A DNA stretch of 59,309 bases, taken from positions 1-59,309 of IMG/VR virus record IMGVR_UViG_3300025012_000917. One strand, written 5' to 3'. Below the pieces are notes generated by a model. The model ran no database searches. It saw nothing but the letters and a program-made list of their open reading frames with translations, and was not told where the DNA came from. This DNA is from a virus. Shown here in pieces: positions 1-59,309 of this stretch (position 1 is its first letter; the number at the start of each line of letters is the position of its first letter). The position numbers were made by a program, and so were the translations under genes.

Positions 1-2355
1 AAACTCCTGTGCCCAGATCTGCATCAGCCCGTGAAAATAGAGGTATATTTTGTTGTTGTCGACAACCCAATAATTTTCATCGATAAGCTTCCTTGTTTTT
101 AAGACTCCAAGATCCTCCAGAAAAACGCTGATGGCTTGTTCCTCTCCATGCTCGGATTGAACTGTTTTAGTCTCTTTGGAAATCCATTCGGCAAACGTTA
201 AATCATCCCCAAATGCAAGCGTGTATCCAGCCATGACGGTCGCATAATTGATGGCTGTTCGGTCGTTCACATCAGCCTTGATGAAGTAGGTCTTCCACTC
301 TTCCATCGATTGCATGAACCGTGATGTAATGCTATGTTTTTTCTTAAGTACGCCATACACGTGTGCCGAAAAATTGGTGCGGTGAGCCATCATCCATGAG
401 AAATTATTCACCAATCGTTTAGCCCTTGAGATAAAGATCACGATGCACCGCGAAAGCAGCGCCCCGTCTTTCGGGGTCTCTTCTCCCGATATGATAAGCG
501 TCCCGCGCACTTTCGCCTCACGTAGGCCATGCTCGCTTTCTTTAACCCCTTTGCCAGCGCTCTGCCGGTTGTACACGTTGCGCAGGAAACCGTTTTTGTA
601 GGCAATATCTTTGGTATTCCGATACTCATCCAGCCCGAAGGGAAGACAGCTGTAATACGCAAGGCTGCGCTGAATCGCGACGGGGGTGGTCTGGCTGATC
701 GCCTTTGCCGAATTCTCGATCCCGAAGAAATTCATCACCCATTCTGCGATAGTCGATTTCCCGGACTGCCACCGGCCTGTTACGAAGAGGAAAGGAAATG
801 ATCGATATACCGCGAAAATTTCTTCCATGAACAAAACAGAAGTGATCCATCCGATGATAAGATTCGATTCATTCTCGCCAATGATCTCACTCATTCTTTT
901 CTTAAACTCTACGATGTCAAATCCAGAGCCAAGATGCATATAGGGCATACCTTCCATGATGCCGCCTTTAGCGCTGAGCGGAATCGGTTTGATCCCTTTT
1001 TTATCTAGCCAGAAAATATTATTCTTATCCGGCCGTATTTCAGATCCGTCTTCTTTCACCGCAACGTTTCCAAATAGCCAGATTTTTTCGCGGTCAAGCC
1101 ATCCGATATGATCACTTTCGATGATGAACCTTCCCTCATCCATCATTAAAAACTCAGATTCCCAAATGGTCAGCAGATCGTCCGTGTTGCCGCGCCAAAT
1201 GAAATCCCCTTTATTCAAAACAAACGTGCGGAATGCATCGCCTGAGGCCATGGCTTCTGAGGATATTGTGAATGGAGATGAATGCCGTCCAAATTCATTG
1301 ACTAGCTCGATTTCTCGTTTTACTCCTTCAGGGGTGTCATGAGTAGCAACTACTCGCATCACGAAATTTGAGATCGCAATGTCGAAGGACCCTTTGTTCG
1401 TCTGTTTGGTGACGATATAGCGGTTGAACTGTTTATGGATTTTAGAGCGATGATGTTTTTGGCTCTGCTTGCGCAGTACCATCTGCTTAGCTTCAGAGGA
1501 TAGTTCCCGAAGATAGTCGTTGCGAGGGACAGCGTCATAGACGATTTTTTTCATCTCGCCTTGCGTGCGCAGTTGCGCAGCGGCTCCGTCGATATCAATC
1601 TTCCCATTTTCTTTCCACCCATCCGGAAGCGTGGCGATCACCACCTCAAATGCTCCCTCTTTTTCAAGCCGGGAGGCCATGTAATAAGCGTAGAACTGAG
1701 TGTCGTATCGGTTATTGGGGTTTGCTTTGTACCGCTCCGTGATATTGGGGTCGTCTTTCGTTTCGTTATCAAAAAGAATAACGATTCGTTTGACGTCATA
1801 TGCTTTTAATTTTTTACTGAGGTCTGGGAATTTGTTTTCTGAGAACGAGGAGATCCCAGGGATTGAGATCGTGGGGAAACCGTACTGAACAGCGGCCACC
1901 GCCTTGAACTCGCCCTCTGTCAGAATAATCTCATAGGGTTTATCCCTGAGGTTCCATTCCTGAAATACTTCGCTAGGAAGCCCTGAAAACCCCAATTTGT
2001 GCGGCCTGACATAATACACCTCTCCCTCAAAATTGCGGTAAGGAATAAGAATGTTTGAAACCTTTTTATCGCCGATCGTATTCTCTTCCCGCAGAAGGAT
2101 AGGGTTTACGCGCACGCGTTTTCCGTCATGGATGAACACGCCGGAGAGTACGAGATCTTGCTCACGCACTCCTCCGCTCTCCATGATTTTTACGAATTCT
2201 TCTTCAAAAGATAATAGGTGGGGACCTCCGGATCCGAACCCGAAAAGCTTAATCGTCTGTTCGGAGAGGCCACGCTTATTGATAAGCTCTTCCTTGTGCT
2301 TATCCGTAAGCGTGGCCATTTCCATCAGGCGTGCATAAATCGCCTTGAAAGACAC
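1..2355 (-). CDS. Toprim primase / P-loop helicase, 3'-truncated by window edge
   Basis: The frame opens with GTG at 2355, preceded by AAGGAG six bases after the stop of the upstream gene, and stays open for 785 codons to the window edge, so the C-terminus is missing. A Toprim-like core is visible near residues 140-200 (LTEGEFKAVAA, then ILFDNETKDD with acidic metal-binding residues). Near residue 530 there is a Walker A loop (GRWQSGKST). This architecture matches phage and plasmid primase-helicases that prime and unwind DNA at the fork. It lies downstream of a putative ssDNA-binding protein, which fits a replication module. The family assignment is firm at the level of Toprim plus P-loop; I cannot name a precise subfamily or confirm a zinc-finger domain. 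Confidence 0.85.
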   Translation of the reverse strand, partial: MSFKAIYARLMEMATLTDKHKEELINKRGLSEQTIKLFGFGSGGPHLLSFEEEFVKIMESGGVREQDLVLSGVFIHDGKRVRVNPILLREENTIGDKKVSNILIPYRNFEGEVYYVRPHKLGFSGLPSEVFQEWNLRDKPYEIILTEGEFKAVAAVQYGFPTISIPGISSFSENKFPDLSKKLKAYDVKRIVILFDNETKDDPNITERYKANPNNRYDTQFYAYYMASRLEKEGAFEVVIATLPDGWKENGKIDIDGAAAQLRTQGEMKKIVYDAVPRNDYLRELSSEAKQMVLRKQSQKHHRSKIHKQFNRYIVTKQTNKGSFDIAISNFVMRVVATHDTPEGVKREIELVNEFGRHSSPFTISSEAMASGDAFRTFVLNKGDFIWRGNTDDLLTIWESEFLMMDEGRFIIESDHIGWLDREKIWLFGNVAVKEDGSEIRPDKNNIFWLDKKGIKPIPLSAKGGIMEGMPYMHLGSGFDIVEFKKRMSEIIGENESNLIIGWITSVLFMEEIFAVYRSFPFLFVTGRWQSGKSTIAEWVMNFFGIENSAKAISQTTPVAIQRSLAYYSCLPFGLDEYRNTKDIAYKNGFLRNVYNRQSAGKGVKESEHGLREAKVRGTLIISGEETPKDGALLSRCIVIFISRAKRLVNNFSWMMAHRTNFSAHVYGVLKKKHSITSRFMQSMEEWKTYFIKADVNDRTAINYATVMAGYTLAFGDDLTFAEWISKETKTVQSEHGEEQAISVFLEDLGVLKTRKLIDENYWVVDNNKIYLYFHGLMQIWAQEF

Positions 2356-2361
2356 GACTCC

Positions 2362-3111
2362 TTAATCCCAGGGATTTTTGGTGGTCTGAGGCTGTGCGGT
2401 CTCTTCTTCGCTTTCTTCGTGGACTTTCAGCTCCTTGCCGGCGAAAGTCTTGTAGATGCTCTCGGCTTTCTGAAACTCATCTTTCGGGCATTGTCCGCAT
2501 TGTTCCACGACGAGCACGAAATACTGCTGCTTAGCGTCATTTTGTTCTTTTTTAGAACGCAGCCGGTAGCGCCATGAGAACAAATCACCTGGCGCGAACT
2601 GCGTCATGGTGCTGAGGGCTTTCCCGGCCTTAAATGATGTCTTCCCGAAACTGATCACGATCGGCATGCTGTGACCTGGGACGAGAGCCAGATAGTTGAT
2701 AAACTTCGTGGCTTTCGGCGGTTCGCTCTTCGGTCCCCATGCGCCCTCGGCAATCACACGCGGATCAGATGGATTGTTTGAACGCCAAATAATCGCACCC
2801 GCTTCAAACTCTGGGTTGAAATCCGGGTCCTTATCGCTTTGCGGATTGAACCTGAGCCAATTCACCGATCGCATGATTGGGATGAAGGTGATCCATCCTT
2901 GATCGTCTTTCGGCAGTTCTTCTTTGGTGATCGAGTTCAGGATCATCCCTTGAAAGAACCGTTTCGGGTCATCCTGCACTTCTGGGGAGAGCGCCTGTAA
3001 AAGCTTGGCGCGCGGGATCATGAGATCCGAATTATCGACCGGCGTCTCATGTCCTCTCCGAGATGATACGTCAATGGCTGATTCTTCTTTTCTTGCGAGA
3101 TCTTCGGTCAT
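2362..3111 (-). CDS. putative phage ssDNA-binding/recombination-associated protein
   Basis: This 249-residue soluble protein starts at an ATG overlapping the preceding stop by four bases. It has an N-terminal charged segment, a conserved-looking core starting LMIPRAKLLQ, a central beta-rich section with two Cys (CGQC), and an acidic C-terminal tail ending KNPWD. An acidic tail with an aromatic tip is typical of phage single-strand binding proteins such as T7 gp2.5-like families, but the motif here is only suggestive. It sits directly upstream of the primase-helicase, which supports a replication role. Function is inference from layout and tail chemistry. Confidence 0.5.
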   Translation of the reverse strand: MTEDLARKEESAIDVSSRRGHETPVDNSDLMIPRAKLLQALSPEVQDDPKRFFQGMILNSITKEELPKDDQGWITFIPIMRSVNWLRFNPQSDKDPDFNPEFEAGAIIWRSNNPSDPRVIAEGAWGPKSEPPKATKFINYLALVPGHSMPIVISFGKTSFKAGKALSTMTQFAPGDLFSWRYRLRSKKEQNDAKQQYFVLVVEQCGQCPKDEFQKAESIYKTFAGKELKVHEESEEETAQPQTTKNPWD

Positions 3112-3554
3112 AACGACTCCTCTTGTTTTTGTTCGGGTTTGGTGTACATGACGGACGGTTGGTAATAAATCTCGATGAACTCAGGGATCACTGTGCCTTC
3201 CGCAAGTTTTTCTTTCAAGAAACTTGCGAACGTGCCCGGATGAATCGCTTCTTTGATACAAGCCTCGCCGCCGTTCTCACGCACAAACTCATACACCCGC
3301 GCTTTGTTTTCTTCGGCATATTTCGGGCGCGGCGTTGGCGCTTTGACAGTCAAGAGCCCGAGATCGTCGTATCGTCCTGTAGATTTTTTGCCGCAATCAT
3401 TCAGGTATTCGACGATCAGGTTGGTCGCCTTCTCTAGCTCTTCTTCTGCTCGTGTTTTCAACCGTGACATTTCGTCTTTCCAGAACCGCGCGCGCGCGTA
3501 TCGCTCGAACAGCTCACGCTCTCTTACATCGGTTATCGCTTTGGTTTGTTCCAT
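3108..3554 (-). CDS. conserved phage replication-region protein
   Basis: A 148-residue protein with a strong AAGGAGG site upstream of ATG 3554. The first 50 residues are helical and rich in Arg, Glu and Lys (RERELFERYARARFWKDEM), followed by a short beta segment (YDDLGLLTVKAPTPRPKY) and a helix-turn-like C-terminal part (ACIKEAIHPGTFASFLKEKL). Similar helix plus IHPGT-like patterns occur in uncharacterised proteins beside phage recombination and ssDNA-binding genes. It overlaps the putative ssDNA-binding gene by four bases, so the two are probably translated together. No catalytic motif is visible and no function is claimed. Confidence 0.7.
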   Translation of the reverse strand: MEQTKAITDVRERELFERYARARFWKDEMSRLKTRAEEELEKATNLIVEYLNDCGKKSTGRYDDLGLLTVKAPTPRPKYAEENKARVYEFVRENGGEACIKEAIHPGTFASFLKEKLAEGTVIPEFIEIYYQPSVMYTKPEQKQEESL

Positions 3555-3584
3555 GTTACGCCTCCTTGTTTTTAGTTTTTTAAT

Positions 3585-4646
3585 TTAAAAGCATTCTTTA
3601 ATCATCTGTATTATTTTTTGCACCTCCCCAATCGAACGGCAAACAAAAGCTTTGCCATTCGCGTTTTTTATTCTATCAATTTGAAATTTCTGAATTGGTG
3701 ACGCGAAACCTGGAAATATCTTCAATTCGATTGCAACAAAAAAACCTAAAACCGTTCCTATAAAATCTGGAATTCCAGAAGCTTGAGAATTATGACCATG
3801 TATTTTGAACATATAAACACCTGGCTCGCTTTTAAAAAATTTTAAACATTGTTCCTTTAATGATGTTTCTTTTAGAGCAAGAGAACCATCTCTTAAAAAA
3901 ACATGGAAATCTTTATGGCATTGCCAACAAAGAGTAATTCCATTAGATGATTTTAGAGCTAATTTTGGAGCTTCTTTAAATGGAATAATATGATGGGCTG
4001 TAAGTTTACCTTTTGAAATTTCGGACGATTTTTTAAAGCAAGATTGACAGGTATAACCATCTCTTTCAAACACTTTCTTTCTCCATAATTTATACAAAGG
4101 ATGTGTTCGTACTCGCATTTTCCAATCAGTCATTCCTCCTTTCCAGAAATGACTTCCACTTCCAGATTGTCTTAATGATTGCATTTTTCGATAGCAAGCT
4201 TCTGAACAATATTTATTTGGGTTTTTTTTGTCAGTCGTATATTCAACAAAACAAACTGAGCATCGTTTTACAATAATATAATAAGCTCTACGACATTCGC
4301 TGCTGCAATATTTATTCCCACCTTTCAAAATAGGCTTTTCACAGTAAAAACAAATTCTAGCTACTTTTTTACAATCAAAAGAACAAAATTTCTGAAATCT
4401 TCTTGATTCGTATACATAAAATAATTTATCGCATCTCTCGCATTTTTTTTCTATTTTAGGTTTAAGCGATCTTTTTGATTCCTTGAATTCACTTATTCCG
4501 TTTTTCCAATTCGGATTCGATTCTCCTACCAATCTGTCCTGATAAGCTAAAGCCATACATTCTCTAGAACAATAGACTCTCTTTGAAAAATGAGAAAGCT
4601 TTACCATGAATTCGTTAGAGCAAATAGAGCAAATTTTACTAATCAT
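3585..4646 (-). CDS. HNH endonuclease fused to VRR-NUC-like domain
   Basis: The N-terminal half holds several Cys4 knuckles (CSICSNEF, CERCDKLF, CFYCEKPI, CSVCFVEY) and NUMOD-like SNPNW and FWKGG motifs. An HNH core follows at about residues 195-255 (TCQSC, AHHIIPF, NGITLCWQCHKDFH). The last 90 residues have the VRR-NUC/PD-(D/E)XK pattern: GIPDF, AIELK, then a Gln-rich helix (SPIQKFQIDRIK). HNH proteins of this kind are usually mobile homing endonucleases. The gene is visibly more AT-rich than its neighbours and has its own AT-rich leader, which suggests recent insertion. Joining a second nuclease fold to HNH is unusual. Fold calls are from motifs; cleavage specificity is unknown. Confidence 0.85.
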   Translation of the reverse strand: MISKICSICSNEFMVKLSHFSKRVYCSRECMALAYQDRLVGESNPNWKNGISEFKESKRSLKPKIEKKCERCDKLFYVYESRRFQKFCSFDCKKVARICFYCEKPILKGGNKYCSSECRRAYYIIVKRCSVCFVEYTTDKKNPNKYCSEACYRKMQSLRQSGSGSHFWKGGMTDWKMRVRTHPLYKLWRKKVFERDGYTCQSCFKKSSEISKGKLTAHHIIPFKEAPKLALKSSNGITLCWQCHKDFHVFLRDGSLALKETSLKEQCLKFFKSEPGVYMFKIHGHNSQASGIPDFIGTVLGFFVAIELKIFPGFASPIQKFQIDRIKNANGKAFVCRSIGEVQKIIQMIKECF

Positions 4647-4757
4647 TTTTATAGATCATCCTCATTCATGAGGTGCGAATTATATACCTATAGTTTATTT
4701 AAACAAACTTATTATTTTCTGTTTTTTTACTTTCTCGTTATCCCGCGAGGGGATGGT
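4647..4757 (-). promoter_or_regulatory. AT-rich leader with candidate promoter and dyad before the HNH gene
   Basis: On the minus strand a TATAAT box lies at 4684-4679, with TTGTTT at 4706-4701 and a 16-base spacer. A perfect dyad CCTCAT-N2-ATGAGG (4660-4673) falls between the predicted transcript start and the nuclease ATG. The dyad could be an operator or an RNA hairpin controlling translation. No gene fits the 111 bases. The promoter match is by eye; this composition readily yields false positives. Confidence 0.4.
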
Positions 4758-4964
4758 TTATTGTTCAAGAATTTTTAGCATCTCGATACGGTAATCATCC
4801 CATCCATCAGCTAATTCTTCATCGTCTTCATAATCTTTCACACTCGCACTTTCCGGCATAGATTCTTTGATTATTTCCAAAATACCTTTTTTTAAAATCT
4901 CTCTTCTCTCTCCATCAATAGCGGCGAGCATAAGAAGATTATTAATCTTATCTTTAAGCGTCAT
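4758..4964 (-). CDS. small acidic helical protein
   Basis: A 68-residue protein, ATG overlapping the preceding stop by four bases. It is helical and strongly acidic in its second half (KDYEDDEELADGWDDY). No metal-binding, membrane or catalytic motif is visible. It lies in a run of small coupled genes in the early-type operon and is the last gene before the inserted HNH nuclease. Function unknown. Confidence 0.65.
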   Translation of the reverse strand: MTLKDKINNLLMLAAIDGERREILKKGILEIIKESMPESASVKDYEDDEELADGWDDYRIEMLKILEQ

Positions 4965-5299
4965 TTCCCCTCCTCGATTTCTTTCAGGGTTTCTCTAGCT
5001 TCAACATAATGTTTAATGGCATAAGAAGAACCTAAAGAATTATTTAATAAAGCGGGATCACATTTCATCATGTTTTTTAATACTCCAATTGCCTTTTCCA
5101 GCTTGGCTTCTAGCTTATGTACCATTTCTCCCAATTTATCCGATTCTGAGCCGAATATTTTATGTGCTGTATCTAAAGCTTTAGTTAGTTCCAAGTTCTT
5201 TTCTTCTAGTTCCTCGATCTTTGACTCCCAAAACTTACAGCACTGACAATTATCCCAAGGGCAATTACATTCTTCTTCGTCTTTTTGTCGTGGGGTCAT
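4961..5299 (-). CDS. Cys-cluster and coiled-coil small protein
   Basis: The start is placed at ATG 5299, after GGAGG and three bases beyond the preceding stop; an upstream in-frame ATG would overlap the previous gene. The N-terminus has a compact cysteine cluster (ECNCPWDNCQCC), followed by about 70 residues of heptad-like coiled coil (KIEELEEKNLELTKAL). The cluster may bind zinc and the coil probably mediates oligomerisation. No homologue is recognised. It is coupled to the 68-residue acidic protein downstream. Confidence 0.7.
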   Translation of the reverse strand: MTPRQKDEEECNCPWDNCQCCKFWESKIEELEEKNLELTKALDTAHKIFGSESDKLGEMVHKLEAKLEKAIGVLKNMMKCDPALLNNSLGSSYAIKHYVEARETLKEIEEGK

Positions 5300-5301
5300 G
5301 G

Positions 5302-5466
5302 TTAAAATACCTCCAATTGTAAAGACCCGCAACTACATTGAGCTGGATTTGATTCATGAGCACCTTCTCGCCGTATTCCACCACCCCAATTTCTCCTAAC
5401 CCAAAATCTCTTTTGGCAACGTTTGCAGATAACCTCAAATCTTGCGCCTGTATCTTGGATGCTCAT
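5302..5466 (-). CDS. 54-residue zinc-ribbon protein
   Basis: ATG 5466 overlaps the preceding TGA by four bases and has AAGGAGA upstream. The protein carries two Cys pairs (CKRCQKRF near residue 14 and CSC near residue 44), the layout of a minimal zinc ribbon, with a basic WVRRNW segment between them. It is short, but double coupling to its neighbours and the paired cysteines support a real gene. Role unknown. Confidence 0.65.
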   Translation of the reverse strand: MSIQDTGARFEVICKRCQKRFWVRRNWGGGIRREGAHESNPAQCSCGSLQLEVF

Positions 5467-5708
5467 ATCTTCTCCTTAATCCTTTCTCGAATACCAAATT
5501 TTCTACGGATTGAATTTCCCATAAAGCTTGGATGGCCAGTGGCCTTGTCCATAGCATCACAATGATTAGCGCATTCCTCCAACGCCTCATTCCTCGCCTC
5601 GAGGAGGGCTTCCTCTAAGCAAAATCTACAGGCTCCGCCCATTCTTGGGTAACAATGGTCACACTTCTCAGCTACTTCCTTTGCCCTTTCCTCAATTGTT
5701 TTCTTCAT
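5463..5708 (-). CDS. Cys-rich small helical protein
   Basis: An 81-residue protein with cysteines at CDHCYPRMGGACRFC near residues 16-30 and CANHC near residue 46, inside amphipathic helices. The arrangement suggests a zinc-binding helical hairpin. It is coupled by ATGA overlaps on both sides. I recognise no family; protein binding is a plausible role but is not shown by the sequence. Confidence 0.68.
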   Translation of the reverse strand: MKKTIEERAKEVAEKCDHCYPRMGGACRFCLEEALLEARNEALEECANHCDAMDKATGHPSFMGNSIRRKFGIRERIKEKI

Positions 5709-5881
5709 GGAGTTACCGTCTTTTTTAATTGCTCATCAAGTAATCGTTCTTGTTTTTCTAGGACCCGTCTTCTTAATTCTTTTTCTTCGCAATCATCACA
5801 TCGAGCGATACTCCCCATCCAAAAACCGCCACAAATCATTTTATATCCGACAGCACTTCCCAAATATTCTCCACAACTCAT
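5705..5881 (-). CDS. 58-residue protein with hydrophobic N-half and helical tail
   Basis: The start ATG 5881 sits in the overlap ATGA, and the stop overlaps the next start the same way. The N-terminal half is Gly/Cys-rich and moderately hydrophobic (SAVGYKMICGGFWMG). A CDDC pair and a highly charged coiled-coil helix follow (EKELRRRVLEKQERLLDEQ). Its leader is part of a duplicated 36-base sequence (5877-5912). Function unknown. Confidence 0.6.
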   Translation of the reverse strand: MSCGEYLGSAVGYKMICGGFWMGSIARCDDCEEKELRRRVLEKQERLLDEQLKKTVTP

Positions 5882-5912
5882 CTCTCACCCCTTCTCTTTT
5901 TGGCGGTTGGTT
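5877..5912. repeat. direct repeat copy 1 (start-site linker)
   Basis: These 36 bases match 7873-7908 with a single mismatch. In both copies the block contains the ribosome-binding region and ATG of a downstream gene (ATG 5881 here, ATG 7877 in the other copy), although the genes differ. Here it also encodes the basic C-terminus of the upstream gene. This points to duplication or recombination at linkers between small genes. Confidence 0.85.
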
Positions 5913-6072
5913 GTTCTTCTACAACTTGAATCTTTACTTTTTTTATCCAAATTTGCTTTACGTTATCAGCCCGCGTCCCGCAAATCGCTCCCCTGGCCTC
6001 ATTTTTAAATTTCCAAAAAGATTTTGGGATATCATCCTCAATAATCATAAACCCATAATATTCATTCTTCAT
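5878..6072 (-). CDS. 64-residue protein with basic C-terminus
   Basis: Start ATG 6072 follows a GGTGGTGGG ribosome site. The protein begins with a short beta-type segment (YYGFMIIEDDIP) and ends in a basic tail (AKKRRGER) encoded within a duplicated leader sequence. It could bind nucleic acid through that tail, which is speculation. It is coupled to the next gene by a four-base overlap. Confidence 0.55.
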   Translation of the reverse strand: MKNEYYGFMIIEDDIPKSFWKFKNEARGAICGTRADNVKQIWIKKVKIQVVEEQPTAKKRRGER

Positions 6073-6074
6073 CC

Positions 6075-6098
6075 CACCACCCCCAAGCCTTTAGTTAG
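6075..6098. repeat. direct repeat copy 1 (stop-SD-start linker)
   Basis: These 24 bases recur at 8520-8543 with one mismatch. Each copy spans the stop codon region of one small gene and the ribosome site of the next. Together with the 5877/7873 pair it suggests that small genes are exchanged through conserved linkers. Confidence 0.8.
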
Positions 6099-6238
6099 AC
6101 TAAAAATCTTTTAATTATAAATCCGACTACTGTGCCAAGAATAAAAATTGAAATCCCTCCCCAACTTGGGGATAGCGGAATCATTCCCCAGATTATCCCG
6201 ACAAGAAAAACTAATAAAAGTTCTAAATATAAACTCAC
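6095..6238 (-). CDS. 47-residue membrane microprotein
   Basis: Starts at GTG 6238 with GAGG upstream, overlapping the preceding TGA by four bases. Almost the whole chain is hydrophobic, forming two likely membrane segments (YLELLLVFLVGIIWG and ISIFILGTVVGFII) ending in a short basic tail. It is probably an inner-membrane phage microprotein. Topology and role are unknown. Confidence 0.6.
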   Translation of the reverse strand: MSLYLELLLVFLVGIIWGMIPLSPSWGGISIFILGTVVGFIIKRFLV

Positions 6239-6360
6239 TTCGGCCTCAACAACACCATCATCTCAGCCGAGATGGCATAAATTAAAGTGGTTAATAAAAA
6301 CCATTTATTCATGTTTTGATCTTTATGCAGATAAAAAATAAACCAAAGAACAATGGCCAT
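6235..6360 (-). CDS. 41-residue membrane microprotein (MAxxLW family member A)
   Basis: ATG 6360 is preceded by GGAGG and the same AATAACATGGC start context found at 6499 and 8913. The protein begins MAIVLWFIFY and ends MMVLLRPK, matching the layout of the 45- and 40-residue proteins at 6362-6499 and 8791-8913. One or two membrane segments are likely. It appears to be the most diverged of three intragenomic paralogues. Function unknown. Confidence 0.58.
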   Translation of the reverse strand: MAIVLWFIFYLHKDQNMNKWFLLTTLIYAISAEMMVLLRPK

Positions 6361-6361
6361 G

Positions 6362-6499
6362 TTATTTCAACCTCCACAAAAACACCACGTCGAACATGAG
6401 GGCGTAAAATTGCAATAAAATAACTTCAATTTGGATAGCCCATCCACATTTAAAATGCTCTGCCAATATTAGAGCGAGCAACCAAAGCATCAGTGCCAT
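6362..6499 (-). CDS. 45-residue membrane microprotein (MAxxLW family member B)
   Basis: The supported start is ATG 6499 within the GAGGG...AATAACATGGC context; longer readings upstream overlap a real zinc-finger gene. The protein starts MALMLWLLALIL and ends MFDVVFLWRLK, nearly the same ends as the protein at 8791-8913. Two hydrophobic stretches are separated by a short HFKCGW linker. It is a likely small integral membrane protein; a holin-like or exclusion role is possible but unsupported. Confidence 0.65.
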   Translation of the reverse strand: MALMLWLLALILAEHFKCGWAIQIEVILLQFYALMFDVVFLWRLK

Positions 6500-6512
6500 G
6501 TTATTTAACCCT

Positions 6513-6731
6513 CTACGGATTTTCTCCTGTGCCGTTGCAATCCTCACACTTAATTTCTCCGGAACCTTCGCACTTCCCACATTCATGATCTCCATAACCC
6601 CTGCAGGTTTTGCAAGCTTTAGCTTTTTTCTCAATTTCTTTTTCGTGCCTTTTAATTGCTTCCAACTGTTCTAAATTCCCAAACTCAAGACGGACTTTAT
6701 TAGTTATCAAATCCTCAAATTTAATACGCAT
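6513..6731 (-). CDS. DnaJ-type Cys-rich zinc-finger small protein
   Basis: About 72 residues from ATG 6731 (GAGGGG upstream, two bases after the preceding stop). The C-terminal half has three CxxC units with Gly spacing (CKTCRGYG, CGKCEGSG, CEDCNGTG), the DnaJ central zinc-finger pattern, while the N-terminal half is a charged helix. There is no J domain, so it is not a DnaJ co-chaperone. Free-standing CxxCxGxG proteins probably bind metal and unfolded or partner proteins. Confidence 0.75.
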   Translation of the reverse strand: MRIKFEDLITNKVRLEFGNLEQLEAIKRHEKEIEKKAKACKTCRGYGDHECGKCEGSGEIKCEDCNGTGENP

Positions 6732-6733
6732 AT

Positions 6734-7507
6734 TCACCCCTCAAGCTCCTTTTCTGAGCACTGCTTCATATCTTCCAAAGCTTTCTCATTTTCGTCAAAA
6801 AATCTTGGAGGGTAAACTCTTATCGAGCTTGAAGCTTTGTAAATTTGCATAGCGGCAAACAAAGTGGACGTTTTTTCTTCAAGGTTCCTTCCTTCTTTCC
6901 CCGCCAAAGTCACAACCCATCCAGCGCGGCAATGCGTTGTTTCGCACGTGTGCCAATTTCGCATATCCAAAGCACCTTTATCAGACGCCGCCGCAAAAAC
7001 TTTTTGGTGGACATTTTCAATTTTTGGAACTTCTGGAAATTCGTGTTTTTCTTTTTTGTCTTTCGATTGTTTTGCAGACAAATTATTCTTGCCGACACAG
7101 TCACTACAGCCGATACAGTCGCTACAGTCTCTACAGCCGATACAGTCGCTGCAACCGCTACAGTCTCTACAGCCGCTACAGTCGCTACAGCCGACACAGT
7201 CACTACAGCCGATACAGTCGCTACAGCCTCTACAGCCGATACAGTCGCTACAGCGGATACAGCCTCTACAGCCGCTACAGTCGCTACAGCCGATACAGTC
7301 GCTACAGCGGATACAGTCGCTACAGTCTCTACAGCCGATACAGTCGCTACAGTCGCTACAGTCTCTACAATTCCAACATCCTTCATTCCTCTTGTTTTCT
7401 TTTTCGTAATTAGGGTTATCTTTCGCAAACTCCGAGCTAACCCCGTTAACTTCTTTATCTTTTCTGTTTGAAAATTCTAAATAGTCTTTAAAGATTTCTG
7501 TTTTCAT
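6734..7507 (-). CDS. Cys-x-x triplet repeat protein with conserved C-terminal domain
   Basis: Residues 44-139 are 32 uninterrupted Cys-x-x triplets, where x-x is mostly Ser-Asp, Ile-Gly, Arg-Asp, Ser-Gly or Val-Gly. A charged N-terminal 43 residues precede it. A separate C-terminal domain of about 100 residues carries NWHTCETTHCRAGWVV and ends in a helical acidic segment; HCRAGW-type segments recur in phage hypothetical proteins. There is no signal peptide. The repeat could form a metal-binding or disulfide-rich solenoid, with six residues per two triplets resembling hexapeptide-helix spacing, but this is inference. It sits between YopX and the DnaJ-like zinc finger. Confidence 0.8.
   Translation of the reverse strand: MKTEIFKDYLEFSNRKDKEVNGVSSEFAKDNPNYEKENKRNEGCWNCRDCSDCSDCIGCRDCSDCIRCSDCIGCSDCSGCRGCIRCSDCIGCRGCSDCIGCSDCVGCSDCSGCRDCSGCSDCIGCRDCSDCIGCSDCVGKNNLSAKQSKDKKEKHEFPEVPKIENVHQKVFAAASDKGALDMRNWHTCETTHCRAGWVVTLAGKEGRNLEEKTSTLFAAMQIYKASSSIRVYPPRFFDENEKALEDMKQCSEKELEG
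7091..7378. repeat. tandem 9/18-base repeat encoding Cys-x-x triplets
   Basis: About 288 bases of degenerate tandem units, built on tacagycgc-type nonamers often paired into 18-base units. It is entirely coding in the minus-strand Cys-x-x protein. The near identity of units suggests recent expansion or gene conversion, and slippage length variants are likely. Confidence 0.9.
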
Positions 7508-7508
7508 A

Positions 7509-7877
7509 TTACTTCCTCTCCTTCATTAGCTCTGGATTTTCATAAATGTTCCCGAGGATTTCAGCAGCTTCGTTAAAATTTCTCAAAGCGTAAGTCCACC
7601 ATTCAGGCGTAGTGCCGCGTCCACATTGAAACATTCCATCTTTAAAGCCAACACACAAATTGACCACGCTTTTAAACGGAGGAGTATATTCTGGATGGCT
7701 AAAAATATCCCCCTCATAAATCTCTTTCCCATTTTTGTCATAAAGTCCGGCGTATTGCATAATCTCCGGCTCTTCATCAAACAGTGCGATCACATGGAAA
7801 AACTCAAGAGGACTGTCTTTTTGATAAAACAGTTCTTTCTTTTTCTTATCCCAAGCCCTGAATTTAATCTCTCTCAT
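7509..7877 (-). CDS. YopX-family protein
   Basis: A 122-residue protein with the YopX hallmarks: N-terminal REIKFRAWDKKKKELFY, central MQYAGLYDKNGKEIYEGDIF, and C-terminal AAEILGNIYENPEL. YopX proteins are common in phage early regions and their biochemical role is unknown. ATG 7877 lies in a duplicated linker sequence also found at 5877-5912. Confidence 0.92.
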   Translation of the reverse strand: MREIKFRAWDKKKKELFYQKDSPLEFFHVIALFDEEPEIMQYAGLYDKNGKEIYEGDIFSHPEYTPPFKSVVNLCVGFKDGMFQCGRGTTPEWWTYALRNFNEAAEILGNIYENPELMKERK

Positions 7878-7908
7878 CTCTCACCCCTTCTCTTTTTGGA
7901 GGTTGGTT
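7873..7908. repeat. direct repeat copy 2 (start-site linker)
   Basis: This is the second copy of the 36-base linker at 5877-5912 (one mismatch). Here it spans the intergenic gap and start of the YopX gene. Confidence 0.85.
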
Positions 7909-8518
7909 ATTGATTCGCTTCAAAGAATGCTTTGGCGAAGTTTTGGCTGCACAGAGATCTGAAAGACATATCATCCTCAACTTGGAAGATATCAAACTCT
8001 CGAATAAATTTCTTAGCAGACTTATGTAGAAAAGCCATTGAAGGCTTCGGCCTTCCTGGACGGATATAAAGATTTTTGTTCTTAGGGACTGCGTACCAAG
8101 AGCTGAACCTTTTAGATGGTATATTAAACTTCCCCCATAGGGCTGTCCTCTTAGTCCACGGGCTTCCATACTCCCAAGGCTCATAAACTAATGTTGGATT
8201 CCCTAAAAATTCTTTCAGCCTTCCAGATGCGGGATTCTCAATAACCCAAAATTTAGGATTACATTTTTTGATAATCCTGAGACAATGATTAACCAAAAAC
8301 ATCCCTTTATCAGTATCCAGTTTCTTGTGGAACCCTGATGCGATACTAAATTCGGTGCATACCGGGTTTGCAATAATTCCATAAGCTTCATGTTCCGGGA
8401 AGTAATTCTCCACACCGATAGTTTTGTTGATTCTCAAAACATTGTAGCCGGCATCTACATAAGGCCGACTATCGCTTCCAATATCAGCGCAAAGATGCAA
8501 GATCGTTCTTTCCTTCAC
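7907..8518 (-). CDS. C5-type DNA methyltransferase-like phage protein
   Basis: Starts at GTG 8518 after GGAGG. Over 203 residues it shows the order of a compact cytosine C5 methyltransferase: an N-terminal Rossmann-type strand (ILHLCADIGSDSRPYVDAGY), a NPVCTEFS segment at the catalytic loop, IENPASG corresponding to the ENV/ENP motif, and an EYGSPWTKRTALWG stretch. The usual Pro-Cys is Val-Cys here, but the Cys is kept. A target-recognition domain is minimal. It may methylate phage DNA against host restriction; loss of strict motif IV leaves activity uncertain. Confidence 0.75.
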   Translation of the reverse strand: MKERTILHLCADIGSDSRPYVDAGYNVLRINKTIGVENYFPEHEAYGIIANPVCTEFSIASGFHKKLDTDKGMFLVNHCLRIIKKCNPKFWVIENPASGRLKEFLGNPTLVYEPWEYGSPWTKRTALWGKFNIPSKRFSSWYAVPKNKNLYIRPGRPKPSMAFLHKSAKKFIREFDIFQVEDDMSFRSLCSQNFAKAFFEANQ

Positions 8519-8519
8519 T

Positions 8520-8543
8520 CACCACCTCCAAGCCTTTAGTTAG
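8520..8543. repeat. direct repeat copy 2 (stop-SD-start linker)
   Basis: Second copy of the 24-base linker at 6075-6098, lying between the stop of the zinc-ribbon gene and the GTG of the methyltransferase-like gene. Confidence 0.8.
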
Positions 8544-8806
8544 GCGGATTTCAAAAACTTCTTAATTGATTCTTTAGCTCTGTCAATGTTTTCTTGCCGC
8601 CACCCTCTGCAAAATGGCCTTTCACACATTTCTCCATCCTGCCATTGATCGCCGCAATTAGTACAAGTCGTATGCCACCCATACCATTCCTGAAACCAAG
8701 AATAAAAACGCCTTCTACTTTTGCAAGTAGGGCAGTATTTAAGAGAAACTTTTTCTTTGTCTTTTATTGACCAACAAACTTGCAATGTGTTCACATTAAT
8801 CTCCAT
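8540..8806 (-). CDS. zinc-ribbon protein
   Basis: An 88-residue protein with CPTCKSRRRF near residue 25 and CTNCGDQW near residue 48, a classic two-knuckle zinc ribbon, plus CERPFCRGW and a helical C-terminus. Similar ribbons occur in phage transcription or translation modulators. It overlaps the membrane microprotein upstream by 16 bases. Binding partner unknown. Confidence 0.8.
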   Translation of the reverse strand: MEINVNTLQVCWSIKDKEKVSLKYCPTCKSRRRFYSWFQEWYGWHTTCTNCGDQWQDGEMCERPFCRGWRQENIDRAKESIKKFLKSA

Positions 8807-8913
8807 AGAAACACCACGTCGAACGCCATGGCATAAAAATATGTGAATATTGCGAAATAAGGGGTTTTAGATTTTAAACCCTTTGCGGCGATTAGCCATA
8901 GCATCAGCGCCAT
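8791..8913 (-). CDS. 40-residue membrane microprotein (MAxxLW family member C)
   Basis: ATG 8913 is two bases after the helicase stop, with GGAGG upstream in the shared AATAACATGGC context. It begins MALMLWLIAAKG and ends MAFDVVFLWRLM, closely matching the 45-residue protein at 6362-6499 at both ends while the middle differs. Hydrophobic throughout. Sequence and leader similarity show duplication. Role unknown. Confidence 0.65.
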   Translation of the reverse strand: MALMLWLIAAKGLKSKTPYFAIFTYFYAMAFDVVFLWRLM

Positions 8914-8914
8914 G

Positions 8915-10450
8915 TTATTTATCCTCCATCATTTTATAGAGCACTTCCTGCTCATCGTGTTTACCGCGCAGAACCGCGAGAATATCCTCGTCAATTGTGT
9001 CTTTGCAGAGAAGATAAACATACGTGCATTTTTTGGTCTGGCCTGGACGATGAATGCGGCCGCGCGCTTGTTCGTGTTTCTCCGAGCTCCAATCAAGTGA
9101 GAAGAATATCTCAAGCGAACAATTCACAAACGTAAGGCCATGCGCTGCTGAGGCAGGATGCGCCACAAGGAACCTTGCGGATCCAGAGAGGAATGCCTTT
9201 ATACTTCCGTCTTTATCTTTAGTGAGCGCTGAAAGCGTGACGACTTGATTTTCTCCGAACCGCTTATGAAGTTCATGACAGATTTTGATCTGCTCCCAGT
9301 GAAATTGAATCCAGATGATGATGGGTTGATTGCCGGCCTCTTCGATATTATCGAATAGCTCTTTAAGTTTTGGATTTGAGAATTCTTTTTCTAATGGATT
9401 GAACGCGTCCCCCCAAAAATCTTCTTCTCCCGGTTCATTTTTGACAAACGGCATTTTTGTTTCTAATGACATTTTGAAATGATTATCATGTTCAAGATTT
9501 ATTTCATAAGAATCCCCTTCTTCATTATAAATAAATCCGCTCGTGATCTGCCGAAGCTTCATAAGTTTTGTTAACGCAAGCGGTGCTGCGATTTGCTGTT
9601 CCTGGATCTGAACCACAAGATGCCGTTTCATTTCAAAATAAGCTTTTTTCTGAGAATCTTCCATCTCTACTAGCCGAATCTCATCTACCTGGTCCGGAAG
9701 ATCGAGACAGTCTTTTTTCTTGGCAAGATAACAATGCGGCATGATGAATTTCATGAGTTCGTTTCGTTTCTCATTAGTGATCTGATAGTCACATTTACGG
9801 AAAATATCAGCTGCTTGTAATCGGCTTATAAATGTCGGCGTCACGACCTGTTTAGTGTAGCGATTCACCAAATGAAAGAAATGAGAACGGAACGCTGTCA
9901 TGCTGGTACCAAGACACCCGGGTGCCACGAACTGCATCTGCGGCCAATATTCCATTTCCGAGTTCGGAGCCGGGGTCCCCGACATCACGATCCGGTACTT
10001 AAATAGTTTTGCCATTGCAAGCAGGATTTTTGTAGTCTTAGATTGTGCGTTCTTGATACGTGATGATTCGTCGAGGACGATCATCCAATCAAATCCAGAT
10101 TTTAATTTTCTCAACAGAGTAGTCAGTTTATCTTTTGAAAGAAGAAACTCATAATTTACAAGGAAGATATCTTCAGCAATCCGCCCCAAATCACCCCATC
10201 CATTTCTTATATTCCACACCGAAAAATCAGAGAACTTTTTAACGTCCTCCGCCCAAGCTGCTTCAAGTAATGAAATCGGAGCCACGACAAGCATTCGTAT
10301 ATGCGGATTTGATTCTCTTATTTTATTGAAGATCTCGATCGCCGTTCTTGTCTTACCCGTTCCGATCTCCATAAACAATGCTCCGCTTCCACCTTTAGAG
10401 ATAATGAATTCAACGCCTTTTTTCTGGTGCTCAAACATCGGTAAGGTCAT
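8915..10450 (-). CDS. SNF2-family DEAD-like helicase/ATPase
   Basis: The start is ATG 10450 (GGAGG upstream, TAATG overlap with the preceding small gene), giving 511 residues. Ordered superfamily-2 motifs are clear: Q-region MFEHQKKGVEF, motif I EIGTGKT, Ia VVAPISLLEAAW, II VLDESSRIKN, III MSGTPAPNSE, then a C-terminal RecA domain with FLVAHPASAAHGLTF (V) and QARGRIHRPGQ (VI). Phages often encode such SNF2-like translocases in replication or recombination modules. It is probably a dsDNA translocase remodelling replication forks or protein-DNA complexes. Confidence 0.92.
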   Translation of the reverse strand: MTLPMFEHQKKGVEFIISKGGSGALFMEIGTGKTRTAIEIFNKIRESNPHIRMLVVAPISLLEAAWAEDVKKFSDFSVWNIRNGWGDLGRIAEDIFLVNYEFLLSKDKLTTLLRKLKSGFDWMIVLDESSRIKNAQSKTTKILLAMAKLFKYRIVMSGTPAPNSEMEYWPQMQFVAPGCLGTSMTAFRSHFFHLVNRYTKQVVTPTFISRLQAADIFRKCDYQITNEKRNELMKFIMPHCYLAKKKDCLDLPDQVDEIRLVEMEDSQKKAYFEMKRHLVVQIQEQQIAAPLALTKLMKLRQITSGFIYNEEGDSYEINLEHDNHFKMSLETKMPFVKNEPGEEDFWGDAFNPLEKEFSNPKLKELFDNIEEAGNQPIIIWIQFHWEQIKICHELHKRFGENQVVTLSALTKDKDGSIKAFLSGSARFLVAHPASAAHGLTFVNCSLEIFFSLDWSSEKHEQARGRIHRPGQTKKCTYVYLLCKDTIDEDILAVLRGKHDEQEVLYKMMEDK

Positions 10451-10605
10451 TACGAGCCTCCGGAAGAAAACGTAGTCATCCAAACGAACCCTAAAAGAAC
10501 TGACGCAAGGATTGAAAACATTGCGGCTACCCAATGCTTCGATTCTGATTCGGATATTCCGCGAACGAAAAAGTAAATTGCAGATATCATATAAAGGTCA
10601 TTCAT
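10450..10605 (-). CDS. 51-residue membrane protein
   Basis: ATG 10605 lies two bases after the preceding stop, and TAA overlaps the helicase ATG. The sequence starts MNDLYMISAIYFF, has a charged loop (GISESESKHW), then a strong membrane segment (MFSILASVLLGFVWMT). It is a plausible single- or double-pass microprotein. It ensures coupled translation of the helicase. Function unknown. Confidence 0.62.
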   Translation of the reverse strand: MNDLYMISAIYFFVRGISESESKHWVAAMFSILASVLLGFVWMTTFSSGGS

Positions 10606-10607
10606 GA

Positions 10608-10805
10608 TTACCACCCCCTTTTCTTTTTATCGACGATCTTCGCAAGTTCTGATCGTTCGATGAGTCGTGAGTTCTTGTCTTTAAAACTCGGTATCTTTCC
10701 GAAATGCACATAGATCTTGATGGTTCCTATCGTCCAATCAATTCCGTTCAGCGCTAAATATTCCTGCGCTTCACGGAGCGTTAAATTAAGATCGGTTAAA
10801 GACAT
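10608..10805 (-). CDS. small helix-turn-helix (excisionase/MerR-like) DNA-binding protein
   Basis: A 65-residue protein from ATG 10805 with GGAGG upstream. The pattern LTLREAQEYLALNG...GTIKIYVHFGKIPSFKD followed by LIERSELAKIVDKKK matches the winged HTH_17 layout of excisionase-like proteins, where the helix-turn-helix selects DNA and the wing follows. It could be a regulator or recombination directionality factor; no integrase is in the window. Confidence 0.75.
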   Translation of the reverse strand: MSLTDLNLTLREAQEYLALNGIDWTIGTIKIYVHFGKIPSFKDKNSRLIERSELAKIVDKKKRGW

Positions 10806-10953
10806 TTTGATTTCCTCCTGTCCCCAGAAGCCTGATCTGGGTAATGATGTAATGACTTTCCTGCGGCGTGATTGCCGGCGGATTGTCTGGCTGTTCAGCC
10901 ATTCGTTTTTTTAGGTCAATATACCCGATGGCGTTTTTAATGTTGCGTGTCAT
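10786..10953 (-). CDS. 55-residue phage early protein
   Basis: ATG 10953 has GGAG upstream and overlaps the preceding stop by four bases; its 3' end overlaps the HTH gene by 20 bases. The sequence begins MTRNIKNAIGYIDLKKRMAE and is Pro-rich in the middle. Coupling supports translation, but no motif is recognisable. Confidence 0.5.
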   Translation of the reverse strand: MTRNIKNAIGYIDLKKRMAEQPDNPPAITPQESHYIITQIRLLGTGGNQNVFNRS

Positions 10954-11099
10954 TTAGTTCTCCAGAAAAGCCATGAAAAAAACAAATGGATAGAAACTAT
11001 TAATAGAATAATAGGAGCTACGATTAAACCAATTGTCATAAACACCCCCCAACACTTAAAAATAAATATCCAGTCAATATTCATAACTTGATTTTCCAT
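10950..11099 (-). CDS. 49-residue membrane microprotein
   Basis: The frame from ATG 11099 ends in a TGA overlapping the next ATG. An alternative start at ATG 11039 has a much better ribosome site (a G6 run) and would give 29 residues. In both readings a single membrane helix (MTIGLIVAPIILLIVSIHLF) is followed by an aromatic tail FFSWLFWRTK. I favour the shorter start but list the longer frame. Confidence 0.45.
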   Translation of the reverse strand: MENQVMNIDWIFIFKCWGVFMTIGLIVAPIILLIVSIHLFFSWLFWRTK

Positions 11100-11117
11100 T
11101 TCGGAATTTAATTTCTT

Positions 11118-11375
11118 TCATACAACCTCCAACATATGCATCTCCGTTGATTTGTCGAACCCATCGCGAAGTGGACATTCAGGATTGACGGCAAACATAT
11201 TGGCAACTTCTGTTGGGCTCATATCTTGAGGATAGGGATTTTCTTCCCGATCCCATGCCACCATAAATCCAGATCCGTAATCCGAAATGATCACACCTTC
11301 AGTACCTTTAGGAACTCCGGAAAGTTCACTCACTGATTTCACACGTTTACCTAGTTTAATGTCGTTGATATTCAT
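11118..11375 (-). CDS. small KOW/SH3-like protein
   Basis: An 85-residue protein: IKLGKRVKSVSELSGVPKGTEGVII...GFMVAWDRE resembles a small beta-barrel of KOW/SH3 type, as in many phage accessory proteins that bind nucleic acid or partner proteins. It overlaps the muralytic gene by four bases. The fold is inferred from strand-turn pattern only. Confidence 0.6.
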   Translation of the reverse strand: MNINDIKLGKRVKSVSELSGVPKGTEGVIISDYGSGFMVAWDREENPYPQDMSPTEVANMFAVNPECPLRDGFDKSTEMHMLEVV

Positions 11376-11908
11376 TGTAATATCCTCCGCATGTTCTTCT
11401 TCCAGTTTTCATTTCCTTGTTTATCAACCGATGGAGGGCAATACCGATCCGCTAGAAAATCTAAATACTCTCCCGGTCGTCCGGCTTTTTCCCATCTCTT
11501 ATAGTTGTTAATAACTGTGTTAGCCGCCACCTGCCGGCAATCATCATAGCCAGAGCAGTTCACCGATTTAATACCGAACGGAAACCGGGTTTTGTTTCCA
11601 CCTTCAACAATGTAGATGGCATCCACAATCGCATCGAAGTCTGGAAGCTGATCCGCAGAATGCTGCCACCGGACCTGTTGCGCGAGTTCGGCATCTAATT
11701 GCTCATCGGCGATCAACGTGGTAGACCCCAAAATGATCAGTGCCATAATAACCGCAAGTGTTTTTGTGCGCCGCTTGGCTTCCAGTTTTGCCGCTGCTGT
11801 TTTCATGTACGGATCATTCGCGAAACAATTGTGGCGGTAAGGATACGGATACTCATTTCCGCACCGTTCACATTTCTTTACGCTTTTGACTTTGATCTTT
11901 TCAGTCAC
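11372..11908 (-). CDS. membrane-anchored muralytic (lytic transglycosylase-like) enzyme
   Basis: GTG 11908 is preceded by an excellent GGAGG site; upstream in-frame codons overlap another gene. The 178-residue protein has an N-terminal zinc knuckle (CERCGNEYPYPYRHNC), a membrane helix (TLAVIMALIILGSTTLI), then a C-terminal domain with DAIYIVEGGNKTRFPFGIKS, NTVINNYKRW and FLADRYCPPS. The EGG catalytic-type motif and this order are seen in phage lysozyme/transglycosylase-like endolysins. It probably cleaves peptidoglycan. Its place in the early-type operon, far from the tail-end lysis genes, is unusual. Confidence 0.7.
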   Translation of the reverse strand: MTEKIKVKSVKKCERCGNEYPYPYRHNCFANDPYMKTAAAKLEAKRRTKTLAVIMALIILGSTTLIADEQLDAELAQQVRWQHSADQLPDFDAIVDAIYIVEGGNKTRFPFGIKSVNCSGYDDCRQVAANTVINNYKRWEKAGRPGEYLDFLADRYCPPSVDKQGNENWKKNMRRILQ

Positions 11909-12116
11909 TGAATACCTCCGCAGTACGTTTGATTTCGCTCTCCATATTTCTAACGGCTTTCCTGAAATTCTTAAACTTTTCAATCCCACCCCATGGCGGA
12001 ATGACCACATATCCAGGTTGTCCGTTCAGTTTCTTGATCAGTTTGTAGATCCGGAACCCCGCCTGCGTCCTGAGCAGTTCAAAATTCTTGAGGTTGTATT
12101 CGGGCATGATGTTCAT
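11901..12116 (-). CDS. 71-residue conserved-type phage protein
   Basis: ATG 12116 overlaps the preceding stop by four bases and the next GTG lies eight bases inside its 3' end. The chain looks like a small alpha/beta protein (FELLRTQAGFRIYKLIKKLNG, GYVVIPPWGG) with a basic helical C-terminus. No family recognised. Confidence 0.6.
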   Translation of the reverse strand: MNIMPEYNLKNFELLRTQAGFRIYKLIKKLNGQPGYVVIPPWGGIEKFKNFRKAVRNMESEIKRTAEVFSD

Positions 12117-12523
12117 GCATTCTCCTGAGAGTCTTCTTTCATATTAATAAAACTTTCCGGACATTTATATTCATAAACTTCTTCTTCTCGTTCCGGGCAG
12201 GCTGGAACAATCATTTCCGGGATGATCTTCTCTTCTGTCGCAGGAATGATTTTCGTTCCGACCAATACTTTCTTGCATACAAGATCGCGTTCGGCTGTTA
12301 CCTGAATGGAAATTTGGTCAAACTTGCGAGTTGCATTAATCCAAGCATCTGCGCTCTTTTCAAATGTTCCCAATGCCTTCGCGTTTTTCTGGAACGATTC
12401 TTTCGATCGACAAGCAATAAAAATTGTAAAATCAAAGATGTTGCAGTCTTCAAAGTCAAAATCTTTTTCCTCCAGAAAGTCTGCAACTTCCTTTAGTTCC
12501 TTGATAAAATTTTCTTTATTCAT
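12113..12523 (-). CDS. phage early-region protein of unknown function
   Basis: A 136-residue protein from ATG 12523 with AAGGAG upstream. It begins with an acidic helical region (FIKELKEVADFLEEKDFDFE), has a beta-rich middle (ISIQVTAERDLVCKKVLVGTK) and ends in a Glu/Pro-rich tail with single Cys residues. Such layouts recur in phage early genes of unknown role. No catalytic motif seen. Confidence 0.65.
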   Translation of the reverse strand: MNKENFIKELKEVADFLEEKDFDFEDCNIFDFTIFIACRSKESFQKNAKALGTFEKSADAWINATRKFDQISIQVTAERDLVCKKVLVGTKIIPATEEKIIPEMIVPACPEREEEVYEYKCPESFINMKEDSQENA

Positions 12524-12538
12524 TTCAATCTCCTTGTT

Positions 12539-12829
12539 TTAATATCGGTACATTGCGAACGCCGCATCATCGCAAGGCACCAGTTTTTTGATATGTTGCT
12601 CGCTGTGAATTTTGTCGCCATGCCGCTTCACCCATTCCTCATCATGCTCTGAGAAATGAGCGTAAATCGTCCAGTCATGAATACCGCCGAGTTCCGCAAC
12701 CCACCTTAGCTCTTTGTTCGTTCCAGCCATAAATAATCCTTCCGAATCATCGAAAGCTGTTCCAGTTGCAAAGATAGTATTAGGTGGCATTGCTTTTAAT
12801 TGGTCAAGCGTCAGCATGTTATTTTTCAT
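12539..12829 (-). CDS. phage early-region alpha/beta protein
   Basis: A 96-residue protein: MLTLDQLKAMPPNTIFATG, LRWVAELGGIHDWTIYAH and HIKKLVPCDDAAFAMYRY. The pattern is recognisable as a frequently seen uncharacterised phage protein but has no assigned function. It overlaps the preceding zinc-ribbon gene by 11 bases. Confidence 0.7.
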   Translation of the reverse strand: MKNNMLTLDQLKAMPPNTIFATGTAFDDSEGLFMAGTNKELRWVAELGGIHDWTIYAHFSEHDEEWVKRHGDKIHSEQHIKKLVPCDDAAFAMYRY

Positions 12830-13181
12830 CCTCTACAAACTCCGCATTGTCCGGAAGTCTTTCCTTGAAATTATCGGGAATGACTCCATTAAAGCTGAGA
12901 TTGGTTGTTGTGATGGTGGCTCCTTTGAAGAACCGGATATCGAACCGTCTTCCACCGAATCCTTTAGCATCTTCTTTCACGCCATATTCCTGCCCAAGAT
13001 GATAATTTTTCCCGTCGATTCGTACCATGCTCGGATCGTCACGCAGGATATACAGACGGTACCAGAAGTCGCATTCGAAGCACCGCTGTGAGAGAATCAA
13101 CCGCGTGACGGTACTCTCATCAAACATCAATTCTTTTTCATAGCCGCATTCCATACATCGTACTTTTTGAAAGGTGTTCAT
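12819..13181 (-). CDS. zinc-knuckle phage early protein
   Basis: A 120-residue protein with AAAGGAGG upstream. The N-terminus contains CMECGYEKEL and CFECDFWYRL, two zinc knuckles. The rest has MVRIDGKNYHLG, GGRRFDIRFFKG and NGVIPDNFKERL, a beta-rich module seen in uncharacterised phage proteins. It likely binds a small ligand or protein; no activity can be assigned. Confidence 0.72.
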   Translation of the reverse strand: MNTFQKVRCMECGYEKELMFDESTVTRLILSQRCFECDFWYRLYILRDDPSMVRIDGKNYHLGQEYGVKEDAKGFGGRRFDIRFFKGATITTTNLSFNGVIPDNFKERLPDNAEFVEDEK

Positions 13182-13336
13182 TTAATTCCTCCTTTTTGTT
13201 CCACCGAATGTAAAAATTTATGGTCACAATTCCAGCAACACACTTCATCCCATGCCGGTAAAATGTTTTCAAGCGGTCGATACATCGCATTAAGTTTTCC
13301 GCATTGAGGACATTTTGTCTGACCATAAACGTTCAT
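13178..13336 (-). CDS. 52-residue zinc-ribbon protein
   Basis: Recovered from stop-start coupling: ATG 13336 overlaps the leader peptide stop, and its TGA overlaps the next ATG. It has CPQCGKLN near residue 9 and CCWNCDHKF near residue 37, the two knuckles of a zinc ribbon. Its 3' end encodes the ribosome site of the next gene. Function unknown. Confidence 0.68.
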   Translation of the reverse strand: MNVYGQTKCPQCGKLNAMYRPLENILPAWDEVCCWNCDHKFLHSVEQKGGIK

Positions 13337-13392
13337 TTTAATATTCTCCCGGAAGAAGCCTCTTTATAAACTTCCTCTTTAATATTTTTCAT
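13333..13392 (-). CDS. 19-residue leader peptide or first microgene of the early operon
   Basis: An ATG at 13392 with a near-perfect AAGGAGG site lies about 20 bases after the predicted transcript start. The frame (MKNIKEEVYKEASSGRILK) ends in TGA overlapping the zinc-ribbon ATG. It may be a translated leader that couples the operon or an independent micropeptide. Its size makes it tentative. Confidence 0.45.
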   Translation of the reverse strand: MKNIKEEVYKEASSGRILK

Positions 13393-13417
13393 TTAATGCC
13401 TCCTTGTTTACAAAAAA

Positions 13418-13446
13418 ACTATAACATGAAAGTTAACCATTGTATA
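13418..13446 (-). promoter_or_regulatory. candidate sigma70-type promoter of the early-type operon
   Basis: TATACA (13446-13441), a 17-base spacer and TATAGT (13423-13418) precede the strong ribosome site of the first microgene. It lies immediately downstream of the late-operon terminator, where a new promoter is needed. Confidence 0.55.
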
Positions 13447-13545
13447 TAACTATTTATTAATAACCATTAGTTAATATAGTAAGTGCAGGTGTTTAAAAGA
13501 CTTACGACGTTAAACTATTTTTATGTTAAACGATTTAAACCGGAA
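13430..13545. promoter_or_regulatory. AT-rich control region with short direct repeats
   Basis: Between terminator and early promoter the DNA is very AT-rich and contains repeated words: TAACCATT twice (around 13434 and 13461) and GTTAAAC twice (around 13510 and 13525). These could be operator half-sites or weak iterons. No gene fits. The regulator is not identified. Confidence 0.35.
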
Positions 13546-13563
13546 ACCAAGCGAAAATGAACA

Positions 13564-13602
13564 CAAAAAAACAGCGCCGAGGGGGAAGACCCGGCGCTGT
13601 TT
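13564..13602 (-). terminator. strong intrinsic terminator of the late operon
   Basis: On the minus strand an 11-base stem (AAACAGCGCCG with CGGCGCTGTTT) closes a 12-base loop and is followed by a run of T residues (13570-13564). It lies 24 bases after the lipoprotein stop. This is the clearest terminator in the window and separates the late from the early-type operon. Confidence 0.93.
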
Positions 13603-13625
13603 AGGAATGAGTTTTAGCGGAAATT

Positions 13626-14195
13626 TTAGCGGGGAGGTTGAGGAACTGTGATCTCTTTTTCTTTCGGGGCGAGCTCAATCGCTTTCGCCCATTCCATGGA
13701 AACCTTTTCATCTTTCGAAATGAAAATCTTTGCGTCTTCTGTGATGATCCACATCGCCTTGGCATCTCTTGGCATACAAGCGTCTTGCCTGTCCTGAGTT
13801 TTATCTTCTGAACGGAGTGACGTTAAAGTCTTAAGACCTGCCGTGATCGCACTTCCGATGGCAGCAGCCGGACTGGCATCCTGAACAGCGCTGATAACGG
13901 CGGCCGTCCCGAGCCCAAGATCAAGGCTGTTCCGTCCGATCGAATCTATTGTTGACTGGGAAGGAAACACCTTATCCGTGAGGCTTGGATTGTTTGCAAG
14001 TATCGTGGCATATTTCTTCAAAACATCAGCCTTGATGTAATCACTCGCCACGTTTTGCGGAACATGAATCGACCAGACAGGATCACAATGATACTTACTG
14101 CTTGAGAACGTCGGCATGTAAAGCGGAGTGTGCGCACAACCCGTCAATAAAAGAGAGGCCAATAAACACAGGTGGACGGAGGTGGACTTCCTCAT
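13626..14195 (-). CDS. secreted lipoprotein, last gene of late operon
   Basis: The N-terminus is a lipoprotein signal peptide: basic MRKSTS, hydrophobic LLASLLL, then lipobox LTGC with lipidation at Cys20. The mature 170 residues include a Gly/Ala-rich hydrophobic segment (SLDLGLGTAAVISAVQD, AAAIGSAITAGL) and a Pro-rich end. Its position after the tail fibre and putative lysis genes suggests an outer-membrane spanin-type or superinfection-blocking lipoprotein. No inner-membrane spanin partner is clear, so the role is open. Confidence 0.75.
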   Translation of the reverse strand: MRKSTSVHLCLLASLLLTGCAHTPLYMPTFSSSKYHCDPVWSIHVPQNVASDYIKADVLKKYATILANNPSLTDKVFPSQSTIDSIGRNSLDLGLGTAAVISAVQDASPAAAIGSAITAGLKTLTSLRSEDKTQDRQDACMPRDAKAMWIITEDAKIFISKDEKVSMEWAKAIELAPKEKEITVPQPPR

Positions 14196-14482
14196 GCGTG
14201 CTTAAACACACCGGAATTATTTAACGCGCCGACAATTTGATCGATCAGGAATCCATAGATCCATGCTTCCAATCCTTGGGGAACGAATGGAATATCAATC
14301 ACCGATTGGATAGCCTGAATCGCGATTTCTTTCTTCTCTTTTCCGGTCGTACCGCCAAACTCTGAGGCGATGGACTCTACTAATTTCACGACTTCCTGAA
14401 TCAATTGGATGATGTTCAATTTCTTATCTTTGAAGTCCTGAAAGATATGCTGCCCTTTTTCTAGAATTAGATTTAGATCCAC
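14192..14482 (-). CDS. small helical late protein, possible lysis accessory
   Basis: Starts at GTG 14482 with GAGGGGG upstream; 96 residues. Helical N-terminus (IIQLIQEVVKLVESIASEF), a GTTGKEKKEIAIQAI segment and a hydrophobic C-terminal helix (GLEAWIYGFLIDQIVGALN). Proteins of this form often lie beside endolysins and holins. It lacks a strong membrane helix, so a holin call is not justified. Confidence 0.55.
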   Translation of the reverse strand: MDLNLILEKGQHIFQDFKDKKLNIIQLIQEVVKLVESIASEFGGTTGKEKKEIAIQAIQSVIDIPFVPQGLEAWIYGFLIDQIVGALNNSGVFKHA

Positions 14483-14505
14483 GAATACCCCCTCTTTGTT
14501 TAAGG

Positions 14506-14772
14506 TTAATATTTCCTGTCGATAACGCCCATCTCTACTTTTAAATTCATAAAGGCCGCACGCACATAATCCTCAGCTTCTGAATCCTTGACGTCTTTAA
14601 AAATCTCTTTGAACCGGCGAACACACCATGCCCGTTTCTCATCACCTTTTCCGGATCCGAACATATCCTCTGCCGCACGTACAAGCCGCCATGCTGTTTT
14701 TTGAAAGAGATCACATAATGCATTCAGATCAATTTTTGGTTCTGATTTTTTAAAGTAATGACTTAGAAACAT
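14506..14772 (-). CDS. small helical late protein
   Basis: An 88-residue, all-helical, basic protein: NALCDLFQKTAWRLVRAAEDMFGSGKGDEKRAW. The GSGKGDEK segment recalls the neighbouring gene's GTTGKEKK element, hinting at related folds or a shared partner. No membrane segment. It follows the fibre-like gene and may belong to the lysis or tail-completion set. Confidence 0.55.
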   Translation of the reverse strand: MFLSHYFKKSEPKIDLNALCDLFQKTAWRLVRAAEDMFGSGKGDEKRAWCVRRFKEIFKDVKDSEAEDYVRAAFMNLKVEMGVIDRKY

Positions 14773-14782
14773 GATCCCCTCC

Positions 14783-15952
14783 CTATGCCTGAATCTCTTC
14801 TACGATTATGTTTGATGTCAATGCGAGACCCCCATAAAGACCTGCTGCTCCAGCGCCATTCATCCCTATATCACCAGTATCGTTTCCAACTCTCACAGAA
14901 AATCTAATTGCATTTAAAGAAGTGACACTGACAATTGCTATAAAACAAGATGGTTCCGGAGATAGATTTTCTTGCGCAACATTGCTATTCACAGCCTTGA
15001 TAAGAGTTTGATTGGCATAAAGAGCAATGGTGCAATAATTTCCTGTGTTAGTAGGTTCGTAAGGATTCATCGAAACAGTAACTTTCATATAATTATTAAT
15101 TGCTTTAGGACTATAGATTAATGCGAGGAATTCATTTCCTTCAGTAATAAGCGGCGGTGTGTTATCAAAAGGAGTTGTAAGAGATCCCACTAGATTATCT
15201 GCAGTTTGAAAATGTCCGAACCCCACAACTCCGCCAAGACTTATCCTGTTTCCTTCTTGCCGTAACGCAGAACCAAAAAGTTCAACATCTCCATATAGAT
15301 CCCCAGAAGCAACACATTTAATCGTATGCACACCTTGATGTTTATGATCTTGTCTTGCGGCAGCCGTTCCAGATCCCACCACATTATCACCCGTAACACT
15401 TAAAGGTGTAACTAATGTCAAAGTTGTCTGAGCGGAAAGGGAATAAAAATGTGGTCGCAAATCCTGATAGATATAACCATCTCCTGTATTCGAATTCCTA
15501 TCCTCAAAATTGACAATCCGAGTCTCTGTAGTTTTATGATACACAGCGCAGATTGGAAGTCTGTCCCCAGATGGCGAAAGAGAAGGGAGTCCAGGCGTTA
15601 TACCCTCCGTTCCAGTTTGAATCCGTATATCCCCAGATGGAGTGAGGTAAACAATATCAAGCCTGGGATTGGATGCTGGAGCCGACATTGTCGGGGAATC
15701 TCCGGAATTGAAAAAGATACGGGTATTATTATCGCTTGCATAAATGGGATTGTAAAATGAAGAGGCGTCTCGCCCGCGCACCATGATTTTCATATCTGCA
15801 GGAGAATGCGCGCGTGGCTGAAGCGGCAGAAAATCCATGAACCCTAATCCCTGAAGGGCGTTCTTGGTTCCCGGGATTGAGAAGCCATCACCAGACGATG
15901 GGAAAGTAGGATCGTAATAAGGTCGGGCGTTTGTAAACGGATCTACAGGCAT
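14783..15952 (-). CDS. tail fibre / baseplate-type receptor-binding protein
   Basis: A 389-residue protein with an N-terminal part typical of tail-appendage proteins (SPRADMKIMV-like segment, RLDIVYLTPSGDIRIQTGTEG, LPICAVYHKTTETRI), then a Thr/Ser/Gly-rich beta region with DHKHQGVHTI and a C-terminal beta-sandwich-like domain (FLALIYSPKAINNYMKVTVSM). It follows the tail tip gene, the usual place for a receptor-binding protein. I infer host recognition; trimerisation elements are not obvious. Confidence 0.7.
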   Translation of the reverse strand: MPVDPFTNARPYYDPTFPSSGDGFSIPGTKNALQGLGFMDFLPLQPRAHSPADMKIMVRGRDASSFYNPIYASDNNTRIFFNSGDSPTMSAPASNPRLDIVYLTPSGDIRIQTGTEGITPGLPSLSPSGDRLPICAVYHKTTETRIVNFEDRNSNTGDGYIYQDLRPHFYSLSAQTTLTLVTPLSVTGDNVVGSGTAAARQDHKHQGVHTIKCVASGDLYGDVELFGSALRQEGNRISLGGVVGFGHFQTADNLVGSLTTPFDNTPPLITEGNEFLALIYSPKAINNYMKVTVSMNPYEPTNTGNYCTIALYANQTLIKAVNSNVAQENLSPEPSCFIAIVSVTSLNAIRFSVRVGNDTGDIGMNGAGAAGLYGGLALTSNIIVEEIQA

Positions 15953-16126
15953 TTAGTTCTTCACCTTTGTTATGCGAAAGGTCATAAGTTCTTCATTTTT
16001 CGGAAATCCCGGGAGAATAAGATTTAGAAGTTCATCTCTGTCATAAAGCTTGATTGTCTTCAAATTACATTCTACCACTACCGTCCCTCTATGTCTCTTG
16101 ACTCGGAATTGCGAAGCCTTTGTCAT
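15953..16126 (-). CDS. 57-residue tail-region protein
   Basis: A small basic beta-type protein (FRVKRHRGTVVVECNLKTIKLY) between tail tip and fibre genes. Starts could be ATG 16126, one base after the preceding stop, or ATG 16138, overlapping it; neither has a strong ribosome site, so coupling is likely. It abuts the fibre ATG. Possibly an assembly factor or junction protein; no family recognised. Confidence 0.55.
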   Translation of the reverse strand: MTKASQFRVKRHRGTVVVECNLKTIKLYDRDELLNLILPGFPKNEELMTFRITKVKN

Positions 16127-16127
16127 T

Positions 16128-19100
16128 TTAATAACCATTAACCGCAATATTCACTGAACCAGATTGAAGATTCCCGCTTGTATCAAAAAGTTTGATCAAT
16201 GCAGAATTGGGAAGATTGGATTGATCATCAATTCTTGGAGTTAAATTACTAGTTCCAACCGTTGTAACGACGATTGATTTTACTGATGTGAATCCTGAAA
16301 AATTGACTGTCGATCCGCCAGCTCCAATCGTCTGATTGAGGATGGACTGATTGCGGTCCGGGACGTCAACCGTTAGATAAGCCGATATCAATCTGACAAC
16401 CGTGCTATCAAGCGTTGCCTGGATTCTGAATCTAAATTTCACATAGCGGGCGGTGTACTGTCCTGCCACAAAAGGAACATATGCGGAATAACTAATTCCA
16501 TCTGTAGAGGTGGAAATATCGATAATGATTACTCCGAGATTTGTTGTCGAATAACTTTGAAAATCAACAATGAATACAGCCGTTACCGAAACCCCGATAT
16601 CAATCGCCTCAGTCTCGTAACTTTGTTCGTCCGTTATAAATTTTTCAAGTCCATATCGAAAAGAGGATGCCTGAAACTGAGCCCAAGTAATTCCATCATT
16701 TTGATAGTCATTCCACGTCTTAACCGTTTTAGGTTGAAATGTAAGTCGATAAGCTTTCGGATCAAAATCGGTAGTAGGAACCCTATCTAGTTCTGACGAA
16801 AGAGTTCCCTGAAGAGGATGCACTAATTGTGAAACACGGCTCCAAATATCAAAATTGAAATAGACATTCGCTTCTGGAATTTGAGTTACGTTGATACTAT
16901 CGGCTGCCGCATTCTCAGAATAGTTAGCAGAATTGTCGATTGCTTTGACGAAATATTTTTTTGCACCACTTGTAAAATTGAAAAGATCATATTTGTTTAC
17001 AAGTATTTCCGTCGCAATGATCCCGGACGTTTCCCAAACAGAATCGGAATTTCCGACCCTTATCTCATAGGCAAATAGATCTTCATCATCAATGGCCGAC
17101 CATGTGAATGCAAGATGATCGTATGCAAAATTGACATCAAAGTCTTCGACGTCAGAAGGCGGTGTTCTTTTTCCTTCGATAGTAAGAGAAGCTGTAGCTC
17201 CTGGCGATTCCGCTCCCCTGTCGGAAATAGTTTTGACGCGGATAACAAAAGTCGTTCCAGTTTGGGTGTCTCCAAGAACAATCCGACAATTCGTCTTTTG
17301 AGGGCTCACGAACGCGACATCCCGATACGTTGCCCCGCCATCCCTTGACATCTGTATCAGGTAACGATCGAGCCTTAGAAGCTCATCATCGGGTATGGCC
17401 GTCCAAGAAACAAGAATGTTAGTCACGAATACGCCATCTTTATTGATAAAATTATCTTCAGTAAGTGTGAGCCCTGTCACGTCCGACAATGCAGAGTAAA
17501 GGTTCGGTCCGACCGGCTGATCATAAATAGTAATCGCTGCGCCAGGCCTATCATCATAAATAGAGGCGTTGTATTCCCGGCAAGTAAATCTTATGGTCTC
17601 ATCCTCTGCTTCCTGCATATTCGCAATCCGGAAAAGACGTCTCACAAATCTTGCGGACTGATGCGTCACAGCGATCACGTCTCCAACTTCGCATTGGATA
17701 GATTCAAGCCTGGCAGAGAAATTAATGGATATTGAAGAATATTTAGAGATGGCCATTTGAAGTTTTGCCATTCGAAGAGCCTGGCTTTCGCGTGTGATAC
17801 CAAGTAAAGAAACATCTTTCGTAATAACCGTACCACGATCGTCTTGATCAATACGATCTTCCACCTGCGTGTATACCTTCACAAAATTCTGGTTTGGATC
17901 TAACCACTGCACACGTATCCTGTTCGGGCGATCATCGATGGATGACATGTTCCATTGAAAACTATCCTTAACAATATTATTAGGATCGAACGTTGCGTTC
18001 TGAAGCGTTGTGGATCCATCCCCAAAATACTGCGTGATGGGTTCCGGCTTCTCGACGCGTAATTTGATTTTACTCCCGGCATAAACAAGAAACCCTCCGA
18101 ATGTAGCAAGCATATCATTTAAGACATCCTGTGCTGGCCGAGAAGAATCAAGAACGTAATCAAGCCGAAAACGGACTTCTTTATCATCAGGCACATCGAA
18201 ATCCGCAACCGATAGGGCAACGCCGTTGATGAATTTCGATTCATCGATCCATCCATTAAAATCCCCGCTGATCGATCCACCATCTGAGTTCTTTCCGATA
18301 TACATGCCACTATCGCTAGCGACGATAGATTCGGAATAATCGACATCACCGCCTTCTTGAACTCCATTAAGAAAAACTCGGAACTTCGTTCCCGCTCGTA
18401 CAGCACGTATGAAATACCAAGTGTTTGTGGATAGAACGGTAGTTCCTATTATCTGAACAACGGTTGTCGCAGATTTAGCCACTTCAAAAAGAAATTTTGA
18501 GCTATCAACCGCAATATAAGTCTGATCGCCATTTTTCCCTACCAACATGATTATCTGCGTCCCGGATGTACTATTAAGCCGAAACCATGCTTGCATTGTG
18601 AAATCATTAAACCCAAGATCAAAATCCGTATGTGCCGCATATTTCAGATAATCTCCTGATCCATCAAGAAGCAGAGAAGCTCCTCCGAATTTGAATTGAG
18701 AAGTATCAATTTGAGCATTCCCGAATACCGTAGGGATTTTGGGATTATTTGAAGAATCAAGAAAAGACGTAGATCCATCAGGCCCATCAAAATGTCCATA
18801 TAAAACAGTGCCTGCCTCTTCACGCGTAGGCGTTCCCAAGTTCCCGACTTTGTCCTCACAATAATTGTAAACTTCCCCGAAAGAAGCATCGTCCAGTATT
18901 GATTTTGCGAGACCAAGTCCGTATCTTTTGGTAATAAGCAGATCCCTGACGCATGCCGCTGGATTACGTGAAAAAGTTCTTGTTGTTACCCAAGCGTTTC
19001 CATCCCAGGTCTCGATCAAAAGCCCTTGGCAAAGAGAAGTGATAGTAGGATTCCCACTAATCTTCTCAGATGTTTTGAGGGTAAGAGCAAGGTAAGCGGT

Positions 19101-19640
19101 ATAATGCAGTTCCATGTCTGGTCTAAGTCTTGATGGAAGCCGGCTATCTGCCTTCTGCGTTCCAGTTCCAAGATAGGCCGTAAAACTTGATCCCGGAGTT
19201 GCATTCGCATTATCATCAATCGCAACGTCATTGGCGCGCACGTCGCGGATATTGTTCATCTGACCTTCTCCAACTGCGACGATCCTATTAACGGTTTCTC
19301 CAGGATCGCTTTGCCATATCACATTACCCGCAAGTTTCATTTGGCCGTAAAGAACAGGAATCGCAAGTTCATTGGAAACCGTATTATCAAGCGGCCCGAT
19401 AGATCCATATCGAGGTGATCCCCCAACATCTCCCTGAAATCCAAAACTAATCTTTGGCGGTTTTGGTGGATTGAAAGCTTGAATGACAGAAACAGTAGCC
19501 GCAACAACTGCAGCTGTGATAGCAATGATTGTGAGTGTCGTAACAATATTAAACTGCGGTCGAGAAAAATCAAATCCCCAACGGCGCATTTCCCGCCAAA
19601 AACTCAGATTGAAGATTTCAATTGCTTCTTTTAATTTCAT
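16128..19640 (-). CDS. central tail tip (host-interaction) protein with inserted LamG-like and FN3 domains
   Basis: From ATG 19640 (ATGA overlap) the protein has 1170 residues. A membrane-like helix lies at residues 32-56, then the tip fold (AIPVLYGQMKLAGNVIW, ACVRDLLITKRYGLG). Residues about 275-480 form an inserted LamG/concanavalin-like module (DGSGDYLKYAAH, FTMQAWFRLNS, NTWYFIRAV, FRVFLNGVQ). The hub continues (RPNRIRVQWLDPNQNF, SQALRMAKLQ) into two fibronectin-III-like repeats (VSWTAIPDDELLRLDRYLIQ; FTWSAIDDEDLFAYEIRV). This resembles GTA-type/lambda-J-like hubs, with a lectin-like insertion that may bind host glycans. Confidence 0.85.
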   Translation of the reverse strand: MKLKEAIEIFNLSFWREMRRWGFDFSRPQFNIVTTLTIIAITAAVVAATVSVIQAFNPPKPPKISFGFQGDVGGSPRYGSIGPLDNTVSNELAIPVLYGQMKLAGNVIWQSDPGETVNRIVAVGEGQMNNIRDVRANDVAIDDNANATPGSSFTAYLGTGTQKADSRLPSRLRPDMELHYTAYLALTLKTSEKISGNPTITSLCQGLLIETWDGNAWVTTRTFSRNPAACVRDLLITKRYGLGLAKSILDDASFGEVYNYCEDKVGNLGTPTREEAGTVLYGHFDGPDGSTSFLDSSNNPKIPTVFGNAQIDTSQFKFGGASLLLDGSGDYLKYAAHTDFDLGFNDFTMQAWFRLNSTSGTQIIMLVGKNGDQTYIAVDSSKFLFEVAKSATTVVQIIGTTVLSTNTWYFIRAVRAGTKFRVFLNGVQEGGDVDYSESIVASDSGMYIGKNSDGGSISGDFNGWIDESKFINGVALSVADFDVPDDKEVRFRLDYVLDSSRPAQDVLNDMLATFGGFLVYAGSKIKLRVEKPEPITQYFGDGSTTLQNATFDPNNIVKDSFQWNMSSIDDRPNRIRVQWLDPNQNFVKVYTQVEDRIDQDDRGTVITKDVSLLGITRESQALRMAKLQMAISKYSSISINFSARLESIQCEVGDVIAVTHQSARFVRRLFRIANMQEAEDETIRFTCREYNASIYDDRPGAAITIYDQPVGPNLYSALSDVTGLTLTEDNFINKDGVFVTNILVSWTAIPDDELLRLDRYLIQMSRDGGATYRDVAFVSPQKTNCRIVLGDTQTGTTFVIRVKTISDRGAESPGATASLTIEGKRTPPSDVEDFDVNFAYDHLAFTWSAIDDEDLFAYEIRVGNSDSVWETSGIIATEILVNKYDLFNFTSGAKKYFVKAIDNSANYSENAAADSINVTQIPEANVYFNFDIWSRVSQLVHPLQGTLSSELDRVPTTDFDPKAYRLTFQPKTVKTWNDYQNDGITWAQFQASSFRYGLEKFITDEQSYETEAIDIGVSVTAVFIVDFQSYSTTNLGVIIIDISTSTDGISYSAYVPFVAGQYTARYVKFRFRIQATLDSTVVRLISAYLTVDVPDRNQSILNQTIGAGGSTVNFSGFTSVKSIVVTTVGTSNLTPRIDDQSNLPNSALIKLFDTSGNLQSGSVNIAVNGY

Positions 19641-20092
19641 TCTCCGTATTTCTCCATAACCTTTTTTAAACGAATCGTTCCCCACAACATCCCGCGCCAA
19701 TGTTTATTGAACATCTGCACAAAACTCCCTTTATCGGGAAGCGCCATTAAAAAATGACGGTCATCCACCATCACACCCATACACATTGGAAATCTGTTCA
19801 CCTGCTCCTCTCCAAAAAAAAGCATAAGATCCAGTTTCTTAGCGCTTGTATAATAAATAGTTTTTCCGTATTCAGAAACGGCATTAATAAGCCGGAATGG
19901 ATTCGTCTCCCACCAATGCTCATAAACCGGCCCCATCTTATCGTCATAATTGAAATCAACTCCATGCTCGGAAAGATACATCAGACATAAGCCAATACAG
20001 TCACATCCTTCAAATGTTTTTTTGCCAAGAACATAAGGGATGTTAAGAAATTTAGGATCAACTAATATGTTCGGATCAATTTTCATAGACAT
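19637..20092 (-). CDS. NlpC/P60-type tail peptidase
   Basis: A 151-residue protein with GCDCIGLCLMYLSEHG, the NlpC/P60 active-site Cys helix, and a DDRHFLMA strand supplying the likely catalytic His. The order DUF2460-DUF2163-NlpC/P60-tip is the module of gene transfer agents and related siphophages, where the peptidase probably opens host peptidoglycan during entry. The second Cys beside the nucleophile is unusual. It overlaps the tip gene by four bases. Confidence 0.85.
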   Translation of the reverse strand: MSMKIDPNILVDPKFLNIPYVLGKKTFEGCDCIGLCLMYLSEHGVDFNYDDKMGPVYEHWWETNPFRLINAVSEYGKTIYYTSAKKLDLMLFFGEEQVNRFPMCMGVMVDDRHFLMALPDKGSFVQMFNKHWRGMLWGTIRLKKVMEKYGE

Positions 20093-20099
20093 GAATTTT

Positions 20100-21020
20100 T
20101 CAACGCCTCACAAGATTATCCGGAATTGTAACAAATCCTCCGAACTCTGAATTGTTTTGAAATCTATCCCGGCAGTCATGATCGAGTGTCTTGCCGCAAT
20201 CTCTTTGAATCGTGTATTCATCTCCGGCTTGAATATTGCTCGGGAATCTAGCCTCAAGGAATAGATCGCCTGTGGCTGTAGATTGTACAATGCGCCGTTT
20301 GACGCCAATATTGCCCGTAGTGCCACCCGTCATCTCGACAATACCCGGAGCCCAATAATCCCCGGATCCGCCTTCACTTCTCGCGCCATCGACAATATGA
20401 AGTTGATCAGGGATAGAATCAACCGTTTGGCTAGTCTTTGTATCATACAATTGTGGCTGCGTTCGGTGCGTTGCGCAATCCCCGGATTCCCCAAACTTGA
20501 AAGTGCAAAGTCCCTGAAACGTTCTACGTGGAACGCTGAATGCAAGTGAGTTAAAGAAATTGTTACGCAGTTGAGCCTGAAACCTGCTTTGATTAAGAGT
20601 TGGAGCATCAATCACACCATCAAACATCACTACGAAATTATCATTCCCGCCTGAATCCTGGAGGCTGTCCAGAAGATCGATAAACACTTTTCGGATGATC
20701 ACACGTTTACCGCGCAGGTCGAGCGTAAGGAAAAGCGAAGAGAAAGTTCTATCCACATTCTCAAGGGAGATCTCGACGTTATCTATTTTAGAATCTATGT
20801 TTCGGGATATCGGCCCACGCCCAAGTCCCGTCCCGATAAAAATACGCGGGCTCCCATCCACGTGTGAATAGAAACGAATGTTCTTATTTGTAACAGCAAG
20901 GAAGATGGTATTGGAATCAACGCGATCTGTGGCTCCGAGATGAACATCCCAAAGCTCGACAGGTGCGCAAAGAGGTTCTGATTTTCTTCGAAGGAAATCA
21001 GAGGAAAGAGATCTTGCCAT
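20100..21020 (-). CDS. DUF2163-family tail hub protein
   Basis: A 306-residue protein matching the DUF2163/GTA gp13-like layout: N-terminal beta segments (LCAPVELWDVHLGAT), a central FNSLAFSVPRRTF, CTFKFGESGDCA, and the C-terminal CGKTLDHDCRDRFQN...GGFVTIP cysteine signature. In gene transfer agents this is a hub/baseplate ring component. It shares one base with the preceding gene. Confidence 0.85.
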   Translation of the reverse strand: MARSLSSDFLRRKSEPLCAPVELWDVHLGATDRVDSNTIFLAVTNKNIRFYSHVDGSPRIFIGTGLGRGPISRNIDSKIDNVEISLENVDRTFSSLFLTLDLRGKRVIIRKVFIDLLDSLQDSGGNDNFVVMFDGVIDAPTLNQSRFQAQLRNNFFNSLAFSVPRRTFQGLCTFKFGESGDCATHRTQPQLYDTKTSQTVDSIPDQLHIVDGARSEGGSGDYWAPGIVEMTGGTTGNIGVKRRIVQSTATGDLFLEARFPSNIQAGDEYTIQRDCGKTLDHDCRDRFQNNSEFGGFVTIPDNLVRR

Positions 21021-21607
21021 TAGATTACTTCCAGAAGTTCAACGCCCATTCTATAAAGATTCGGAACAAATATTTCCCGTGATAATTGATCTTCTTTAAA
21101 ACGGACTCTATAGCGGAAATTGTAATTCGATCGTAACACATCGCCTGAAGGAAGTACGGCGTTTGTGGTGATCTGCCCAAAATTCTCGACAATCGTATAA
21201 GCGGTGAAAGAAAGGAAATCTCCCGTGCCGCCGATTGAGCGCGTAAAGGATGCACTTCCCGGCGTGACGATACAGTCTCCAGTTCCGATATCAACAGATC
21301 GCCCCATATAAAACACACTTGCCGCTCCATCTCCGGATCCGAAAATTTCAGCAGTGACTGGGTTTTCGTTTGGGTTCTGAAAAAGGAAAGAATCGAAGGA
21401 TCCTTTATGGCGTGTATAAAACCGCCATATCTGATCAGCTGCCGCGTTATTTCGCGCTTCCAATCTTATTCGGAAAGTACGTCTTGGCTTTTGCCATTTT
21501 TGATAGCGTTGTTCTTTTCCGGCCTCAGATTCTGAGACAATCGTCTTATACTCGATCTCTTCTTCAAAAGGAATGTCGATAGTAAAATTGAAGATTTCAT
21601 TGCTCAT
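21020..21607 (-). CDS. DUF2460-family distal tail protein
   Basis: A 195-residue protein with the DUF2460 signature: early EEIEYKTIVSESEAGKEQRYQKW, then RTFRIRLEARNNAAADQIWRFYTRH, DSFLFQNPNENP and C-terminal YRVRFKEDQLSREIFVPNLY. In GTA and relatives this is the distal tail (Dit-like) ring. It begins the conserved GTA-like tip module. Confidence 0.88.
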   Translation of the reverse strand: MSNEIFNFTIDIPFEEEIEYKTIVSESEAGKEQRYQKWQKPRRTFRIRLEARNNAAADQIWRFYTRHKGSFDSFLFQNPNENPVTAEIFGSGDGAASVFYMGRSVDIGTGDCIVTPGSASFTRSIGGTGDFLSFTAYTIVENFGQITTNAVLPSGDVLRSNYNFRYRVRFKEDQLSREIFVPNLYRMGVELLEVI

Positions 21608-21664
21608 ATGTAAAGTTTAAGCTCCAAACTTTAACAAGAAAATTTTAATGTAAAGATAGTTTAA

Positions 21665-21928
21665 CTATCCGACAACTTCCTGTCCCGTATTCGTTCCCAC
21701 AGTATCAGTATCAGCAGCCCCTAGAATATTCACCAGGCTCTGAGCCTGAGCCTCATTGTATTTTGGGCTTACGTATGCAGAAGGCGTTCTGCCATTTCCT
21801 GTAAGATGAATCACAGGGATCCCAATTGCTGAAGCTAATCTTTGCCGATCGCCACCGCTTAGGTTAAGTCCCTGCGATCTTGCATAAGTAATAAGTCTAT
21901 CTGTTCCGTGCATAACATAGTCACTCAA
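21665..21928 (-). CDS. small tail-region protein, paralogue 1
   Basis: Starts at TTG 21928 with GGAGGTGTAC upstream; 87 residues. It aligns along its length with the next gene upstream: GT-x2-LI-x-Y near residue 8, RLASAI, P-x-I-x3-G-x-GR, Y-x-E-x2-AQ-x-L, and a TNTGQ end. Pairs of paralogues like this suggest hetero-oligomer assembly. It is not a known family to me. The tail module context suggests an assembly or tip accessory role. Confidence 0.65.
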   Translation of the reverse strand: MSDYVMHGTDRLITYARSQGLNLSGGDRQRLASAIGIPVIHLTGNGRTPSAYVSPKYNEAQAQSLVNILGAADTDTVGTNTGQEVVG

Positions 21929-21943
21929 AGTACACCTCCATTT

Positions 21944-22189
21944 TTAAATTAGTATTTGTCCACCGTTGGTTGTCACATCCGAAACATTCACACCAAGGGC
22001 GCCCGCGAGGTTCTGAGCTTCAACCTCTCCGTACTGTAACGAAAGCGAACGAATATCCCTTCCAACTCCTTGAAAATTAATCTTCGGAGATTTGATCGAT
22101 TCCGATAATCGTTCTTTTCGGCATGGCCGGCCAAGCGTGTTCCAATAATCAATTAGTGTCCTAGTTCCATTCAATATGTATGGCATCAT
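21944..22189 (-). CDS. small tail-region protein, paralogue 2
   Basis: An 81-residue protein with AGGAGG directly before two in-frame ATGs. It shares with the gene at 21665-21928 the elements LNGTRTLIDYW, ERLSESI, KINFQGVGR, YGEVEAQNLAGALG and a TNGGQ end. A tandem duplication followed by divergence is the simplest explanation. Function unknown. Confidence 0.68.
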   Translation of the reverse strand: MMPYILNGTRTLIDYWNTLGRPCRKERLSESIKSPKINFQGVGRDIRSLSLQYGEVEAQNLAGALGVNVSDVTTNGGQILI

Positions 22190-22195
22190 TTCCTC

Positions 22196-22753
22196 CTATG
22201 AATTATTTGATTTATTCATGAATAAAACAAGTACCAGTCTCGGATCCTCGCCTTCCCAATCTTTGGGATATCTGGAATGGAAAAGATTTGCCGGATAGAT
22301 GACACATCTATTTTTAATCATCGGTACGCTTTCATAAATTTCCCATCGGTCTTCATACATTCCGTCTTCGAATAACTTTTTTATAGAATCCGAATCTTGA
22401 GGATTTGTAGAAATCATTCCTGTCTCTTTATGCCTCCAGAAACATAACGCGCCATTATCATCTTTTAGGGAAAGAATCGCTGTATAATCCGAAAGCGCCA
22501 TGTCCGAATGGATGAAGGTATCCTGTAACATCCCTTTTTCATATCTCCTGAAATATTCAAATTTCACGAGGAACCTTCCAAGAAATTCTTTCTCTAATGC
22601 ACTTCGGCCAGCCCTGACGCATATCCCACGATAAGTAGCTGATACTATTTTATAATCCCGATAAAAAGCATCTTTTGATTCTTGCGCAATCTGCTCAAAT
22701 CTTTGGCAGAAATTATCATGAATCTCAATTTCGGAAACAACAGAATCGATCAT
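22196..22753 (-). CDS. 2-oxoglutarate/Fe(II) dioxygenase-like protein in tail module
   Basis: A 185-residue protein with an HxD motif (FIHSDMALSDYTAILSL near residue 82), a distal His (NLFHSRYP near residue 159) and a following Arg (EDPRLVLVLFMN near residue 171). This is the double-stranded beta-helix order for 2OG dioxygenases, similar to DUF6445-type proteins. Such enzymes hydroxylate protein or small-molecule substrates. It overlaps the tape measure gene by four bases. Target and activity are unknown. Confidence 0.72.
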   Translation of the reverse strand: MIDSVVSEIEIHDNFCQRFEQIAQESKDAFYRDYKIVSATYRGICVRAGRSALEKEFLGRFLVKFEYFRRYEKGMLQDTFIHSDMALSDYTAILSLKDDNGALCFWRHKETGMISTNPQDSDSIKKLFEDGMYEDRWEIYESVPMIKNRCVIYPANLFHSRYPKDWEGEDPRLVLVLFMNKSNNS

Positions 22754-24357
22754 CTCGCAAAATCCCTTATAATTTTACGAACCTGGCCATTCGACATCAC
22801 AGCTTTCATGACCGCAATTTCCATTTTCTGCTGGGATGATGGGCTCGACAATTGATCCGCAAAGCTCTGAGCGTCATTCGCTTTGATAAGAAACACATGA
22901 CCGCCAGATCCTTTGACGGGTTTATTTCCTGAATTGATACCTTCCAGAATATCTTTATTCGCGGCTGCAGCGGTTTTATTTACCACGAACTCACCTGGCG
23001 TCACAAATGCCGGGACTTCGCCACCCTGTTGAAAACTTGGGATCCATCCGCCTGAACGATGTCCAGGGCCAGGAATATTCACATAATGAGATCCACTCGT
23101 TGCGCCACCTTCACCAATAGCTCCTCCGATAGTATTCATTGCTGTACTTGATGATGCCAAACTACTCGCCGCAAATGCTCCCGCTCCAGCTACAGCACCT
23201 ACAAGTCCAGCGATCGCTCCGATACCTGCAAGCGCACCGCCACCTTTTCCGCCAGATATGGAAATGGTAGGTGTACCTCGGCTCCCCATATTCGCAAGAT
23301 AAGACGCCGCTGCGCATACGCAATTCTGAATGCCCTGCAGTACCCCATAAGAATTCATCAGAAGCTTTTCCTGAGTTTGAGCAGTCGTAAGCATAGCAGC
23401 CTGACGCGCTTGTTCTGCTCCTTTAAAGCCAAACAGTTTCCCAAGCAGATCTCCGAAGCCGCCCTGCCCTGAGAATACTTTCGTCGCAATTGCTTCTGCG
23501 ATCATATCTGCGGCGTTTTTAATGAACTGGTTTCCGATCCCGCCAACAAAACCCATGATGTCTTCTTTGCTTTTGAACTTATTGGTCGCAAGCCCGGAGA
23601 TGGCTTCAGAAATTCCACCTTTAAAAATGCTGATATTCCCGCGTGTGAAATCACGTTGAATGTCTACCAATCGTTTCAATCCCAATTCACTGAGCTTGTA
23701 CGTCTCACGTTCAAGTCGTTGACGCTCTAACAATTCAGTCTCTATGATTTTTCTACGGGATGCAGAAGCTCCTTCAAGCAATTTGATTCTTTCGGCTTCT
23801 TGTTTTTTAAGAAGAGCTGTAAGAGTATCACCTCTAAGTGATGCGCTCTCCCCTTGCAGGCCAAGCAATTGAATTCTAGACTCTCTGGACATTCCAGCTT
23901 TTGCGGCAGTAGCAGCACCTTGTTGTGCACCTTTCGCGCCGAACCCAAGGAATCCCGCTAATGGAAAATTCTGAAGGGCGCTCATTGCACCTTTAAGACT
24001 AAGAAGACTGGCGATAGCATCCCCTAAATTAGATTTAAAATCACGAGTAGCATCTCCTATTTTTTCGAATTTTGCAGCAAGCGCATCGCTATGCTGCGCA
24101 AGATCTCTCATAATCAAAACAGCAGATCCAATAACAAAACTTGCCGCAAACATTTCTTTTCTGAAATCAATAATCGCTCTTCGGGCTTGTAGGCCGGCTG
24201 TTACTGATTTGTTTGTCTCAGCAGTTACACGGGAAACCGTCTGAGTTAGCTTTGCATTCTCTGCGCCAAGCTCCGCTGTTTTAGTGGAAAGATCACGAAC
24301 TTGATCTGCCCCTCTGACAACTGCTTCATATGTAATTTGAACTGTATTTAATGGCAT
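22750..24357 (-). CDS. tail tape measure protein
   Basis: A 535-residue protein: N-terminal coiled coil (VRDLSTKTAELGAENAKLTQ), hydrophobic stretches (MFAASFVIGSAVLIM), a Gly/Ala-rich membrane-active region (GALAGIGAIAGLVGAVAGAG), and the tape-measure C-terminal signature PAFVTPGEFVVNKTAAAANK. The length would correspond to a short siphovirus tail by the usual scaling. The compact size is notable given the large tip protein. Confidence 0.9.
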   Translation of the reverse strand: MPLNTVQITYEAVVRGADQVRDLSTKTAELGAENAKLTQTVSRVTAETNKSVTAGLQARRAIIDFRKEMFAASFVIGSAVLIMRDLAQHSDALAAKFEKIGDATRDFKSNLGDAIASLLSLKGAMSALQNFPLAGFLGFGAKGAQQGAATAAKAGMSRESRIQLLGLQGESASLRGDTLTALLKKQEAERIKLLEGASASRRKIIETELLERQRLERETYKLSELGLKRLVDIQRDFTRGNISIFKGGISEAISGLATNKFKSKEDIMGFVGGIGNQFIKNAADMIAEAIATKVFSGQGGFGDLLGKLFGFKGAEQARQAAMLTTAQTQEKLLMNSYGVLQGIQNCVCAAASYLANMGSRGTPTISISGGKGGGALAGIGAIAGLVGAVAGAGAFAASSLASSSTAMNTIGGAIGEGGATSGSHYVNIPGPGHRSGGWIPSFQQGGEVPAFVTPGEFVVNKTAAAANKDILEGINSGNKPVKGSGGHVFLIKANDAQSFADQLSSPSSQQKMEIAVMKAVMSNGQVRKIIRDFAR

Positions 24358-24358
24358 A

Positions 24359-24802
24359 TTATATTTTCCCGTCTTTAATATACCCGGTGATCAATGAATT
24401 AATGTTCTGAATATCTTGGTCTTGAAACAAAAGGAATGGACGCTTAGGAATAGATCTAGTTCCGAACTGATGATATTTAGCATAAGGAACCACTGTTCCC
24501 ATAATAAGTTTATTGTCTCCTTGAATTTTACCGACAATACTTTTTATCAATAATCCTTTTCTTATCAGTGGTTTAGATGAATATCCATGTTTCATTTTCC
24601 AACGTAAAGTCGAAAGCGCTAAAGGTTTCCAAGTTATGGGTCTTCCGGAAGATTTGAAATTATTATCGATAGATCGAAGCATCAAAAGCCTCGAAGCTTT
24701 CAAAGGAGTAGAAAGCGTTGCCATTCTTTGTTTCACAGAATTTAAAAGAACCTGCACTTCTTGAGCGCCTGTCACTTTCACCTTAACATCAAAGGATGGC
24801 AT
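24359..24802 (-). CDS. Mu gpG-like virion morphogenesis / tail completion protein
   Basis: A 147-residue protein with PITWKPLALSTLRWK, LIRKGLLIKSI and VVPYAKYHQFGTRSIPKRPFL, the strand-turn motifs of the phage virion morphogenesis (Mu gpG/tail completion) family. Its ATG overlaps the stop of the GT chaperone frame, and the tape measure follows immediately. It is placed between chaperone and tape measure rather than with the connectors, a minor order difference. Confidence 0.8.
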   Translation of the reverse strand: MPSFDVKVKVTGAQEVQVLLNSVKQRMATLSTPLKASRLLMLRSIDNNFKSSGRPITWKPLALSTLRWKMKHGYSSKPLIRKGLLIKSIVGKIQGDNKLIMGTVVPYAKYHQFGTRSIPKRPFLLFQDQDIQNINSLITGYIKDGKI

Positions 24803-25385
24803 TATTTTCCTCTTCTGCTTGAGATATCCCGCAAACGTTTTTCAATGATATTGAAATCCACAAAATCACGGAACCGTTGATCATAAAATCCACCGGCAGA
24901 AGGAAGACATCGGAACTCAAAATTGAGTTCTGGAGAGCACCAAAGGTATTTGATGATGGAGCTAGGTAGTCTGGAAGATCCAAGATGCTCAAGCACGCCG
25001 GCAATGGGTATCCCTCCGGTAAGAAGCTCAACGGCGAGCTCTAATTTTTTTTTTCTTCCTCAGGCATTCTAATTCCAGAACGTTCATCGATCATACGCAC
25101 AAGCCAGAGTAAGACACCGACTGGAAGCTTTTTCTTGGTCTCAGAATTGCAGGGGACATCCACGCCGTCTTGGGTCACGCCAGACCAAGAAATCAAAGCT
25201 AATTCCATCTTAAGTTCACGCTCACGCGCAACGAGATAATTAAATCCACCTTTTCCGTCCTGAACAAGGCATTGACGGTCAACCTCTTCCTGCATGCCAA
25301 TCGTCCAATGTTTAAGTTCAAATCTGGCAATTGAAGGATGATCGATCGTGTAACTTTTAGAACTGTCAATCAGCTCAATGCTCAT
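24802..25385 (-). CDS. GT tail assembly chaperone (programmed -1 frameshift product)
   Basis: The gene at 25041-25385 ends shortly after an A10 run. Shifting to the -1 frame at this run skips its stop and continues through LELAVELLTGGIPIAGVLEH and PSSIIKYLWCSPELNF to TAA 24804-24802, which overlaps the next ATG. The extension, about 84 residues, is well formed (RFRDFVDFNIIEKRLRD) while the alternative frame is not. This is the gpG-GT organisation of siphovirus tail chaperones that load the tape measure. The join is inferred from sequence, not observed protein. Confidence 0.85.
25041..25385 (-). CDS. G tail assembly chaperone (unshifted product)
   Basis: A 114-residue protein between tail tube and tape measure genes: IARFELKHWTIGMQEEVDRQ, LALISWSGVTQDGV, GVLLWLVRMIDE. 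Size, position and alpha-helical profile match G-type tail assembly chaperones. ATG overlaps the tail-tube stop by four bases. Its last codons contain the slippery A run. Confidence 0.85.
   Translation of the reverse strand: MSIELIDSSKSYTIDHPSIARFELKHWTIGMQEEVDRQCLVQDGKGGFNYLVARERELKMELALISWSGVTQDGVDVPCNSETKKKLPVGVLLWLVRMIDERSGIRMPEEEKKN
25045..25054 (-). promoter_or_regulatory. A10 slippery sequence for -1 ribosomal frameshifting
   Basis: Ten consecutive A residues in the mRNA (GAAGAAAAAAAAAATTAG context) lie just before the G-chaperone stop. Homopolymeric A runs permit -1 slipping and match the frame change needed for the GT product. No downstream pseudoknot was evaluated. Confidence 0.8.
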
Positions 25386-26272
25386 GTGGTCACAACCGTA
25401 AGTTTTAAGGAATTCTGAACCGTTGGGTCATTCACATACGCTGTAAAATTAAGAGTCTCTAAAATGAAACTTGTCTGACTCTCCATCGGTCGTTCACTCA
25501 CATCATAATTCACATTCACGAGGTCTAGTTGAAAGCTTTTAGACCCACGCTGATAAAGTGCCGTAATGCGGGACGGTAATTGATTCATGAACCGAGTGCG
25601 CATTGTGGTATCAGAAAATAGGATTGAAAGCGTTCCTGTAACCTGCGCCTTCGTAGCCGGGATCTCGCGCCTACGCGGGGTGTTCCCGTAAAGGTCGGTG
25701 ATGAGATTATTTTCCTTTGCGACGGTAAAAGATTCGACGTTCTGATTGGCTATTCCATCCAGAGTAAAGGTGCACTCCGAATGAAGGTATGGGCCATCTC
25801 CAGAAGGAAAGCTTGCCGTAGAAGCTGTCGGAAGGTTTGACAATCCAACCCCTTCGATATCCACACTGCAGCGCAACACGTCCCCCTTCTTGCTTGAGAA
25901 CTCCATGCGGCCAATCATATCCCCGGAAGTCTGGACTGTACCGATCTGGCCTTCCTGAATTTCAATTGCGAGTGAAGAAAGAGGAATCTGGGGAGTATAA
26001 GGACTTGTCGATCCACCGATTCCACATTCCCACCACTGCGTAGGGTTTGTCGGCGTGATCGGGAAAACGATTGATCCGCTTACAACTTCATGCGAATACT
26101 GACCGTTGATCTGTTCTGGGGAATTTCGGATCTTATCCTGGTAGATATAAATTTTTGATTGGCGGATGCTCTGGGATTCAATAACCTGCCAGTTGTCTAT
26201 CCCTCCACCAGAAGCAAAAGACGCTTCTTTTCGGATTCCTAGTGCACCTCGTGCTGCGATCGATACGGCCAT
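25382..26272 (-). CDS. major tail tube protein
   Basis: A 296-residue beta-rich protein starting with AGGAGG-ATTGAGCC-ATG: MAVSIAARGALGIRKEASFASGG, then ISIRQ-like strands and QLDLVNVNYDVSERPMES, ETLNFTAYVNDP. This is the layout of the siphovirus tail tube family, placed directly before the G/GT chaperones as expected. It is the first tail gene after the cargo block. Confidence 0.85.
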   Translation of the reverse strand: MAVSIAARGALGIRKEASFASGGGIDNWQVIESQSIRQSKIYIYQDKIRNSPEQINGQYSHEVVSGSIVFPITPTNPTQWWECGIGGSTSPYTPQIPLSSLAIEIQEGQIGTVQTSGDMIGRMEFSSKKGDVLRCSVDIEGVGLSNLPTASTASFPSGDGPYLHSECTFTLDGIANQNVESFTVAKENNLITDLYGNTPRRREIPATKAQVTGTLSILFSDTTMRTRFMNQLPSRITALYQRGSKSFQLDLVNVNYDVSERPMESQTSFILETLNFTAYVNDPTVQNSLKLTVVTT

Positions 26273-26292
26273 GGCTCAATCCTCCTCGTGGA

Positions 26293-27348
26293 TTATATGA
26301 AGCTCGATTGTGCGAGCGGATCTTCTATGAGTTCTTTCATCTTGCGATTGAAATAATTCCATCTACAGTCGATTTTATCACACTCTTCGACCGTCGTCAT
26401 TTCTATGACCTTGCGATGTTGTTCGCTTCCCCACACTTCATGGAACGGCTGGAAGATTGTTCCGATTGGCCGACTTTCAAAGAAGCAGCACTGCAGGATT
26501 TTTCCCGTGGCCGTAACGACCGTGTGGATTGGCGACATAAAACATTTCACCGTCGCATGCTGATGCGAAAGATTGCAAAGCACTTTCGTAAATCCATTAA
26601 AACCTTGCTGATCAGCTTGCGCCTGTAATCTTGCGAGTTCTTCCGGTTCGATATTATGATTGGAAGAATGCTCATACTTGATCTGGATATAATTGACGCG
26701 GAGATCTTCTGCCATTTTCATAAGAGGTATAAGCTCATGTTTATTGATAGAATTGAGGACTACTTTGATACCAACCTGAAAACCATTATTTGATTTAACA
26801 CCATCTTTTTCGAGATCCCGAAGCCTTACGATTTCTTTGATATTTTCAATGGCTTTATGAAACCAGTAATCTTTTCGCTTATTGCGTTTTATAGCGTCAT
26901 GCGTCTCGACCGTCGCGGCATCAAGCCCACACCGGATATATTTAAAATGCTGAACCATGCTTTCTAATGGCATCGGATTGCAGGCATGTGTGATGATACC
27001 GAGCTGATATCCCATTCCCCACGCGCGCTCATAGATGTCCTGAAAGTCAGGGTGTAGAGTCGGTTCTCCTCCCCCGGAGAATTCTAAGGATTCAGCGCCG
27101 GCGGTCTTGGCCTGAAGGAGCCATCCTAAAAACTTTTCCTTGTCAATATACTGATGACTCTTCTCATGATTCGTATCCGAAAAAAAACAGTACGTGCAGT
27201 CAAGATTGCAAACCTCAGATACCCAACATGAAATAAAACGCGGAGCAGGAAATGCAATGTTCTTATCGCCTTCGTAAATGGACTGATACAGTTGGCGGCC
27301 TTCTTTGAGGAACGTCAGGATTCGATCTTCGCCCCACGCATGATTCAT
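26293..27348 (-). CDS. radical SAM enzyme with SPASM-like C-terminus
   Basis: A 351-residue protein with the radical SAM cluster motif EVCNLDCTYCFF near residue 48 (C-x3-C-x2-C), the GGE-type SAM motif (EFSGGGEPTLHPDF) and a C-terminal cysteine set (CNLSHQHATVKC, CCFFES, ECDKIDC) as in auxiliary Fe-S SPASM/twitch domains. It reductively cleaves SAM to modify a substrate, often a peptide or sugar. It is coupled by ATGA to a 42-residue Cys-containing ORF upstream. Substrate unknown. Confidence 0.88.
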   Translation of the reverse strand: MNHAWGEDRILTFLKEGRQLYQSIYEGDKNIAFPAPRFISCWVSEVCNLDCTYCFFSDTNHEKSHQYIDKEKFLGWLLQAKTAGAESLEFSGGGEPTLHPDFQDIYERAWGMGYQLGIITHACNPMPLESMVQHFKYIRCGLDAATVETHDAIKRNKRKDYWFHKAIENIKEIVRLRDLEKDGVKSNNGFQVGIKVVLNSINKHELIPLMKMAEDLRVNYIQIKYEHSSNHNIEPEELARLQAQADQQGFNGFTKVLCNLSHQHATVKCFMSPIHTVVTATGKILQCCFFESRPIGTIFQPFHEVWGSEQHRKVIEMTTVEECDKIDCRWNYFNRKMKELIEDPLAQSSFI

Positions 27349-27473
27349 CGTTTCACCACTTCAAACTCCATCCCACACGCAATAGGATGTGTATCCTCTT
27401 TTGATTCGAGAACTTTCTTACACCATTTACACTGCAGCAGATTGGCTGGCAGTTCGATAGATATCATCTTCAT
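27345..27473 (-). CDS. 42-residue Cys-containing small protein upstream of radical SAM enzyme
   Basis: ATG 27473 has GGAG upstream and lies inside the 3' end of the methylase gene; its TGA overlaps the radical SAM ATG. The sequence includes LLQCKWCKKVLESKED and HPIACGMEFEVVKR, three Cys in a mini zinc-ribbon style. It may be a zinc-binding accessory or, given the coupled SPASM-type enzyme, a peptide substrate. Both roles are speculative. Confidence 0.6.
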   Translation of the reverse strand: MKMISIELPANLLQCKWCKKVLESKEDTHPIACGMEFEVVKR

Positions 27474-28704
27474 TGGCTCCGGTAAAATTACAGTAGCGTT
27501 TGATAATTACGTCACAATATTTAGGGTCTAATTCCATTAATCTTGCTTCCCGGTTCATTTGTTCGCATGCAATTAATGTACTTCCAGATCCACCAAAAGC
27601 ATCTAAAACAATATCTCCTTCACGTGAGTTTTTACGTAATGCCCGATGTGCAAGTTGAACTGGTTTTTGGGTTGGATGGACATATTCGTTTCTTTTATCA
27701 CGAGCTTGAAACCAGACATCTGGAAGATCTGCAAACTCTTCTTTCCCTATAAAGAAACAATCGGTGTAGTTCGATAATCGTTTATTTGAATAATGAGGCT
27801 GTGATTTCTTCCATCCAAACATAATTGGCTCATAACATCTGTGGTAATCCACTCCCATAGAAAAGACCATCTGCTCTTTAAGCCAGATTAAAATCTGAGA
27901 CATATACCATCCTGAATTGATCCAAGCCAATCGATTGATCCAATTCATCTTATTTCCGAACCACCAATACAAACAAACATCTTCCAAAGAATATTCGTAA
28001 AGATTTTTTAAAATATCAATATAGAATTCAATCGCTTCTTCTTCTGTTTTATCATCATTTAAAATATCATTCGTCCCATAATTTCCTTTTGAATAGCTGT
28101 TTCCAGATGAGCTTTTATAATTAACGCTATATGGAGGATCCGTAAAAATTAACTTCGCTTTGCCCCCCCCCATGAGTAATTCATAATGTTCTTTCTTCGT
28201 CGAGTCGCCACATAAAAGACGATGCTTTCCGAGCATAAAAAGAATCCCCTGTTCTGTTCTTGATTTCTCAGGAGTTTCAGGCGTTGCATCCGTTTCTTCT
28301 TTTATTTTCTTTTTAGAATTATCAATTCCCGTATCGATCTCAAGATTAGAAAATCCCCAATTAGTCAATGAACTGATATCGAAATCTTTCTGTAAAATAT
28401 CCCAATCCCATTCTCCCTGAGCTTTATTAAGGCGGATGTTCAATTCCTTCTCGCGCACAAGATCCTGGATATCCACCCAGAAAACAGGAACGGTTTCCAT
28501 CCCCATTTTCTTTGCAACTTCAAACCTTTGGTTGCCACCCACAATTACGCCTTCGCGGCCGGGAGCTTTGTTACAAACTAATGGTTGGCAAAATCCAAAT
28601 TCAGTGATTGATTTCTTGATCTGCTCGAAATCTTGAGGAGTTATTTTACGTGGGTTATAAGTAGCATGTTGAAGTTTATCGATTGAAACCTGTTCGACTT
28701 CCAT
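27427..28704 (-). CDS. ParB-like domain fused to DNA adenine/N4-cytosine methyltransferase
   Basis: From ATG 28704 (TAATG overlap) it has 425 residues. Residues 1-110 match ParB/sulfiredoxin-like N-domains (HATYNPRKITPQDFEQIKKSI, VIVGGNQRFEVAKKMG). The C-terminal part is a beta-class-type methylase: catalytic TDPPYSVNY near residue 190 and SAM-binding VLDAFGGSGSTLIAC near residue 385. Such fusions are common phage orphan methylases protecting DNA or marking it for packaging. Its insertion in the sugar cargo block is noteworthy. Confidence 0.9.
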   Translation of the reverse strand: MEVEQVSIDKLQHATYNPRKITPQDFEQIKKSITEFGFCQPLVCNKAPGREGVIVGGNQRFEVAKKMGMETVPVFWVDIQDLVREKELNIRLNKAQGEWDWDILQKDFDISSLTNWGFSNLEIDTGIDNSKKKIKEETDATPETPEKSRTEQGILFMLGKHRLLCGDSTKKEHYELLMGGGKAKLIFTDPPYSVNYKSSSGNSYSKGNYGTNDILNDDKTEEEAIEFYIDILKNLYEYSLEDVCLYWWFGNKMNWINRLAWINSGWYMSQILIWLKEQMVFSMGVDYHRCYEPIMFGWKKSQPHYSNKRLSNYTDCFFIGKEEFADLPDVWFQARDKRNEYVHPTQKPVQLAHRALRKNSREGDIVLDAFGGSGSTLIACEQMNREARLMELDPKYCDVIIKRYCNFTGANEDDIYRTASQSAAV

Positions 28705-28886
28705 TATTTTTTTCTCCCGAACTTCATCCATATTGCAAATACCAAGAGTGCAATGATTAAAATCACAGAGCCAGTATTCCCGAACGTTCCGACAATCAGA
28801 TCAAACGACTTATCCGCCCATCCGCGCTGGGGCGGATAGGGAATATTCGGATAAGTCATCTGAATAGGCCCACCAAAAAAAATCAT
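28704..28886 (-). CDS. 60-residue single-pass membrane protein
   Basis: ATG 28886 overlaps the preceding stop, and its TAA overlaps the methylase ATG. A Pro-rich N-terminus (YPNIPYPPQRGW) precedes one membrane helix (GSVILIIALLVFAIWM) with a basic tail KFGRKK. It could be a small inner-membrane anchor. Function unknown. Confidence 0.65.
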   Translation of the reverse strand: MIFFGGPIQMTYPNIPYPPQRGWADKSFDLIVGTFGNTGSVILIIALLVFAIWMKFGRKK

Positions 28887-29380
28887 AAAATAAAAGGAAC
28901 CATCGCGACGCTCGAGATGATGATATTTCCATCCTCAAGGATCGTCGCCCAATTGCCAATCTGTTGAGAGTACTTGGAAAAAGGGTTTCTCACCCCGAAG
29001 TAAACGGTTGCAGAAACGGCAGAGATAAGCTGAAAAACACCAAGCCAAGGGTGATGCCCCGCTATCCCTGCCAATAGCCCACAGAGCCCAAGGGAACCTC
29101 CGTAGACAGCACGTAATGCGATCTTCTTGGCTACTGACCCATCATTCACCCCGTACTTGAAGATCACAAGGGACGGGATGTACCAGCCCCCTGCCAAAAC
29201 AGAAAGGATCCCGAAGTTATGATGAAGGTAAGAAATCAAAATGATCCCGGCTCCAAACACTCCGGGACCAAGATATCTACGGATCCACTTTCCATATCCT
29301 TGTCCGCCAAGGCAATATGTCACACAAAAGAAAACGACTAAGACAAAACCTAGAACGGCGATCGCCATCTCTTGAATCAA
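28883..29380 (-). CDS. polytopic membrane protein
   Basis: Starts at TTG 29380 (AGGAG upstream, overlap with preceding stop); ATG 29368 is an alternative. The 165 residues contain about four or five membrane segments (AIAVLGFVLVVFFCVTYCL, FGAGIILISYL, VYGGSLGLCGLLAGIAG, LISAVSATVYF). It sits between a radical SAM enzyme and a methylase in the cargo block. It could help transport or synthesise a lipid-linked product, but no motif supports a reaction. Confidence 0.7.
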   Translation of the reverse strand: MIQEMAIAVLGFVLVVFFCVTYCLGGQGYGKWIRRYLGPGVFGAGIILISYLHHNFGILSVLAGGWYIPSLVIFKYGVNDGSVAKKIALRAVYGGSLGLCGLLAGIAGHHPWLGVFQLISAVSATVYFGVRNPFSKYSQQIGNWATILEDGNIIISSVAMVPFIL

Positions 29381-31326
29381 TGAAAACTCTCCTGCGGTTT
29401 AGCCTTCGCTTTTTCTTTGAGTTGTTCCGAACTATCCACCGAACTTATCCGCTCAGTATCCTCAGATTCAATTGCGATCTTACGCTGCAGTTCGCGGACG
29501 TCCACGCGCCCGCGTGAGAAATCGTAATCCGACATATCAGTTTTTGCTTTGCGCTTGATAATGGCTCCAACAGAATCAACATCATATTCACCCATCGCAT
29601 CGAGCGTTTCAAGAATGGACTTACAATCTCTTATATCGATATGATCTTCTTCGATGATTAATCCAGGTAAGCGGCCGGCAAGATCCATAAGGATATCTTG
29701 AAAGAACGTCCTTAGAATCCACTCCTGACAATCCATGATCACATGCGAATAATAATTCTTTTCCTTGTGACCAGTTCCCTTATCCGATTCGTATTTCCAC
29801 TTCTTGAAACGCGGGAAATACTTCTCAAATTTCTCGAAGATCTCAAGCGAGTCTTCACGGACTGGAAGCCAAGCTGTTCCTTTTTTGATCGTTTCGCGCG
29901 AGCCTTCGATCGGAATTACTTTATATCGTGTAGGAACATCCGCTTCGAAGAAGATCGTTCCGTGAAGGGGCATGAGGTAAGGCTCAATAGAGAGTCCCAC
30001 TCCCATCTTCGCCATGCGCCTGAATCCATTAATGTCCACGACCATATCTTCAGGACGTTCATAGGGCGTATGGATAAGAAGTGTGTAATAGGGTTTGATT
30101 CCATGTCTTAATATTTGCTCCGTCACTTTCCAGATACGCTCCGGCGTCTGGGGTTTGTTCATGCTATTTAGTTTCCACTGGCTTACCGACTCCACGCCAA
30201 TTGAAAGTACACGAAATCCCGCGCGCGCACATCGTTCAATTGCCTGTTCGTCAAGACGATTTATATTGGTAAGACAGATGAATCCAAGTTCCTTTTTTAT
30301 CTCGCCTTTTTCTTTTGCTTCAATCATTGCTTCAGTGAATCCGCGTTCCCATTGTGGTGTCAAAAGGTAGTCATCATCGCAGAAGAATATCTGATGTGTA
30401 TCTGGATATTTTTCCAAAACCCGTTTTATAATTTTTATCGTATCATTACCAGCGAGGCCCACGGCCTTAGTAGGCTTTCCAGTTGCTGCGCGTTGCAATC
30501 CAGTGAGCGTGCAGTACGCACAGTTAACGGGGCAGAAATTGTGCATGAAAAGACGAAACGTGTTGATGTCTTGGAACTGCGGGTTGTCATAGAGGCACGC
30601 AGTTTTTTTCCAATAAAGGTCTTGGTGCATGGCTTGAAAGTCGAGCTCATAGATCCAGTCCGTCCATTCCTCTCCCGTCACCGGCTTGGCGTGCCGGCGC
30701 AAGACAATACCCGTCGCTTCATTTGGGCTGAAAAGGGAGATTTGTTTTTCGTTAGCAATATTTAAAAGAGCGAACGGATCCTGCCCTAGGATCACCATGT
30801 CAAGATCGATTGCCTTATCGAAAAGAGTTTGATAATTAAGCGTTGCTTGTGATCCACCGCCTACAAGCAATGCCTGAGGCGCTAAAGCCCCAGCTGCATT
30901 TATTTTTGAGATGTCGTATTCGATGGTGGCGTCTAGGATCGAGAATCCGATAATGTCCCAGGGTCTCCAAACAATATGATCATCATCAATTTTCATTCCC
31001 ATAATCGTAAAAAGTTGAAGCAAATCAGTGTAAGGGTTCCATCCAGATTCATCATTAAATCCAGGCATCCCTTTCTCGAATATCTTTTCAAGGCTCACGT
31101 GCGGATATTCAGAATCGTCCGCAATCTCTCCCGGCTGAAGATTCATGTCATATGTGGCGGCATGATGCCCGTGTACGTTAAGCCTGGATGCCCACCAGTG
31201 ACTTCCCTGATGCGCCGTTACCCACCGACTATCAAATATCGATTCCTTGGTGTTTGGACCAACGAGCAAAACATTTTTAGGACGAATGCCTTCAGGTCGT
31301 TCGTATTTTTCGATGAGCTTGTTCAT
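29377..31326 (-). CDS. B12-binding-type radical SAM enzyme
   Basis: From ATG 31326 (GGAAGGGGGG upstream) it has about 649 residues. An N-terminal Rossmann-like part (NVLLVGPNT, AQALLVGGGSQATLNY) resembles a cobalamin-binding domain without a clear DxHxxG. The radical SAM core has FCPVNCAYCTLTG, with CxxxCxxC, near residue 270, followed by FFCDDDYLLTP and GVESVSQWKL. B12 radical SAM enzymes often methylate or rearrange glycan, lipid or peptide substrates. It is coupled to the nucleotidyltransferase gene, which hints at a sugar-related substrate. Confidence 0.85.
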   Translation of the reverse strand: MNKLIEKYERPEGIRPKNVLLVGPNTKESIFDSRWVTAHQGSHWWASRLNVHGHHAATYDMNLQPGEIADDSEYPHVSLEKIFEKGMPGFNDESGWNPYTDLLQLFTIMGMKIDDDHIVWRPWDIIGFSILDATIEYDISKINAAGALAPQALLVGGGSQATLNYQTLFDKAIDLDMVILGQDPFALLNIANEKQISLFSPNEATGIVLRRHAKPVTGEEWTDWIYELDFQAMHQDLYWKKTACLYDNPQFQDINTFRLFMHNFCPVNCAYCTLTGLQRAATGKPTKAVGLAGNDTIKIIKRVLEKYPDTHQIFFCDDDYLLTPQWERGFTEAMIEAKEKGEIKKELGFICLTNINRLDEQAIERCARAGFRVLSIGVESVSQWKLNSMNKPQTPERIWKVTEQILRHGIKPYYTLLIHTPYERPEDMVVDINGFRRMAKMGVGLSIEPYLMPLHGTIFFEADVPTRYKVIPIEGSRETIKKGTAWLPVREDSLEIFEKFEKYFPRFKKWKYESDKGTGHKEKNYYSHVIMDCQEWILRTFFQDILMDLAGRLPGLIIEEDHIDIRDCKSILETLDAMGEYDVDSVGAIIKRKAKTDMSDYDFSRGRVDVRELQRKIAIESEDTERISSVDSSEQLKEKAKAKPQESFH

Positions 31327-31993
31327 ATTCTTCGACCCCCCTTCCGATGTCATACGCTTCGACATGGGATATAACCGCCATCCTACCACAAAGCCTTGGG
31401 AAAACGTCGCGCGCTAGATCTTTATCTTCGATACGAATCTGGTTAATAAAATCTTTCCGGCAAAACATCATGCCTGCCCATGCTACCAACCCATTAGATG
31501 ATTTTTCCGAGAATCGAATGATCGTCCCAATATTATCAAGCTCCATCCCACCCGCTGATTTATCTTCCGGGTTGTTGAAGCTTACGAGCCCTGCAATTGG
31601 ATTGTCAGGATTATCCTTCCAATTTCTGGCCATATCTTTTAGGGATCCGAAAAAATGATCGGAATATGTATCGGTGTATCCAACCATAAAATCTTCTGCC
31701 GTGTCTGCGTGCCAGAAAAGTGTTCCTGCTGTTCCAAGCAATGCTGACCGTTCGTCAATGATCTCAACTTTTCGTTTGGTGCCCTTGCAATATCTTCCGA
31801 TCCATCGATCTATTTCGTCCGCGCAATGGTGGACGTTGACATAAACTTTATCGAACTCTTGCGATGCAAAAACAGCGTTCAGCCAATGTTCAAGCATCGG
31901 CGTCCCATGAATCTTTAGTAAACATTTTGGATATTTTTCCGTGATCGGACGAAGCCTTGTTGCGTAACCTGCAGCTAAAAGATAAGCATTCAT
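31292..31993 (-). CDS. sugar-phosphate nucleotidyltransferase (HddC/ManC-like)
   Basis: A 233-residue protein with the NTP-transferase signature LLAAGYATRLRPITEKYPKCLLKIHGTP at its N-terminus, then LLGTAGTLFWHAD, a TDTYSDHFF loop taking the metal-binding Asp role and an AWAGMMFCRKDF strand. These enzymes join a sugar-1-phosphate to a nucleotide. With GmhA- and HddA-like genes nearby, GDP-D-glycero-D-manno-heptose formation is the best guess; mannose or another sugar cannot be excluded. Confidence 0.82.
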   Translation of the reverse strand: MNAYLLAAGYATRLRPITEKYPKCLLKIHGTPMLEHWLNAVFASQEFDKVYVNVHHCADEIDRWIGRYCKGTKRKVEIIDERSALLGTAGTLFWHADTAEDFMVGYTDTYSDHFFGSLKDMARNWKDNPDNPIAGLVSFNNPEDKSAGGMELDNIGTIIRFSEKSSNGLVAWAGMMFCRKDFINQIRIEDKDLARDVFPRLCGRMAVISHVEAYDIGRGVEEYEQAHRKIRTT

Positions 31994-33030
31994 GTTGACA
32001 CTTCCTGTTGAACGGATACCCTTGCTTTCCGTTCGTTCTTGATCTGAATCGCGTCTTGAACGGCCGAACTGAATCTTCGAATGGTATTTCCAGCATCATA
32101 GAACGGAAGCTCGTTCATGGCATGTTTCACAACTTCGCCATAGAATTTTTCATCTTCATATTTATACAAAAGCCTATTAGCTAATTCTTGCATACTTCCG
32201 ACATCATAAATATTCACCCCGAGATCCGGCCAAAGTCTTTGTTGCGTATGGCTGTCCCGGTTTCCGATGCATGGCGTTCCTACGCACGCACAGGAGATCT
32301 GATGACGAGCCGTTCCAATCCATTCTGTGGGATAGAAATTAATAATCGATCTCCCGAGGATCCTCAAGAAAGGATACTGTCCGAGCTTCGAGATGTGCTG
32401 AACTTTAAGGTTGGGAAATATCTTTGAGAAATCATTATTCCGAAGATCGAACCCAATCACGTCCATCTTTAATTGATTAGCACAAGACAATGCGATCATG
32501 GGATGATTCGGATTATTGTCCCCATAAACCACCGTCATGTTCTGATTTTTCATATATTTAGGGGTATAGAAAACAGATCCGGACATTTCAAGACTCATCG
32601 GAACATGAATAAATCTTACAACCGTTTCGCGCGAGACAAACGATCTGTAATATTCAACCTTATCCTCTTCCGCAATAGATACGATATCGCACGCTGCCCA
32701 CGCCTCGTAATATTCCGTATGGAATCCATTGATCGAATTGTCGTAAAGCTGTGCGGATCCTTCCGGATAAAACATACTGATCGTATTGGAATCTTTAAGA
32801 AAATTTGCGATTCTGATAATATCGGCGATGAAATTAAGATGCCCGGACATCATCACCACATCAAAATCTTTCAGGTAAGAATTTTCTTCTTCACGAAGCG
32901 CATCAAACGAAAGATGAACGCCATCCCATATCGAAACCCATTGCAAGAAACTCGTCACATCGTCTCTTTCTCCGTTCATATTGAATTTAACTTTATGAGA
33001 CTTGTCAGCAGTGATAAGAGCGAATTTCAT
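31990..33030 (-). CDS. GT-B-like glycosyltransferase
   Basis: From ATG 33030 (ATGA overlap) 346 residues. N-terminal Rossmann-type start (KFALITADKSHKVKFNMNG), a central MTVVYGDNNPNHPMIAL, and a C-terminal donor-like domain (INFYPTEWIGTARHQIS, CVGTPCIGNRDSHTQ). The two-domain order and Pro/Gly-rich donor loop resemble GT-B transferases, although no canonical E-x7-E is seen. Assignment to a CAZy family is not possible by eye. Likely part of glycan assembly. Confidence 0.65.
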   Translation of the reverse strand: MKFALITADKSHKVKFNMNGERDDVTSFLQWVSIWDGVHLSFDALREEENSYLKDFDVVMMSGHLNFIADIIRIANFLKDSNTISMFYPEGSAQLYDNSINGFHTEYYEAWAACDIVSIAEEDKVEYYRSFVSRETVVRFIHVPMSLEMSGSVFYTPKYMKNQNMTVVYGDNNPNHPMIALSCANQLKMDVIGFDLRNNDFSKIFPNLKVQHISKLGQYPFLRILGRSIINFYPTEWIGTARHQISCACVGTPCIGNRDSHTQQRLWPDLGVNIYDVGSMQELANRLLYKYEDEKFYGEVVKHAMNELPFYDAGNTIRRFSSAVQDAIQIKNERKARVSVQQEVST

Positions 33031-33257
33031 ATACTCACTTGGTCCACAACCTGATCTTTTGGAATAAATTGATAGCGTGTGGTATCGAGCGTTACAGGAA
33101 CCGTTTCGGTATTCGTTACCGGATAGCAAAGAAATGATCCGCCATGATCTTCTGCAATCTTCAAAACCTCGATATTCATTCCTCGGCTATCTACGCCATG
33201 CCGGCCGCGTGGATTACGAATATAATTGCCAAGACCAACGGAGCTTATTTTAGGCAT
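33027..33257 (-). CDS. 76-residue cargo protein of unknown function
   Basis: A small beta-type protein (IRNPRGRHGVDSRGMNIEV, GSFLCYPVTNTETVPV) between a GT2 gene and a GT-B-like gene, coupled to both by short overlaps. No motif recognised. It may be an accessory subunit. Confidence 0.6.
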   Translation of the reverse strand: MPKISSVGLGNYIRNPRGRHGVDSRGMNIEVLKIAEDHGGSFLCYPVTNTETVPVTLDTTRYQFIPKDQVVDQVSI

Positions 33258-34062
33258 TAGGAATTCCTTTTGTCATCTGCTCCCAATCTATTTGTTTCCA
33301 ATTATTCAGCCATTGATCAAGATTAATTCTTGGATAATCTTTAAAATCCCACCATCTCCACCACATTTCTTCTGCAGGATGAACCTCTCTACTTCCATCT
33401 CCATTTTTAGCTTCACTCTCTGAAATAACACGCCTGTAAGAATCGCAAAAAGTTTTGTAAGGCTCGATCTTTGTTTCTCGATATTTCCATAGAAGATGTT
33501 TCATCTCGGCGTACGTTCTTACCCCGTCAAAATTCTGGGCAACGTCCGTCTTGCGGTGTTCCATGAAATAATCTTCCGGAAGATAACAAGGCCGGAACCG
33601 GCCGTGAAGTTCCGCATGCACGAGTTCGGTATAGAAGATTCCTTTACCACGACGGTGTAATCGGTTCTGATAGTTTGGACTTTCGTTCGTGCCATGCGGC
33701 ATGAGTCGTGTCCCATCCCGATATTCATGGCGCATCACGGCATAAGCATCATAATTTTCGCTTGCGGCTAAATCGTGCATCTCTTTTAAAAATTTTTCAC
33801 TGAACCGCTCATCTGGATAAAACCAAAGAAGCCAGTCTCCTTTTGCATAATGAGATAAAAATTCCTTGTATTGATCCCCGCAGATAAGATGTGGTTTCCT
33901 GAAAATATCTTTGGTGAATTCATAAGCAATCTCAAGAGTTCCATCATTAGAATCCATATCAACAATGAGGATTTGATCAACGTATGGGGTGATGTTCTCA
34001 AGGCATGCCCTTAGATTTTCTGATTCGTTATAGATGAATGAAACCGCTGAAATCGTTGGCAT
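33250..34062 (-). CDS. GT2 family glycosyltransferase
   Basis: A 270-residue protein with the GT-A start PTISAVSFIYNESENLRACL, the DQILIVDMDSNDGT nucleotide-binding motif and a metal-binding-type DWLLWFYPDERF segment, followed by a NFDGV-R-type acceptor region. It resembles small WaaE-like GT2 enzymes that elongate LPS core sugars. It abuts the GmhA-like gene. It transfers a sugar from a nucleotide donor; donor and acceptor are unknown. Confidence 0.85.
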   Translation of the reverse strand: MPTISAVSFIYNESENLRACLENITPYVDQILIVDMDSNDGTLEIAYEFTKDIFRKPHLICGDQYKEFLSHYAKGDWLLWFYPDERFSEKFLKEMHDLAASENYDAYAVMRHEYRDGTRLMPHGTNESPNYQNRLHRRGKGIFYTELVHAELHGRFRPCYLPEDYFMEHRKTDVAQNFDGVRTYAEMKHLLWKYRETKIEPYKTFCDSYRRVISESEAKNGDGSREVHPAEEMWWRWWDFKDYPRINLDQWLNNWKQIDWEQMTKGIPNA

Positions 34063-34596
34063 TTAACCCTCCATGAGTGATTTGATAAGAATATCCGAAA
34101 TAAAACAAAACGCCGTCTCGCAAACTTGGTAATCATTGCTTTTGATATGGACACTAACTTGCGATTTAGTTTTTAAGAACCCGCCATCCGTTCCGACAAT
34201 CGAAATTACAGGATTCTTCATATCAGGGAACCCGCTTACAAATTCGATGAAGTTCCGGGACTTTCCGCTGCAACTAAATATCAAAATAGGATCCCCTTCG
34301 TCGATCAATTTCTTTACCGGATTGAAATAACTATATTCGAATCCGTCATCATTGGCATGCGCCGTAATCATCGAAGGGCAATTGATCGTATGCGCCCGCA
34401 AACCCGTCATCTTAACAAGGTCTTGAGCGAAATGTTGCGCGATGGCAAGCGATCCACCATTTCCAAGAATCCAAATCCTGCGGTTCGATCTTTTAACAGC
34501 ATCGAGAATAACGAACACTTTTTCGATATCATCATCGATATCGACCATCGCAGATTTCACTTCCTTAAAATAATTTTTAACCCTGACGGACAGCAT
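34063..34596 (-). CDS. gmhA: GmhA-like SIS-domain phosphoheptose isomerase
   Basis: The start is ATG 34596, overlapping the kinase by 20 bases; upstream in-frame codons lie in the kinase. 177 residues: SIS motifs WILGNGGSLAIAQHFAQDLVK and ILIFSCSGKSRNF, a central MITAHANDDGFEYSYFN and a C-terminal VCETAFCFISDIL. GmhA converts sedoheptulose-7-phosphate to D-glycero-D-manno-heptose-7-phosphate. Adjacent HddA-like kinase supports this. Confidence 0.85.
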   Translation of the reverse strand: MLSVRVKNYFKEVKSAMVDIDDDIEKVFVILDAVKRSNRRIWILGNGGSLAIAQHFAQDLVKMTGLRAHTINCPSMITAHANDDGFEYSYFNPVKKLIDEGDPILIFSCSGKSRNFIEFVSGFPDMKNPVISIVGTDGGFLKTKSQVSVHIKSNDYQVCETAFCFISDILIKSLMEG

Positions 34597-35650
34597 GCTC
34601 TTCTTTTTCCTCAAAAATACATTCCGCACCTTTTTGGTCAAATTTAAAATGAAGTTCGTGAAGATCATTCAAAGCCTCCCTTACAAGTCCCTGCATTGAT
34701 GGTGGTGTCATGAGATAGAGGAACCCGCCGCCTCCGGCTCCGCATACCTTTGCGGCTGTCGCTCCTGCCGCATAGGCTTTCTCAACATATTTGTCGATAA
34801 TCTCATTCGAGATATCCCGATGCACCGTTCTCTTAAGCCGCCAGTTTTCGTTCACATGATCCATAAACCGCTCAATCACGGCATACTCCATGTGCTCCCA
34901 CATGCGCAAAGCATTGTCGCGCTGCAGGGTATGAATCTTATTCTTTTCAGGAATCTCGCTCAATTGGTCATAGAGAATGGTTGGCGCAAACATTTTGTCC
35001 GGAAGATCTTTTCCAGCCCGACTATCAAAATATGTATGCTCAATGTTCAAATAAAAAAGCATCGATTGCCCTTCTAACTCATCGATAAACTCATCACGCG
35101 GATAAGGATCCACATTCACCGTTCCGTTAGAATTAAAAACCAGTCTATTAAAACCACCCGCTGCCGAAGCGTATTGATCCTGCTTTCCGATTGGGGATCC
35201 GCATTTCTCGATCTCAATTTCAGAAGCTGTCTCCGCTAAATACCGTTTTCCCATAACCGAATTGAAGCTGGCAATTACCGAATCGCTTTTTCCTGTCATC
35301 TTCTCAAGCGCCAAACAAAGGGCCACAATCATCGCTGAACTCGCACCAAGCCCGGACCCTTTTGCCGGGACGTCACTTGAGATGACAAGCTCAATATTAT
35401 CCTCAATCCCGTAATGCAGAAGCGTATTCCGGATAAGCACGTGATTCAGATCTTTAACTTTTTCTTTCATCTCATGCTGACGGTATCTGACTGAAACTTT
35501 CTTATCAAATTTCCTACAAGCTGAAACATAGACATGTTTATTGATAGATGTAGAAACTACAATCCCGGGACCATAACTTTTGTAAAATGCTGGAATATCG
35601 GTTCCGCCGCCGGCAAAAGAAATGCGTAATGGGCTTCTTGTAATAATCAT
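34577..35650 (-). CDS. hddA: HddA-like GHMP heptose kinase
   Basis: A 357-residue GHMP kinase: N-terminal IITRSPLRISFAGGGTDIPAFY, phosphate-binding PAKGSGLGASSAMIVALCLA, a GSPIGKQDQYASAAGGFN segment and C-terminal AAKVCGAGGGGFLYLMTP. This pattern is that of D-glycero-alpha-D-manno-heptose-7-phosphate kinase. The product would go to a phosphatase (not found here) and then to a nucleotidyltransferase. It overlaps both neighbours. Confidence 0.88.
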   Translation of the reverse strand: MIITRSPLRISFAGGGTDIPAFYKSYGPGIVVSTSINKHVYVSACRKFDKKVSVRYRQHEMKEKVKDLNHVLIRNTLLHYGIEDNIELVISSDVPAKGSGLGASSAMIVALCLALEKMTGKSDSVIASFNSVMGKRYLAETASEIEIEKCGSPIGKQDQYASAAGGFNRLVFNSNGTVNVDPYPRDEFIDELEGQSMLFYLNIEHTYFDSRAGKDLPDKMFAPTILYDQLSEIPEKNKIHTLQRDNALRMWEHMEYAVIERFMDHVNENWRLKRTVHRDISNEIIDKYVEKAYAAGATAAKVCGAGGGGFLYLMTPPSMQGLVREALNDLHELHFKFDQKGAECIFEEKEEHAVRQG

Positions 35651-36297
35651 TTTTTAAACACCAGAAGCATATCGCCACCTTCAACCATTTCTATTTTTTG
35701 GGTCATGATCGGCTTTTTAATTTTCGAAAAATAAGCAAGCCACTCCATATACTCCATGAATCTTTCATTGTTTCTATTAAACTTCTCAGCCTTGATATAA
35801 TCTAAACAGTTCTGAAATTCTAACGGAACTGCGATCATCACAAACCCGCCGGGCTTCGTCACAAAAATCATATTCTTAAGAGACATAAGAGGATCCATGG
35901 AATGCTCAATACTCCCCCAAGAAGTCACAACTTCAAAATAGTTCATCCAATAGTCCGGAAGATAATCCATGCTTATCATCTGAATATTTATTTTATACTC
36001 ATAATTTTTGAATCTTTCCTCGGCGAGATCACAAGCTTTTCCACTCAAATCAATTCCATATAAAGCCGGGCTTGAGAATTTATAACGAGCGATCACTTTT
36101 TCAAGGAACTCACCATGCCCGCATCCGCAGTCAAGCCATGCGTCCGTAGGCCGTGGTCTTCCAAAGAGATCCTCTATTGATTTAAAGAAAAATCTCCAGT
36201 CATATCCCGTAAACGCTTCTCTACCATGTGATTCATATTTAAGATCATAAAAATTCTGGGTATCAATCACATCATTTGCTTTTAGCCATTCTTTCAT
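35647..36297 (-). CDS. class I SAM methyltransferase A
   Basis: A 216-residue protein with motif I AWLDCGCGHGEFLEKVI, motif II-like LYGIDLSGKACDLAEERF, and post-motif strands (FEVVTSWGSIEHSMDP, KPGGFVMIAVPLE). The pattern fits small-molecule or sugar O-methyltransferases. ATGA overlaps with both neighbours tie it to the heptose kinase. Acceptor not known. Confidence 0.85.
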   Translation of the reverse strand: MKEWLKANDVIDTQNFYDLKYESHGREAFTGYDWRFFFKSIEDLFGRPRPTDAWLDCGCGHGEFLEKVIARYKFSSPALYGIDLSGKACDLAEERFKNYEYKINIQMISMDYLPDYWMNYFEVVTSWGSIEHSMDPLMSLKNMIFVTKPGGFVMIAVPLEFQNCLDYIKAEKFNRNNERFMEYMEWLAYFSKIKKPIMTQKIEMVEGGDMLLVFKK

Positions 36298-36806
36298 TTC
36301 TTACATTCCCATATTAGATGATTTTCTTCCGGATCCCGCCATTGCCGTCCAATTAGTTTCACTTCTGAAAAATTCCAGTTTGGTTTCAAGAGAAACTCCT
36401 TTAGTCTTCGTTCGTTCCATCCGAATTTATGGAACATTCCGGGTCCGTCCTGTCCTCCGAAGATGGCTTTAAGAACCCAATCTTCGTTGCGTTCTCCGGT
36501 GAGCAGTTCGGGGCGGGTGTATCTTTCCACAAACCAGTCAAAATCTGGAACGTCAAACCGGAATACGCCACCGGGCTCGAGGACGCGGACGACTTCAAGC
36601 ATGACTTCCTGAACTTCATAAAATCCAAAATGTTCGAACACGCCGAACATAAGCACATTTGAACAAGAAAGACTAGGAACAGAGAGGCGATGAGCGTCGC
36701 ATACAAAATCCAGAAGATCCCGTTGAGAGCGATCGTAATAGCGGTCACAATGCCGATACCCAGGATGAGGATTGCTTCCGCTGCCGATTTCAAGATTGAT
36801 TCCCAC
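36294..36806 (-). CDS. class I SAM methyltransferase B
   Basis: Starts at GTG 36806, inside the preceding gene. 170 residues with NLEIGSGSNPHPGYRHCD (motif I and Asp), SNVLMFGVFEHFGFYEV and EPGGVFRFDVPDFDWF. It is shorter than sibling C at 36996-37601 but shares the MxLNIGSG-type opening used by glycan-cluster methyltransferases. A sugar or glycan O-methylation role is inferred from context. Confidence 0.82.
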   Translation of the reverse strand: MGINLEIGSGSNPHPGYRHCDRYYDRSQRDLLDFVCDAHRLSVPSLSCSNVLMFGVFEHFGFYEVQEVMLEVVRVLEPGGVFRFDVPDFDWFVERYTRPELLTGERNEDWVLKAIFGGQDGPGMFHKFGWNERRLKEFLLKPNWNFSEVKLIGRQWRDPEENHLIWECKK

Positions 36807-36996
36807 ATTTAAACTCTGATAAGCCGTAAGTTAAAGGATTTAATTTTATTGTATGGCACGAATAAGTTCCTTGGTATGGATGCCCGACAATAGCTCTATA
36901 TTTACTTTTCATACGAAAAAATTTAATTTTATCTCCAACCTTATATTCAGTTTCACAACACAATGTTTTCTTATCATTTTTTAAAATGATATCCAC
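36790..36996 (-). CDS. 68-residue cargo protein of unknown function
   Basis: A small basic protein with early CCETEYKVGDKIKFFRMKSKY, suggestive of a small beta-barrel, then HPYQGTYSCHTIKLN. It overlaps methyltransferase B by 17 bases and methyltransferase C by one base. No family recognised. Confidence 0.6.
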   Translation of the reverse strand: MDIILKNDKKTLCCETEYKVGDKIKFFRMKSKYRAIVGHPYQGTYSCHTIKLNPLTYGLSEFKCGNQS

Positions 36997-37601
36997 TACT
37001 TAACCGCCTCCAAATAGTAACTCATTACCGGCCTGTTATCGAGCGTATGTTCATAGTCCCCGAAGAACTGTGGAAACTCAGTGTTGCAATATCGCATCTC
37101 CGTAACTTTCGAGAATCCCGCGCGCACGAGGAACATCTGCACCATGTCGATTGAAGGCGCAAGGAGATGATCATAATGATCAGTGAAGAACATGTCAGAA
37201 TATGCGATTGCCGGATTATCATCATATCCATATAACTTTCGATTTTCAGGCCCATAACAATCATTGATAAAATTCTTGTTCTTAGCTTGCCAGTTCGCAA
37301 AGAAGATACGCGGATCCGGGCATATGATTCGCATCGGCGCTCCGGGCTTTAATACCCGTAATGCTTCCTCGTAGACCTTCCGCTGTTTGATGTGCTCGAT
37401 ATGCTCGAGGATATGGGAAGCAAAAATGCAATCAGCCACTTCACTCGGAAAAGGCCACGTTCCGGTAATATCGAACTTATGGTAAACGGAAGGACCTCTC
37501 CATTCCTCTGTCCCAGGCGTATAGGCATCATCGACACATTCCCATCCGTTTCCTTCAAATGGAGATCCTCCGACCTGACCAGAGCCAATGTTTAACTTCA
37601 T
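36996..37601 (-). CDS. class I SAM methyltransferase C
   Basis: A 201-residue protein starting MKLNIGSGQVGGSPFEGNGW (motif I), with ADCIFASHILEHIEHIKQ and LKPGAPMRIICPDPRIFF. Very like glycan-locus methyltransferases that O-methylate sugars. ATGA overlap with the radical SAM gene upstream. Acceptor unknown. Confidence 0.85.
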   Translation of the reverse strand: MKLNIGSGQVGGSPFEGNGWECVDDAYTPGTEEWRGPSVYHKFDITGTWPFPSEVADCIFASHILEHIEHIKQRKVYEEALRVLKPGAPMRIICPDPRIFFANWQAKNKNFINDCYGPENRKLYGYDDNPAIAYSDMFFTDHYDHLLAPSIDMVQMFLVRAGFSKVTEMRYCNTEFPQFFGDYEHTLDNRPVMSYYLEAVK

Positions 37602-39022
37602 GCGCAGATCTCCTCTCGCTGTAATTCCCCACCCAAACGATCAAGTGGCTGTTTCTTATTCAATACCGAAATATGTCGATCAAAATCTCTTTCCACGCGC
37701 CAGTATTCACGTGCATTGATGTACTGTTTTGTTTTTTCGAATATCCAGCTATGAAATTTCTTACCAAGATTCAAATGAATTAATACATTCACTACAATGT
37801 AATAAAGCCAAGGCCACCTAACAACTGCCGACCAATATTTATGAAGGCGCTCAATCTTTTCCTTATCTTTAATAGGTAAAGAAATCTCATCAAAGAACGT
37901 AGCATTTACCATGAATGAAAGATCCTCAACAGATTTAACAATACCTTTTTTTACGACATAATCAGCTATCACAGTTCCGGGATAAGCCTGAAGCATACTC
38001 GCCCAACTCAAAGTCGGCCTTTGATCTTTATTAAACCTAAGAGTCTCCAATGCGTCAGCAAGCGGATCATCCACAGGAAGCCCGAGCAGATTTTGCATTC
38101 TAAATTTGATGCCGTATCGGTGGAGCAGATCACAACCACGCTCGATGAGTTCGTTGGGTTCTTCACGGTCTAAAACTTCTCTTCTCGTTTTTTGATTTCC
38201 ACTTTCAATTGCGAATGACACGATGTGGATTCCAGACTCTTTGAGTAGCTTGATGCGATCTTCAGTGATGAGACGTGGACGTAACTGGGCAAAGAAAGGA
38301 ATTCTGATTCTCTGATAAAGTCTCGCAAATCGTTCCAGCCAAGCCATGTCGATTCCAAATATGTCGTCTTGGAAGCTGACGAGTTCACCACCATAATCCT
38401 TAAATGTTTTTTCGATATCTTCAACCATGTATTCAGGAGAATGATAACGGAGGCGCTTCTTACCGAGCTCCACCATCCGCTGCCATTCGGCATTTGAATT
38501 GTAGCAATAAGTACATTTATAAGGGCACCCTCGGCAGGATATAAAATTGCGGATAACATTGTTCTTAATGCCAGGAAAGTCATCGTTGTAAAGTATCGAA
38601 CGATCCGGTTTCGGAAGGTGGTCAAGTTCAGCCCCATATTTCCCCGTGGTAACAGCCTGAAGATCTTCGTGTTTCCTCCCCTCTACAACGTCAACAATTG
38701 CGACTTCTCCATCTCCCCGAATTATGAAGTCGGCTTCCTGCTGTCCTGATTTCGTAAAGAGAAAATGCGGTCCCCCAAAGATCGTAAGTACGTTCGGATA
38801 TCGAGATTTAATTTCTCGCGCCACCGATCCCCATCGCCCCTCGTCTCCTGTAAGGACTTGAAAAGCCACGTGCGTAGCTCCAAACTTTTCAATTTCTCCG
38901 ATAACCTTAGACTGCATACAAGCTTTGGTTTCATGCCCGAAAGTTTTAAGAGAGGCAGAAAGGTATTGGATTCCAAGCGGTTCATGACTGACTCCATCGT
39001 GGGTAACAAACAATATTCTCAT
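37598..39022 (-). CDS. B12-binding-type radical SAM enzyme
   Basis: A 474-residue protein: N-terminal cobalamin-binding-like Rossmann part (ILFVTHDGVSHEPLGIQYLS, LTIFGGPHFLFT), then radical SAM motif SCRGCPYKCTYCYNSN near residue 165, FQDDIFGIDMAWLERF and SFAIESGNQKTRREVLDREE. A C-terminal segment has a membrane-like YYIVVNVLIHLNLG. Such B12-radical SAM enzymes in glycan loci probably modify sugars or lipids. No clear DxHxxG for base-off cobalamin is seen. Confidence 0.87.
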   Translation of the reverse strand: MRILFVTHDGVSHEPLGIQYLSASLKTFGHETKACMQSKVIGEIEKFGATHVAFQVLTGDEGRWGSVAREIKSRYPNVLTIFGGPHFLFTKSGQQEADFIIRGDGEVAIVDVVEGRKHEDLQAVTTGKYGAELDHLPKPDRSILYNDDFPGIKNNVIRNFISCRGCPYKCTYCYNSNAEWQRMVELGKKRLRYHSPEYMVEDIEKTFKDYGGELVSFQDDIFGIDMAWLERFARLYQRIRIPFFAQLRPRLITEDRIKLLKESGIHIVSFAIESGNQKTRREVLDREEPNELIERGCDLLHRYGIKFRMQNLLGLPVDDPLADALETLRFNKDQRPTLSWASMLQAYPGTVIADYVVKKGIVKSVEDLSFMVNATFFDEISLPIKDKEKIERLHKYWSAVVRWPWLYYIVVNVLIHLNLGKKFHSWIFEKTKQYINAREYWRVERDFDRHISVLNKKQPLDRLGGELQREEICA

Positions 39023-39382
39023 TCATTTTTCTTTCAGTTGAACGGAAAGACTGACCATTTCGGTCTGCATTCCTTGAAGGGTTTTGACCATCTCTTTATG
39101 TTCTTCCCTTTGAAGTTTGTTCGCTTCTTTAATATCTAAAATATATGCATGCGTTTGAGCAAAATTATTAACCGTGGAAGTATTTAAATTACCAAAAGAT
39201 TCTGTCAAACTTTTGATATGATTTTCAATAATATTTGCCAGCCTATCTTCCCGTTTGCTGTTTTCTTTAAAGACATAAATCAACATTCTCCAAAAAGCAA
39301 ACGTGATGAAAATAGCAAGAACTGTCCCAAGCCCATAAGTCATAATCATGTTCATCGCAACTTTTGCTTCTTCCAAGAACAA
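39023..39382 (-). CDS. membrane-anchored coiled-coil protein
   Basis: TTG 39382 has AGAGGT upstream; ATG 39355 is an alternative. 119 residues with a single N-terminal membrane helix (YGLGTVLAIFITFAFWRMLIYVF) and a long coiled coil (ANKLQREEHKEMVKTLQ). This layout resembles small phage holin-like or membrane-tethering proteins, but its place among glycan genes suggests an anchor for the enzymes. Role open. Confidence 0.65.
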   Translation of the reverse strand: MFLEEAKVAMNMIMTYGLGTVLAIFITFAFWRMLIYVFKENSKREDRLANIIENHIKSLTESFGNLNTSTVNNFAQTHAYILDIKEANKLQREEHKEMVKTLQGMQTEMVSLSVQLKEK

Positions 39383-39383
39383 T

Positions 39384-40292
39384 TTAGACCTCTACTGGAA
39401 TTGGGCTCTGCCATTCCCTTAAAACTTCCATCGATTTTTTCAAGACATCTTCAACCGTAATCTTAGTGTTGCAATTCACTTCATGACGGCAGTTGGTATG
39501 GCATCTCACAATCTGACAATCCTGATAGCCCGTTTGTTCCGCAAACATATGAATCACACGCCCAGAAATCGGTCCAGACGTCACCGGATTCGTGGATCCT
39601 TGAATGACGATCGTTGGAACCTTCATGGCATCTGCCATATAACTCAACCCAGAATCAAGACCTATAAAAAGCGCGCACTTGGAAAGAAACGCTGCAAGCT
39701 CCAAAAACCCAAGTTTTCCGCGCAGATCAATAGATCCTCTTACTATCTTATCATTGCGACCGCCAACCTGCACGACCCCGTATCCCGATTTTCGAAACTC
39801 TTCAGTCAATTCATTAAACAAAGGCCAGTCTTTTGTCACAACCCCACTTGTCGAATGAACAGCGATTCTCGGAACATCGAAAGATATCTGGTTATTTGCA
39901 ACTTCAAAATCTTTCTGAGATGGAAACAAATAGCATTCCCGATCCTCAATTTTTCTATGCATTCCCATACGCATCCAATAAAAATCAAGAAGATGCTGAT
40001 GCCGCGTATCCTCATTTTGGTGCCACATGTTACATTCCCCGCGGACTTGATAGGGAGCATAAATTCTGTCATATCCCTCGTAAGTCATTTCTTGGAAGAT
40101 GACATCGTAATACCATTCTTCCGATTCGTGAATAGCATCTATATTAGGGTTGTTCCTCAATAGATCCGCATAAGGTTTGTTCACATAATAATGAATCTCA
40201 CTATCCGGAAATTCTTTTTTAAGTTCCCTGCAAATCGTTGCGCCCAAGATTACATCTCCCATGGTCTTAAGCATGACAAACATGATCTTCAT
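39384..40292 (-). CDS. GT9 heptosyltransferase-family glycosyltransferase
   Basis: A 302-residue GT-B protein with KIMFVMLKTMGDVILGATICRELK at the start, the donor-site pattern of ADP-heptose transferases, and C-terminal LSKCALFIGLDSGLSYMADAMKVPTIVIQG, the GT9 signature. Family members add heptose to LPS or glycoprotein. With heptose genes in the same operon this makes a heptose donor likely, although the donor here could be GDP- rather than ADP-linked. Confidence 0.88.
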   Translation of the reverse strand: MKIMFVMLKTMGDVILGATICRELKKEFPDSEIHYYVNKPYADLLRNNPNIDAIHESEEWYYDVIFQEMTYEGYDRIYAPYQVRGECNMWHQNEDTRHQHLLDFYWMRMGMHRKIEDRECYLFPSQKDFEVANNQISFDVPRIAVHSTSGVVTKDWPLFNELTEEFRKSGYGVVQVGGRNDKIVRGSIDLRGKLGFLELAAFLSKCALFIGLDSGLSYMADAMKVPTIVIQGSTNPVTSGPISGRVIHMFAEQTGYQDCQIVRCHTNCRHEVNCNTKITVEDVLKKSMEVLREWQSPIPVEV

Positions 40293-41446
40293 ACTAAAGC
40301 CTCCGTCGGTAATGTATCTTTGGGTTTCCGATCATACATACTAATAACCCCGCGAATGAATGATATCGCCATTTTTTGCCAAGTCTGCTGACTCGCCCAC
40401 TGCATGTTTTCCCGCGCGCGCGCCTGCGCTTCCGCGTAATTGTCACGGACATATTTCATGATGTCCCGAAGATCATCAATATCAACCTGACACCAACGGC
40501 TATTTAATGCTTGAGGGCATTTGAGGATATAGTTCGGATCGTCAATAATATGCAAAAATGACTTTGCGAGATAAGCATTATCTGATTTGAGATAATCTGT
40601 TTGAGCTCCCCAATCGCAAGCAATCACCGGAATCCCGGATGCCATCGCCTCAAGATATTGCATCCCCAATCCTTCCCCGCGCGAGCAAAGAACGAAACAA
40701 TCTACCGATCGATAAAGAGAAGCCATTCCATAATCCGATATTTTATCGCCCCAAAAAAGGATCCTCGGAGGATTCTTAGAATTAAAATTCATAGCAATAC
40801 GACGTAATCGCATCATACATTCACGGCGGTAAGACTTTGTAAAACCAGCATAATGACATTTAAAGATAAGCGTCACTTGATCCCGATCGCTAAATGCCGT
40901 AACGAACGCTTCGATCACAGATTCAAAATTCTTTCGTTCCGTAAAATCACCGGAGCAAAGGAACGTGAATCCCTTCTTATTTGAAATTTCAAGTTGCGGA
41001 CCATCTGGTGTGTATTTGAATGAATCGACAGCAATCGGAAGCGCTTCAATTTTCTCTTCTGGAATCCCGGATTCCACCCAGCTCTTTCGGTTGAATTCGC
41101 TAAACACAAATATCTTGTCCATTTTAAGAAGAGACTCCATCCATGGCTTAGGACATCTGTCTGTCTCAAAAAGCGTGTAGCAGATAGCCGGCGCATCCTT
41201 ATAAATAGGCTGCGCACGCGGGAGTTGATAGATAACATGCGGCGCTAATTTATTGACTCTTGTTTGTGTCATGCGAACAAGCCGAGATATTTTTTCCTGG
41301 GGGATAGCAACCCGTTCAGAATTCCACTCGTAAGCAGGCCGCAACTCAATTCCTACTCCCATTTGATCAAGCGCAAGAAGAAGCTCGCGGCTTAAATGCT
41401 CAAATCCGGATTGTCCCCACACAGGCGCATATACGATGAGTTCCAT
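40289..41446 (-). CDS. GT4 family glycosyltransferase
   Basis: ATG 41446 shares one base with the preceding stop. 385 residues; N-domain start LIVYAPVWGQSGFEHLSREL, then KGFTFLCSGDFTERKNFES and the GT4 C-terminal donor motif VLCSRGEGLGMQYLEAMASG with its E-x7-E-like acidic pair. Retaining transferase on a nucleotide sugar. Sister gene at 41750-42985 is similar in fold. Confidence 0.88.
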   Translation of the reverse strand: MELIVYAPVWGQSGFEHLSRELLLALDQMGVGIELRPAYEWNSERVAIPQEKISRLVRMTQTRVNKLAPHVIYQLPRAQPIYKDAPAICYTLFETDRCPKPWMESLLKMDKIFVFSEFNRKSWVESGIPEEKIEALPIAVDSFKYTPDGPQLEISNKKGFTFLCSGDFTERKNFESVIEAFVTAFSDRDQVTLIFKCHYAGFTKSYRRECMMRLRRIAMNFNSKNPPRILFWGDKISDYGMASLYRSVDCFVLCSRGEGLGMQYLEAMASGIPVIACDWGAQTDYLKSDNAYLAKSFLHIIDDPNYILKCPQALNSRWCQVDIDDLRDIMKYVRDNYAEAQARARENMQWASQQTWQKMAISFIRGVISMYDRKPKDTLPTEALV

Positions 41447-41745
41447 CAATCCCTCCAGAAAGTATTCACAAAAGCCCAGCTCATTGCCGATCCCCCAAGA
41501 ATAGATGCCGCAATAAAATAAACCTCAACATTTTTAAACTGTAAGAACATAAGCGCAGCCGCAATCCAAAACCCGGTACAAAATGGACAATTGAAAGGCT
41601 TCCGATCAAACCATTTGAATTGCATTGAAAGGATCTTGAAGAAAAGAGCCCCACCAGAAGCTGCTAAATAAAAAAGGATAAGGCTCGTCACTTGCCACCG
41701 CAGCAATGGGCGCAGGGACGAATCATGAATTTGATCTGTACCCAT
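41446..41745 (-). CDS. small membrane protein with CPFCTGFW motif
   Basis: A 99-residue protein with two or three membrane segments (VTSLILFYLAASGGALFF, FWIAAALMFLQF, VYFIAASILGG) and the CPFCTGFW motif seen in small membrane proteins of phages and bacteria (DUF1360-like). It may bind metal through the Cys pair. Its role next to glycosyltransferases is unknown. Confidence 0.68.
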   Translation of the reverse strand: MGTDQIHDSSLRPLLRWQVTSLILFYLAASGGALFFKILSMQFKWFDRKPFNCPFCTGFWIAAALMFLQFKNVEVYFIAASILGGSAMSWAFVNTFWRD

Positions 41746-41749
41746 ATTT

Positions 41750-42985
41750 TCATACGACCACCTCGAGATTTATCGGTTTTATAAAAGGCATTTCATGAGA
41801 CAAGAATAACATGTTCCATTCATCCACAATCCGACTCCAAGGATACTGCGTGGCAAATTCATAGCCTTTCTGAGCAACATCATCCCGATATTTTTTATCC
41901 TTAAATATTTTAATCATCGCAGCGGCTGATGCCATCACATCCGGAACCGGACGTTCAGTAAGATGAGATCCTGTCCATGTAAGCGTTCCAGCCGGCGGAA
42001 CTAAATGAGCCCGTCCATCAGCTCCAAGTTCCGCAGACGCTGAATGATTTAAAAGAATACATGGAAGTTTAGTTGCCATTGCTTCAAACGTCGGCATCCC
42101 GAATCCTTCTCCAGAAAGAAGAATGAACGCATCTGCAACCTGATAAAGTTTCGCGAGTTCCTCATTAGGAAGCATATGAAGCTCTGAGCTTGAATGCGCA
42201 ACTTGATCATAATACATAATGCTTTGGTTCTTTAATCCATTCACCAAAAGAAGCTCATCGATGTTCCATCCCATCACATCATTGAAATACATATGCGGCC
42301 AAAAAATAACTTTATCTTTAAATTCTGGAAGTTCAGAAAATATTTTCCAGGCCTGAATGAGTTGCGGGATATTCTTTCGTGATTGATTGCGAGACACGGT
42401 AAGGAACATAAATTTATCTTGAATCCCGAATTTCTGACGGAGAAGTCTTCGTTCTTTAGGATCTAAAGGTTTGAACATGTCTGTGTCGACGCCATGATAA
42501 ATCGTTCGAAGACGGCTTCTCGTCTCTTCATCCGATACGCTTTTTAAGACAGCATCCTTCGCATAATTGGTGTACGCAACCGGAATATCTATATCTTCAA
42601 TGGTCTTTACGATACCCGGAGGAAGGCCGCCGCATATCGGTTCGCCATCCACAGGAATATAACTACACCATTGAAATGATTTTCTAGTCCGACAAACATT
42701 CGGATCCGTAATGTACCAAAGCCACCAAAAATCACCGATTGTAAGAAGAATATCAGGTTGGAATTGTTCAACGACACGATCCAGAATATTGGATCCATAG
42801 AGGTTATCGTTTGTCCACCAGAAATGAATGTTATGCGGAAGATTCGGAGTAATATCTGCTCTGTGGTACCATCCGATATAGCCTATCTGGTGCCCACGCG
42901 CTGCCAACCCTATCGCAAGCTCTCGACCAAGACGTCCCATACCCGTAGGAATAAAAGGGGAATCGCTCATGCAAAGTATGCGCAT
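41750..42985 (-). CDS. GT4 family glycosyltransferase
   Basis: A 411-residue GT4: start ILCMSDSPFIPTGMGRLGREL (glycine-rich acceptor-side loop), central FMFLTVSRNQSRKNIPQLI, and donor motif LLSGEGFGMPTFEAMATKLP with the E-x7-E pair. ATG shares one base with the stop of the 36-residue HNH fragment. Transfers a sugar from an activated donor; first gene of the cargo run. Confidence 0.9.
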   Translation of the reverse strand: MRILCMSDSPFIPTGMGRLGRELAIGLAARGHQIGYIGWYHRADITPNLPHNIHFWWTNDNLYGSNILDRVVEQFQPDILLTIGDFWWLWYITDPNVCRTRKSFQWCSYIPVDGEPICGGLPPGIVKTIEDIDIPVAYTNYAKDAVLKSVSDEETRSRLRTIYHGVDTDMFKPLDPKERRLLRQKFGIQDKFMFLTVSRNQSRKNIPQLIQAWKIFSELPEFKDKVIFWPHMYFNDVMGWNIDELLLVNGLKNQSIMYYDQVAHSSSELHMLPNEELAKLYQVADAFILLSGEGFGMPTFEAMATKLPCILLNHSASAELGADGRAHLVPPAGTLTWTGSHLTERPVPDVMASAAAMIKIFKDKKYRDDVAQKGYEFATQYPWSRIVDEWNMLFLSHEMPFIKPINLEVVV

Positions 42986-43095
42986 TATTTTTTCCTTTCA
43001 TGTTCATTTACATAATGGCAATCTTTACATAAAGTTATTCCATTATTATTAAAGCCGTTATGACCTTTAATAAATTGGCCTAATTCATTTCTCAT
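42985..43095 (-). CDS. 36-residue HNH fragment protein
   Basis: Recovered from overlaps: ATG 43095 is in ATGA with the preceding stop, and TAA overlaps the GT4 ATG. The sequence ends NGITLCKDCHYVNEHERKK and carries the C-terminal HNH half-motif (N-x2-GI-x-LC-x2-CH) also present in the 3585-4646 nuclease. It lacks the first half of the domain, so it is probably a decayed homing nuclease remnant rather than an active enzyme. Confidence 0.6.
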   Translation of the reverse strand: MRNELGQFIKGHNGFNNNGITLCKDCHYVNEHERKK

Positions 43096-43592
43096 ATATT
43101 CCCAGGAAGGCTTGTCTGTAAAAATATTCTTACGCATAGCATAGTAATATCAGCAATAATCAAAAAACTATTTTCACCCAAATCTTCTCTTATATAATCG
43201 ACATTCTGAATTTCTAATGGCTTATCTAAATACTGAGTATCATTAACTGCTAAGCGAGTCCCTCTAACAACTGAGAGGAAATCATTCACAAAATCAAGCA
43301 TTCCCTGTCCTTGCGTACGCGTAGCATCCCCAATGATAGAAAGTTCTCTTTGGTTATAGCGCATCACCAAATAGGCCTTCACAATATGCGTAGCTTGTTT
43401 TTCCTGAGAAGCAACCCATTCCTCTTCAGTGCTTATAGGAGTAAAAAATATGGAAGGTAAAAGAGTAAGAGAAATATTAGGGATTAAAATATCAGGATGG
43501 ATAATCTCAACATATTTTACATATGAGAGTGTCTGCCCGGATTGATTGTTATTTTGAATCAATGTTTTTAATCGGGTGACAGTCGTTTTCAT
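43092..43592 (-). CDS. head-tail joining / tail terminator-type protein
   Basis: A 166-residue protein placed after the gp36-like connector: VTRLKTLIQNNNQSGQTLSYV, then HIVKAYLVMRYNQREL, VNDFLSVVRGTRLA and FLIIADITMLCVRIFL. Position and alpha/beta pattern fit a Mu gp37-like or tail terminator protein that completes the neck. Not confirmed by motif. Confidence 0.65.
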   Translation of the reverse strand: MKTTVTRLKTLIQNNNQSGQTLSYVKYVEIIHPDILIPNISLTLLPSIFFTPISTEEEWVASQEKQATHIVKAYLVMRYNQRELSIIGDATRTQGQGMLDFVNDFLSVVRGTRLAVNDTQYLDKPLEIQNVDYIREDLGENSFLIIADITMLCVRIFLQTSLPGNI

Positions 43593-43635
43593 TGCGGAAC
43601 TTTATAACACAAAAGTTTTTTTAAATCAACTTTGA

Positions 43636-44184
43636 TCAAGCGTCTCGTTCTTTTTCAATGTCATCAATAGTTCGAGTGTCCGTATTCCAATTAAATTCAC
43701 TATCTACATCAAAGATAGGAGCTTGTCCTTCAGCTCTGACTGCTTTCACTTCATCGCCATAAACTGCTGTAAATTCCGTAATCTGAATTTTGCGTTCCCG
43801 GATAAGCGCAAGGATTCCTGTCTCTTCATTGATATATTGATCGTAATAATCATTTTTCTTCTCAGAAGAGATTGGTCCCACGCGCGCAACGTTCGCGCGT
43901 AGTGTAAAGTAAGTCGCGAGATCAGATGCTATATCATCAAGCAAGACCGGAACATTAGCAGCTGCGGTGATAGGAATAGAGCTTGAGTAAACAACTTCAA
44001 GATATCCATTAATAAGTCTCGTTGCTCGTTCAAGTCCTCGAATAATCAGATTCCCAGGTATTTCCGTTTCATCCACATAATGCCCAGCCTGCGAAGTTAT
44101 GGCATAAGCATTCACTTCATTGCGAACGTCTCCAGAAGATCCATAAAGGATCTCGCTCGAATTATTGGGACTCGGAAACCCCAT
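43636..44184 (-). CDS. Mu gp36-like (DUF1320) connector protein
   Basis: A 182-residue protein with ERATRLINGYLEVVYSSSIPI, LLDDIASDLATYFTLR and NEETGILALIRERKIQI, the Mu gp36/DUF1320 connector layout that binds the portal side. It overlaps the preceding gene by 23 bases and lies just downstream of capsid genes as expected. Confidence 0.82.
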   Translation of the reverse strand: MGFPSPNNSSEILYGSSGDVRNEVNAYAITSQAGHYVDETEIPGNLIIRGLERATRLINGYLEVVYSSSIPITAAANVPVLLDDIASDLATYFTLRANVARVGPISSEKKNDYYDQYINEETGILALIRERKIQITEFTAVYGDEVKAVRAEGQAPIFDVDSEFNWNTDTRTIDDIEKERDA

Positions 44185-44524
44185 CGGTATTCTCCTTAAG
44201 AGGTTCTTGTTGCAGATCCTCTAACGGTTTCGTTTCTTCCGGAATTCTAGCCAACGCTTCTTTAGCCAGATCATTATCAAATTGCTTTTTGAAAAACTCA
44301 ATATCCGCATGCACACGATTATACGCCGGACCAAACGTACTCGGTACGTTAAGACCTGTATACACACAAAGCGCCACCAGTTTTGAGAATATAGCGTTCA
44401 CATCAAAAATAGGAACGACTTTATTTTGATCTTGATCATCTTGTCCGAATTGTATGGGGACGTAAAGCGCATCCGAAAGTTTGGTGAGAATATCGTCTAC
44501 TGTTTCCTTAGTCAATTTTTCCAT
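44162..44524 (-). CDS. capsid-region protein of unknown function
   Basis: A 120-residue helical acidic protein (ETVDDILTKLSDALYVPIQF, IFSKLVALCVYTGLN) with a Pro/Glu-rich tail. It is sandwiched between small head proteins and overlaps both. Possibly an assembly factor; no family recognised. Confidence 0.6.
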   Translation of the reverse strand: MEKLTKETVDDILTKLSDALYVPIQFGQDDQDQNKVVPIFDVNAIFSKLVALCVYTGLNVPSTFGPAYNRVHADIEFFKKQFDNDLAKEALARIPEETKPLEDLQQEPLKENTDGVSESQ

Positions 44525-44780
44525 CCGTCACCAATCCTTTCGATTTCTTATTGATTAATTTTTCAGCCTGTTTCTCTCCGATGCCCATCATCTTAGAAAC
44601 AGCAACAGCATTATAGGCGGAAGAACTAGCCGGCATTTTAGCACTGATTTCTTTTGCGCGCTTTTCATTATCGTATTCTTGACGGTTTTCGCGGCTCACA
44701 AAAGCGCGTGCGGCTTGAGATTTGTTTCGGATGATTGCATATTTTTCTTGGGGTTTTTTAATGATTATTCCGAAGGCCAT
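44508..44780 (-). CDS. small basic head-region protein
   Basis: Start at ATG 44780 with AAGGAG seven bases upstream; 90 residues, basic and helical (YAIIRNKSQAARAFVSREN, MMGIGEKQAEKLINKKS). The MGIGEKQAEKLI segment resembles a helix-hairpin-helix, so DNA binding is possible. It follows the strong hairpin after the capsid gene. Confidence 0.62.
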   Translation of the reverse strand: MAFGIIIKKPQEKYAIIRNKSQAARAFVSRENRQEYDNEKRAKEISAKMPASSSAYNAVAVSKMMGIGEKQAEKLINKKSKGLVTDGKID

Positions 44781-44803
44781 TTGTCTACTCCTTAAAAGGA
44801 TCA

Positions 44804-44839
44804 GGGGGCTCACCGGCTCTCGCGGGCCAGCTAACCCCC
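44804..44839 (-). terminator. strong hairpin downstream of major capsid gene
   Basis: On the minus strand a 14-base imperfect stem (GGGGGTTAGCTGGC with GCCGGTGAGCCCCC, one A-G mismatch and three wobbles) closes an eight-base loop. It follows the capsid stop by about 25 bases and is followed by only four T residues, so it may be a partial terminator, an RNA processing site or a stability element that favours capsid mRNA. Confidence 0.6.
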
Positions 44840-44864
44840 ATCACCTTTATGCGCAACTCACTGT

Positions 44865-45794
44865 TTAGGACAAGACGTCCGTAATGAGGTTGGCCGCATT
44901 GGAAGTCACGAGTTCTTCGGCCTGAATAACCGAAACCTCAATGTACTCGCCTTTGCGGTGCTCGTCACGATACGATCTTACAATGTTGTCCTGAACTCGC
45001 ATGATGTAGCCCCAGGAAATGGCATCCAACGAAACAGCCATTTCACGGTAAAACACAGGAACCGAATCTCCCCAGATCTTGGCGATCGAGGAAGATGCAT
45101 TCAGTTTCGACGTGTCTTCCGTAGCGCCCGCGATAATAATCGCGAGGTTGAACATCACAGGAGGCAGTTCACCATTGATCAGAAGCCCTTTATTCTCTTG
45201 TCCGCCATTAACCACATAGCGAATAAGATCGCGGAGCGTACTGTCCCGCTTCACAACGTCTTTCACATTCTCCGCAAGAAGAATCGCATTCGGCTCAACG
45301 CCCGCATTATTGCGGATGCTGTCTTTCGCCGTATCGATATCTTTCTCAATCGTCGGAGATGTGCCATCCCATTTCGGGGAAGCCGCCACCGTGGCGACAA
45401 CGTTGCCAGAGTTCTGACAAACAGCTTGCACTCTCTTTTCCTGTCCTAATTCGATCCATTTTAACAATTTCGCAGTCGTATTAATGCGCGGACGGACAGG
45501 ACTGTCTGCGTTATTAATGATTCGATCTGCCAGAAGATGTCTTAATGCATACTCTTCTGCTGCATACGATGCTGTTGAAGGCATCCACTCAACTTCCTTC
45601 GCCCGTGCGCCTGCAGCGCGTAGGGAATCCACATCACGAAGTTCTTCGCGTGAGAAAGTGTAATAGACGTCCGATTCTTTCATGACCGTGACGACTGGAA
45701 ACATTTCCTCAGCAACAAAAGCTCGGTTGCGGAACTGGAGGGCGAAGTTAGTGAGCGGCACGTTTACGTGGACGTCACTTGGCTTTGATGGCAT
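44865..45794 (-). CDS. major capsid protein
   Basis: A 309-residue protein after the decoration gene with PLTNFALQFRNRAFVAEEMFPVV at the N-terminus, YYTFSREELRDVD, TAKLLKWIELGQEKRV and a VNGGQENKGLLINGELP insertion. Layout and position match phage capsid (HK97-fold, Mu gpT/family E-like) proteins. A strong hairpin follows. No obvious cleavage site is seen, although the protease gene lies upstream. Confidence 0.85.
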   Translation of the reverse strand: MPSKPSDVHVNVPLTNFALQFRNRAFVAEEMFPVVTVMKESDVYYTFSREELRDVDSLRAAGARAKEVEWMPSTASYAAEEYALRHLLADRIINNADSPVRPRINTTAKLLKWIELGQEKRVQAVCQNSGNVVATVAASPKWDGTSPTIEKDIDTAKDSIRNNAGVEPNAILLAENVKDVVKRDSTLRDLIRYVVNGGQENKGLLINGELPPVMFNLAIIIAGATEDTSKLNASSSIAKIWGDSVPVFYREMAVSLDAISWGYIMRVQDNIVRSYRDEHRKGEYIEVSVIQAEELVTSNAANLITDVLS

Positions 45795-45797
45795 TGC

Positions 45798-46202
45798 TTA
45801 TGCCCTCCGAATCTGAAGGAAGCAAGTGATCTGATCCCCGGAAGTACCTGCCGGTTCTGCTGCGGCTCCCTCTTCTGGCACTCCCACAATTCCATCTCCT
45901 GTGACGCCGCCATTATTCGAAACGCGACCTACTGCGTCTGAAATAAGGAGCGGAACGCCCTTAGAAACGGCTGCGGAAATTTCGACAAGGGATTTTCCCA
46001 ATTGCCGAACTCTGACCGTATCACCTGACGCGCTCGTTGCATTTTGTACAACGCCTGCGATCTTCGGAGCCTTAGCGGCTCCATAAGTGACAAAGCCAGG
46101 AGTGGTCGAATAGGTTACAACGCGATATTTCGCGATGGCCTGATCAGCCCGGAAAGTATCCTCCATGATCGGCATGTCACCACGAATACCTGTGTTTGCC
46201 AT
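45798..46202 (-). CDS. DUF2190-like capsid decoration protein
   Basis: A 134-residue protein with EDTFRADQAIAKYRVVTYS, APKIAGVVQNATSASGDTVRV, GKSLVEISAAVSKGVPL, and a Gly/Thr-rich end. This is the decoration/head-stabilisation pattern (DUF2190). It precedes the capsid gene by three bases, the usual arrangement. Confidence 0.85.
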   Translation of the reverse strand: MANTGIRGDMPIMEDTFRADQAIAKYRVVTYSTTPGFVTYGAAKAPKIAGVVQNATSASGDTVRVRQLGKSLVEISAAVSKGVPLLISDAVGRVSNNGGVTGDGIVGVPEEGAAAEPAGTSGDQITCFLQIRRA

Positions 46203-46291
46203 TGGAGTGATCTCCTGCTTCTTTTAAAGGTTATGAATTCAATTATCGGAATGAATATCCCCTTGCGAGGATGAAGGCTCCCGACTTGACC

Positions 46292-46948
46292 TTACGCTTT
46301 AATCTTTCTTTTCGGAGCAACAGCTATGAGAGCTTCCCCATAGTCTATTGTTCTACCGAGCTTTAATTGCTCGGCCTGATATTCGAAAGCCTTCAAGGCA
46401 AGTGCCTCATCCTGAAGCGGCAATTTTTGGATTGTCCCTTCTGATCGCACTTCCATGAATTTTTCTTCCGTAGTATCTCCCGATTCTTCGCCATCCACAA
46501 CTTCATGGACTGAGAATTCCGAATTGACAGGCACAACCTGTTTCATCTTCGAAATAATGTCCTTGAAAAGTGATAACTGAGAATGTGAAACTTTACTTCC
46601 ATTCTTGTCCGTAAAGGAAGCGACCTCTCCTTCAGAAGTCAAAGACTCCATAAAGGAAACAACTGCTTCTTTATGAGCAGGAATGATTTTCCCAGCTTTT
46701 ACTTGCGCTTCGACGAACGATTTGACCTCGGCCTTTTTCGATTCGGAGAATGCTTTCGCTTTCTCCTTTTCGGCGGATTCCGCACGATCTTTCAATTGGC
46801 GGTTCTCCTCCTCACGTTTTTCGGCGAGTTCTTTAAACTGCTTCGCATCGCGTTGGGCGCTTTCGAGCTTGAGCGTGAAATCTTTCTGAATCTTTTCCTG
46901 ATTGTCAGAAAGTTCAGTAAACTTCTTTTCCAGTTCTTTAATGTCCAT
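46292..46948 (-). CDS. scaffolding protein
   Basis: A 218-residue, highly charged coiled-coil protein (ELEKKFTELSDNQEKIQKDF, REEENRQLKDRAESAEKEK) with a Gly-poor C-terminal domain (DEALALKAFEYQAEQLKLG). Placed after the protease and before the decoration and capsid genes, this is a procapsid scaffold. The 89 bases downstream hold no gene. Confidence 0.78.
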   Translation of the reverse strand: MDIKELEKKFTELSDNQEKIQKDFTLKLESAQRDAKQFKELAEKREEENRQLKDRAESAEKEKAKAFSESKKAEVKSFVEAQVKAGKIIPAHKEAVVSFMESLTSEGEVASFTDKNGSKVSHSQLSLFKDIISKMKQVVPVNSEFSVHEVVDGEESGDTTEEKFMEVRSEGTIQKLPLQDEALALKAFEYQAEQLKLGRTIDYGEALIAVAPKRKIKA

Positions 46949-46965
46949 ATTGACAACCTCCTTTC

Positions 46966-47778
46966 CTAGCTTGATAGTTTGCTTTGAAAGATTTTCATAT
47001 CAGCCTCAATGCTTAAGGCTTTTGCTAAAACATGATCCTTGGCTTCCTCTTCGCAAAAGAAACAAACCTCTCCGAAACAAACGGTCTCCTGTAACTCCAG
47101 ATGTTCTGAGAGTTGTATTGGTTCCATACCAGTCACGGCCGGCATTTCTTGGCCTAAAAGAGCAATGGCTTTCAGGACATTCCTATAGATCGGAGAATCG
47201 GTTTGAGTTCCGAGTTTGAATTTCGGGTAAAGTTCAATACTTCGCTCAGGGAACCGTCTCTCTTTTATAAAATCGATCACCTGTTTAGGGACATTGGCTA
47301 TCTTGGCAAAAAGACGTTTGGTTCCATCCTCAACCGTCTTGACGAATACATCGACGATATCCCCATAGCTTGCAAGTCCGGCAAGAGACTTCTGATTTTC
47401 CTCATGCGTGATCTTAAGCTTGGGGCGGACTTCACCTTTTAGCTTCTGAAAATTGCTGGCAATATCTTCAAGGTCTTTATCCGTAAACTCATCGCCGTTA
47501 TGGGTACCGGATCTAAAGATTTCCATCTCTGGGATTTCTAACCCATCTTTTTTTTCGATTAATTCCTGCTTCATCTTGTTTGCCTCCGCGATGGTCATCA
47601 CCGGATTAAATGCCTCGAATTTAAGATTTGCGATCTGAATCGCTTTCGCTTCACATCCTTTTTTCCCATCTTGCTCAAAGGCTAAAAGGATGCCATTAGC
47701 AATGGCCACCCATTTTTTCTTTTGTTTCTTAGAAAGCCCTTTGATATGATTTTCGACATCAGAAATGGTAAATGGCAT
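46966..47778 (-). CDS. Mu gpI-like prohead protease
   Basis: From ATG 47778 (TGATG overlap), 270 residues. The N-terminal KKQKKKWVAIANGILLAFEQ segment precedes the protease-like core (MEIFRSGTHNGDEFTDKDLEDI, KLKITHEENQKSLAGLASYGDI, PERSIELYPKF, ALLGQEMPAVTG). This matches Mu gpI-type maturation proteases. A C-terminal CFGEVCFFCEEE adds three Cys. It is followed by the scaffold as usual. Confidence 0.8.
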   Translation of the reverse strand: MPFTISDVENHIKGLSKKQKKKWVAIANGILLAFEQDGKKGCEAKAIQIANLKFEAFNPVMTIAEANKMKQELIEKKDGLEIPEMEIFRSGTHNGDEFTDKDLEDIASNFQKLKGEVRPKLKITHEENQKSLAGLASYGDIVDVFVKTVEDGTKRLFAKIANVPKQVIDFIKERRFPERSIELYPKFKLGTQTDSPIYRNVLKAIALLGQEMPAVTGMEPIQLSEHLELQETVCFGEVCFFCEEEAKDHVLAKALSIEADMKIFQSKLSS

Positions 47779-48212
47779 CAATAATTCTCATCGTACCCGG
47801 TCACCCAACCGCCAACATATGGCGTAAGATTGTCTCCAGAAGTATTGATCACAAAATTATCACTGATATAGGCACCCTTTAGTTCTGCATCTTTTCCAAA
47901 TTGAAATGAAAAAGGCGTGTTGGATGGAAGTCTTAAAACTCCAGAAATAGGATTAGCGCTCCCAGATTTTAAACGAATCGCAGCGCCGGCATTCTGAACC
48001 GTAAGCATTAAAGAATCAATAGAGAATCTTTTTCCGGATGGAACTGTATGAATGGTCGAGTCGCCAGATCCCGTAATGTGAATCTGCTCATTCCAATATT
48101 GACGACCTTGACCATCTCCAGTTCCTGGCAAATAAACCGGAATCGATCCGATTTCACGTCGAAGTTCCGTTATAATGCCGCCGTCTTTATCGCCAATATT
48201 TACAATTTCCAT
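47778..48212 (-). CDS. beta-rich virion protein
   Basis: A 144-residue protein with IHITGSGDSTIHTVPSGKRFSI, LMLTVQNAGAAIRLK, GVLRLPSNTPFSFQF and ends GGWVTGYDENY. The beta-sandwich-like pattern suggests a structural or decoration protein. It overlaps the protease start. No family recognised. Confidence 0.6.
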   Translation of the reverse strand: MEIVNIGDKDGGIITELRREIGSIPVYLPGTGDGQGRQYWNEQIHITGSGDSTIHTVPSGKRFSIDSLMLTVQNAGAAIRLKSGSANPISGVLRLPSNTPFSFQFGKDAELKGAYISDNFVINTSGDNLTPYVGGWVTGYDENY

Positions 48213-48262
48213 TTATGATTCCTCGCTTTCATTATAGGTTCGGAGATTCGATATTGCAAATC

Positions 48263-49495
48263 TCATAGGCCGACTCCCAAAAGCATTTTCTTTTTTGATC
48301 TTGAAGTAATAACTGCAGGAGGAGGAGCAGCAGCTTGAGTTTCGTTCATCAGCATGCCAGAACCTACAATAGTTAAACTACCACCTCCACCGTTAACAAT
48401 TCTATGATCTACTAAATCTGCTGAAGCCCCGTTATACGTACTACTTAAATCTGAAAAATATCCTGTTGTCCCAGAAGTTATCGAAACAGAAGGACTTCCT
48501 GCTGGGGTTGTTGCCCCAACCCTAAAATCACATGTACTATTTGAAGTGGTAGCATTACTAGAAATATAAACTTCAAGAGTCGATACAGTATAATTAAAAT
48601 CAATAGAAACTTGTCGATTCGCTTCAGTAGCATTCCCTTGTCCACGTCCTGAAATATCAATATAAGAAGTTACTCCATCACCCACAGCAACTCCACCTAA
48701 GTGCATAAGAACTTGATTTATTTTAGAATCATCTGCTACAAACTCAACTTTAAAAATAGAAGCTAAAGTTGAATTTCCGGTATTCGTAGTTATCCAATTC
48801 ACTAAATCTTCAGAAACAACGGCATCAGTATTAGAAGTATCCTCAAATGACCCAGTCGTAAGTGCGGTGATAGACATCGAAATATTTTTTGTTGCGGCAT
48901 TTATTCTGATACCAACTGTGTTATTAGTTTCAGCTGTATTCGTGCTAATTATAGCTTGTGCTTTTTTAAGTGTTCCAGCTGTTCTGAATTTATTTTGAGC
49001 AAGAGTTTCAGTTGTGGTAGAGGCAAATCCAGAAACTGATTTATAGATAGCTGCTGCCGCAATGTTATTACCACTGTTAAATCCAAACATTCTCCAATTA
49101 GTAGTCGGACTTGAAACTATCGAAATATTTTCAAACGCAGCAGACCCAGCATCTGCTCCCACTATAATATTTAAATTTACAGTATCATTTGTCGCAACTA
49201 CGTCAGTATTAGAAGTATCCTGAAATCTCCCAGTTGTGGAAGCTGTTACGGAAACTGATTGATTCCCTGCCGCACTATTCTTTCTAAAATTAACATTGCT
49301 GACTATGCCAAATGTATTTGAAGAAACGTAAACAGAAAGGTAACTAAACGTCGCCCCGTTTGTTCGAACAATAGTAGCTTTATTAGATTCCGTAGTACTG
49401 GTATTAAACATATCAGAGCAAAAATCTACATATACATTTAATCCAGAGGTAACAGTAATTCCATCTGGAATTTCATAAATCTGCTTGATTGACAT
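48263..49495 (-). CDS. Thr/Ser/Asn-rich repeat virion protein
   Basis: A 410-residue protein built of at least three tandem units (for example SVTASTTGRFQDTSNTDVV, SITALTTGSFEDTSNTDAV, SITSGTTGYFSDLSSTYNG) followed by a Pro/Ala linker and basic C-terminus. This looks like a repeated beta-sandwich or fibre-type protein. Thr, Ser and Asn dominate, so it would be a good glycan acceptor. Virion location is inferred from position among structural genes. Confidence 0.65.
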   Translation of the reverse strand: MSIKQIYEIPDGITVTSGLNVYVDFCSDMFNTSTTESNKATIVRTNGATFSYLSVYVSSNTFGIVSNVNFRKNSAAGNQSVSVTASTTGRFQDTSNTDVVATNDTVNLNIIVGADAGSAAFENISIVSSPTTNWRMFGFNSGNNIAAAAIYKSVSGFASTTTETLAQNKFRTAGTLKKAQAIISTNTAETNNTVGIRINAATKNISMSITALTTGSFEDTSNTDAVVSEDLVNWITTNTGNSTLASIFKVEFVADDSKINQVLMHLGGVAVGDGVTSYIDISGRGQGNATEANRQVSIDFNYTVSTLEVYISSNATTSNSTCDFRVGATTPAGSPSVSITSGTTGYFSDLSSTYNGASADLVDHRIVNGGGGSLTIVGSGMLMNETQAAAPPPAVITSRSKKKMLLGVGL

Positions 49496-49899
49496 TAAGA
49501 AATCATAACCTTCCCGGCCCCAAGCTTCACATCAATAGCTGTCTGAGCATTCGTTTTTGAATCTGATTTTATTCCGGTCGCAAAAATAGTAATGTTTCTA
49601 TCATTATCAAAAGAATAATCAATCTTGCTCAAATCAGGAATCTTATTTCCATCGTCATCAAGTTTTGTTAATTCATCTGCGTTCTTTACTAGTAAATCAA
49701 TAGCCTGATTTTTATTCTTGTTTTCATTCAACACAGACTCAAAATGAACTGTTTTATCAACTTGATTTTCATGATCTTTACAAGCACTTACAATCTTACT
49801 GACAGTATGCGACCGCTGATCTGCTGGTAAATCAGAATCCCATTGATATTCAATTACACATTTACAGGTGTCTGGACTCCAGGTAGTAATTTTAATCAT
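49495..49899 (-). CDS. head-region small alpha/beta protein
   Basis: A 134-residue protein starting IKITTWSPDTCKCVIEYQWD with a helical acidic middle (NKNQAIDLLVKNADELTK) and a C-terminal AQTAIDVKLGAGKVM. Its start shares one base with the stop of the repetitive gene before it. No function recognised. Confidence 0.6.
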   Translation of the reverse strand: MIKITTWSPDTCKCVIEYQWDSDLPADQRSHTVSKIVSACKDHENQVDKTVHFESVLNENKNKNQAIDLLVKNADELTKLDDDGNKIPDLSKIDYSFDNDRNITIFATGIKSDSKTNAQTAIDVKLGAGKVMIS

Positions 49900-51149
49900 T
49901 AGAATGCATCTCCCGTCTGAAAGGTTACCGAGCCACGAAGAGAACCAGCCGAAAGCTCGAAGACTAATGCTTGATTTAAAAGAGTCTTGAAAATATAACC
50001 TCCGCCAATTTGAGAAACCTGTTTAGCAACCCCTTCACGTACCGAAAATAACCAATCAGATGTAAGCTGAGATCCCGATGCGCCGGATCCAAAATGACCT
50101 TGGGCCGTAGCAATATCGCTTGAGCCTTGAAGGTCATAACTCACCACCTTGATCACGCGCCCGTTATAAGGACCTGCAAGAGTCGTCGTTCCGGCTGTCG
50201 TGATGTTAAAAGGAATGGTCGCGCAAATAGGTTCTTTAGGAGTTGGACTATAAGTATCCCCAGAAACATTTGTAAGAACAACTGCCTGAGGATTTGAATT
50301 CGCATAATCTCTTACAGTATTCTTGATACTTCTATCGGATCCATCCACCAAAGCAACATCCCCAGATCCGCCACCGCTCTGAACTGAAACAGGCCACGTT
50401 TGCCCAGATTTTGGAGTTGTACTTACATCACCCGTCACTCCTGTAATAATCGATTCTCCTTCAAGCGTAACTACAAGATCCCCATCCGTCTTTACTCGAA
50501 GATTCGTTTGTCGACCATCCGTATAAGATTGAGTAATGGCTCCAACCTGAGCCGCAAGAACTCCTAAATTCTTGCCATCATCCGTCCCACCATTATTAAA
50601 TTTCGCGCCAATAACTGTGACATCTCCTGAAACTCCGATAGGAGCAGTGACTTTCCCAATGGTTATCACATCACCAATTTCAACAATGACATTTACGTCA
50701 CCCGTTATTCCAACTTGGCCACCAGAAACATGAACTCCCGTTTTTGCTTGTTCTCTGACGTTAATATCAGCCGCAATTGAAATAGGCCACGTTTGCCCAG
50801 CCTTAGGAATTGTTGAGACGTCCCCAGTCACTCCAATCCCAGCAGTCACTCCACTTACCGTAACTTTCCCGACTTCACGAGAAACGCCATCCCCAAATTG
50901 AACGATTAAAGCTTTATCCGAAGAAGACGCAGGAGTGGTTGCGTCGTTCAAAACCGTAGCCCTTATCGATGAATTTGAACCGTCAACAATCGCCCCGTCT
51001 TGTCCCTGGCCTGGACCAGCATTATAAATATCTCCAGAAGCATTTAGCAGAATAACCGACAAAGCGTTTCTTTTCTGAAGATTTTCAACGCTCGCTGCCG
51101 TAACTCCTCCAGCCTGATTCTGGCCATTGTTAACAATACGGATATCCAT
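49899..51149 (-). CDS. Gly/Thr-rich beta-repeat virion protein
   Basis: A 416-residue protein with recurring VTGDVS/ITGDVN elements and two copies of GQTWP (KAGQTWPISIAADI, KSGQTWPVSVQSGG). The C-terminal half (LAGPYNGRVIKVVSYDLQGS) is a beta-sandwich-like domain. Overlaps the portal stop by one base. Probably a head fibre or decoration protein. Repeats suggest internal duplication. Confidence 0.65.
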   Translation of the reverse strand: MDIRIVNNGQNQAGGVTAASVENLQKRNALSVILLNASGDIYNAGPGQGQDGAIVDGSNSSIRATVLNDATTPASSSDKALIVQFGDGVSREVGKVTVSGVTAGIGVTGDVSTIPKAGQTWPISIAADINVREQAKTGVHVSGGQVGITGDVNVIVEIGDVITIGKVTAPIGVSGDVTVIGAKFNNGGTDDGKNLGVLAAQVGAITQSYTDGRQTNLRVKTDGDLVVTLEGESIITGVTGDVSTTPKSGQTWPVSVQSGGGSGDVALVDGSDRSIKNTVRDYANSNPQAVVLTNVSGDTYSPTPKEPICATIPFNITTAGTTTLAGPYNGRVIKVVSYDLQGSSDIATAQGHFGSGASGSQLTSDWLFSVREGVAKQVSQIGGGYIFKTLLNQALVFELSAGSLRGSVTFQTGDAF

Positions 51150-54100
51150 TATTTTTTCTCCTTCTCTTTAAAGAATTTGGGGAAAGCACCTTTAGTGACG
51201 CGCTCCCATTTTTCAATTCCATAATCGTAAAAATAAATATCACCCGCTGCAGAAACTCGGAACATAAGGTCACAAGCCGAACATTGATATTCCAAAACAT
51301 TAAATATTTTCTTGCCAGCATTAATATTTTCTGACGCGCACGTGGGCTCTGGGCATCGTTCGATTGGGAATATCATTTTACCCTCCATGCTTGAAAAAAA
51401 TGACGGAATGATTCGCTCGCTCACACGCTGCCAATGTTCGGTGCCGGCATCATAAAGATAAATATCGCCTTTCCGCGAGATACGGAAAGGAAGTTCACAC
51501 TTCGAGCATATATATTCTCCGACATTCCCTAGCCGCTTGGAGAATGTAACTTCACCACCCCAACAACCTGTATACGGACAACGTGTGATAATAGTCATCA
51601 ATTCTTTACGCAATTTATTGTCCGTTTCGATATCCGCTTGCGTTCTTTGAGCTGGCGCAGAATCCAAAGAAGGCGTGGGAATTCTTTTATCTATTTTTGG
51701 ATCTAAACCTTTGCCGGATGGATCCACAATTCCTGTGGTTACGAGTTTTGGCATTTCGATCCTCGATCGTTTGATATCTAAAAATTCAGAAGCACGATCT
51801 GGACACGGTTGCGCAACTTCGACACCACGCCCTTCATCTTTAAGGTCCTGAATCTCAAATTTCGTGATCGGAACGGTATAAGACCGGCAGTTATAATGAG
51901 CCGGAGGATTGAGAGCCAGAAGATCATCGATCCGAAAAATCTTTCCGTCCATACACGAACAATAATCGGTAGTGTGAAAATCCATAATCGCCGAGTATTC
52001 CCAATATTGAACAAACCCCTGAACGTCTGGATCCAGCATCATTGCGGCGCGTCCTGCGTTGATCGCTTCCGTGACATTCGTGCGCACGATGGTCTGCAAC
52101 CGATAAGGCTTGAGCAATTCCTCATCAACTTCTTCGCCTTGATCAATATATTTGTTGAACATATCTTTCAAGTCGCTGATCGTCCCAGCCTCGTCCATGC
52201 GCTTAATTCCGTTCAATAAAATAGAATGCGCTTCGTTAATGATTCCATCTTTCACGACACTCGCGATGGTAAATGCCCGTTGTTTCATAAACGCCATATC
52301 AAGACCCGTAGCCATATCAAGAATAACTTTCTTACCATCCTGATTCACAATCTTGGCCTTGACTTTCCGTTTGAAAAAATCAATCGCGTCCTGTGGCGGA
52401 AGCGGCTGCCAAGGTTCCATCGCAGCTGGTTGCTCCGCAAACTTACGGACAATATCAACTTGCGCACCCGTATCGCCAATCTCTTCAAGTGTCTTGAGTT
52501 TTGAATCGAGAAATATCTTTACGCTCCATTTCAAGAAAACATCTTTTAATTCTTTCGCATTAAACGCGATCTTATCAATGGCCGCAGCATCACCAGACTC
52601 AATGATTTTCTTACGCTTGACCTGATCGATCATGTCGTCTCGCACATTCTCAATAGCAATCATCGCCTCTGCGAACAAAGCCTGATCCGCATCCTCAATA
52701 TCTTTCTTGTATTTTTTGACCTTTAATTTTTTCTCAAAGACGTTAGGTTCCCGTTCCTTAAATTCTGATTTATTTTCAACAGGCTGATCTTCTTTCTTAG
52801 AAGCATCTTCCTTTGGTGTGTCTTCCGGCTTATCTGCGGGTTTCGTATCCTTAGGATTATCTTGCGGATTAGTTTTTTGATTGCCATTAGGATTGTTTGG
52901 ATCCTGAATCGGATTCCCAAATCGATCCATTTGAATCTTTTGGGGAAGCGGTAGATTAGGATCCCGTTTCGGAAGTGTCATGAACTCACGCACCCATTCT
53001 TCATCTGGGTTCAGCAGATTATTCTGAGCCAAAAGCGTAATGATTTTAGAACGGATATCGATCGTCTCATCATCGACAGATGTAAAAATAAAACGAGGGT
53101 ATTCATCCTCTTCAACATCCGGGAAATTAAGATCGATGAGTTGCTTGATAATCTGATCGCCGACAATCGTCTCAGCAGTATCTCGACCCAGCTTATCGAG
53201 CATCCACTCAAACGCATCAAATTGCTTGCGGCCAAGCGCGTAGCTTCCTCCGCCCTTAGAGGATCCAGATCCCTGACTTCCAGAAAATCCGATAAGATTC
53301 GGAACAAGAATCGCATGCGAAATGTATCGATTGTATGCTTCGATGGCTTGTTCATAACTCTTAAAACCTTGTCCTCCAAATTCAACTGTCTTGATCTCTA
53401 TAGCATCTGAAACCCGTACGCCCTGACGTGTAGAAAGATTGCGGATGAAATCATCAATCGCATCAAGCGCCGATTTCTTAAGGCCAGCATCACGCTTATA
53501 CTGCGCCCATATAAAAGGACTCGCGTATCGTTCTAACCACACCGCCCAAAACTTCGAGCCATGCTTTTTCATGATCCACCATTTAAATGCCGCCGCAAGA
53601 TCACTCTTCCCATACCAATTCCCAAAAGTCATATTGTAAGAATACACAATAAATTTTTCAGGAGGGAATGGATTGGAAATCGTTCCCCAATTTGAAGTTT
53701 GGCTATTGCCTGGCATTAAACTCGCCAGTGAATTGTTCGGAGGCCGCATCGTCACACCTGGAAAATACCCAGGCTGAAGCGTACGCGCGTCATTGATTGG
53801 CCTATCCTCGGAACTGATACCCGTATAAATAATACCAAGCATATTGCCGTGCGGATCCACTTTAAAATCATAATTGAACGGCTCGCGAGTCTTGATCGCA
53901 CGAAGTCCAATCTTACCGGCCCATTTTCCTTTTTCGATCACTTCAAAGACCTTTTCAGAGATTGAGAAACCATAATCAATCGCTGAATAAATCTGATAGA
54001 GATCATCCTCAAATGTTCCACGCATACGATTCAAACAATCCTTAATGAAATCAGCCATCTCTTCCGCGCGCGTATCATTATCTTTGCCAGGTGAAATATC

Positions 54101-54364
54101 CCACGTCGAAGAAAGACGTGCCTGTTTTCGAATTTCAGAACACACTTTCACTTGATCGTCTTGCAGCATCTCACGGTATATTTTTAGGCTTTTAACACGA
54201 ACGATGGGATCCGGATTATTAGCAAACGGAAGGTAACTCTGAAGAACATCCTGTTCTGACCATGAAATTTCTTGCATTTCAGCAGGAACATTTTTTTCAA
54301 GGTTTTGACCGTCTACAGGTTTGCGGTCCCGAACTGCGAGGGGATTAATATCGTATGGATTCAT
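51149..54364 (-). CDS. portal-MuF fusion with two C-terminal zinc ribbons
   Basis: 1071 residues, an unusually long protein. Residues 1-465 are DUF935/Mu gp29-like portal (YSAIDYGFSISEKVFEVI, NYDFKVDPHGNMLGI, ERYASPFIWAQY). Residues about 500-545 are a Pro/Lys/Glu linker. Residues about 690-850 are MuF-like head morphogenesis (IVRTNVTEAINAGRAAMM, TTDYCSCMDGKIF, NPPAHYNCRSYTVPI). Residues 925-1071 hold two homologous zinc-ribbon repeats (C-x4-C then C-x2-C, each followed by a GDIYLYDAGTEHW-like element). The portal-MuF fusion exists in other phages; the tandem ribbons are odd. Confidence 0.87.
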   Translation of the reverse strand: MNPYDINPLAVRDRKPVDGQNLEKNVPAEMQEISWSEQDVLQSYLPFANNPDPIVRVKSLKIYREMLQDDQVKVCSEIRKQARLSSTWDISPGKDNDTRAEEMADFIKDCLNRMRGTFEDDLYQIYSAIDYGFSISEKVFEVIEKGKWAGKIGLRAIKTREPFNYDFKVDPHGNMLGIIYTGISSEDRPINDARTLQPGYFPGVTMRPPNNSLASLMPGNSQTSNWGTISNPFPPEKFIVYSYNMTFGNWYGKSDLAAAFKWWIMKKHGSKFWAVWLERYASPFIWAQYKRDAGLKKSALDAIDDFIRNLSTRQGVRVSDAIEIKTVEFGGQGFKSYEQAIEAYNRYISHAILVPNLIGFSGSQGSGSSKGGGSYALGRKQFDAFEWMLDKLGRDTAETIVGDQIIKQLIDLNFPDVEEDEYPRFIFTSVDDETIDIRSKIITLLAQNNLLNPDEEWVREFMTLPKRDPNLPLPQKIQMDRFGNPIQDPNNPNGNQKTNPQDNPKDTKPADKPEDTPKEDASKKEDQPVENKSEFKEREPNVFEKKLKVKKYKKDIEDADQALFAEAMIAIENVRDDMIDQVKRKKIIESGDAAAIDKIAFNAKELKDVFLKWSVKIFLDSKLKTLEEIGDTGAQVDIVRKFAEQPAAMEPWQPLPPQDAIDFFKRKVKAKIVNQDGKKVILDMATGLDMAFMKQRAFTIASVVKDGIINEAHSILLNGIKRMDEAGTISDLKDMFNKYIDQGEEVDEELLKPYRLQTIVRTNVTEAINAGRAAMMLDPDVQGFVQYWEYSAIMDFHTTDYCSCMDGKIFRIDDLLALNPPAHYNCRSYTVPITKFEIQDLKDEGRGVEVAQPCPDRASEFLDIKRSRIEMPKLVTTGIVDPSGKGLDPKIDKRIPTPSLDSAPAQRTQADIETDNKLRKELMTIITRCPYTGCWGGEVTFSKRLGNVGEYICSKCELPFRISRKGDIYLYDAGTEHWQRVSERIIPSFFSSMEGKMIFPIERCPEPTCASENINAGKKIFNVLEYQCSACDLMFRVSAAGDIYFYDYGIEKWERVTKGAFPKFFKEKEKK

Positions 54365-54514
54365 CCGACACCTTTCTTTGATAAATAACCGTTGGATGTT
54401 TTAAGTAAAGGATTCTCATTAATTTTCCCTCATCGCCTTGATTTGAAAGCGCCCTAGAAAAATTATCTTCAGGAAGTTTTCCGTTATAACTGCGTTTTGG
54501 TTTGTCGGGCTTCT

Positions 54515-56146
54515 TCAATCCGGGATTTCATCTGCCTCCAGTTTAGCACCACTGGATATGATCTGCTCAACTTCATCCAAATATTCTTGATCTTTTCTCT
54601 TTCCGCGCGCAAGGAATTCCCGTTCGGTTTCACGGAATACGCCAGCTGCATCATTCTCCGCTTGCGCGTCAGAAATATGGTCGCCGCCGCCCATGATCGT
54701 GTGCCGGGCATACCACGCAAGCGCGAGCGCATCGCCTCTGTCAGGAGATTTTTGACCACTCTTCTTCTTACTTTCAAGTTTGATATTCCCATTCGGTTGA
54801 CGCTCAACACGTCGCGAAGAAAGCTGGTATATAAGGATCGGATCATTAAGAATCCCGATCTCTTCTTTCATTAGAGCCTCACGCAAGAGAGCCCATATAT
54901 ACGTCCCGAAATTCACATACCGTTCGTCCGGACTTTTCTCACCGAAAAGAATCTTAATGACCGGCATCCGTTCGAACTCAAGCATATTCGTCACGCCGGG
55001 ATCAAACCCATAATCAATAGCCATAGATTCCACCTTATCATCTATGATTAAGGTCTTAGCCCATCCGATCGTCTCAGGCGTGAGCATTTTCCGAAACGGA
55101 TGCTGATCGAGCATGCAAGGACCTTCCAAGACTGAGAACACCGTCTCATCATCTCCCTCGCCAGCCACGTCAAGACCTGCCACGCGTAAAAAATCCTGAT
55201 CAGCATTCGCCTGCGTCTTAATTCTCCTGAAATTACTGACAGCTGCTTTGATCTTACCCAACGGGATCCATGTATGAATGCTATCCTGAGGAAACTCAGC
55301 AAGCACACGTCCTTGATACTCAGGATCATCCATCGGATCAATACCCATTGCACGCAGCTCACGTTCAAACTCCTCTACATAAATAGGGCTGCACATACCG
55401 GGAATAATTTCTTTTCCAGATTTAATATTCGGAGATTCAGAAACCGGAAGATGAATAAGATTATAACCAAGCGCAGGATTGGTGCAGTGCTCATAATAAT
55501 CCCCGAAATTGATCAGCGGATTTCCAAGTTCTAAAACACGAGAGTTCGGAGATGTAATTAATCCTCTAATCTGTTTAAAAACCGAATGCTCAACCGCTTG
55601 AGCTTCAGTGATAATAATAAGCATATTAGGAGAATGCCGACCTTGAAATTTTCCAACCATTTCTTTCGTGTCGCGAGGCGTCATGCCAACAGCAAAACAA
55701 TCAGGCCCTAACTCTAATTTCTTAGTCGTAAGCCAGTCTTTTCTGAATTCTGGAAATCTTGCGCGAAGACGATCATATTGTTTCTCAATCTCCATAAACA
55801 TAATATCTTTTACTTGATCCATGGTTGGCCCAGTACAGATCACCCTGGATTGACCATAAAAAAGCATGAGCCATTCAAGCGCGAGAAGCCCAGCCGTCCA
55901 GTCTTTTGACATAGCATGGCCTGCTTTAACTGCGGTTTTTCGGTATTTGAATACGGAAAGAATTATTTGTTGAACGCCATCCCAAATCCAATGGGAAGGA
56001 ATTCCAAGAATGCGTGTAGGAAATTCAACTGGATTAGAGCGGAGATTCCTCCAACCGAGAGCTAGATTCTTGATCTCGGCCGTTTCCGTTTCCAGAAGCG
56101 TTTCCGTTGTTTCCTGATTCGTGTTTTGGATGGAAGGATTGCTCAA
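54515..56146 (-). CDS. terminase large subunit
   Basis: A 543-residue protein starting at TTG 56146 with GAGG upstream and overlapping the small subunit by 113 bases. ATPase: a divergent Walker A (KAGHAMSKDWTAG near residue 75), Walker B-like MLIIITEAQAV near 176, and the coupling GNP (LELGNP). The C-terminal nuclease has VAGLDVAGEGDD (Asp near 326) and SPDRGDALALAW (Asp near 472). It packages DNA. The SKD Walker A is shared by a subset of terminases rather than being evidence of decay. The 150 bases after it hold no supported gene. Confidence 0.9.
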   Translation of the reverse strand: MSNPSIQNTNQETTETLLETETAEIKNLALGWRNLRSNPVEFPTRILGIPSHWIWDGVQQIILSVFKYRKTAVKAGHAMSKDWTAGLLALEWLMLFYGQSRVICTGPTMDQVKDIMFMEIEKQYDRLRARFPEFRKDWLTTKKLELGPDCFAVGMTPRDTKEMVGKFQGRHSPNMLIIITEAQAVEHSVFKQIRGLITSPNSRVLELGNPLINFGDYYEHCTNPALGYNLIHLPVSESPNIKSGKEIIPGMCSPIYVEEFERELRAMGIDPMDDPEYQGRVLAEFPQDSIHTWIPLGKIKAAVSNFRRIKTQANADQDFLRVAGLDVAGEGDDETVFSVLEGPCMLDQHPFRKMLTPETIGWAKTLIIDDKVESMAIDYGFDPGVTNMLEFERMPVIKILFGEKSPDERYVNFGTYIWALLREALMKEEIGILNDPILIYQLSSRRVERQPNGNIKLESKKKSGQKSPDRGDALALAWYARHTIMGGGDHISDAQAENDAAGVFRETEREFLARGKRKDQEYLDEVEQIISSGAKLEADEIPD

Positions 56147-56585
56147 ATTTTAAAACCTCGAGGAGAGAGATCTGTCCTTTGAAATTATGTTCCTGCGCGA
56201 CACGTTTCACATATCCTAAACTTTGCATGCGTTCAATGTACTTGTCATAAATATCGAACGCATCCTTTTCTTTTCCTTTTCGGAAAAGACGCGCCATTGC
56301 AGTTTCGGCCGTAACCATGTATTCCCGAATCGTCTCCAATTCATCGACCATGAGAGCTGCGCCTATTTGCGTTCGCTCAAGCGCTCTCTGATCTTCCCAA
56401 ATACATTGCCGGGAAACATGAAGGATCTCCGCGATCTCTATCTTCGTGAATTTCCGGTCATGCACCATGAACCTTACGCAGATACGGCGCTGCTCAGTGG
56501 AAAGTGTTTCAGGATCAAGACTTTTGTTTTGGATGTCGTTCAGGATTTTGGTGGCAAATTGTAAGGTTGAAATTGACTCAGACAT
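56034..56585 (-). CDS. terminase small subunit
   Basis: Start taken at ATG 56585, after AGGAG; a longer reading adds ten residues. About 183 residues: helical, with a helix-turn-helix (KFTKIEIAEILHVSRQCIWED near residue 48) for DNA recognition, a helical middle, and an Asn/Gly/Arg-rich flexible tail. It recognises the packaging site and delivers the large subunit, whose gene overlaps. The packaging site may lie just upstream, in the dyad-rich region. Confidence 0.78.
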   Translation of the reverse strand: MSESISTLQFATKILNDIQNKSLDPETLSTEQRRICVRFMVHDRKFTKIEIAEILHVSRQCIWEDQRALERTQIGAALMVDELETIREYMVTAETAMARLFRKGKEKDAFDIYDKYIERMQSLGYVKRVAQEHNFKGQISLLEVLKFEQSFHPKHESGNNGNASGNGNGRDQESSSRLEESPL

Positions 56586-56610
56586 TCTCTTTTTTTCGCT
56601 CCTGAATAAC

Positions 56611-56640
56611 ATCATAGCATAAGGTGAGTAGTCGAAGCAA
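56611..56640 (-). promoter_or_regulatory. candidate promoter before terminase genes
   Basis: TTGCTT at 56640-56635 and TATGAT at 56616-56611 with an 18-base spacer precede the small terminase start. A GATTG-N2-CAATC dyad at 56659-56670 lies just upstream and may be an operator. Weak by-eye call. Confidence 0.35.
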
Positions 56641-56810
56641 ACCGAGGGGATAAATGTTGATTGTTCAATCTTTCAAAAATCTATTTTATAGATACTCCTG
56701 GAAGGATTTTCCCGCGTAGGAGATTTAGCGCATCGCGCGGGACCGCGACAAGTCCCACGCGATGGCTAGAGGGGATAACAAGGAGAAAACCCCTCTTCTT
56801 GCGGCACGAA
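56616..56810. other. non-coding region with two strong dyads (possible packaging site or structured RNA)
   Basis: There is no gene in 195 bases. On the minus strand 56764-56731 forms a fully paired 13-base stem (CATCGCGTGGGAC with GTCCCGCGCGATG, one T-G pair) and eight-base loop. A second dyad, AGAGGGG with CCCCTCT, spans 56768-56796 (15-base loop). Location immediately before the terminase small subunit gene is typical of cos/pac sites. A structured RNA is the alternative. Confidence 0.6.
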
Positions 56811-56993
56811 TTATACGATAGGCTCTTCTATAACAGATTCTAGTTTTGCTTCATCCTCACTAAGGAAATCACGCGCGAAATCCTCAATCTGTCCTTTGAT
56901 CTCTTCAGCGGTATCTTTCGAAACGATGAATCGCGCGACGAGCGTCACTTGATCTTCATAATGAGGTTCAGCCATATGATCACTTTGATCCAT
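56811..56993 (-). CDS. 60-residue acidic protein
   Basis: ATG 56993 has AAAGG upstream and lies four bases after the preceding stop; a longer in-frame reading overlaps the upstream gene. The protein (VTLVARFIVSKDTAEEIKGQ, DFARDFLSEDEAKLESV) is acidic and helical with an initial beta strand. No motif recognised. Confidence 0.6.
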   Translation of the reverse strand: MDQSDHMAEPHYEDQVTLVARFIVSKDTAEEIKGQIEDFARDFLSEDEAKLESVIEEPIV

Positions 56994-56997
56994 AACA

Positions 56998-57516
56998 TTA
57001 TCCTTTCGCGTTCTGCTTTTCAATCGCGCTCGCAAGCCTATCAAGTGCGTTCGCCATTTTGTTCTGGCCTTCTTCAAGTGTTGCCACGCGACTCTCCATC
57101 TTTGCGATACGTTCGATATCCGTTTTCGGAAGCGCTGAATCTTTCGGGTCGATGACTTTACGCACTCCATTCTCTTCTGCCCATTTGATCACCACTGCTG
57201 CCGGATCCGGAATCCCGCGTAGATCTTTTTCAAGCGGGTAGATCATCACTTTATTCTTCTCAACCTTAATGACTTCCTTTCCGTCTGGTCCTTTAGTTTT
57301 GGTGCATAGCGAAACCTGCGGCGTATTTTTAAATCCTTCGAGTTGTTCCTCGGGCGAATAGACGAATCGTCTTACGGTATCGTTCGCAAGTTTCTGGTTG
57401 CGGATTGTCGTCTCAAAATGCGTGGCAACGACGGTTCCATAAGGCATGTGGTTATACACCACCCAGATTTGTTTCTTAGGCGGTAACGGCTCATTCACAT
57501 CAAGGTCTTTAGGCAT
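56998..57516 (-). CDS. phage protein with C-terminal coiled coil
   Basis: Start ATG 57516 (AGGAG seven bases before); ATG 57522 is possible. 172 residues: beta-rich N-domain (KQIWVVYNHMPYGTVVATHF), KVMIYPLEKDLRGIPDP, then a C-terminal coiled coil (ERIAKMESRVATLEEGQNK). Likely oligomeric. Function unknown. Confidence 0.62.
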   Translation of the reverse strand: MPKDLDVNEPLPPKKQIWVVYNHMPYGTVVATHFETTIRNQKLANDTVRRFVYSPEEQLEGFKNTPQVSLCTKTKGPDGKEVIKVEKNKVMIYPLEKDLRGIPDPAAVVIKWAEENGVRKVIDPKDSALPKTDIERIAKMESRVATLEEGQNKMANALDRLASAIEKQNAKG

Positions 57517-57694
57517 TCTCATTCTCCTTTGGTTCTGAAATACTTTCTTCGATTCGTAACGCTGTTTCCTTCAATGCCTCTTGCTCACGTTGGATTCTTT
57601 CTTCTTCGATCAGCTCAAAAACAATTTCTTTTACTTCCTGGCTTTTGAGCATCACTTTTAACTGGTCAAGATCTCTTCGTTCGATTGGGTCCAT
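57509..57694 (-). CDS. 61-residue acidic helical protein
   Basis: Start ATG 57694 follows AGGAGA and is one base after the RRM stop. Very acidic, helical (LDQLKVMLKSQEVKEIVFEL, ERIQREQEALKETALRI). No motif. It overlaps the next gene by eight bases. Confidence 0.62.
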   Translation of the reverse strand: MDPIERRDLDQLKVMLKSQEVKEIVFELIEEERIQREQEALKETALRIEESISEPKENENA

Positions 57695-57695
57695 A

Positions 57696-57983
57696 TTATC
57701 TCCTGAAATTTTCTCTAGGTTCTTTTGGCTTGAAATTATTTTCTCGCGCGAACGACACACGAAGTGGCCGGCCGGTGAGCAATTGTCCATCGGCTCCGAG
57801 CCCGCGTTCCGCTTCTTCTGCCGTCACAAACTCTACGAATCCAAACCCACGCGACTCACCCGTTTCTTTATCGCTCACAACCTTGGCGCTTACTACGCTT
57901 CCGAACTGCCGGAAGAATTCATACAAATCCTTCTCCGTTGCTCGGAAACTAAAATTCGATACAAATAGCTTTTTATTCGCCAC
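57696..57983 (-). CDS. RRM-domain RNA-binding protein
   Basis: Starts at GTG 57983 with AGGAGG upstream; 95 residues form one RNA recognition motif: RNP2 KLFVSNFS at the first strand, RNP1 SRGFGFVEF near residue 43, with the aromatic residues that stack on RNA. A basic Arg/Phe tail follows. Bacterial single-RRM proteins of this size bind mRNA and act as RNA chaperones. Finding one in a phage is uncommon; it may control late mRNA translation or stability. Confidence 0.9.
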   Translation of the reverse strand: MANKKLFVSNFSFRATEKDLYEFFRQFGSVVSAKVVSDKETGESRGFGFVEFVTAEEAERGLGADGQLLTGRPLRVSFARENNFKPKEPRENFRR

Positions 57984-58006
57984 TGCTCATCCTCCTTGTT
58001 TTAATG

Positions 58007-58414
58007 TTAACTTCCGATTTCCTGACACGCATAGTCTACCTCAGTTCCCTCTCGAAGTCCTGTTTGCCAGGGCTTGGGCATCGGTGCGACCGTTGTTTGG
58101 AAAGCACTCCCTCCTCGCTCATCGGAAGATCCGTACGCGCCAGCACGATTCCGCATTTGTCGCATCGATACAGGTGCCGTCCGTCTGGCTTCGAGCGACA
58201 GCTTCTTGATCCTTGCTTCTCCAATTTTACCCCCTATGAATAATTTGATCAGATCCGAACATGAGATGATCCGTAATAATCCGAGTTCCCGAACTCCACA
58301 GATCGCGATGAACTCATCAAAACAGATCCGGCATATCGGTTTCCGTTCATTAAAGATCGTGCCGTCACAAGGATTGTGACATCTCAGACATATAAACCGT
58401 TTTGTTTTCTTCAT
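58007..58414 (-). CDS. zinc-binding protein, 5' part convincing, 3' part doubtful
   Basis: ATG 58414 overlaps the preceding stop by four bases. The N-terminal 70 residues look real (CLRCHNPCDGTIFNER, CRICFDEFIAICG: two Cys pairs). From about residue 70 the sequence becomes Arg/Ser-rich (ARRTAPVSMRQMRNRAG) and resembles a shadow frame, whereas another frame here gives a clear zinc-ribbon ORF (58036-58224). Either the gene is longer than expected or the reading frame changes. Confidence 0.55.
   Translation of the reverse strand: MKKTKRFICLRCHNPCDGTIFNERKPICRICFDEFIAICGVRELGLLRIISCSDLIKLFIGGKIGEARIKKLSLEARRTAPVSMRQMRNRAGAYGSSDERGGSAFQTTVAPMPKPWQTGLREGTEVDYACQEIGS
58036..58224 (-). CDS. 62-residue zinc-ribbon ORF overlapping the preceding gene
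   Basis: Starts at TTG 58224 preceded by a GGGGG run four to eight bases before. It has HLYRCDKCGIVLART and SHRCPSPGKQDFE, a zinc-ribbon-like Cys arrangement of good quality. It lies entirely inside the longer ORF at 58007-58414 in another frame. It may be a separate gene or the true C-terminal part of that gene after a frameshift. Confidence 0.5.
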   Translation of the reverse strand: MEKQGSRSCRSKPDGRHLYRCDKCGIVLARTDLPMSEEGVLSKQRSHRCPSPGKQDFERELR

Positions 58415-59309
58415 ACTCCGAGTATTTGCTGAAGGGCATATTCAAGCATCTTGGCGGCATGATCCCATGTATAACATCGTGCCATTGCAACGTGATTCTT
58501 CCATTCTTCGGTCTTCCTAAAATCTCGCGCACGATGAAACGCTATCTTGATCGCAACCTCTAAACTCTCATTCGTTGGAACAGTCCAATCCCCACGATCA
58601 CCGATGAACCATGTGCTGTCTTTGGCCTTTTCTTTTACCCCTTTCAGGGTTAATAATTCAGGATAATAATTACTAAGATACTCTGTTGGTCCCGTCCAAT
58701 TTCCAACGATTGTAGGGATCCCTGAAACAATACTTTCTAAAAGACAAAGTCCCCATCCTTCAGCGCGCGAGGCGAACACAGCGGCATCCGCCATCTGATA
58801 AAGATTTGCCACCTCGAAATGATTCTCAAATGCCGGTGAGAAAATCACCGCCAGTGATTTTCGGCGATAGATCAGCGGATTGTCACCCACAGGGGTGGTC
58901 GATATAAATCCAAGCTCGGTCATTGTTTTTTCGATTGCGGAGTAATCATTTGTAAACGGATTATCGACATGCATCACGAGCCGTGCGGACTCATTCTCTA
59001 ATGCTTTAAAGAAACAGCGGATAATCTGCAGCGTTCCTTTTCGTTCCTCAAACTTTCCGACATGCAGGAACGTGAATGGATCCTGTTTGTTTTCAGAATC
59101 CGACACTTTAATCCATGGGAATATTTCCGGATCAAATCCTTCGTTCACCACATAAATATTTTTAAGTCCATTCGCTTCTAAAACACTCTTTCCCCATTGC
59201 GTGGGCGTCATCAAATAATCACAAGACCGGAGTCCTGCGAGTTGAAAGGGTATGAATTTCTCAGTCTCAAAAACCGGGAATCCGATGCGCGGCCGTCCGC
59301 AGAACTGTG
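58411..59309 (-). CDS. GT4 family glycosyltransferase, 5'-truncated by window edge
   Basis: The frame is open to the window edge, so the N-terminus is missing; internal codons at 59214 are unlikely starts because FPVFETEKFIP and CDYLMTPTQWGK upstream fit a GT4. Visible motifs: NIYVVNEGFDPEIF, FTFLHVGKFEERKGTLQIIR and the donor site VFASRAEGWGLCLLESIVSG. It is a retaining transferase. A sixth transferase outside the cargo block extends the phage's glycosylation theme. Confidence 0.87.
   Translation of the reverse strand, partial: QFCGRPRIGFPVFETEKFIPFQLAGLRSCDYLMTPTQWGKSVLEANGLKNIYVVNEGFDPEIFPWIKVSDSENKQDPFTFLHVGKFEERKGTLQIIRCFFKALENESARLVMHVDNPFTNDYSAIEKTMTELGFISTTPVGDNPLIYRRKSLAVIFSPAFENHFEVANLYQMADAAVFASRAEGWGLCLLESIVSGIPTIVGNWTGPTEYLSNYYPELLTLKGVKEKAKDSTWFIGDRGDWTVPTNESLEVAIKIAFHRARDFRKTEEWKNHVAMARCYTWDHAAKMLEYALQQILGV

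What the first reader, a model, noticed from the sequence alone, without database searches (positions are those of the whole stretch)
26293..42985. Glycan-synthesis cargo operon embedded between phage connector and tail-tube genes
Seen: about 21 coupled genes, including five glycosyltransferase-type genes, three SAM methyltransferases, GmhA-like isomerase, HddA-like kinase, a nucleotidyltransferase and three radical SAM enzymes. They lie on the late strand between the neck and tail-tube genes. Known: GmhA, HddA and a guanylyltransferase make GDP-D-glycero-D-manno-heptose. Inference: the phage builds a methylated heptose-containing glycan late in infection, for its own virion or for host-surface remodelling. 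The GmhB/HddB phosphatase is missing and would have to come from the host.
Basis: partly seen in the sequence, partly recalled or inferred. Interest (0 to 1): 0.9.

Follow-up and report, generated by a model that had tools for sequence, protein, structure and literature searches.

The report
Phage glycan-making genes among virion genes
This uncultured phage carries a long run of sugar-building and sugar-editing genes between the genes for its head-tail neck and its tail tube, and its relatives keep a four-gene core of that run at the same spot, so the phage probably coats its own particle with an unusual glycan.

Summary
The block is real: 26293-42985 is an unbroken, translationally coupled run of about 21 genes between neck (43092-43592) and tail-tube (25382-26272) genes. 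It is not misassembly. A second 58.7-kb phage (G003) has it collinear at the same place, and separate contigs reproduce both junctions.

The new result is a conserved core. In phages with capsid proteins only 52-56% identical to the window's, the same junction holds a compact cassette of GT4, GT4, GT9 and a radical SAM enzyme with a B12-type domain. Its divergence mirrors the capsid, neck and tube genes, and no relative close enough to judge lacks it. More distant relatives carry unrelated glycan enzymes in the same capsid-to-tube interval. The heptose-type genes are an accessory expansion seen only in the window and G003.

The heptose claim is weak: the GmhA-like protein lacks both C-terminal histidines, GmhB is absent, and the nucleotidyltransferase is not clearly HddC. 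The fifth glycosyltransferase (31990-33129) could not be confirmed.

Best explanation (0.55): late virion glycosylation, with the glycan tailored by SAM enzymes. Rivals: host-surface change (0.25) and DNA glycosylation (0.05). Chemistry and target need experiments.

The parts
43092..43592 (-). neck-position structural protein, right boundary of the block (orthologues sit right before the glycan cassette in all relatives)
   Evidence: gene 43636 next to it matches PHROGs head-tail adaptor
41750..42985 (-). CORE gene 1: GT4-type retaining glycosyltransferase with E-x7-E motif; best PDB relative is chlorovirus glycosyltransferase B736L
   Evidence: at the same place in G003, L003, L025, L052-L060
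41446..41745 (-). small membrane protein, weak DUF1360 match; similar small membrane proteins in G003 and L003
40289..41449 (-). CORE gene 2: GT4-type glycosyltransferase with E-x7-E motif
39384..40292 (-). CORE gene 3: GT9 (heptosyltransferase-family) glycosyltransferase; the Asp of the MGDV/LGDV motif is invariant in four lineages, the position of the His of the DSGxSH motif is Tyr or Phe in all four
39023..39382 (-). small protein, one N-terminal membrane segment plus coiled-coil-like region
37598..39022 (-). CORE gene 4: radical SAM enzyme with B12-binding-type N-terminal domain; CxxxCxxC invariant; nearest solved structures AprD4 and TokK
   Evidence: present right before the tail tube in all compact relatives
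36996..37601 (-). SAM methyltransferase (85% identical in G003, the most conserved protein compared)
36790..36996 (-). small ORF coupled to the methyltransferase genes, unknown
36294..36806 (-). SAM methyltransferase
35647..36297 (-). SAM methyltransferase (Methyltransf_23)
34577..35650 (-). GHMP sugar kinase, HddA-like
   Evidence: 60% identical in G003
34063..34668 (-). SIS-domain protein, GmhA-like but without the two conserved C-terminal histidines
33250..34062 (-). GT2 glycosyltransferase
   Evidence: about 73-75% identical in G003
33027..33257 (-). small conserved protein of unknown function
   Evidence: 56% identical in G003
31292..31993 (-). sugar-1-phosphate nucleotidyltransferase (NTP_transferase), base specificity open
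29377..31389 (-). large radical SAM enzyme with degenerate B12-binding-type domain; 75% identical in G003, no match in named phages or PHROGs
28704..29380 (-). two small membrane proteins (28883-29380 and 28704-28886)
27427..28731 (-). ParB-N domain + N6/N4 DNA methyltransferase (G003 keeps only the ParB-N part)
26293..27348 (-). radical SAM/SPASM protein, moderate similarity to viperin and maturase models
25382..26272 (-). tail tube protein (PF18906), left boundary; relatively Ser/Thr-rich (20.6%), candidate glycan acceptor
58411..59214 (-). further GT4-type glycosyltransferase upstream of the terminase, same PHROG (2170) as the two core GT4 genes; also in G003

Best explanation
The block is a late, phage-encoded virion-glycosylation operon. 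Shown here: a four-gene core (GT4, GT4, GT9, B12-type radical SAM) is a fixed, vertically inherited part of the structural operon, always between neck and tail-tube genes. The window and G003 have expanded it with a sugar-activation set (SIS isomerase, GHMP kinase, nucleotidyltransferase), a GT2, three methyltransferases and further radical SAM enzymes. Inferred: during late expression the soluble transferases build a short glycan stepwise in the cytoplasm on a virion protein, most likely the tail tube, the capsid or a head decoration protein made from the same operon. The radical SAM enzyme edits a sugar (deoxygenation, epimerisation or C-methylation) and the methyltransferases add O- or N-methyl groups. 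The accessory kinase and nucleotidyltransferase supply an unusual nucleotide sugar of undetermined identity.
For: Same block, collinear, in G003. Both junctions are reproduced in separately assembled contigs L002 and L006. Unbiased scans: all four MCP relatives with at least 52% identity carry GT4a right after the neck gene; all tail-tube relatives with at least 45% identity and upstream sequence carry cargo right before the tube. Compact versions are only GT4-GT4-GT9-rSAM, then the tube. Identities of cassette, MCP, neck and tube fall into the same two clades. Coupled genes, few candidate internal signals. Catalytic motifs kept: E-x7-E, GT9 Asp, CxxxCxxC; an intein-like insert sits exactly at the third cluster Cys in L078, a kind of site where inteins typically persist in functional proteins. 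Distant relatives place unrelated glycan enzymes in the same interval: GT2-TPR-MT-GT4 fusion (L041), GT2-MT-MT-GT2 (L046), MptE-like protein (L040, L045); so do isolates phiPsal1 and Mae-JY09. Transferases lack convincing membrane segments; no polyprenyl-type initiating transferase, flippase or polymerase was recognised. G003 adds a metK-like SAM synthetase ORF and a second decoration-protein-like gene inside the block. Precedent: mycobacteriophages glycosylate capsid and tail tube (PMC12363180).
Against: No glycan or acceptor site is shown. GT9 and the heptose-type genes are families best known from lipopolysaccharide, and small membrane proteins are interspersed. Pelagimyophages carry glycosyltransferases and radical SAM genes in a structural-region island that its authors read as host O-antigen modification (PMC7029224). 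Six distant relatives show no recognised glycan enzyme in the interval, so it is not universal. Some accessory genes (DNA methyltransferase, SPASM protein) need not belong to a glycan pathway.
Confidence: 0.55

Rival explanations
1. Host-surface remodelling: the enzymes alter lipopolysaccharide or another surface glycan of the infected cell, blocking superinfection or re-adsorption of progeny.
For: GT9 matches lipopolysaccharide heptosyltransferases; GmhA/HddA-type genes are typical of surface polysaccharide loci; small membrane proteins in the block; the authors of PMC7029224 read a comparable island this way.
Against: Late structural-operon position fixed over a large divergence, when surface change would come late; no initiating transferase, flippase, polymerase or acetyltransferase recognised; GT9 also matches TibC, a protein heptosyltransferase; unlike the pelagimyophage island the core is not hypervariable.
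Confidence: 0.25
2. The enzymes modify peptide side chains of structural proteins or act on small molecules; the radical SAM genes are the main actors and the transferases decorate a peptide-linked product.
For: Three radical SAM enzymes, one with SPASM; weak NCBIfam matches to peptide maturases; direct adjacency to the tail-tube gene.
Against: Nearest solved relatives of the core radical SAM are AprD4 (acts on a sugar ring, general knowledge) and TokK; no precursor peptide recognised; three transferases in the minimal version point to a glycan.
Confidence: 0.12
3. DNA hypermodification: the transferases glycosylate modified bases of the phage genome.
For: Phage glycosyltransferases can hypermodify DNA (Pyle et al. 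2024, cited in PMC12619734); a DNA methyltransferase lies in the block.
Against: No Tet/JBP dioxygenase and no thymidylate synthase/hydroxymethylase family in the window or five relatives (relatives partly fragments); no full C5-methyltransferase; in G003 the block keeps only the ParB-N part; position among structural, not replication, genes.
Confidence: 0.05
4. Host DNA joined by misassembly or a recent chance acquisition without function.
For: Enzyme families are bacterial in origin.
Against: Same order in independent phages, both junctions in other contigs, equal GC, many proteins 50-85% conserved.
Confidence: 0.01

Closest known systems
Virion glycosylation of mycobacteriophages Che8, Corndog and Myrna (Freeman et al. 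2023; summarised in PMC12363180 and PMC12619734)
   Same: Phage-encoded glycosyltransferases; proposed targets (capsid and tail tube) are the same.
   Different: Here a longer pathway with GT9, radical SAM and methyltransferases, fixed between neck and tail tube. No glycan shown yet; homology to Che8 gp110 or Corndog gp38 not tested.
Chlorovirus autonomous capsid glycosylation (PBCV-1/NY-2A, B736L; PMC4691112)
   Same: Virus supplies transferases, sugar-nucleotide enzymes and probably methylation; the first core GT4 has B736L as best PDB relative, whose best ligand is GDP-mannose.
   Different: Eukaryotic giant virus; no radical SAM enzyme noted in the passages read; genes not described there as a structural operon.
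Pelagimyophage host recognition cluster (PMC7029224)
   Same: Island inside the structural region next to a neck gene, with glycosyltransferases and radical SAM cassettes.
   Different: That island is T4-like, hypervariable and non-syntenic, holds tail fibres, and was read as O-antigen modification; here the core is conserved and collinear.
Pontimonas phage phiPsal1 and Microcystis phage Mae-JY09
   Same: Glycosyltransferase (and methyltransferase) genes between the major capsid gene and the neck/adaptor genes; the GT4 is homologous (24-27% identity).
   Different: One to three genes only; no GT9, radical SAM or sugar-kinase set annotated there.
Caulobacter phage Cr30 GT2-HddA-GmhA cluster
   Same: Same sub-cassette GT2, HddA-like kinase, GmhA-like isomerase.
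   Different: Not among structural genes in the stretch seen; its GmhA keeps the C-terminal histidines.

Membership tests
Phage virion-glycosylation system (mycobacteriophage type) | phage-encoded glycosyltransferase genes with intact catalytic motifs | tested here: met
   Pfam GT4/GT9/GT2; E-x7-E; conserved GT9 Asp
Phage virion-glycosylation system (mycobacteriophage type) | glycan covalently present on capsid or tail proteins | not testable with these tools
   needs mass spectrometry of virions
Phage virion-glycosylation system (mycobacteriophage type) | homology of the transferases to Che8 gp110 / Corndog gp38 | not tested
   no mycobacteriophage record appeared among the 12 records matching the first core GT4, but the two proteins were not compared directly
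GDP-D-glycero-D-manno-heptose pathway | GmhA with its C-terminal catalytic/zinc histidines | tested here: not met
   both C-terminal histidines of E. coli and Cr30 GmhA are replaced in the window and G003; family score 58.8 bits vs cut-off 209
GDP-D-glycero-D-manno-heptose pathway | HddA kinase | tested here: inconclusive
   HddA is the best model but 117.9 bits vs cut-off 600; best PDB relatives are heptose kinases
GDP-D-glycero-D-manno-heptose pathway | HddC guanylyltransferase | tested here: inconclusive
   HddC 35.8 bits vs cut-off 300; MurU uridylyltransferase scores higher, 60.8 bits
GDP-D-glycero-D-manno-heptose pathway | GmhB phosphatase | tested here: not met
   the only DxDG[TVS] HAD-type motif in an ORF of 90 aa or more lies in the SNF2-type helicase 8915-10534; the host could supply GmhB
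Radical SAM enzyme with B12-binding domain | CxxxCxxC cluster motif and B12-binding-type N-terminal domain in 37598 | tested here: met
   Pfam PF04055 and PF02310 above cut-off; motif invariant in four lineages
Radical SAM enzyme with B12-binding domain | C-methyltransferase versus diol-dehydratase activity | not testable with these tools
   nearest structures are AprD4 and TokK; sequence does not decide
Pelagimyophage-type host recognition cluster | hypervariable, non-syntenic island with tail fibres | tested here: not met
   core collinear and conserved
Phage DNA glycosylation | enzyme creating a base hydroxyl (Tet/JBP or dCMP/dUMP hydroxymethylase) | tested here: not met
   PF12851 and PF00303 absent

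The most novel reading that the evidence does not exclude
A lineage of uncultured tailed phages runs its own complete glycan assembly line as an obligatory part of virion morphogenesis, in which a radical SAM enzyme edits the sugars (deoxygenation or C-methylation) on the tail tube or capsid. Radical SAM tailoring of a virion glycan would be new, and the capsid-to-tube interval would be a general site where phages swap virion-glycosylation cassettes.
Probability: 0.35. Interest if true: 0.85.

Novelty: new variant of a known kind. Interest (0 to 1): 0.6.

Why it matters
Virion glycosylation in phages is documented in few systems and with short pathways. This block suggests that in one phage lineage a glycan pathway with a radical SAM enzyme is a fixed part of the virion assembly operon, and that unrelated phages repeatedly place glycan genes at the same spot. 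If the glycan is on the particle it would bear on phage stability, antibody recognition and host adsorption, and would reveal new sugar chemistry. The compact four-gene version makes the question directly testable with a small construct.

Tried and rejected
Misassembly or host contamination: rejected. DNA hypermodification: no Tet/JBP or thymidylate synthase family. Fifth glycosyltransferase 31990-33129: structure prediction failed (pLDDT 40), no PDB, Pfam or PHROGs match, no profile match to GT4. Bacterial or prophage relatives: two scans of genome contigs found none, using only two short patterns each, so distant relatives could be missed; host unknown. Named phages: no match for the large radical SAM enzyme or for 31990. 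The fecal record MT835644 found with the kinase looks like bacterial exopolysaccharide DNA and was not used. Literature search found no description of this block, but many subscription papers are not held. Rfam search of the window: nothing.
Full report
Observation. The window is a 59,309-base IMG/VR virus record. From TerL (54515-56146) through the portal-minor head fusion, protease, decoration and major capsid genes, adaptor and neck, to the tail tube (25382-26272) and tail genes, everything is on the - strand. Between neck and tail tube lies a coupled run of about 21 genes whose junctions mostly overlap by 1-4 bases. GC equals that of the flanks, and promoter-like and terminator-like sites are no more frequent than in shuffles. 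Pfam confirms two GT4, one GT9 and one GT2 transferases, three radical SAM enzymes, three small methyltransferases, a GHMP kinase, a SIS protein, a nucleotidyltransferase and a ParB-N/DNA methyltransferase.

The block is shared. A capsid-protein scan found a second long phage record, G003 (IMGVR 3300036766_000466, 58,665 bases). It carries the block at the same place and in the same order, with cargo proteins mostly 48-85% identical (a few 31-38%) and structural proteins 43-79%. Contigs L002 and L006, essentially identical to the window in protein sequence but assembled separately, span the right and left junctions. G003 adds an ORF that reads as an S-adenosylmethionine synthetase (L008:5707-6828, from its sequence) and a gene similar to the head decoration protein (L007:16023-16316).

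A four-gene core. A profile of three capsid proteins and one of three first-transferase proteins reached further contigs. In L052, L053, L057, L059 and L060 the interval between neck and tail tube holds, apart from small ORFs, GT4-GT4-GT9-radical SAM and then the tube. L025, L055, L056 and L058 are cut by contig ends but show the same start. A final scan with four tail tubes asked for empty sites: every relative of at least 45% identity with sequence upstream carries the cassette, including L078, L079, L080 and L083. Identities of cassette genes fall into the same two clades as capsid, neck and tube, so the core has been inherited with the structural genes. The transferase-based scan is biased towards carriers; the capsid and tube scans are not.

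Wider pattern. In more distant relatives (capsid 27-36% identical) the same capsid-to-tube interval holds other enzymes: a 1058-aa GT2-TPR-methyltransferase-GT4 fusion in L041; GT2, two methyltransferases and a double GT2 protein in L046; an MptE-like (PF01973) protein just before the tube in L040 and L045. From memory, PF01973 also covers Maf flagellin glycosyltransferases; this was not tested. Six relatives (L026, L027, L030, L034, L038, L042) show no such enzyme. Among isolates, phiPsal1 has GT-MT-GT between capsid and neck genes, and Mae-JY09 a GT between capsid and adaptor genes. S-CBS4 has GT and methyltransferase genes between portal and capsid. The positional argument is descriptive; the contigs are fragments and no formal enrichment test was done.

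What the enzymes say. The first GT4 has the chlorovirus transferase B736L as its best solved relative, aligned over nearly its full length; B736L binds GDP-mannose best (PMC4691112). The GT9 is related to heptosyltransferases and to the protein heptosyltransferase TibC; the Asp of its MGDV motif is invariant, while the position of the His in the DSGxSH motif is Tyr or Phe in all four proteins aligned. The core radical SAM keeps CxxxCxxC, and its nearest structures are AprD4, which by general knowledge acts on a sugar ring, and the methyltransferase TokK. In L078 an intein-like insertion (C...HN/C) interrupts this gene exactly at the third cysteine of the cluster motif; inteins typically persist at such essential sites, which suggests the enzyme matters.

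The heptose claim. The SIS protein aligns with GmhA, but both C-terminal histidines found in E. coli and Cr30 GmhA are replaced in the window and in G003. The Asp in place of the E. coli Glu also occurs in Cr30 and is probably normal for this subfamily. The kinase is HddA-like; the nucleotidyltransferase is closer to MurU than to HddC; all are far below NCBIfam cut-offs. No GmhB-type HAD phosphatase was found: the only HAD-type motif hit lies in a helicase. The sugar is therefore open, and these genes are accessory, not core.

Mechanism. Most likely (0.55) the transferases act late in the cytoplasm on a structural protein of the same operon, and radical SAM and methyltransferases tailor the glycan. 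In the window the Ser/Thr-richest proteins among those counted are a repeat-rich head-region protein (48263-49495, 25.9%) and the tail tube (20.6%); both are candidates only. Shown: genes, order, conservation, motifs. Inferred: target, glycan, chemistry. Host-surface modification remains the main rival (0.25). DNA glycosylation is unlikely because enzymes that create a base hydroxyl are missing.

Novelty. Phage virion glycosylation is known in mycobacteriophages (PMC12363180, PMC12619734), and glycan islands with radical SAM genes are known in pelagimyophages (PMC7029224). What appears new is a conserved core joining three transferases and a radical SAM enzyme as a fixed part of a structural operon. 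I file it as a new variant of a known kind.

Noticed in passing
L078:2296-4680: Intein-like insertion of about 350 aa with a C...HN/C splice pattern, placed exactly at the third Cys of the radical SAM CxxxCxxC motif; the near relative L052 has the gene uninterrupted.
   Followed up: partly
window 22196-22753: Protein in the tail region with matches to a 'minor coat protein' PHROG and weakly to DUF6445/2OG-Fe(II) oxygenase; could be another virion-modifying enzyme.
   Followed up: no
window 48263-49495: Repeat-rich protein with 26% Ser+Thr in the head gene region, no family match; possible head fibre or glycan acceptor.
   Followed up: partly
window 26293-27348: Radical SAM/SPASM protein matching prokaryotic viperin models at 60-69 bits (below cut-off in NCBIfam); only 37% identical in G003 although it sits right before the tail tube.
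   Followed up: partly
window 42985-43137; L007:12362-12820; L008:3426-4133; L003:5792-6298: Small HNH/homing-endonuclease-like ORFs are scattered at the edges and inside the block in window and relatives (read from sequence), a possible route of gene gain.
   Followed up: no
window 51149-54364: Portal and Mu gpF-like minor head domains fused in one 1071-aa protein; in Bacillus pumilus phages the same two parts are separate genes.
   Followed up: no
window 2362-3554: Genes similar to cyanophage Pam3 gp34 and gp33 families next to an HNH/VRR-NUC protein (3585-4646); a SNF2-type helicase lies at 8915-10534.
   Followed up: no
L052:7938-8150, L057:7990-8178, L083:1518-1724: Conserved 62-70 aa ORF between the radical SAM gene and the tail tube in compact relatives, unknown function.
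   Followed up: no
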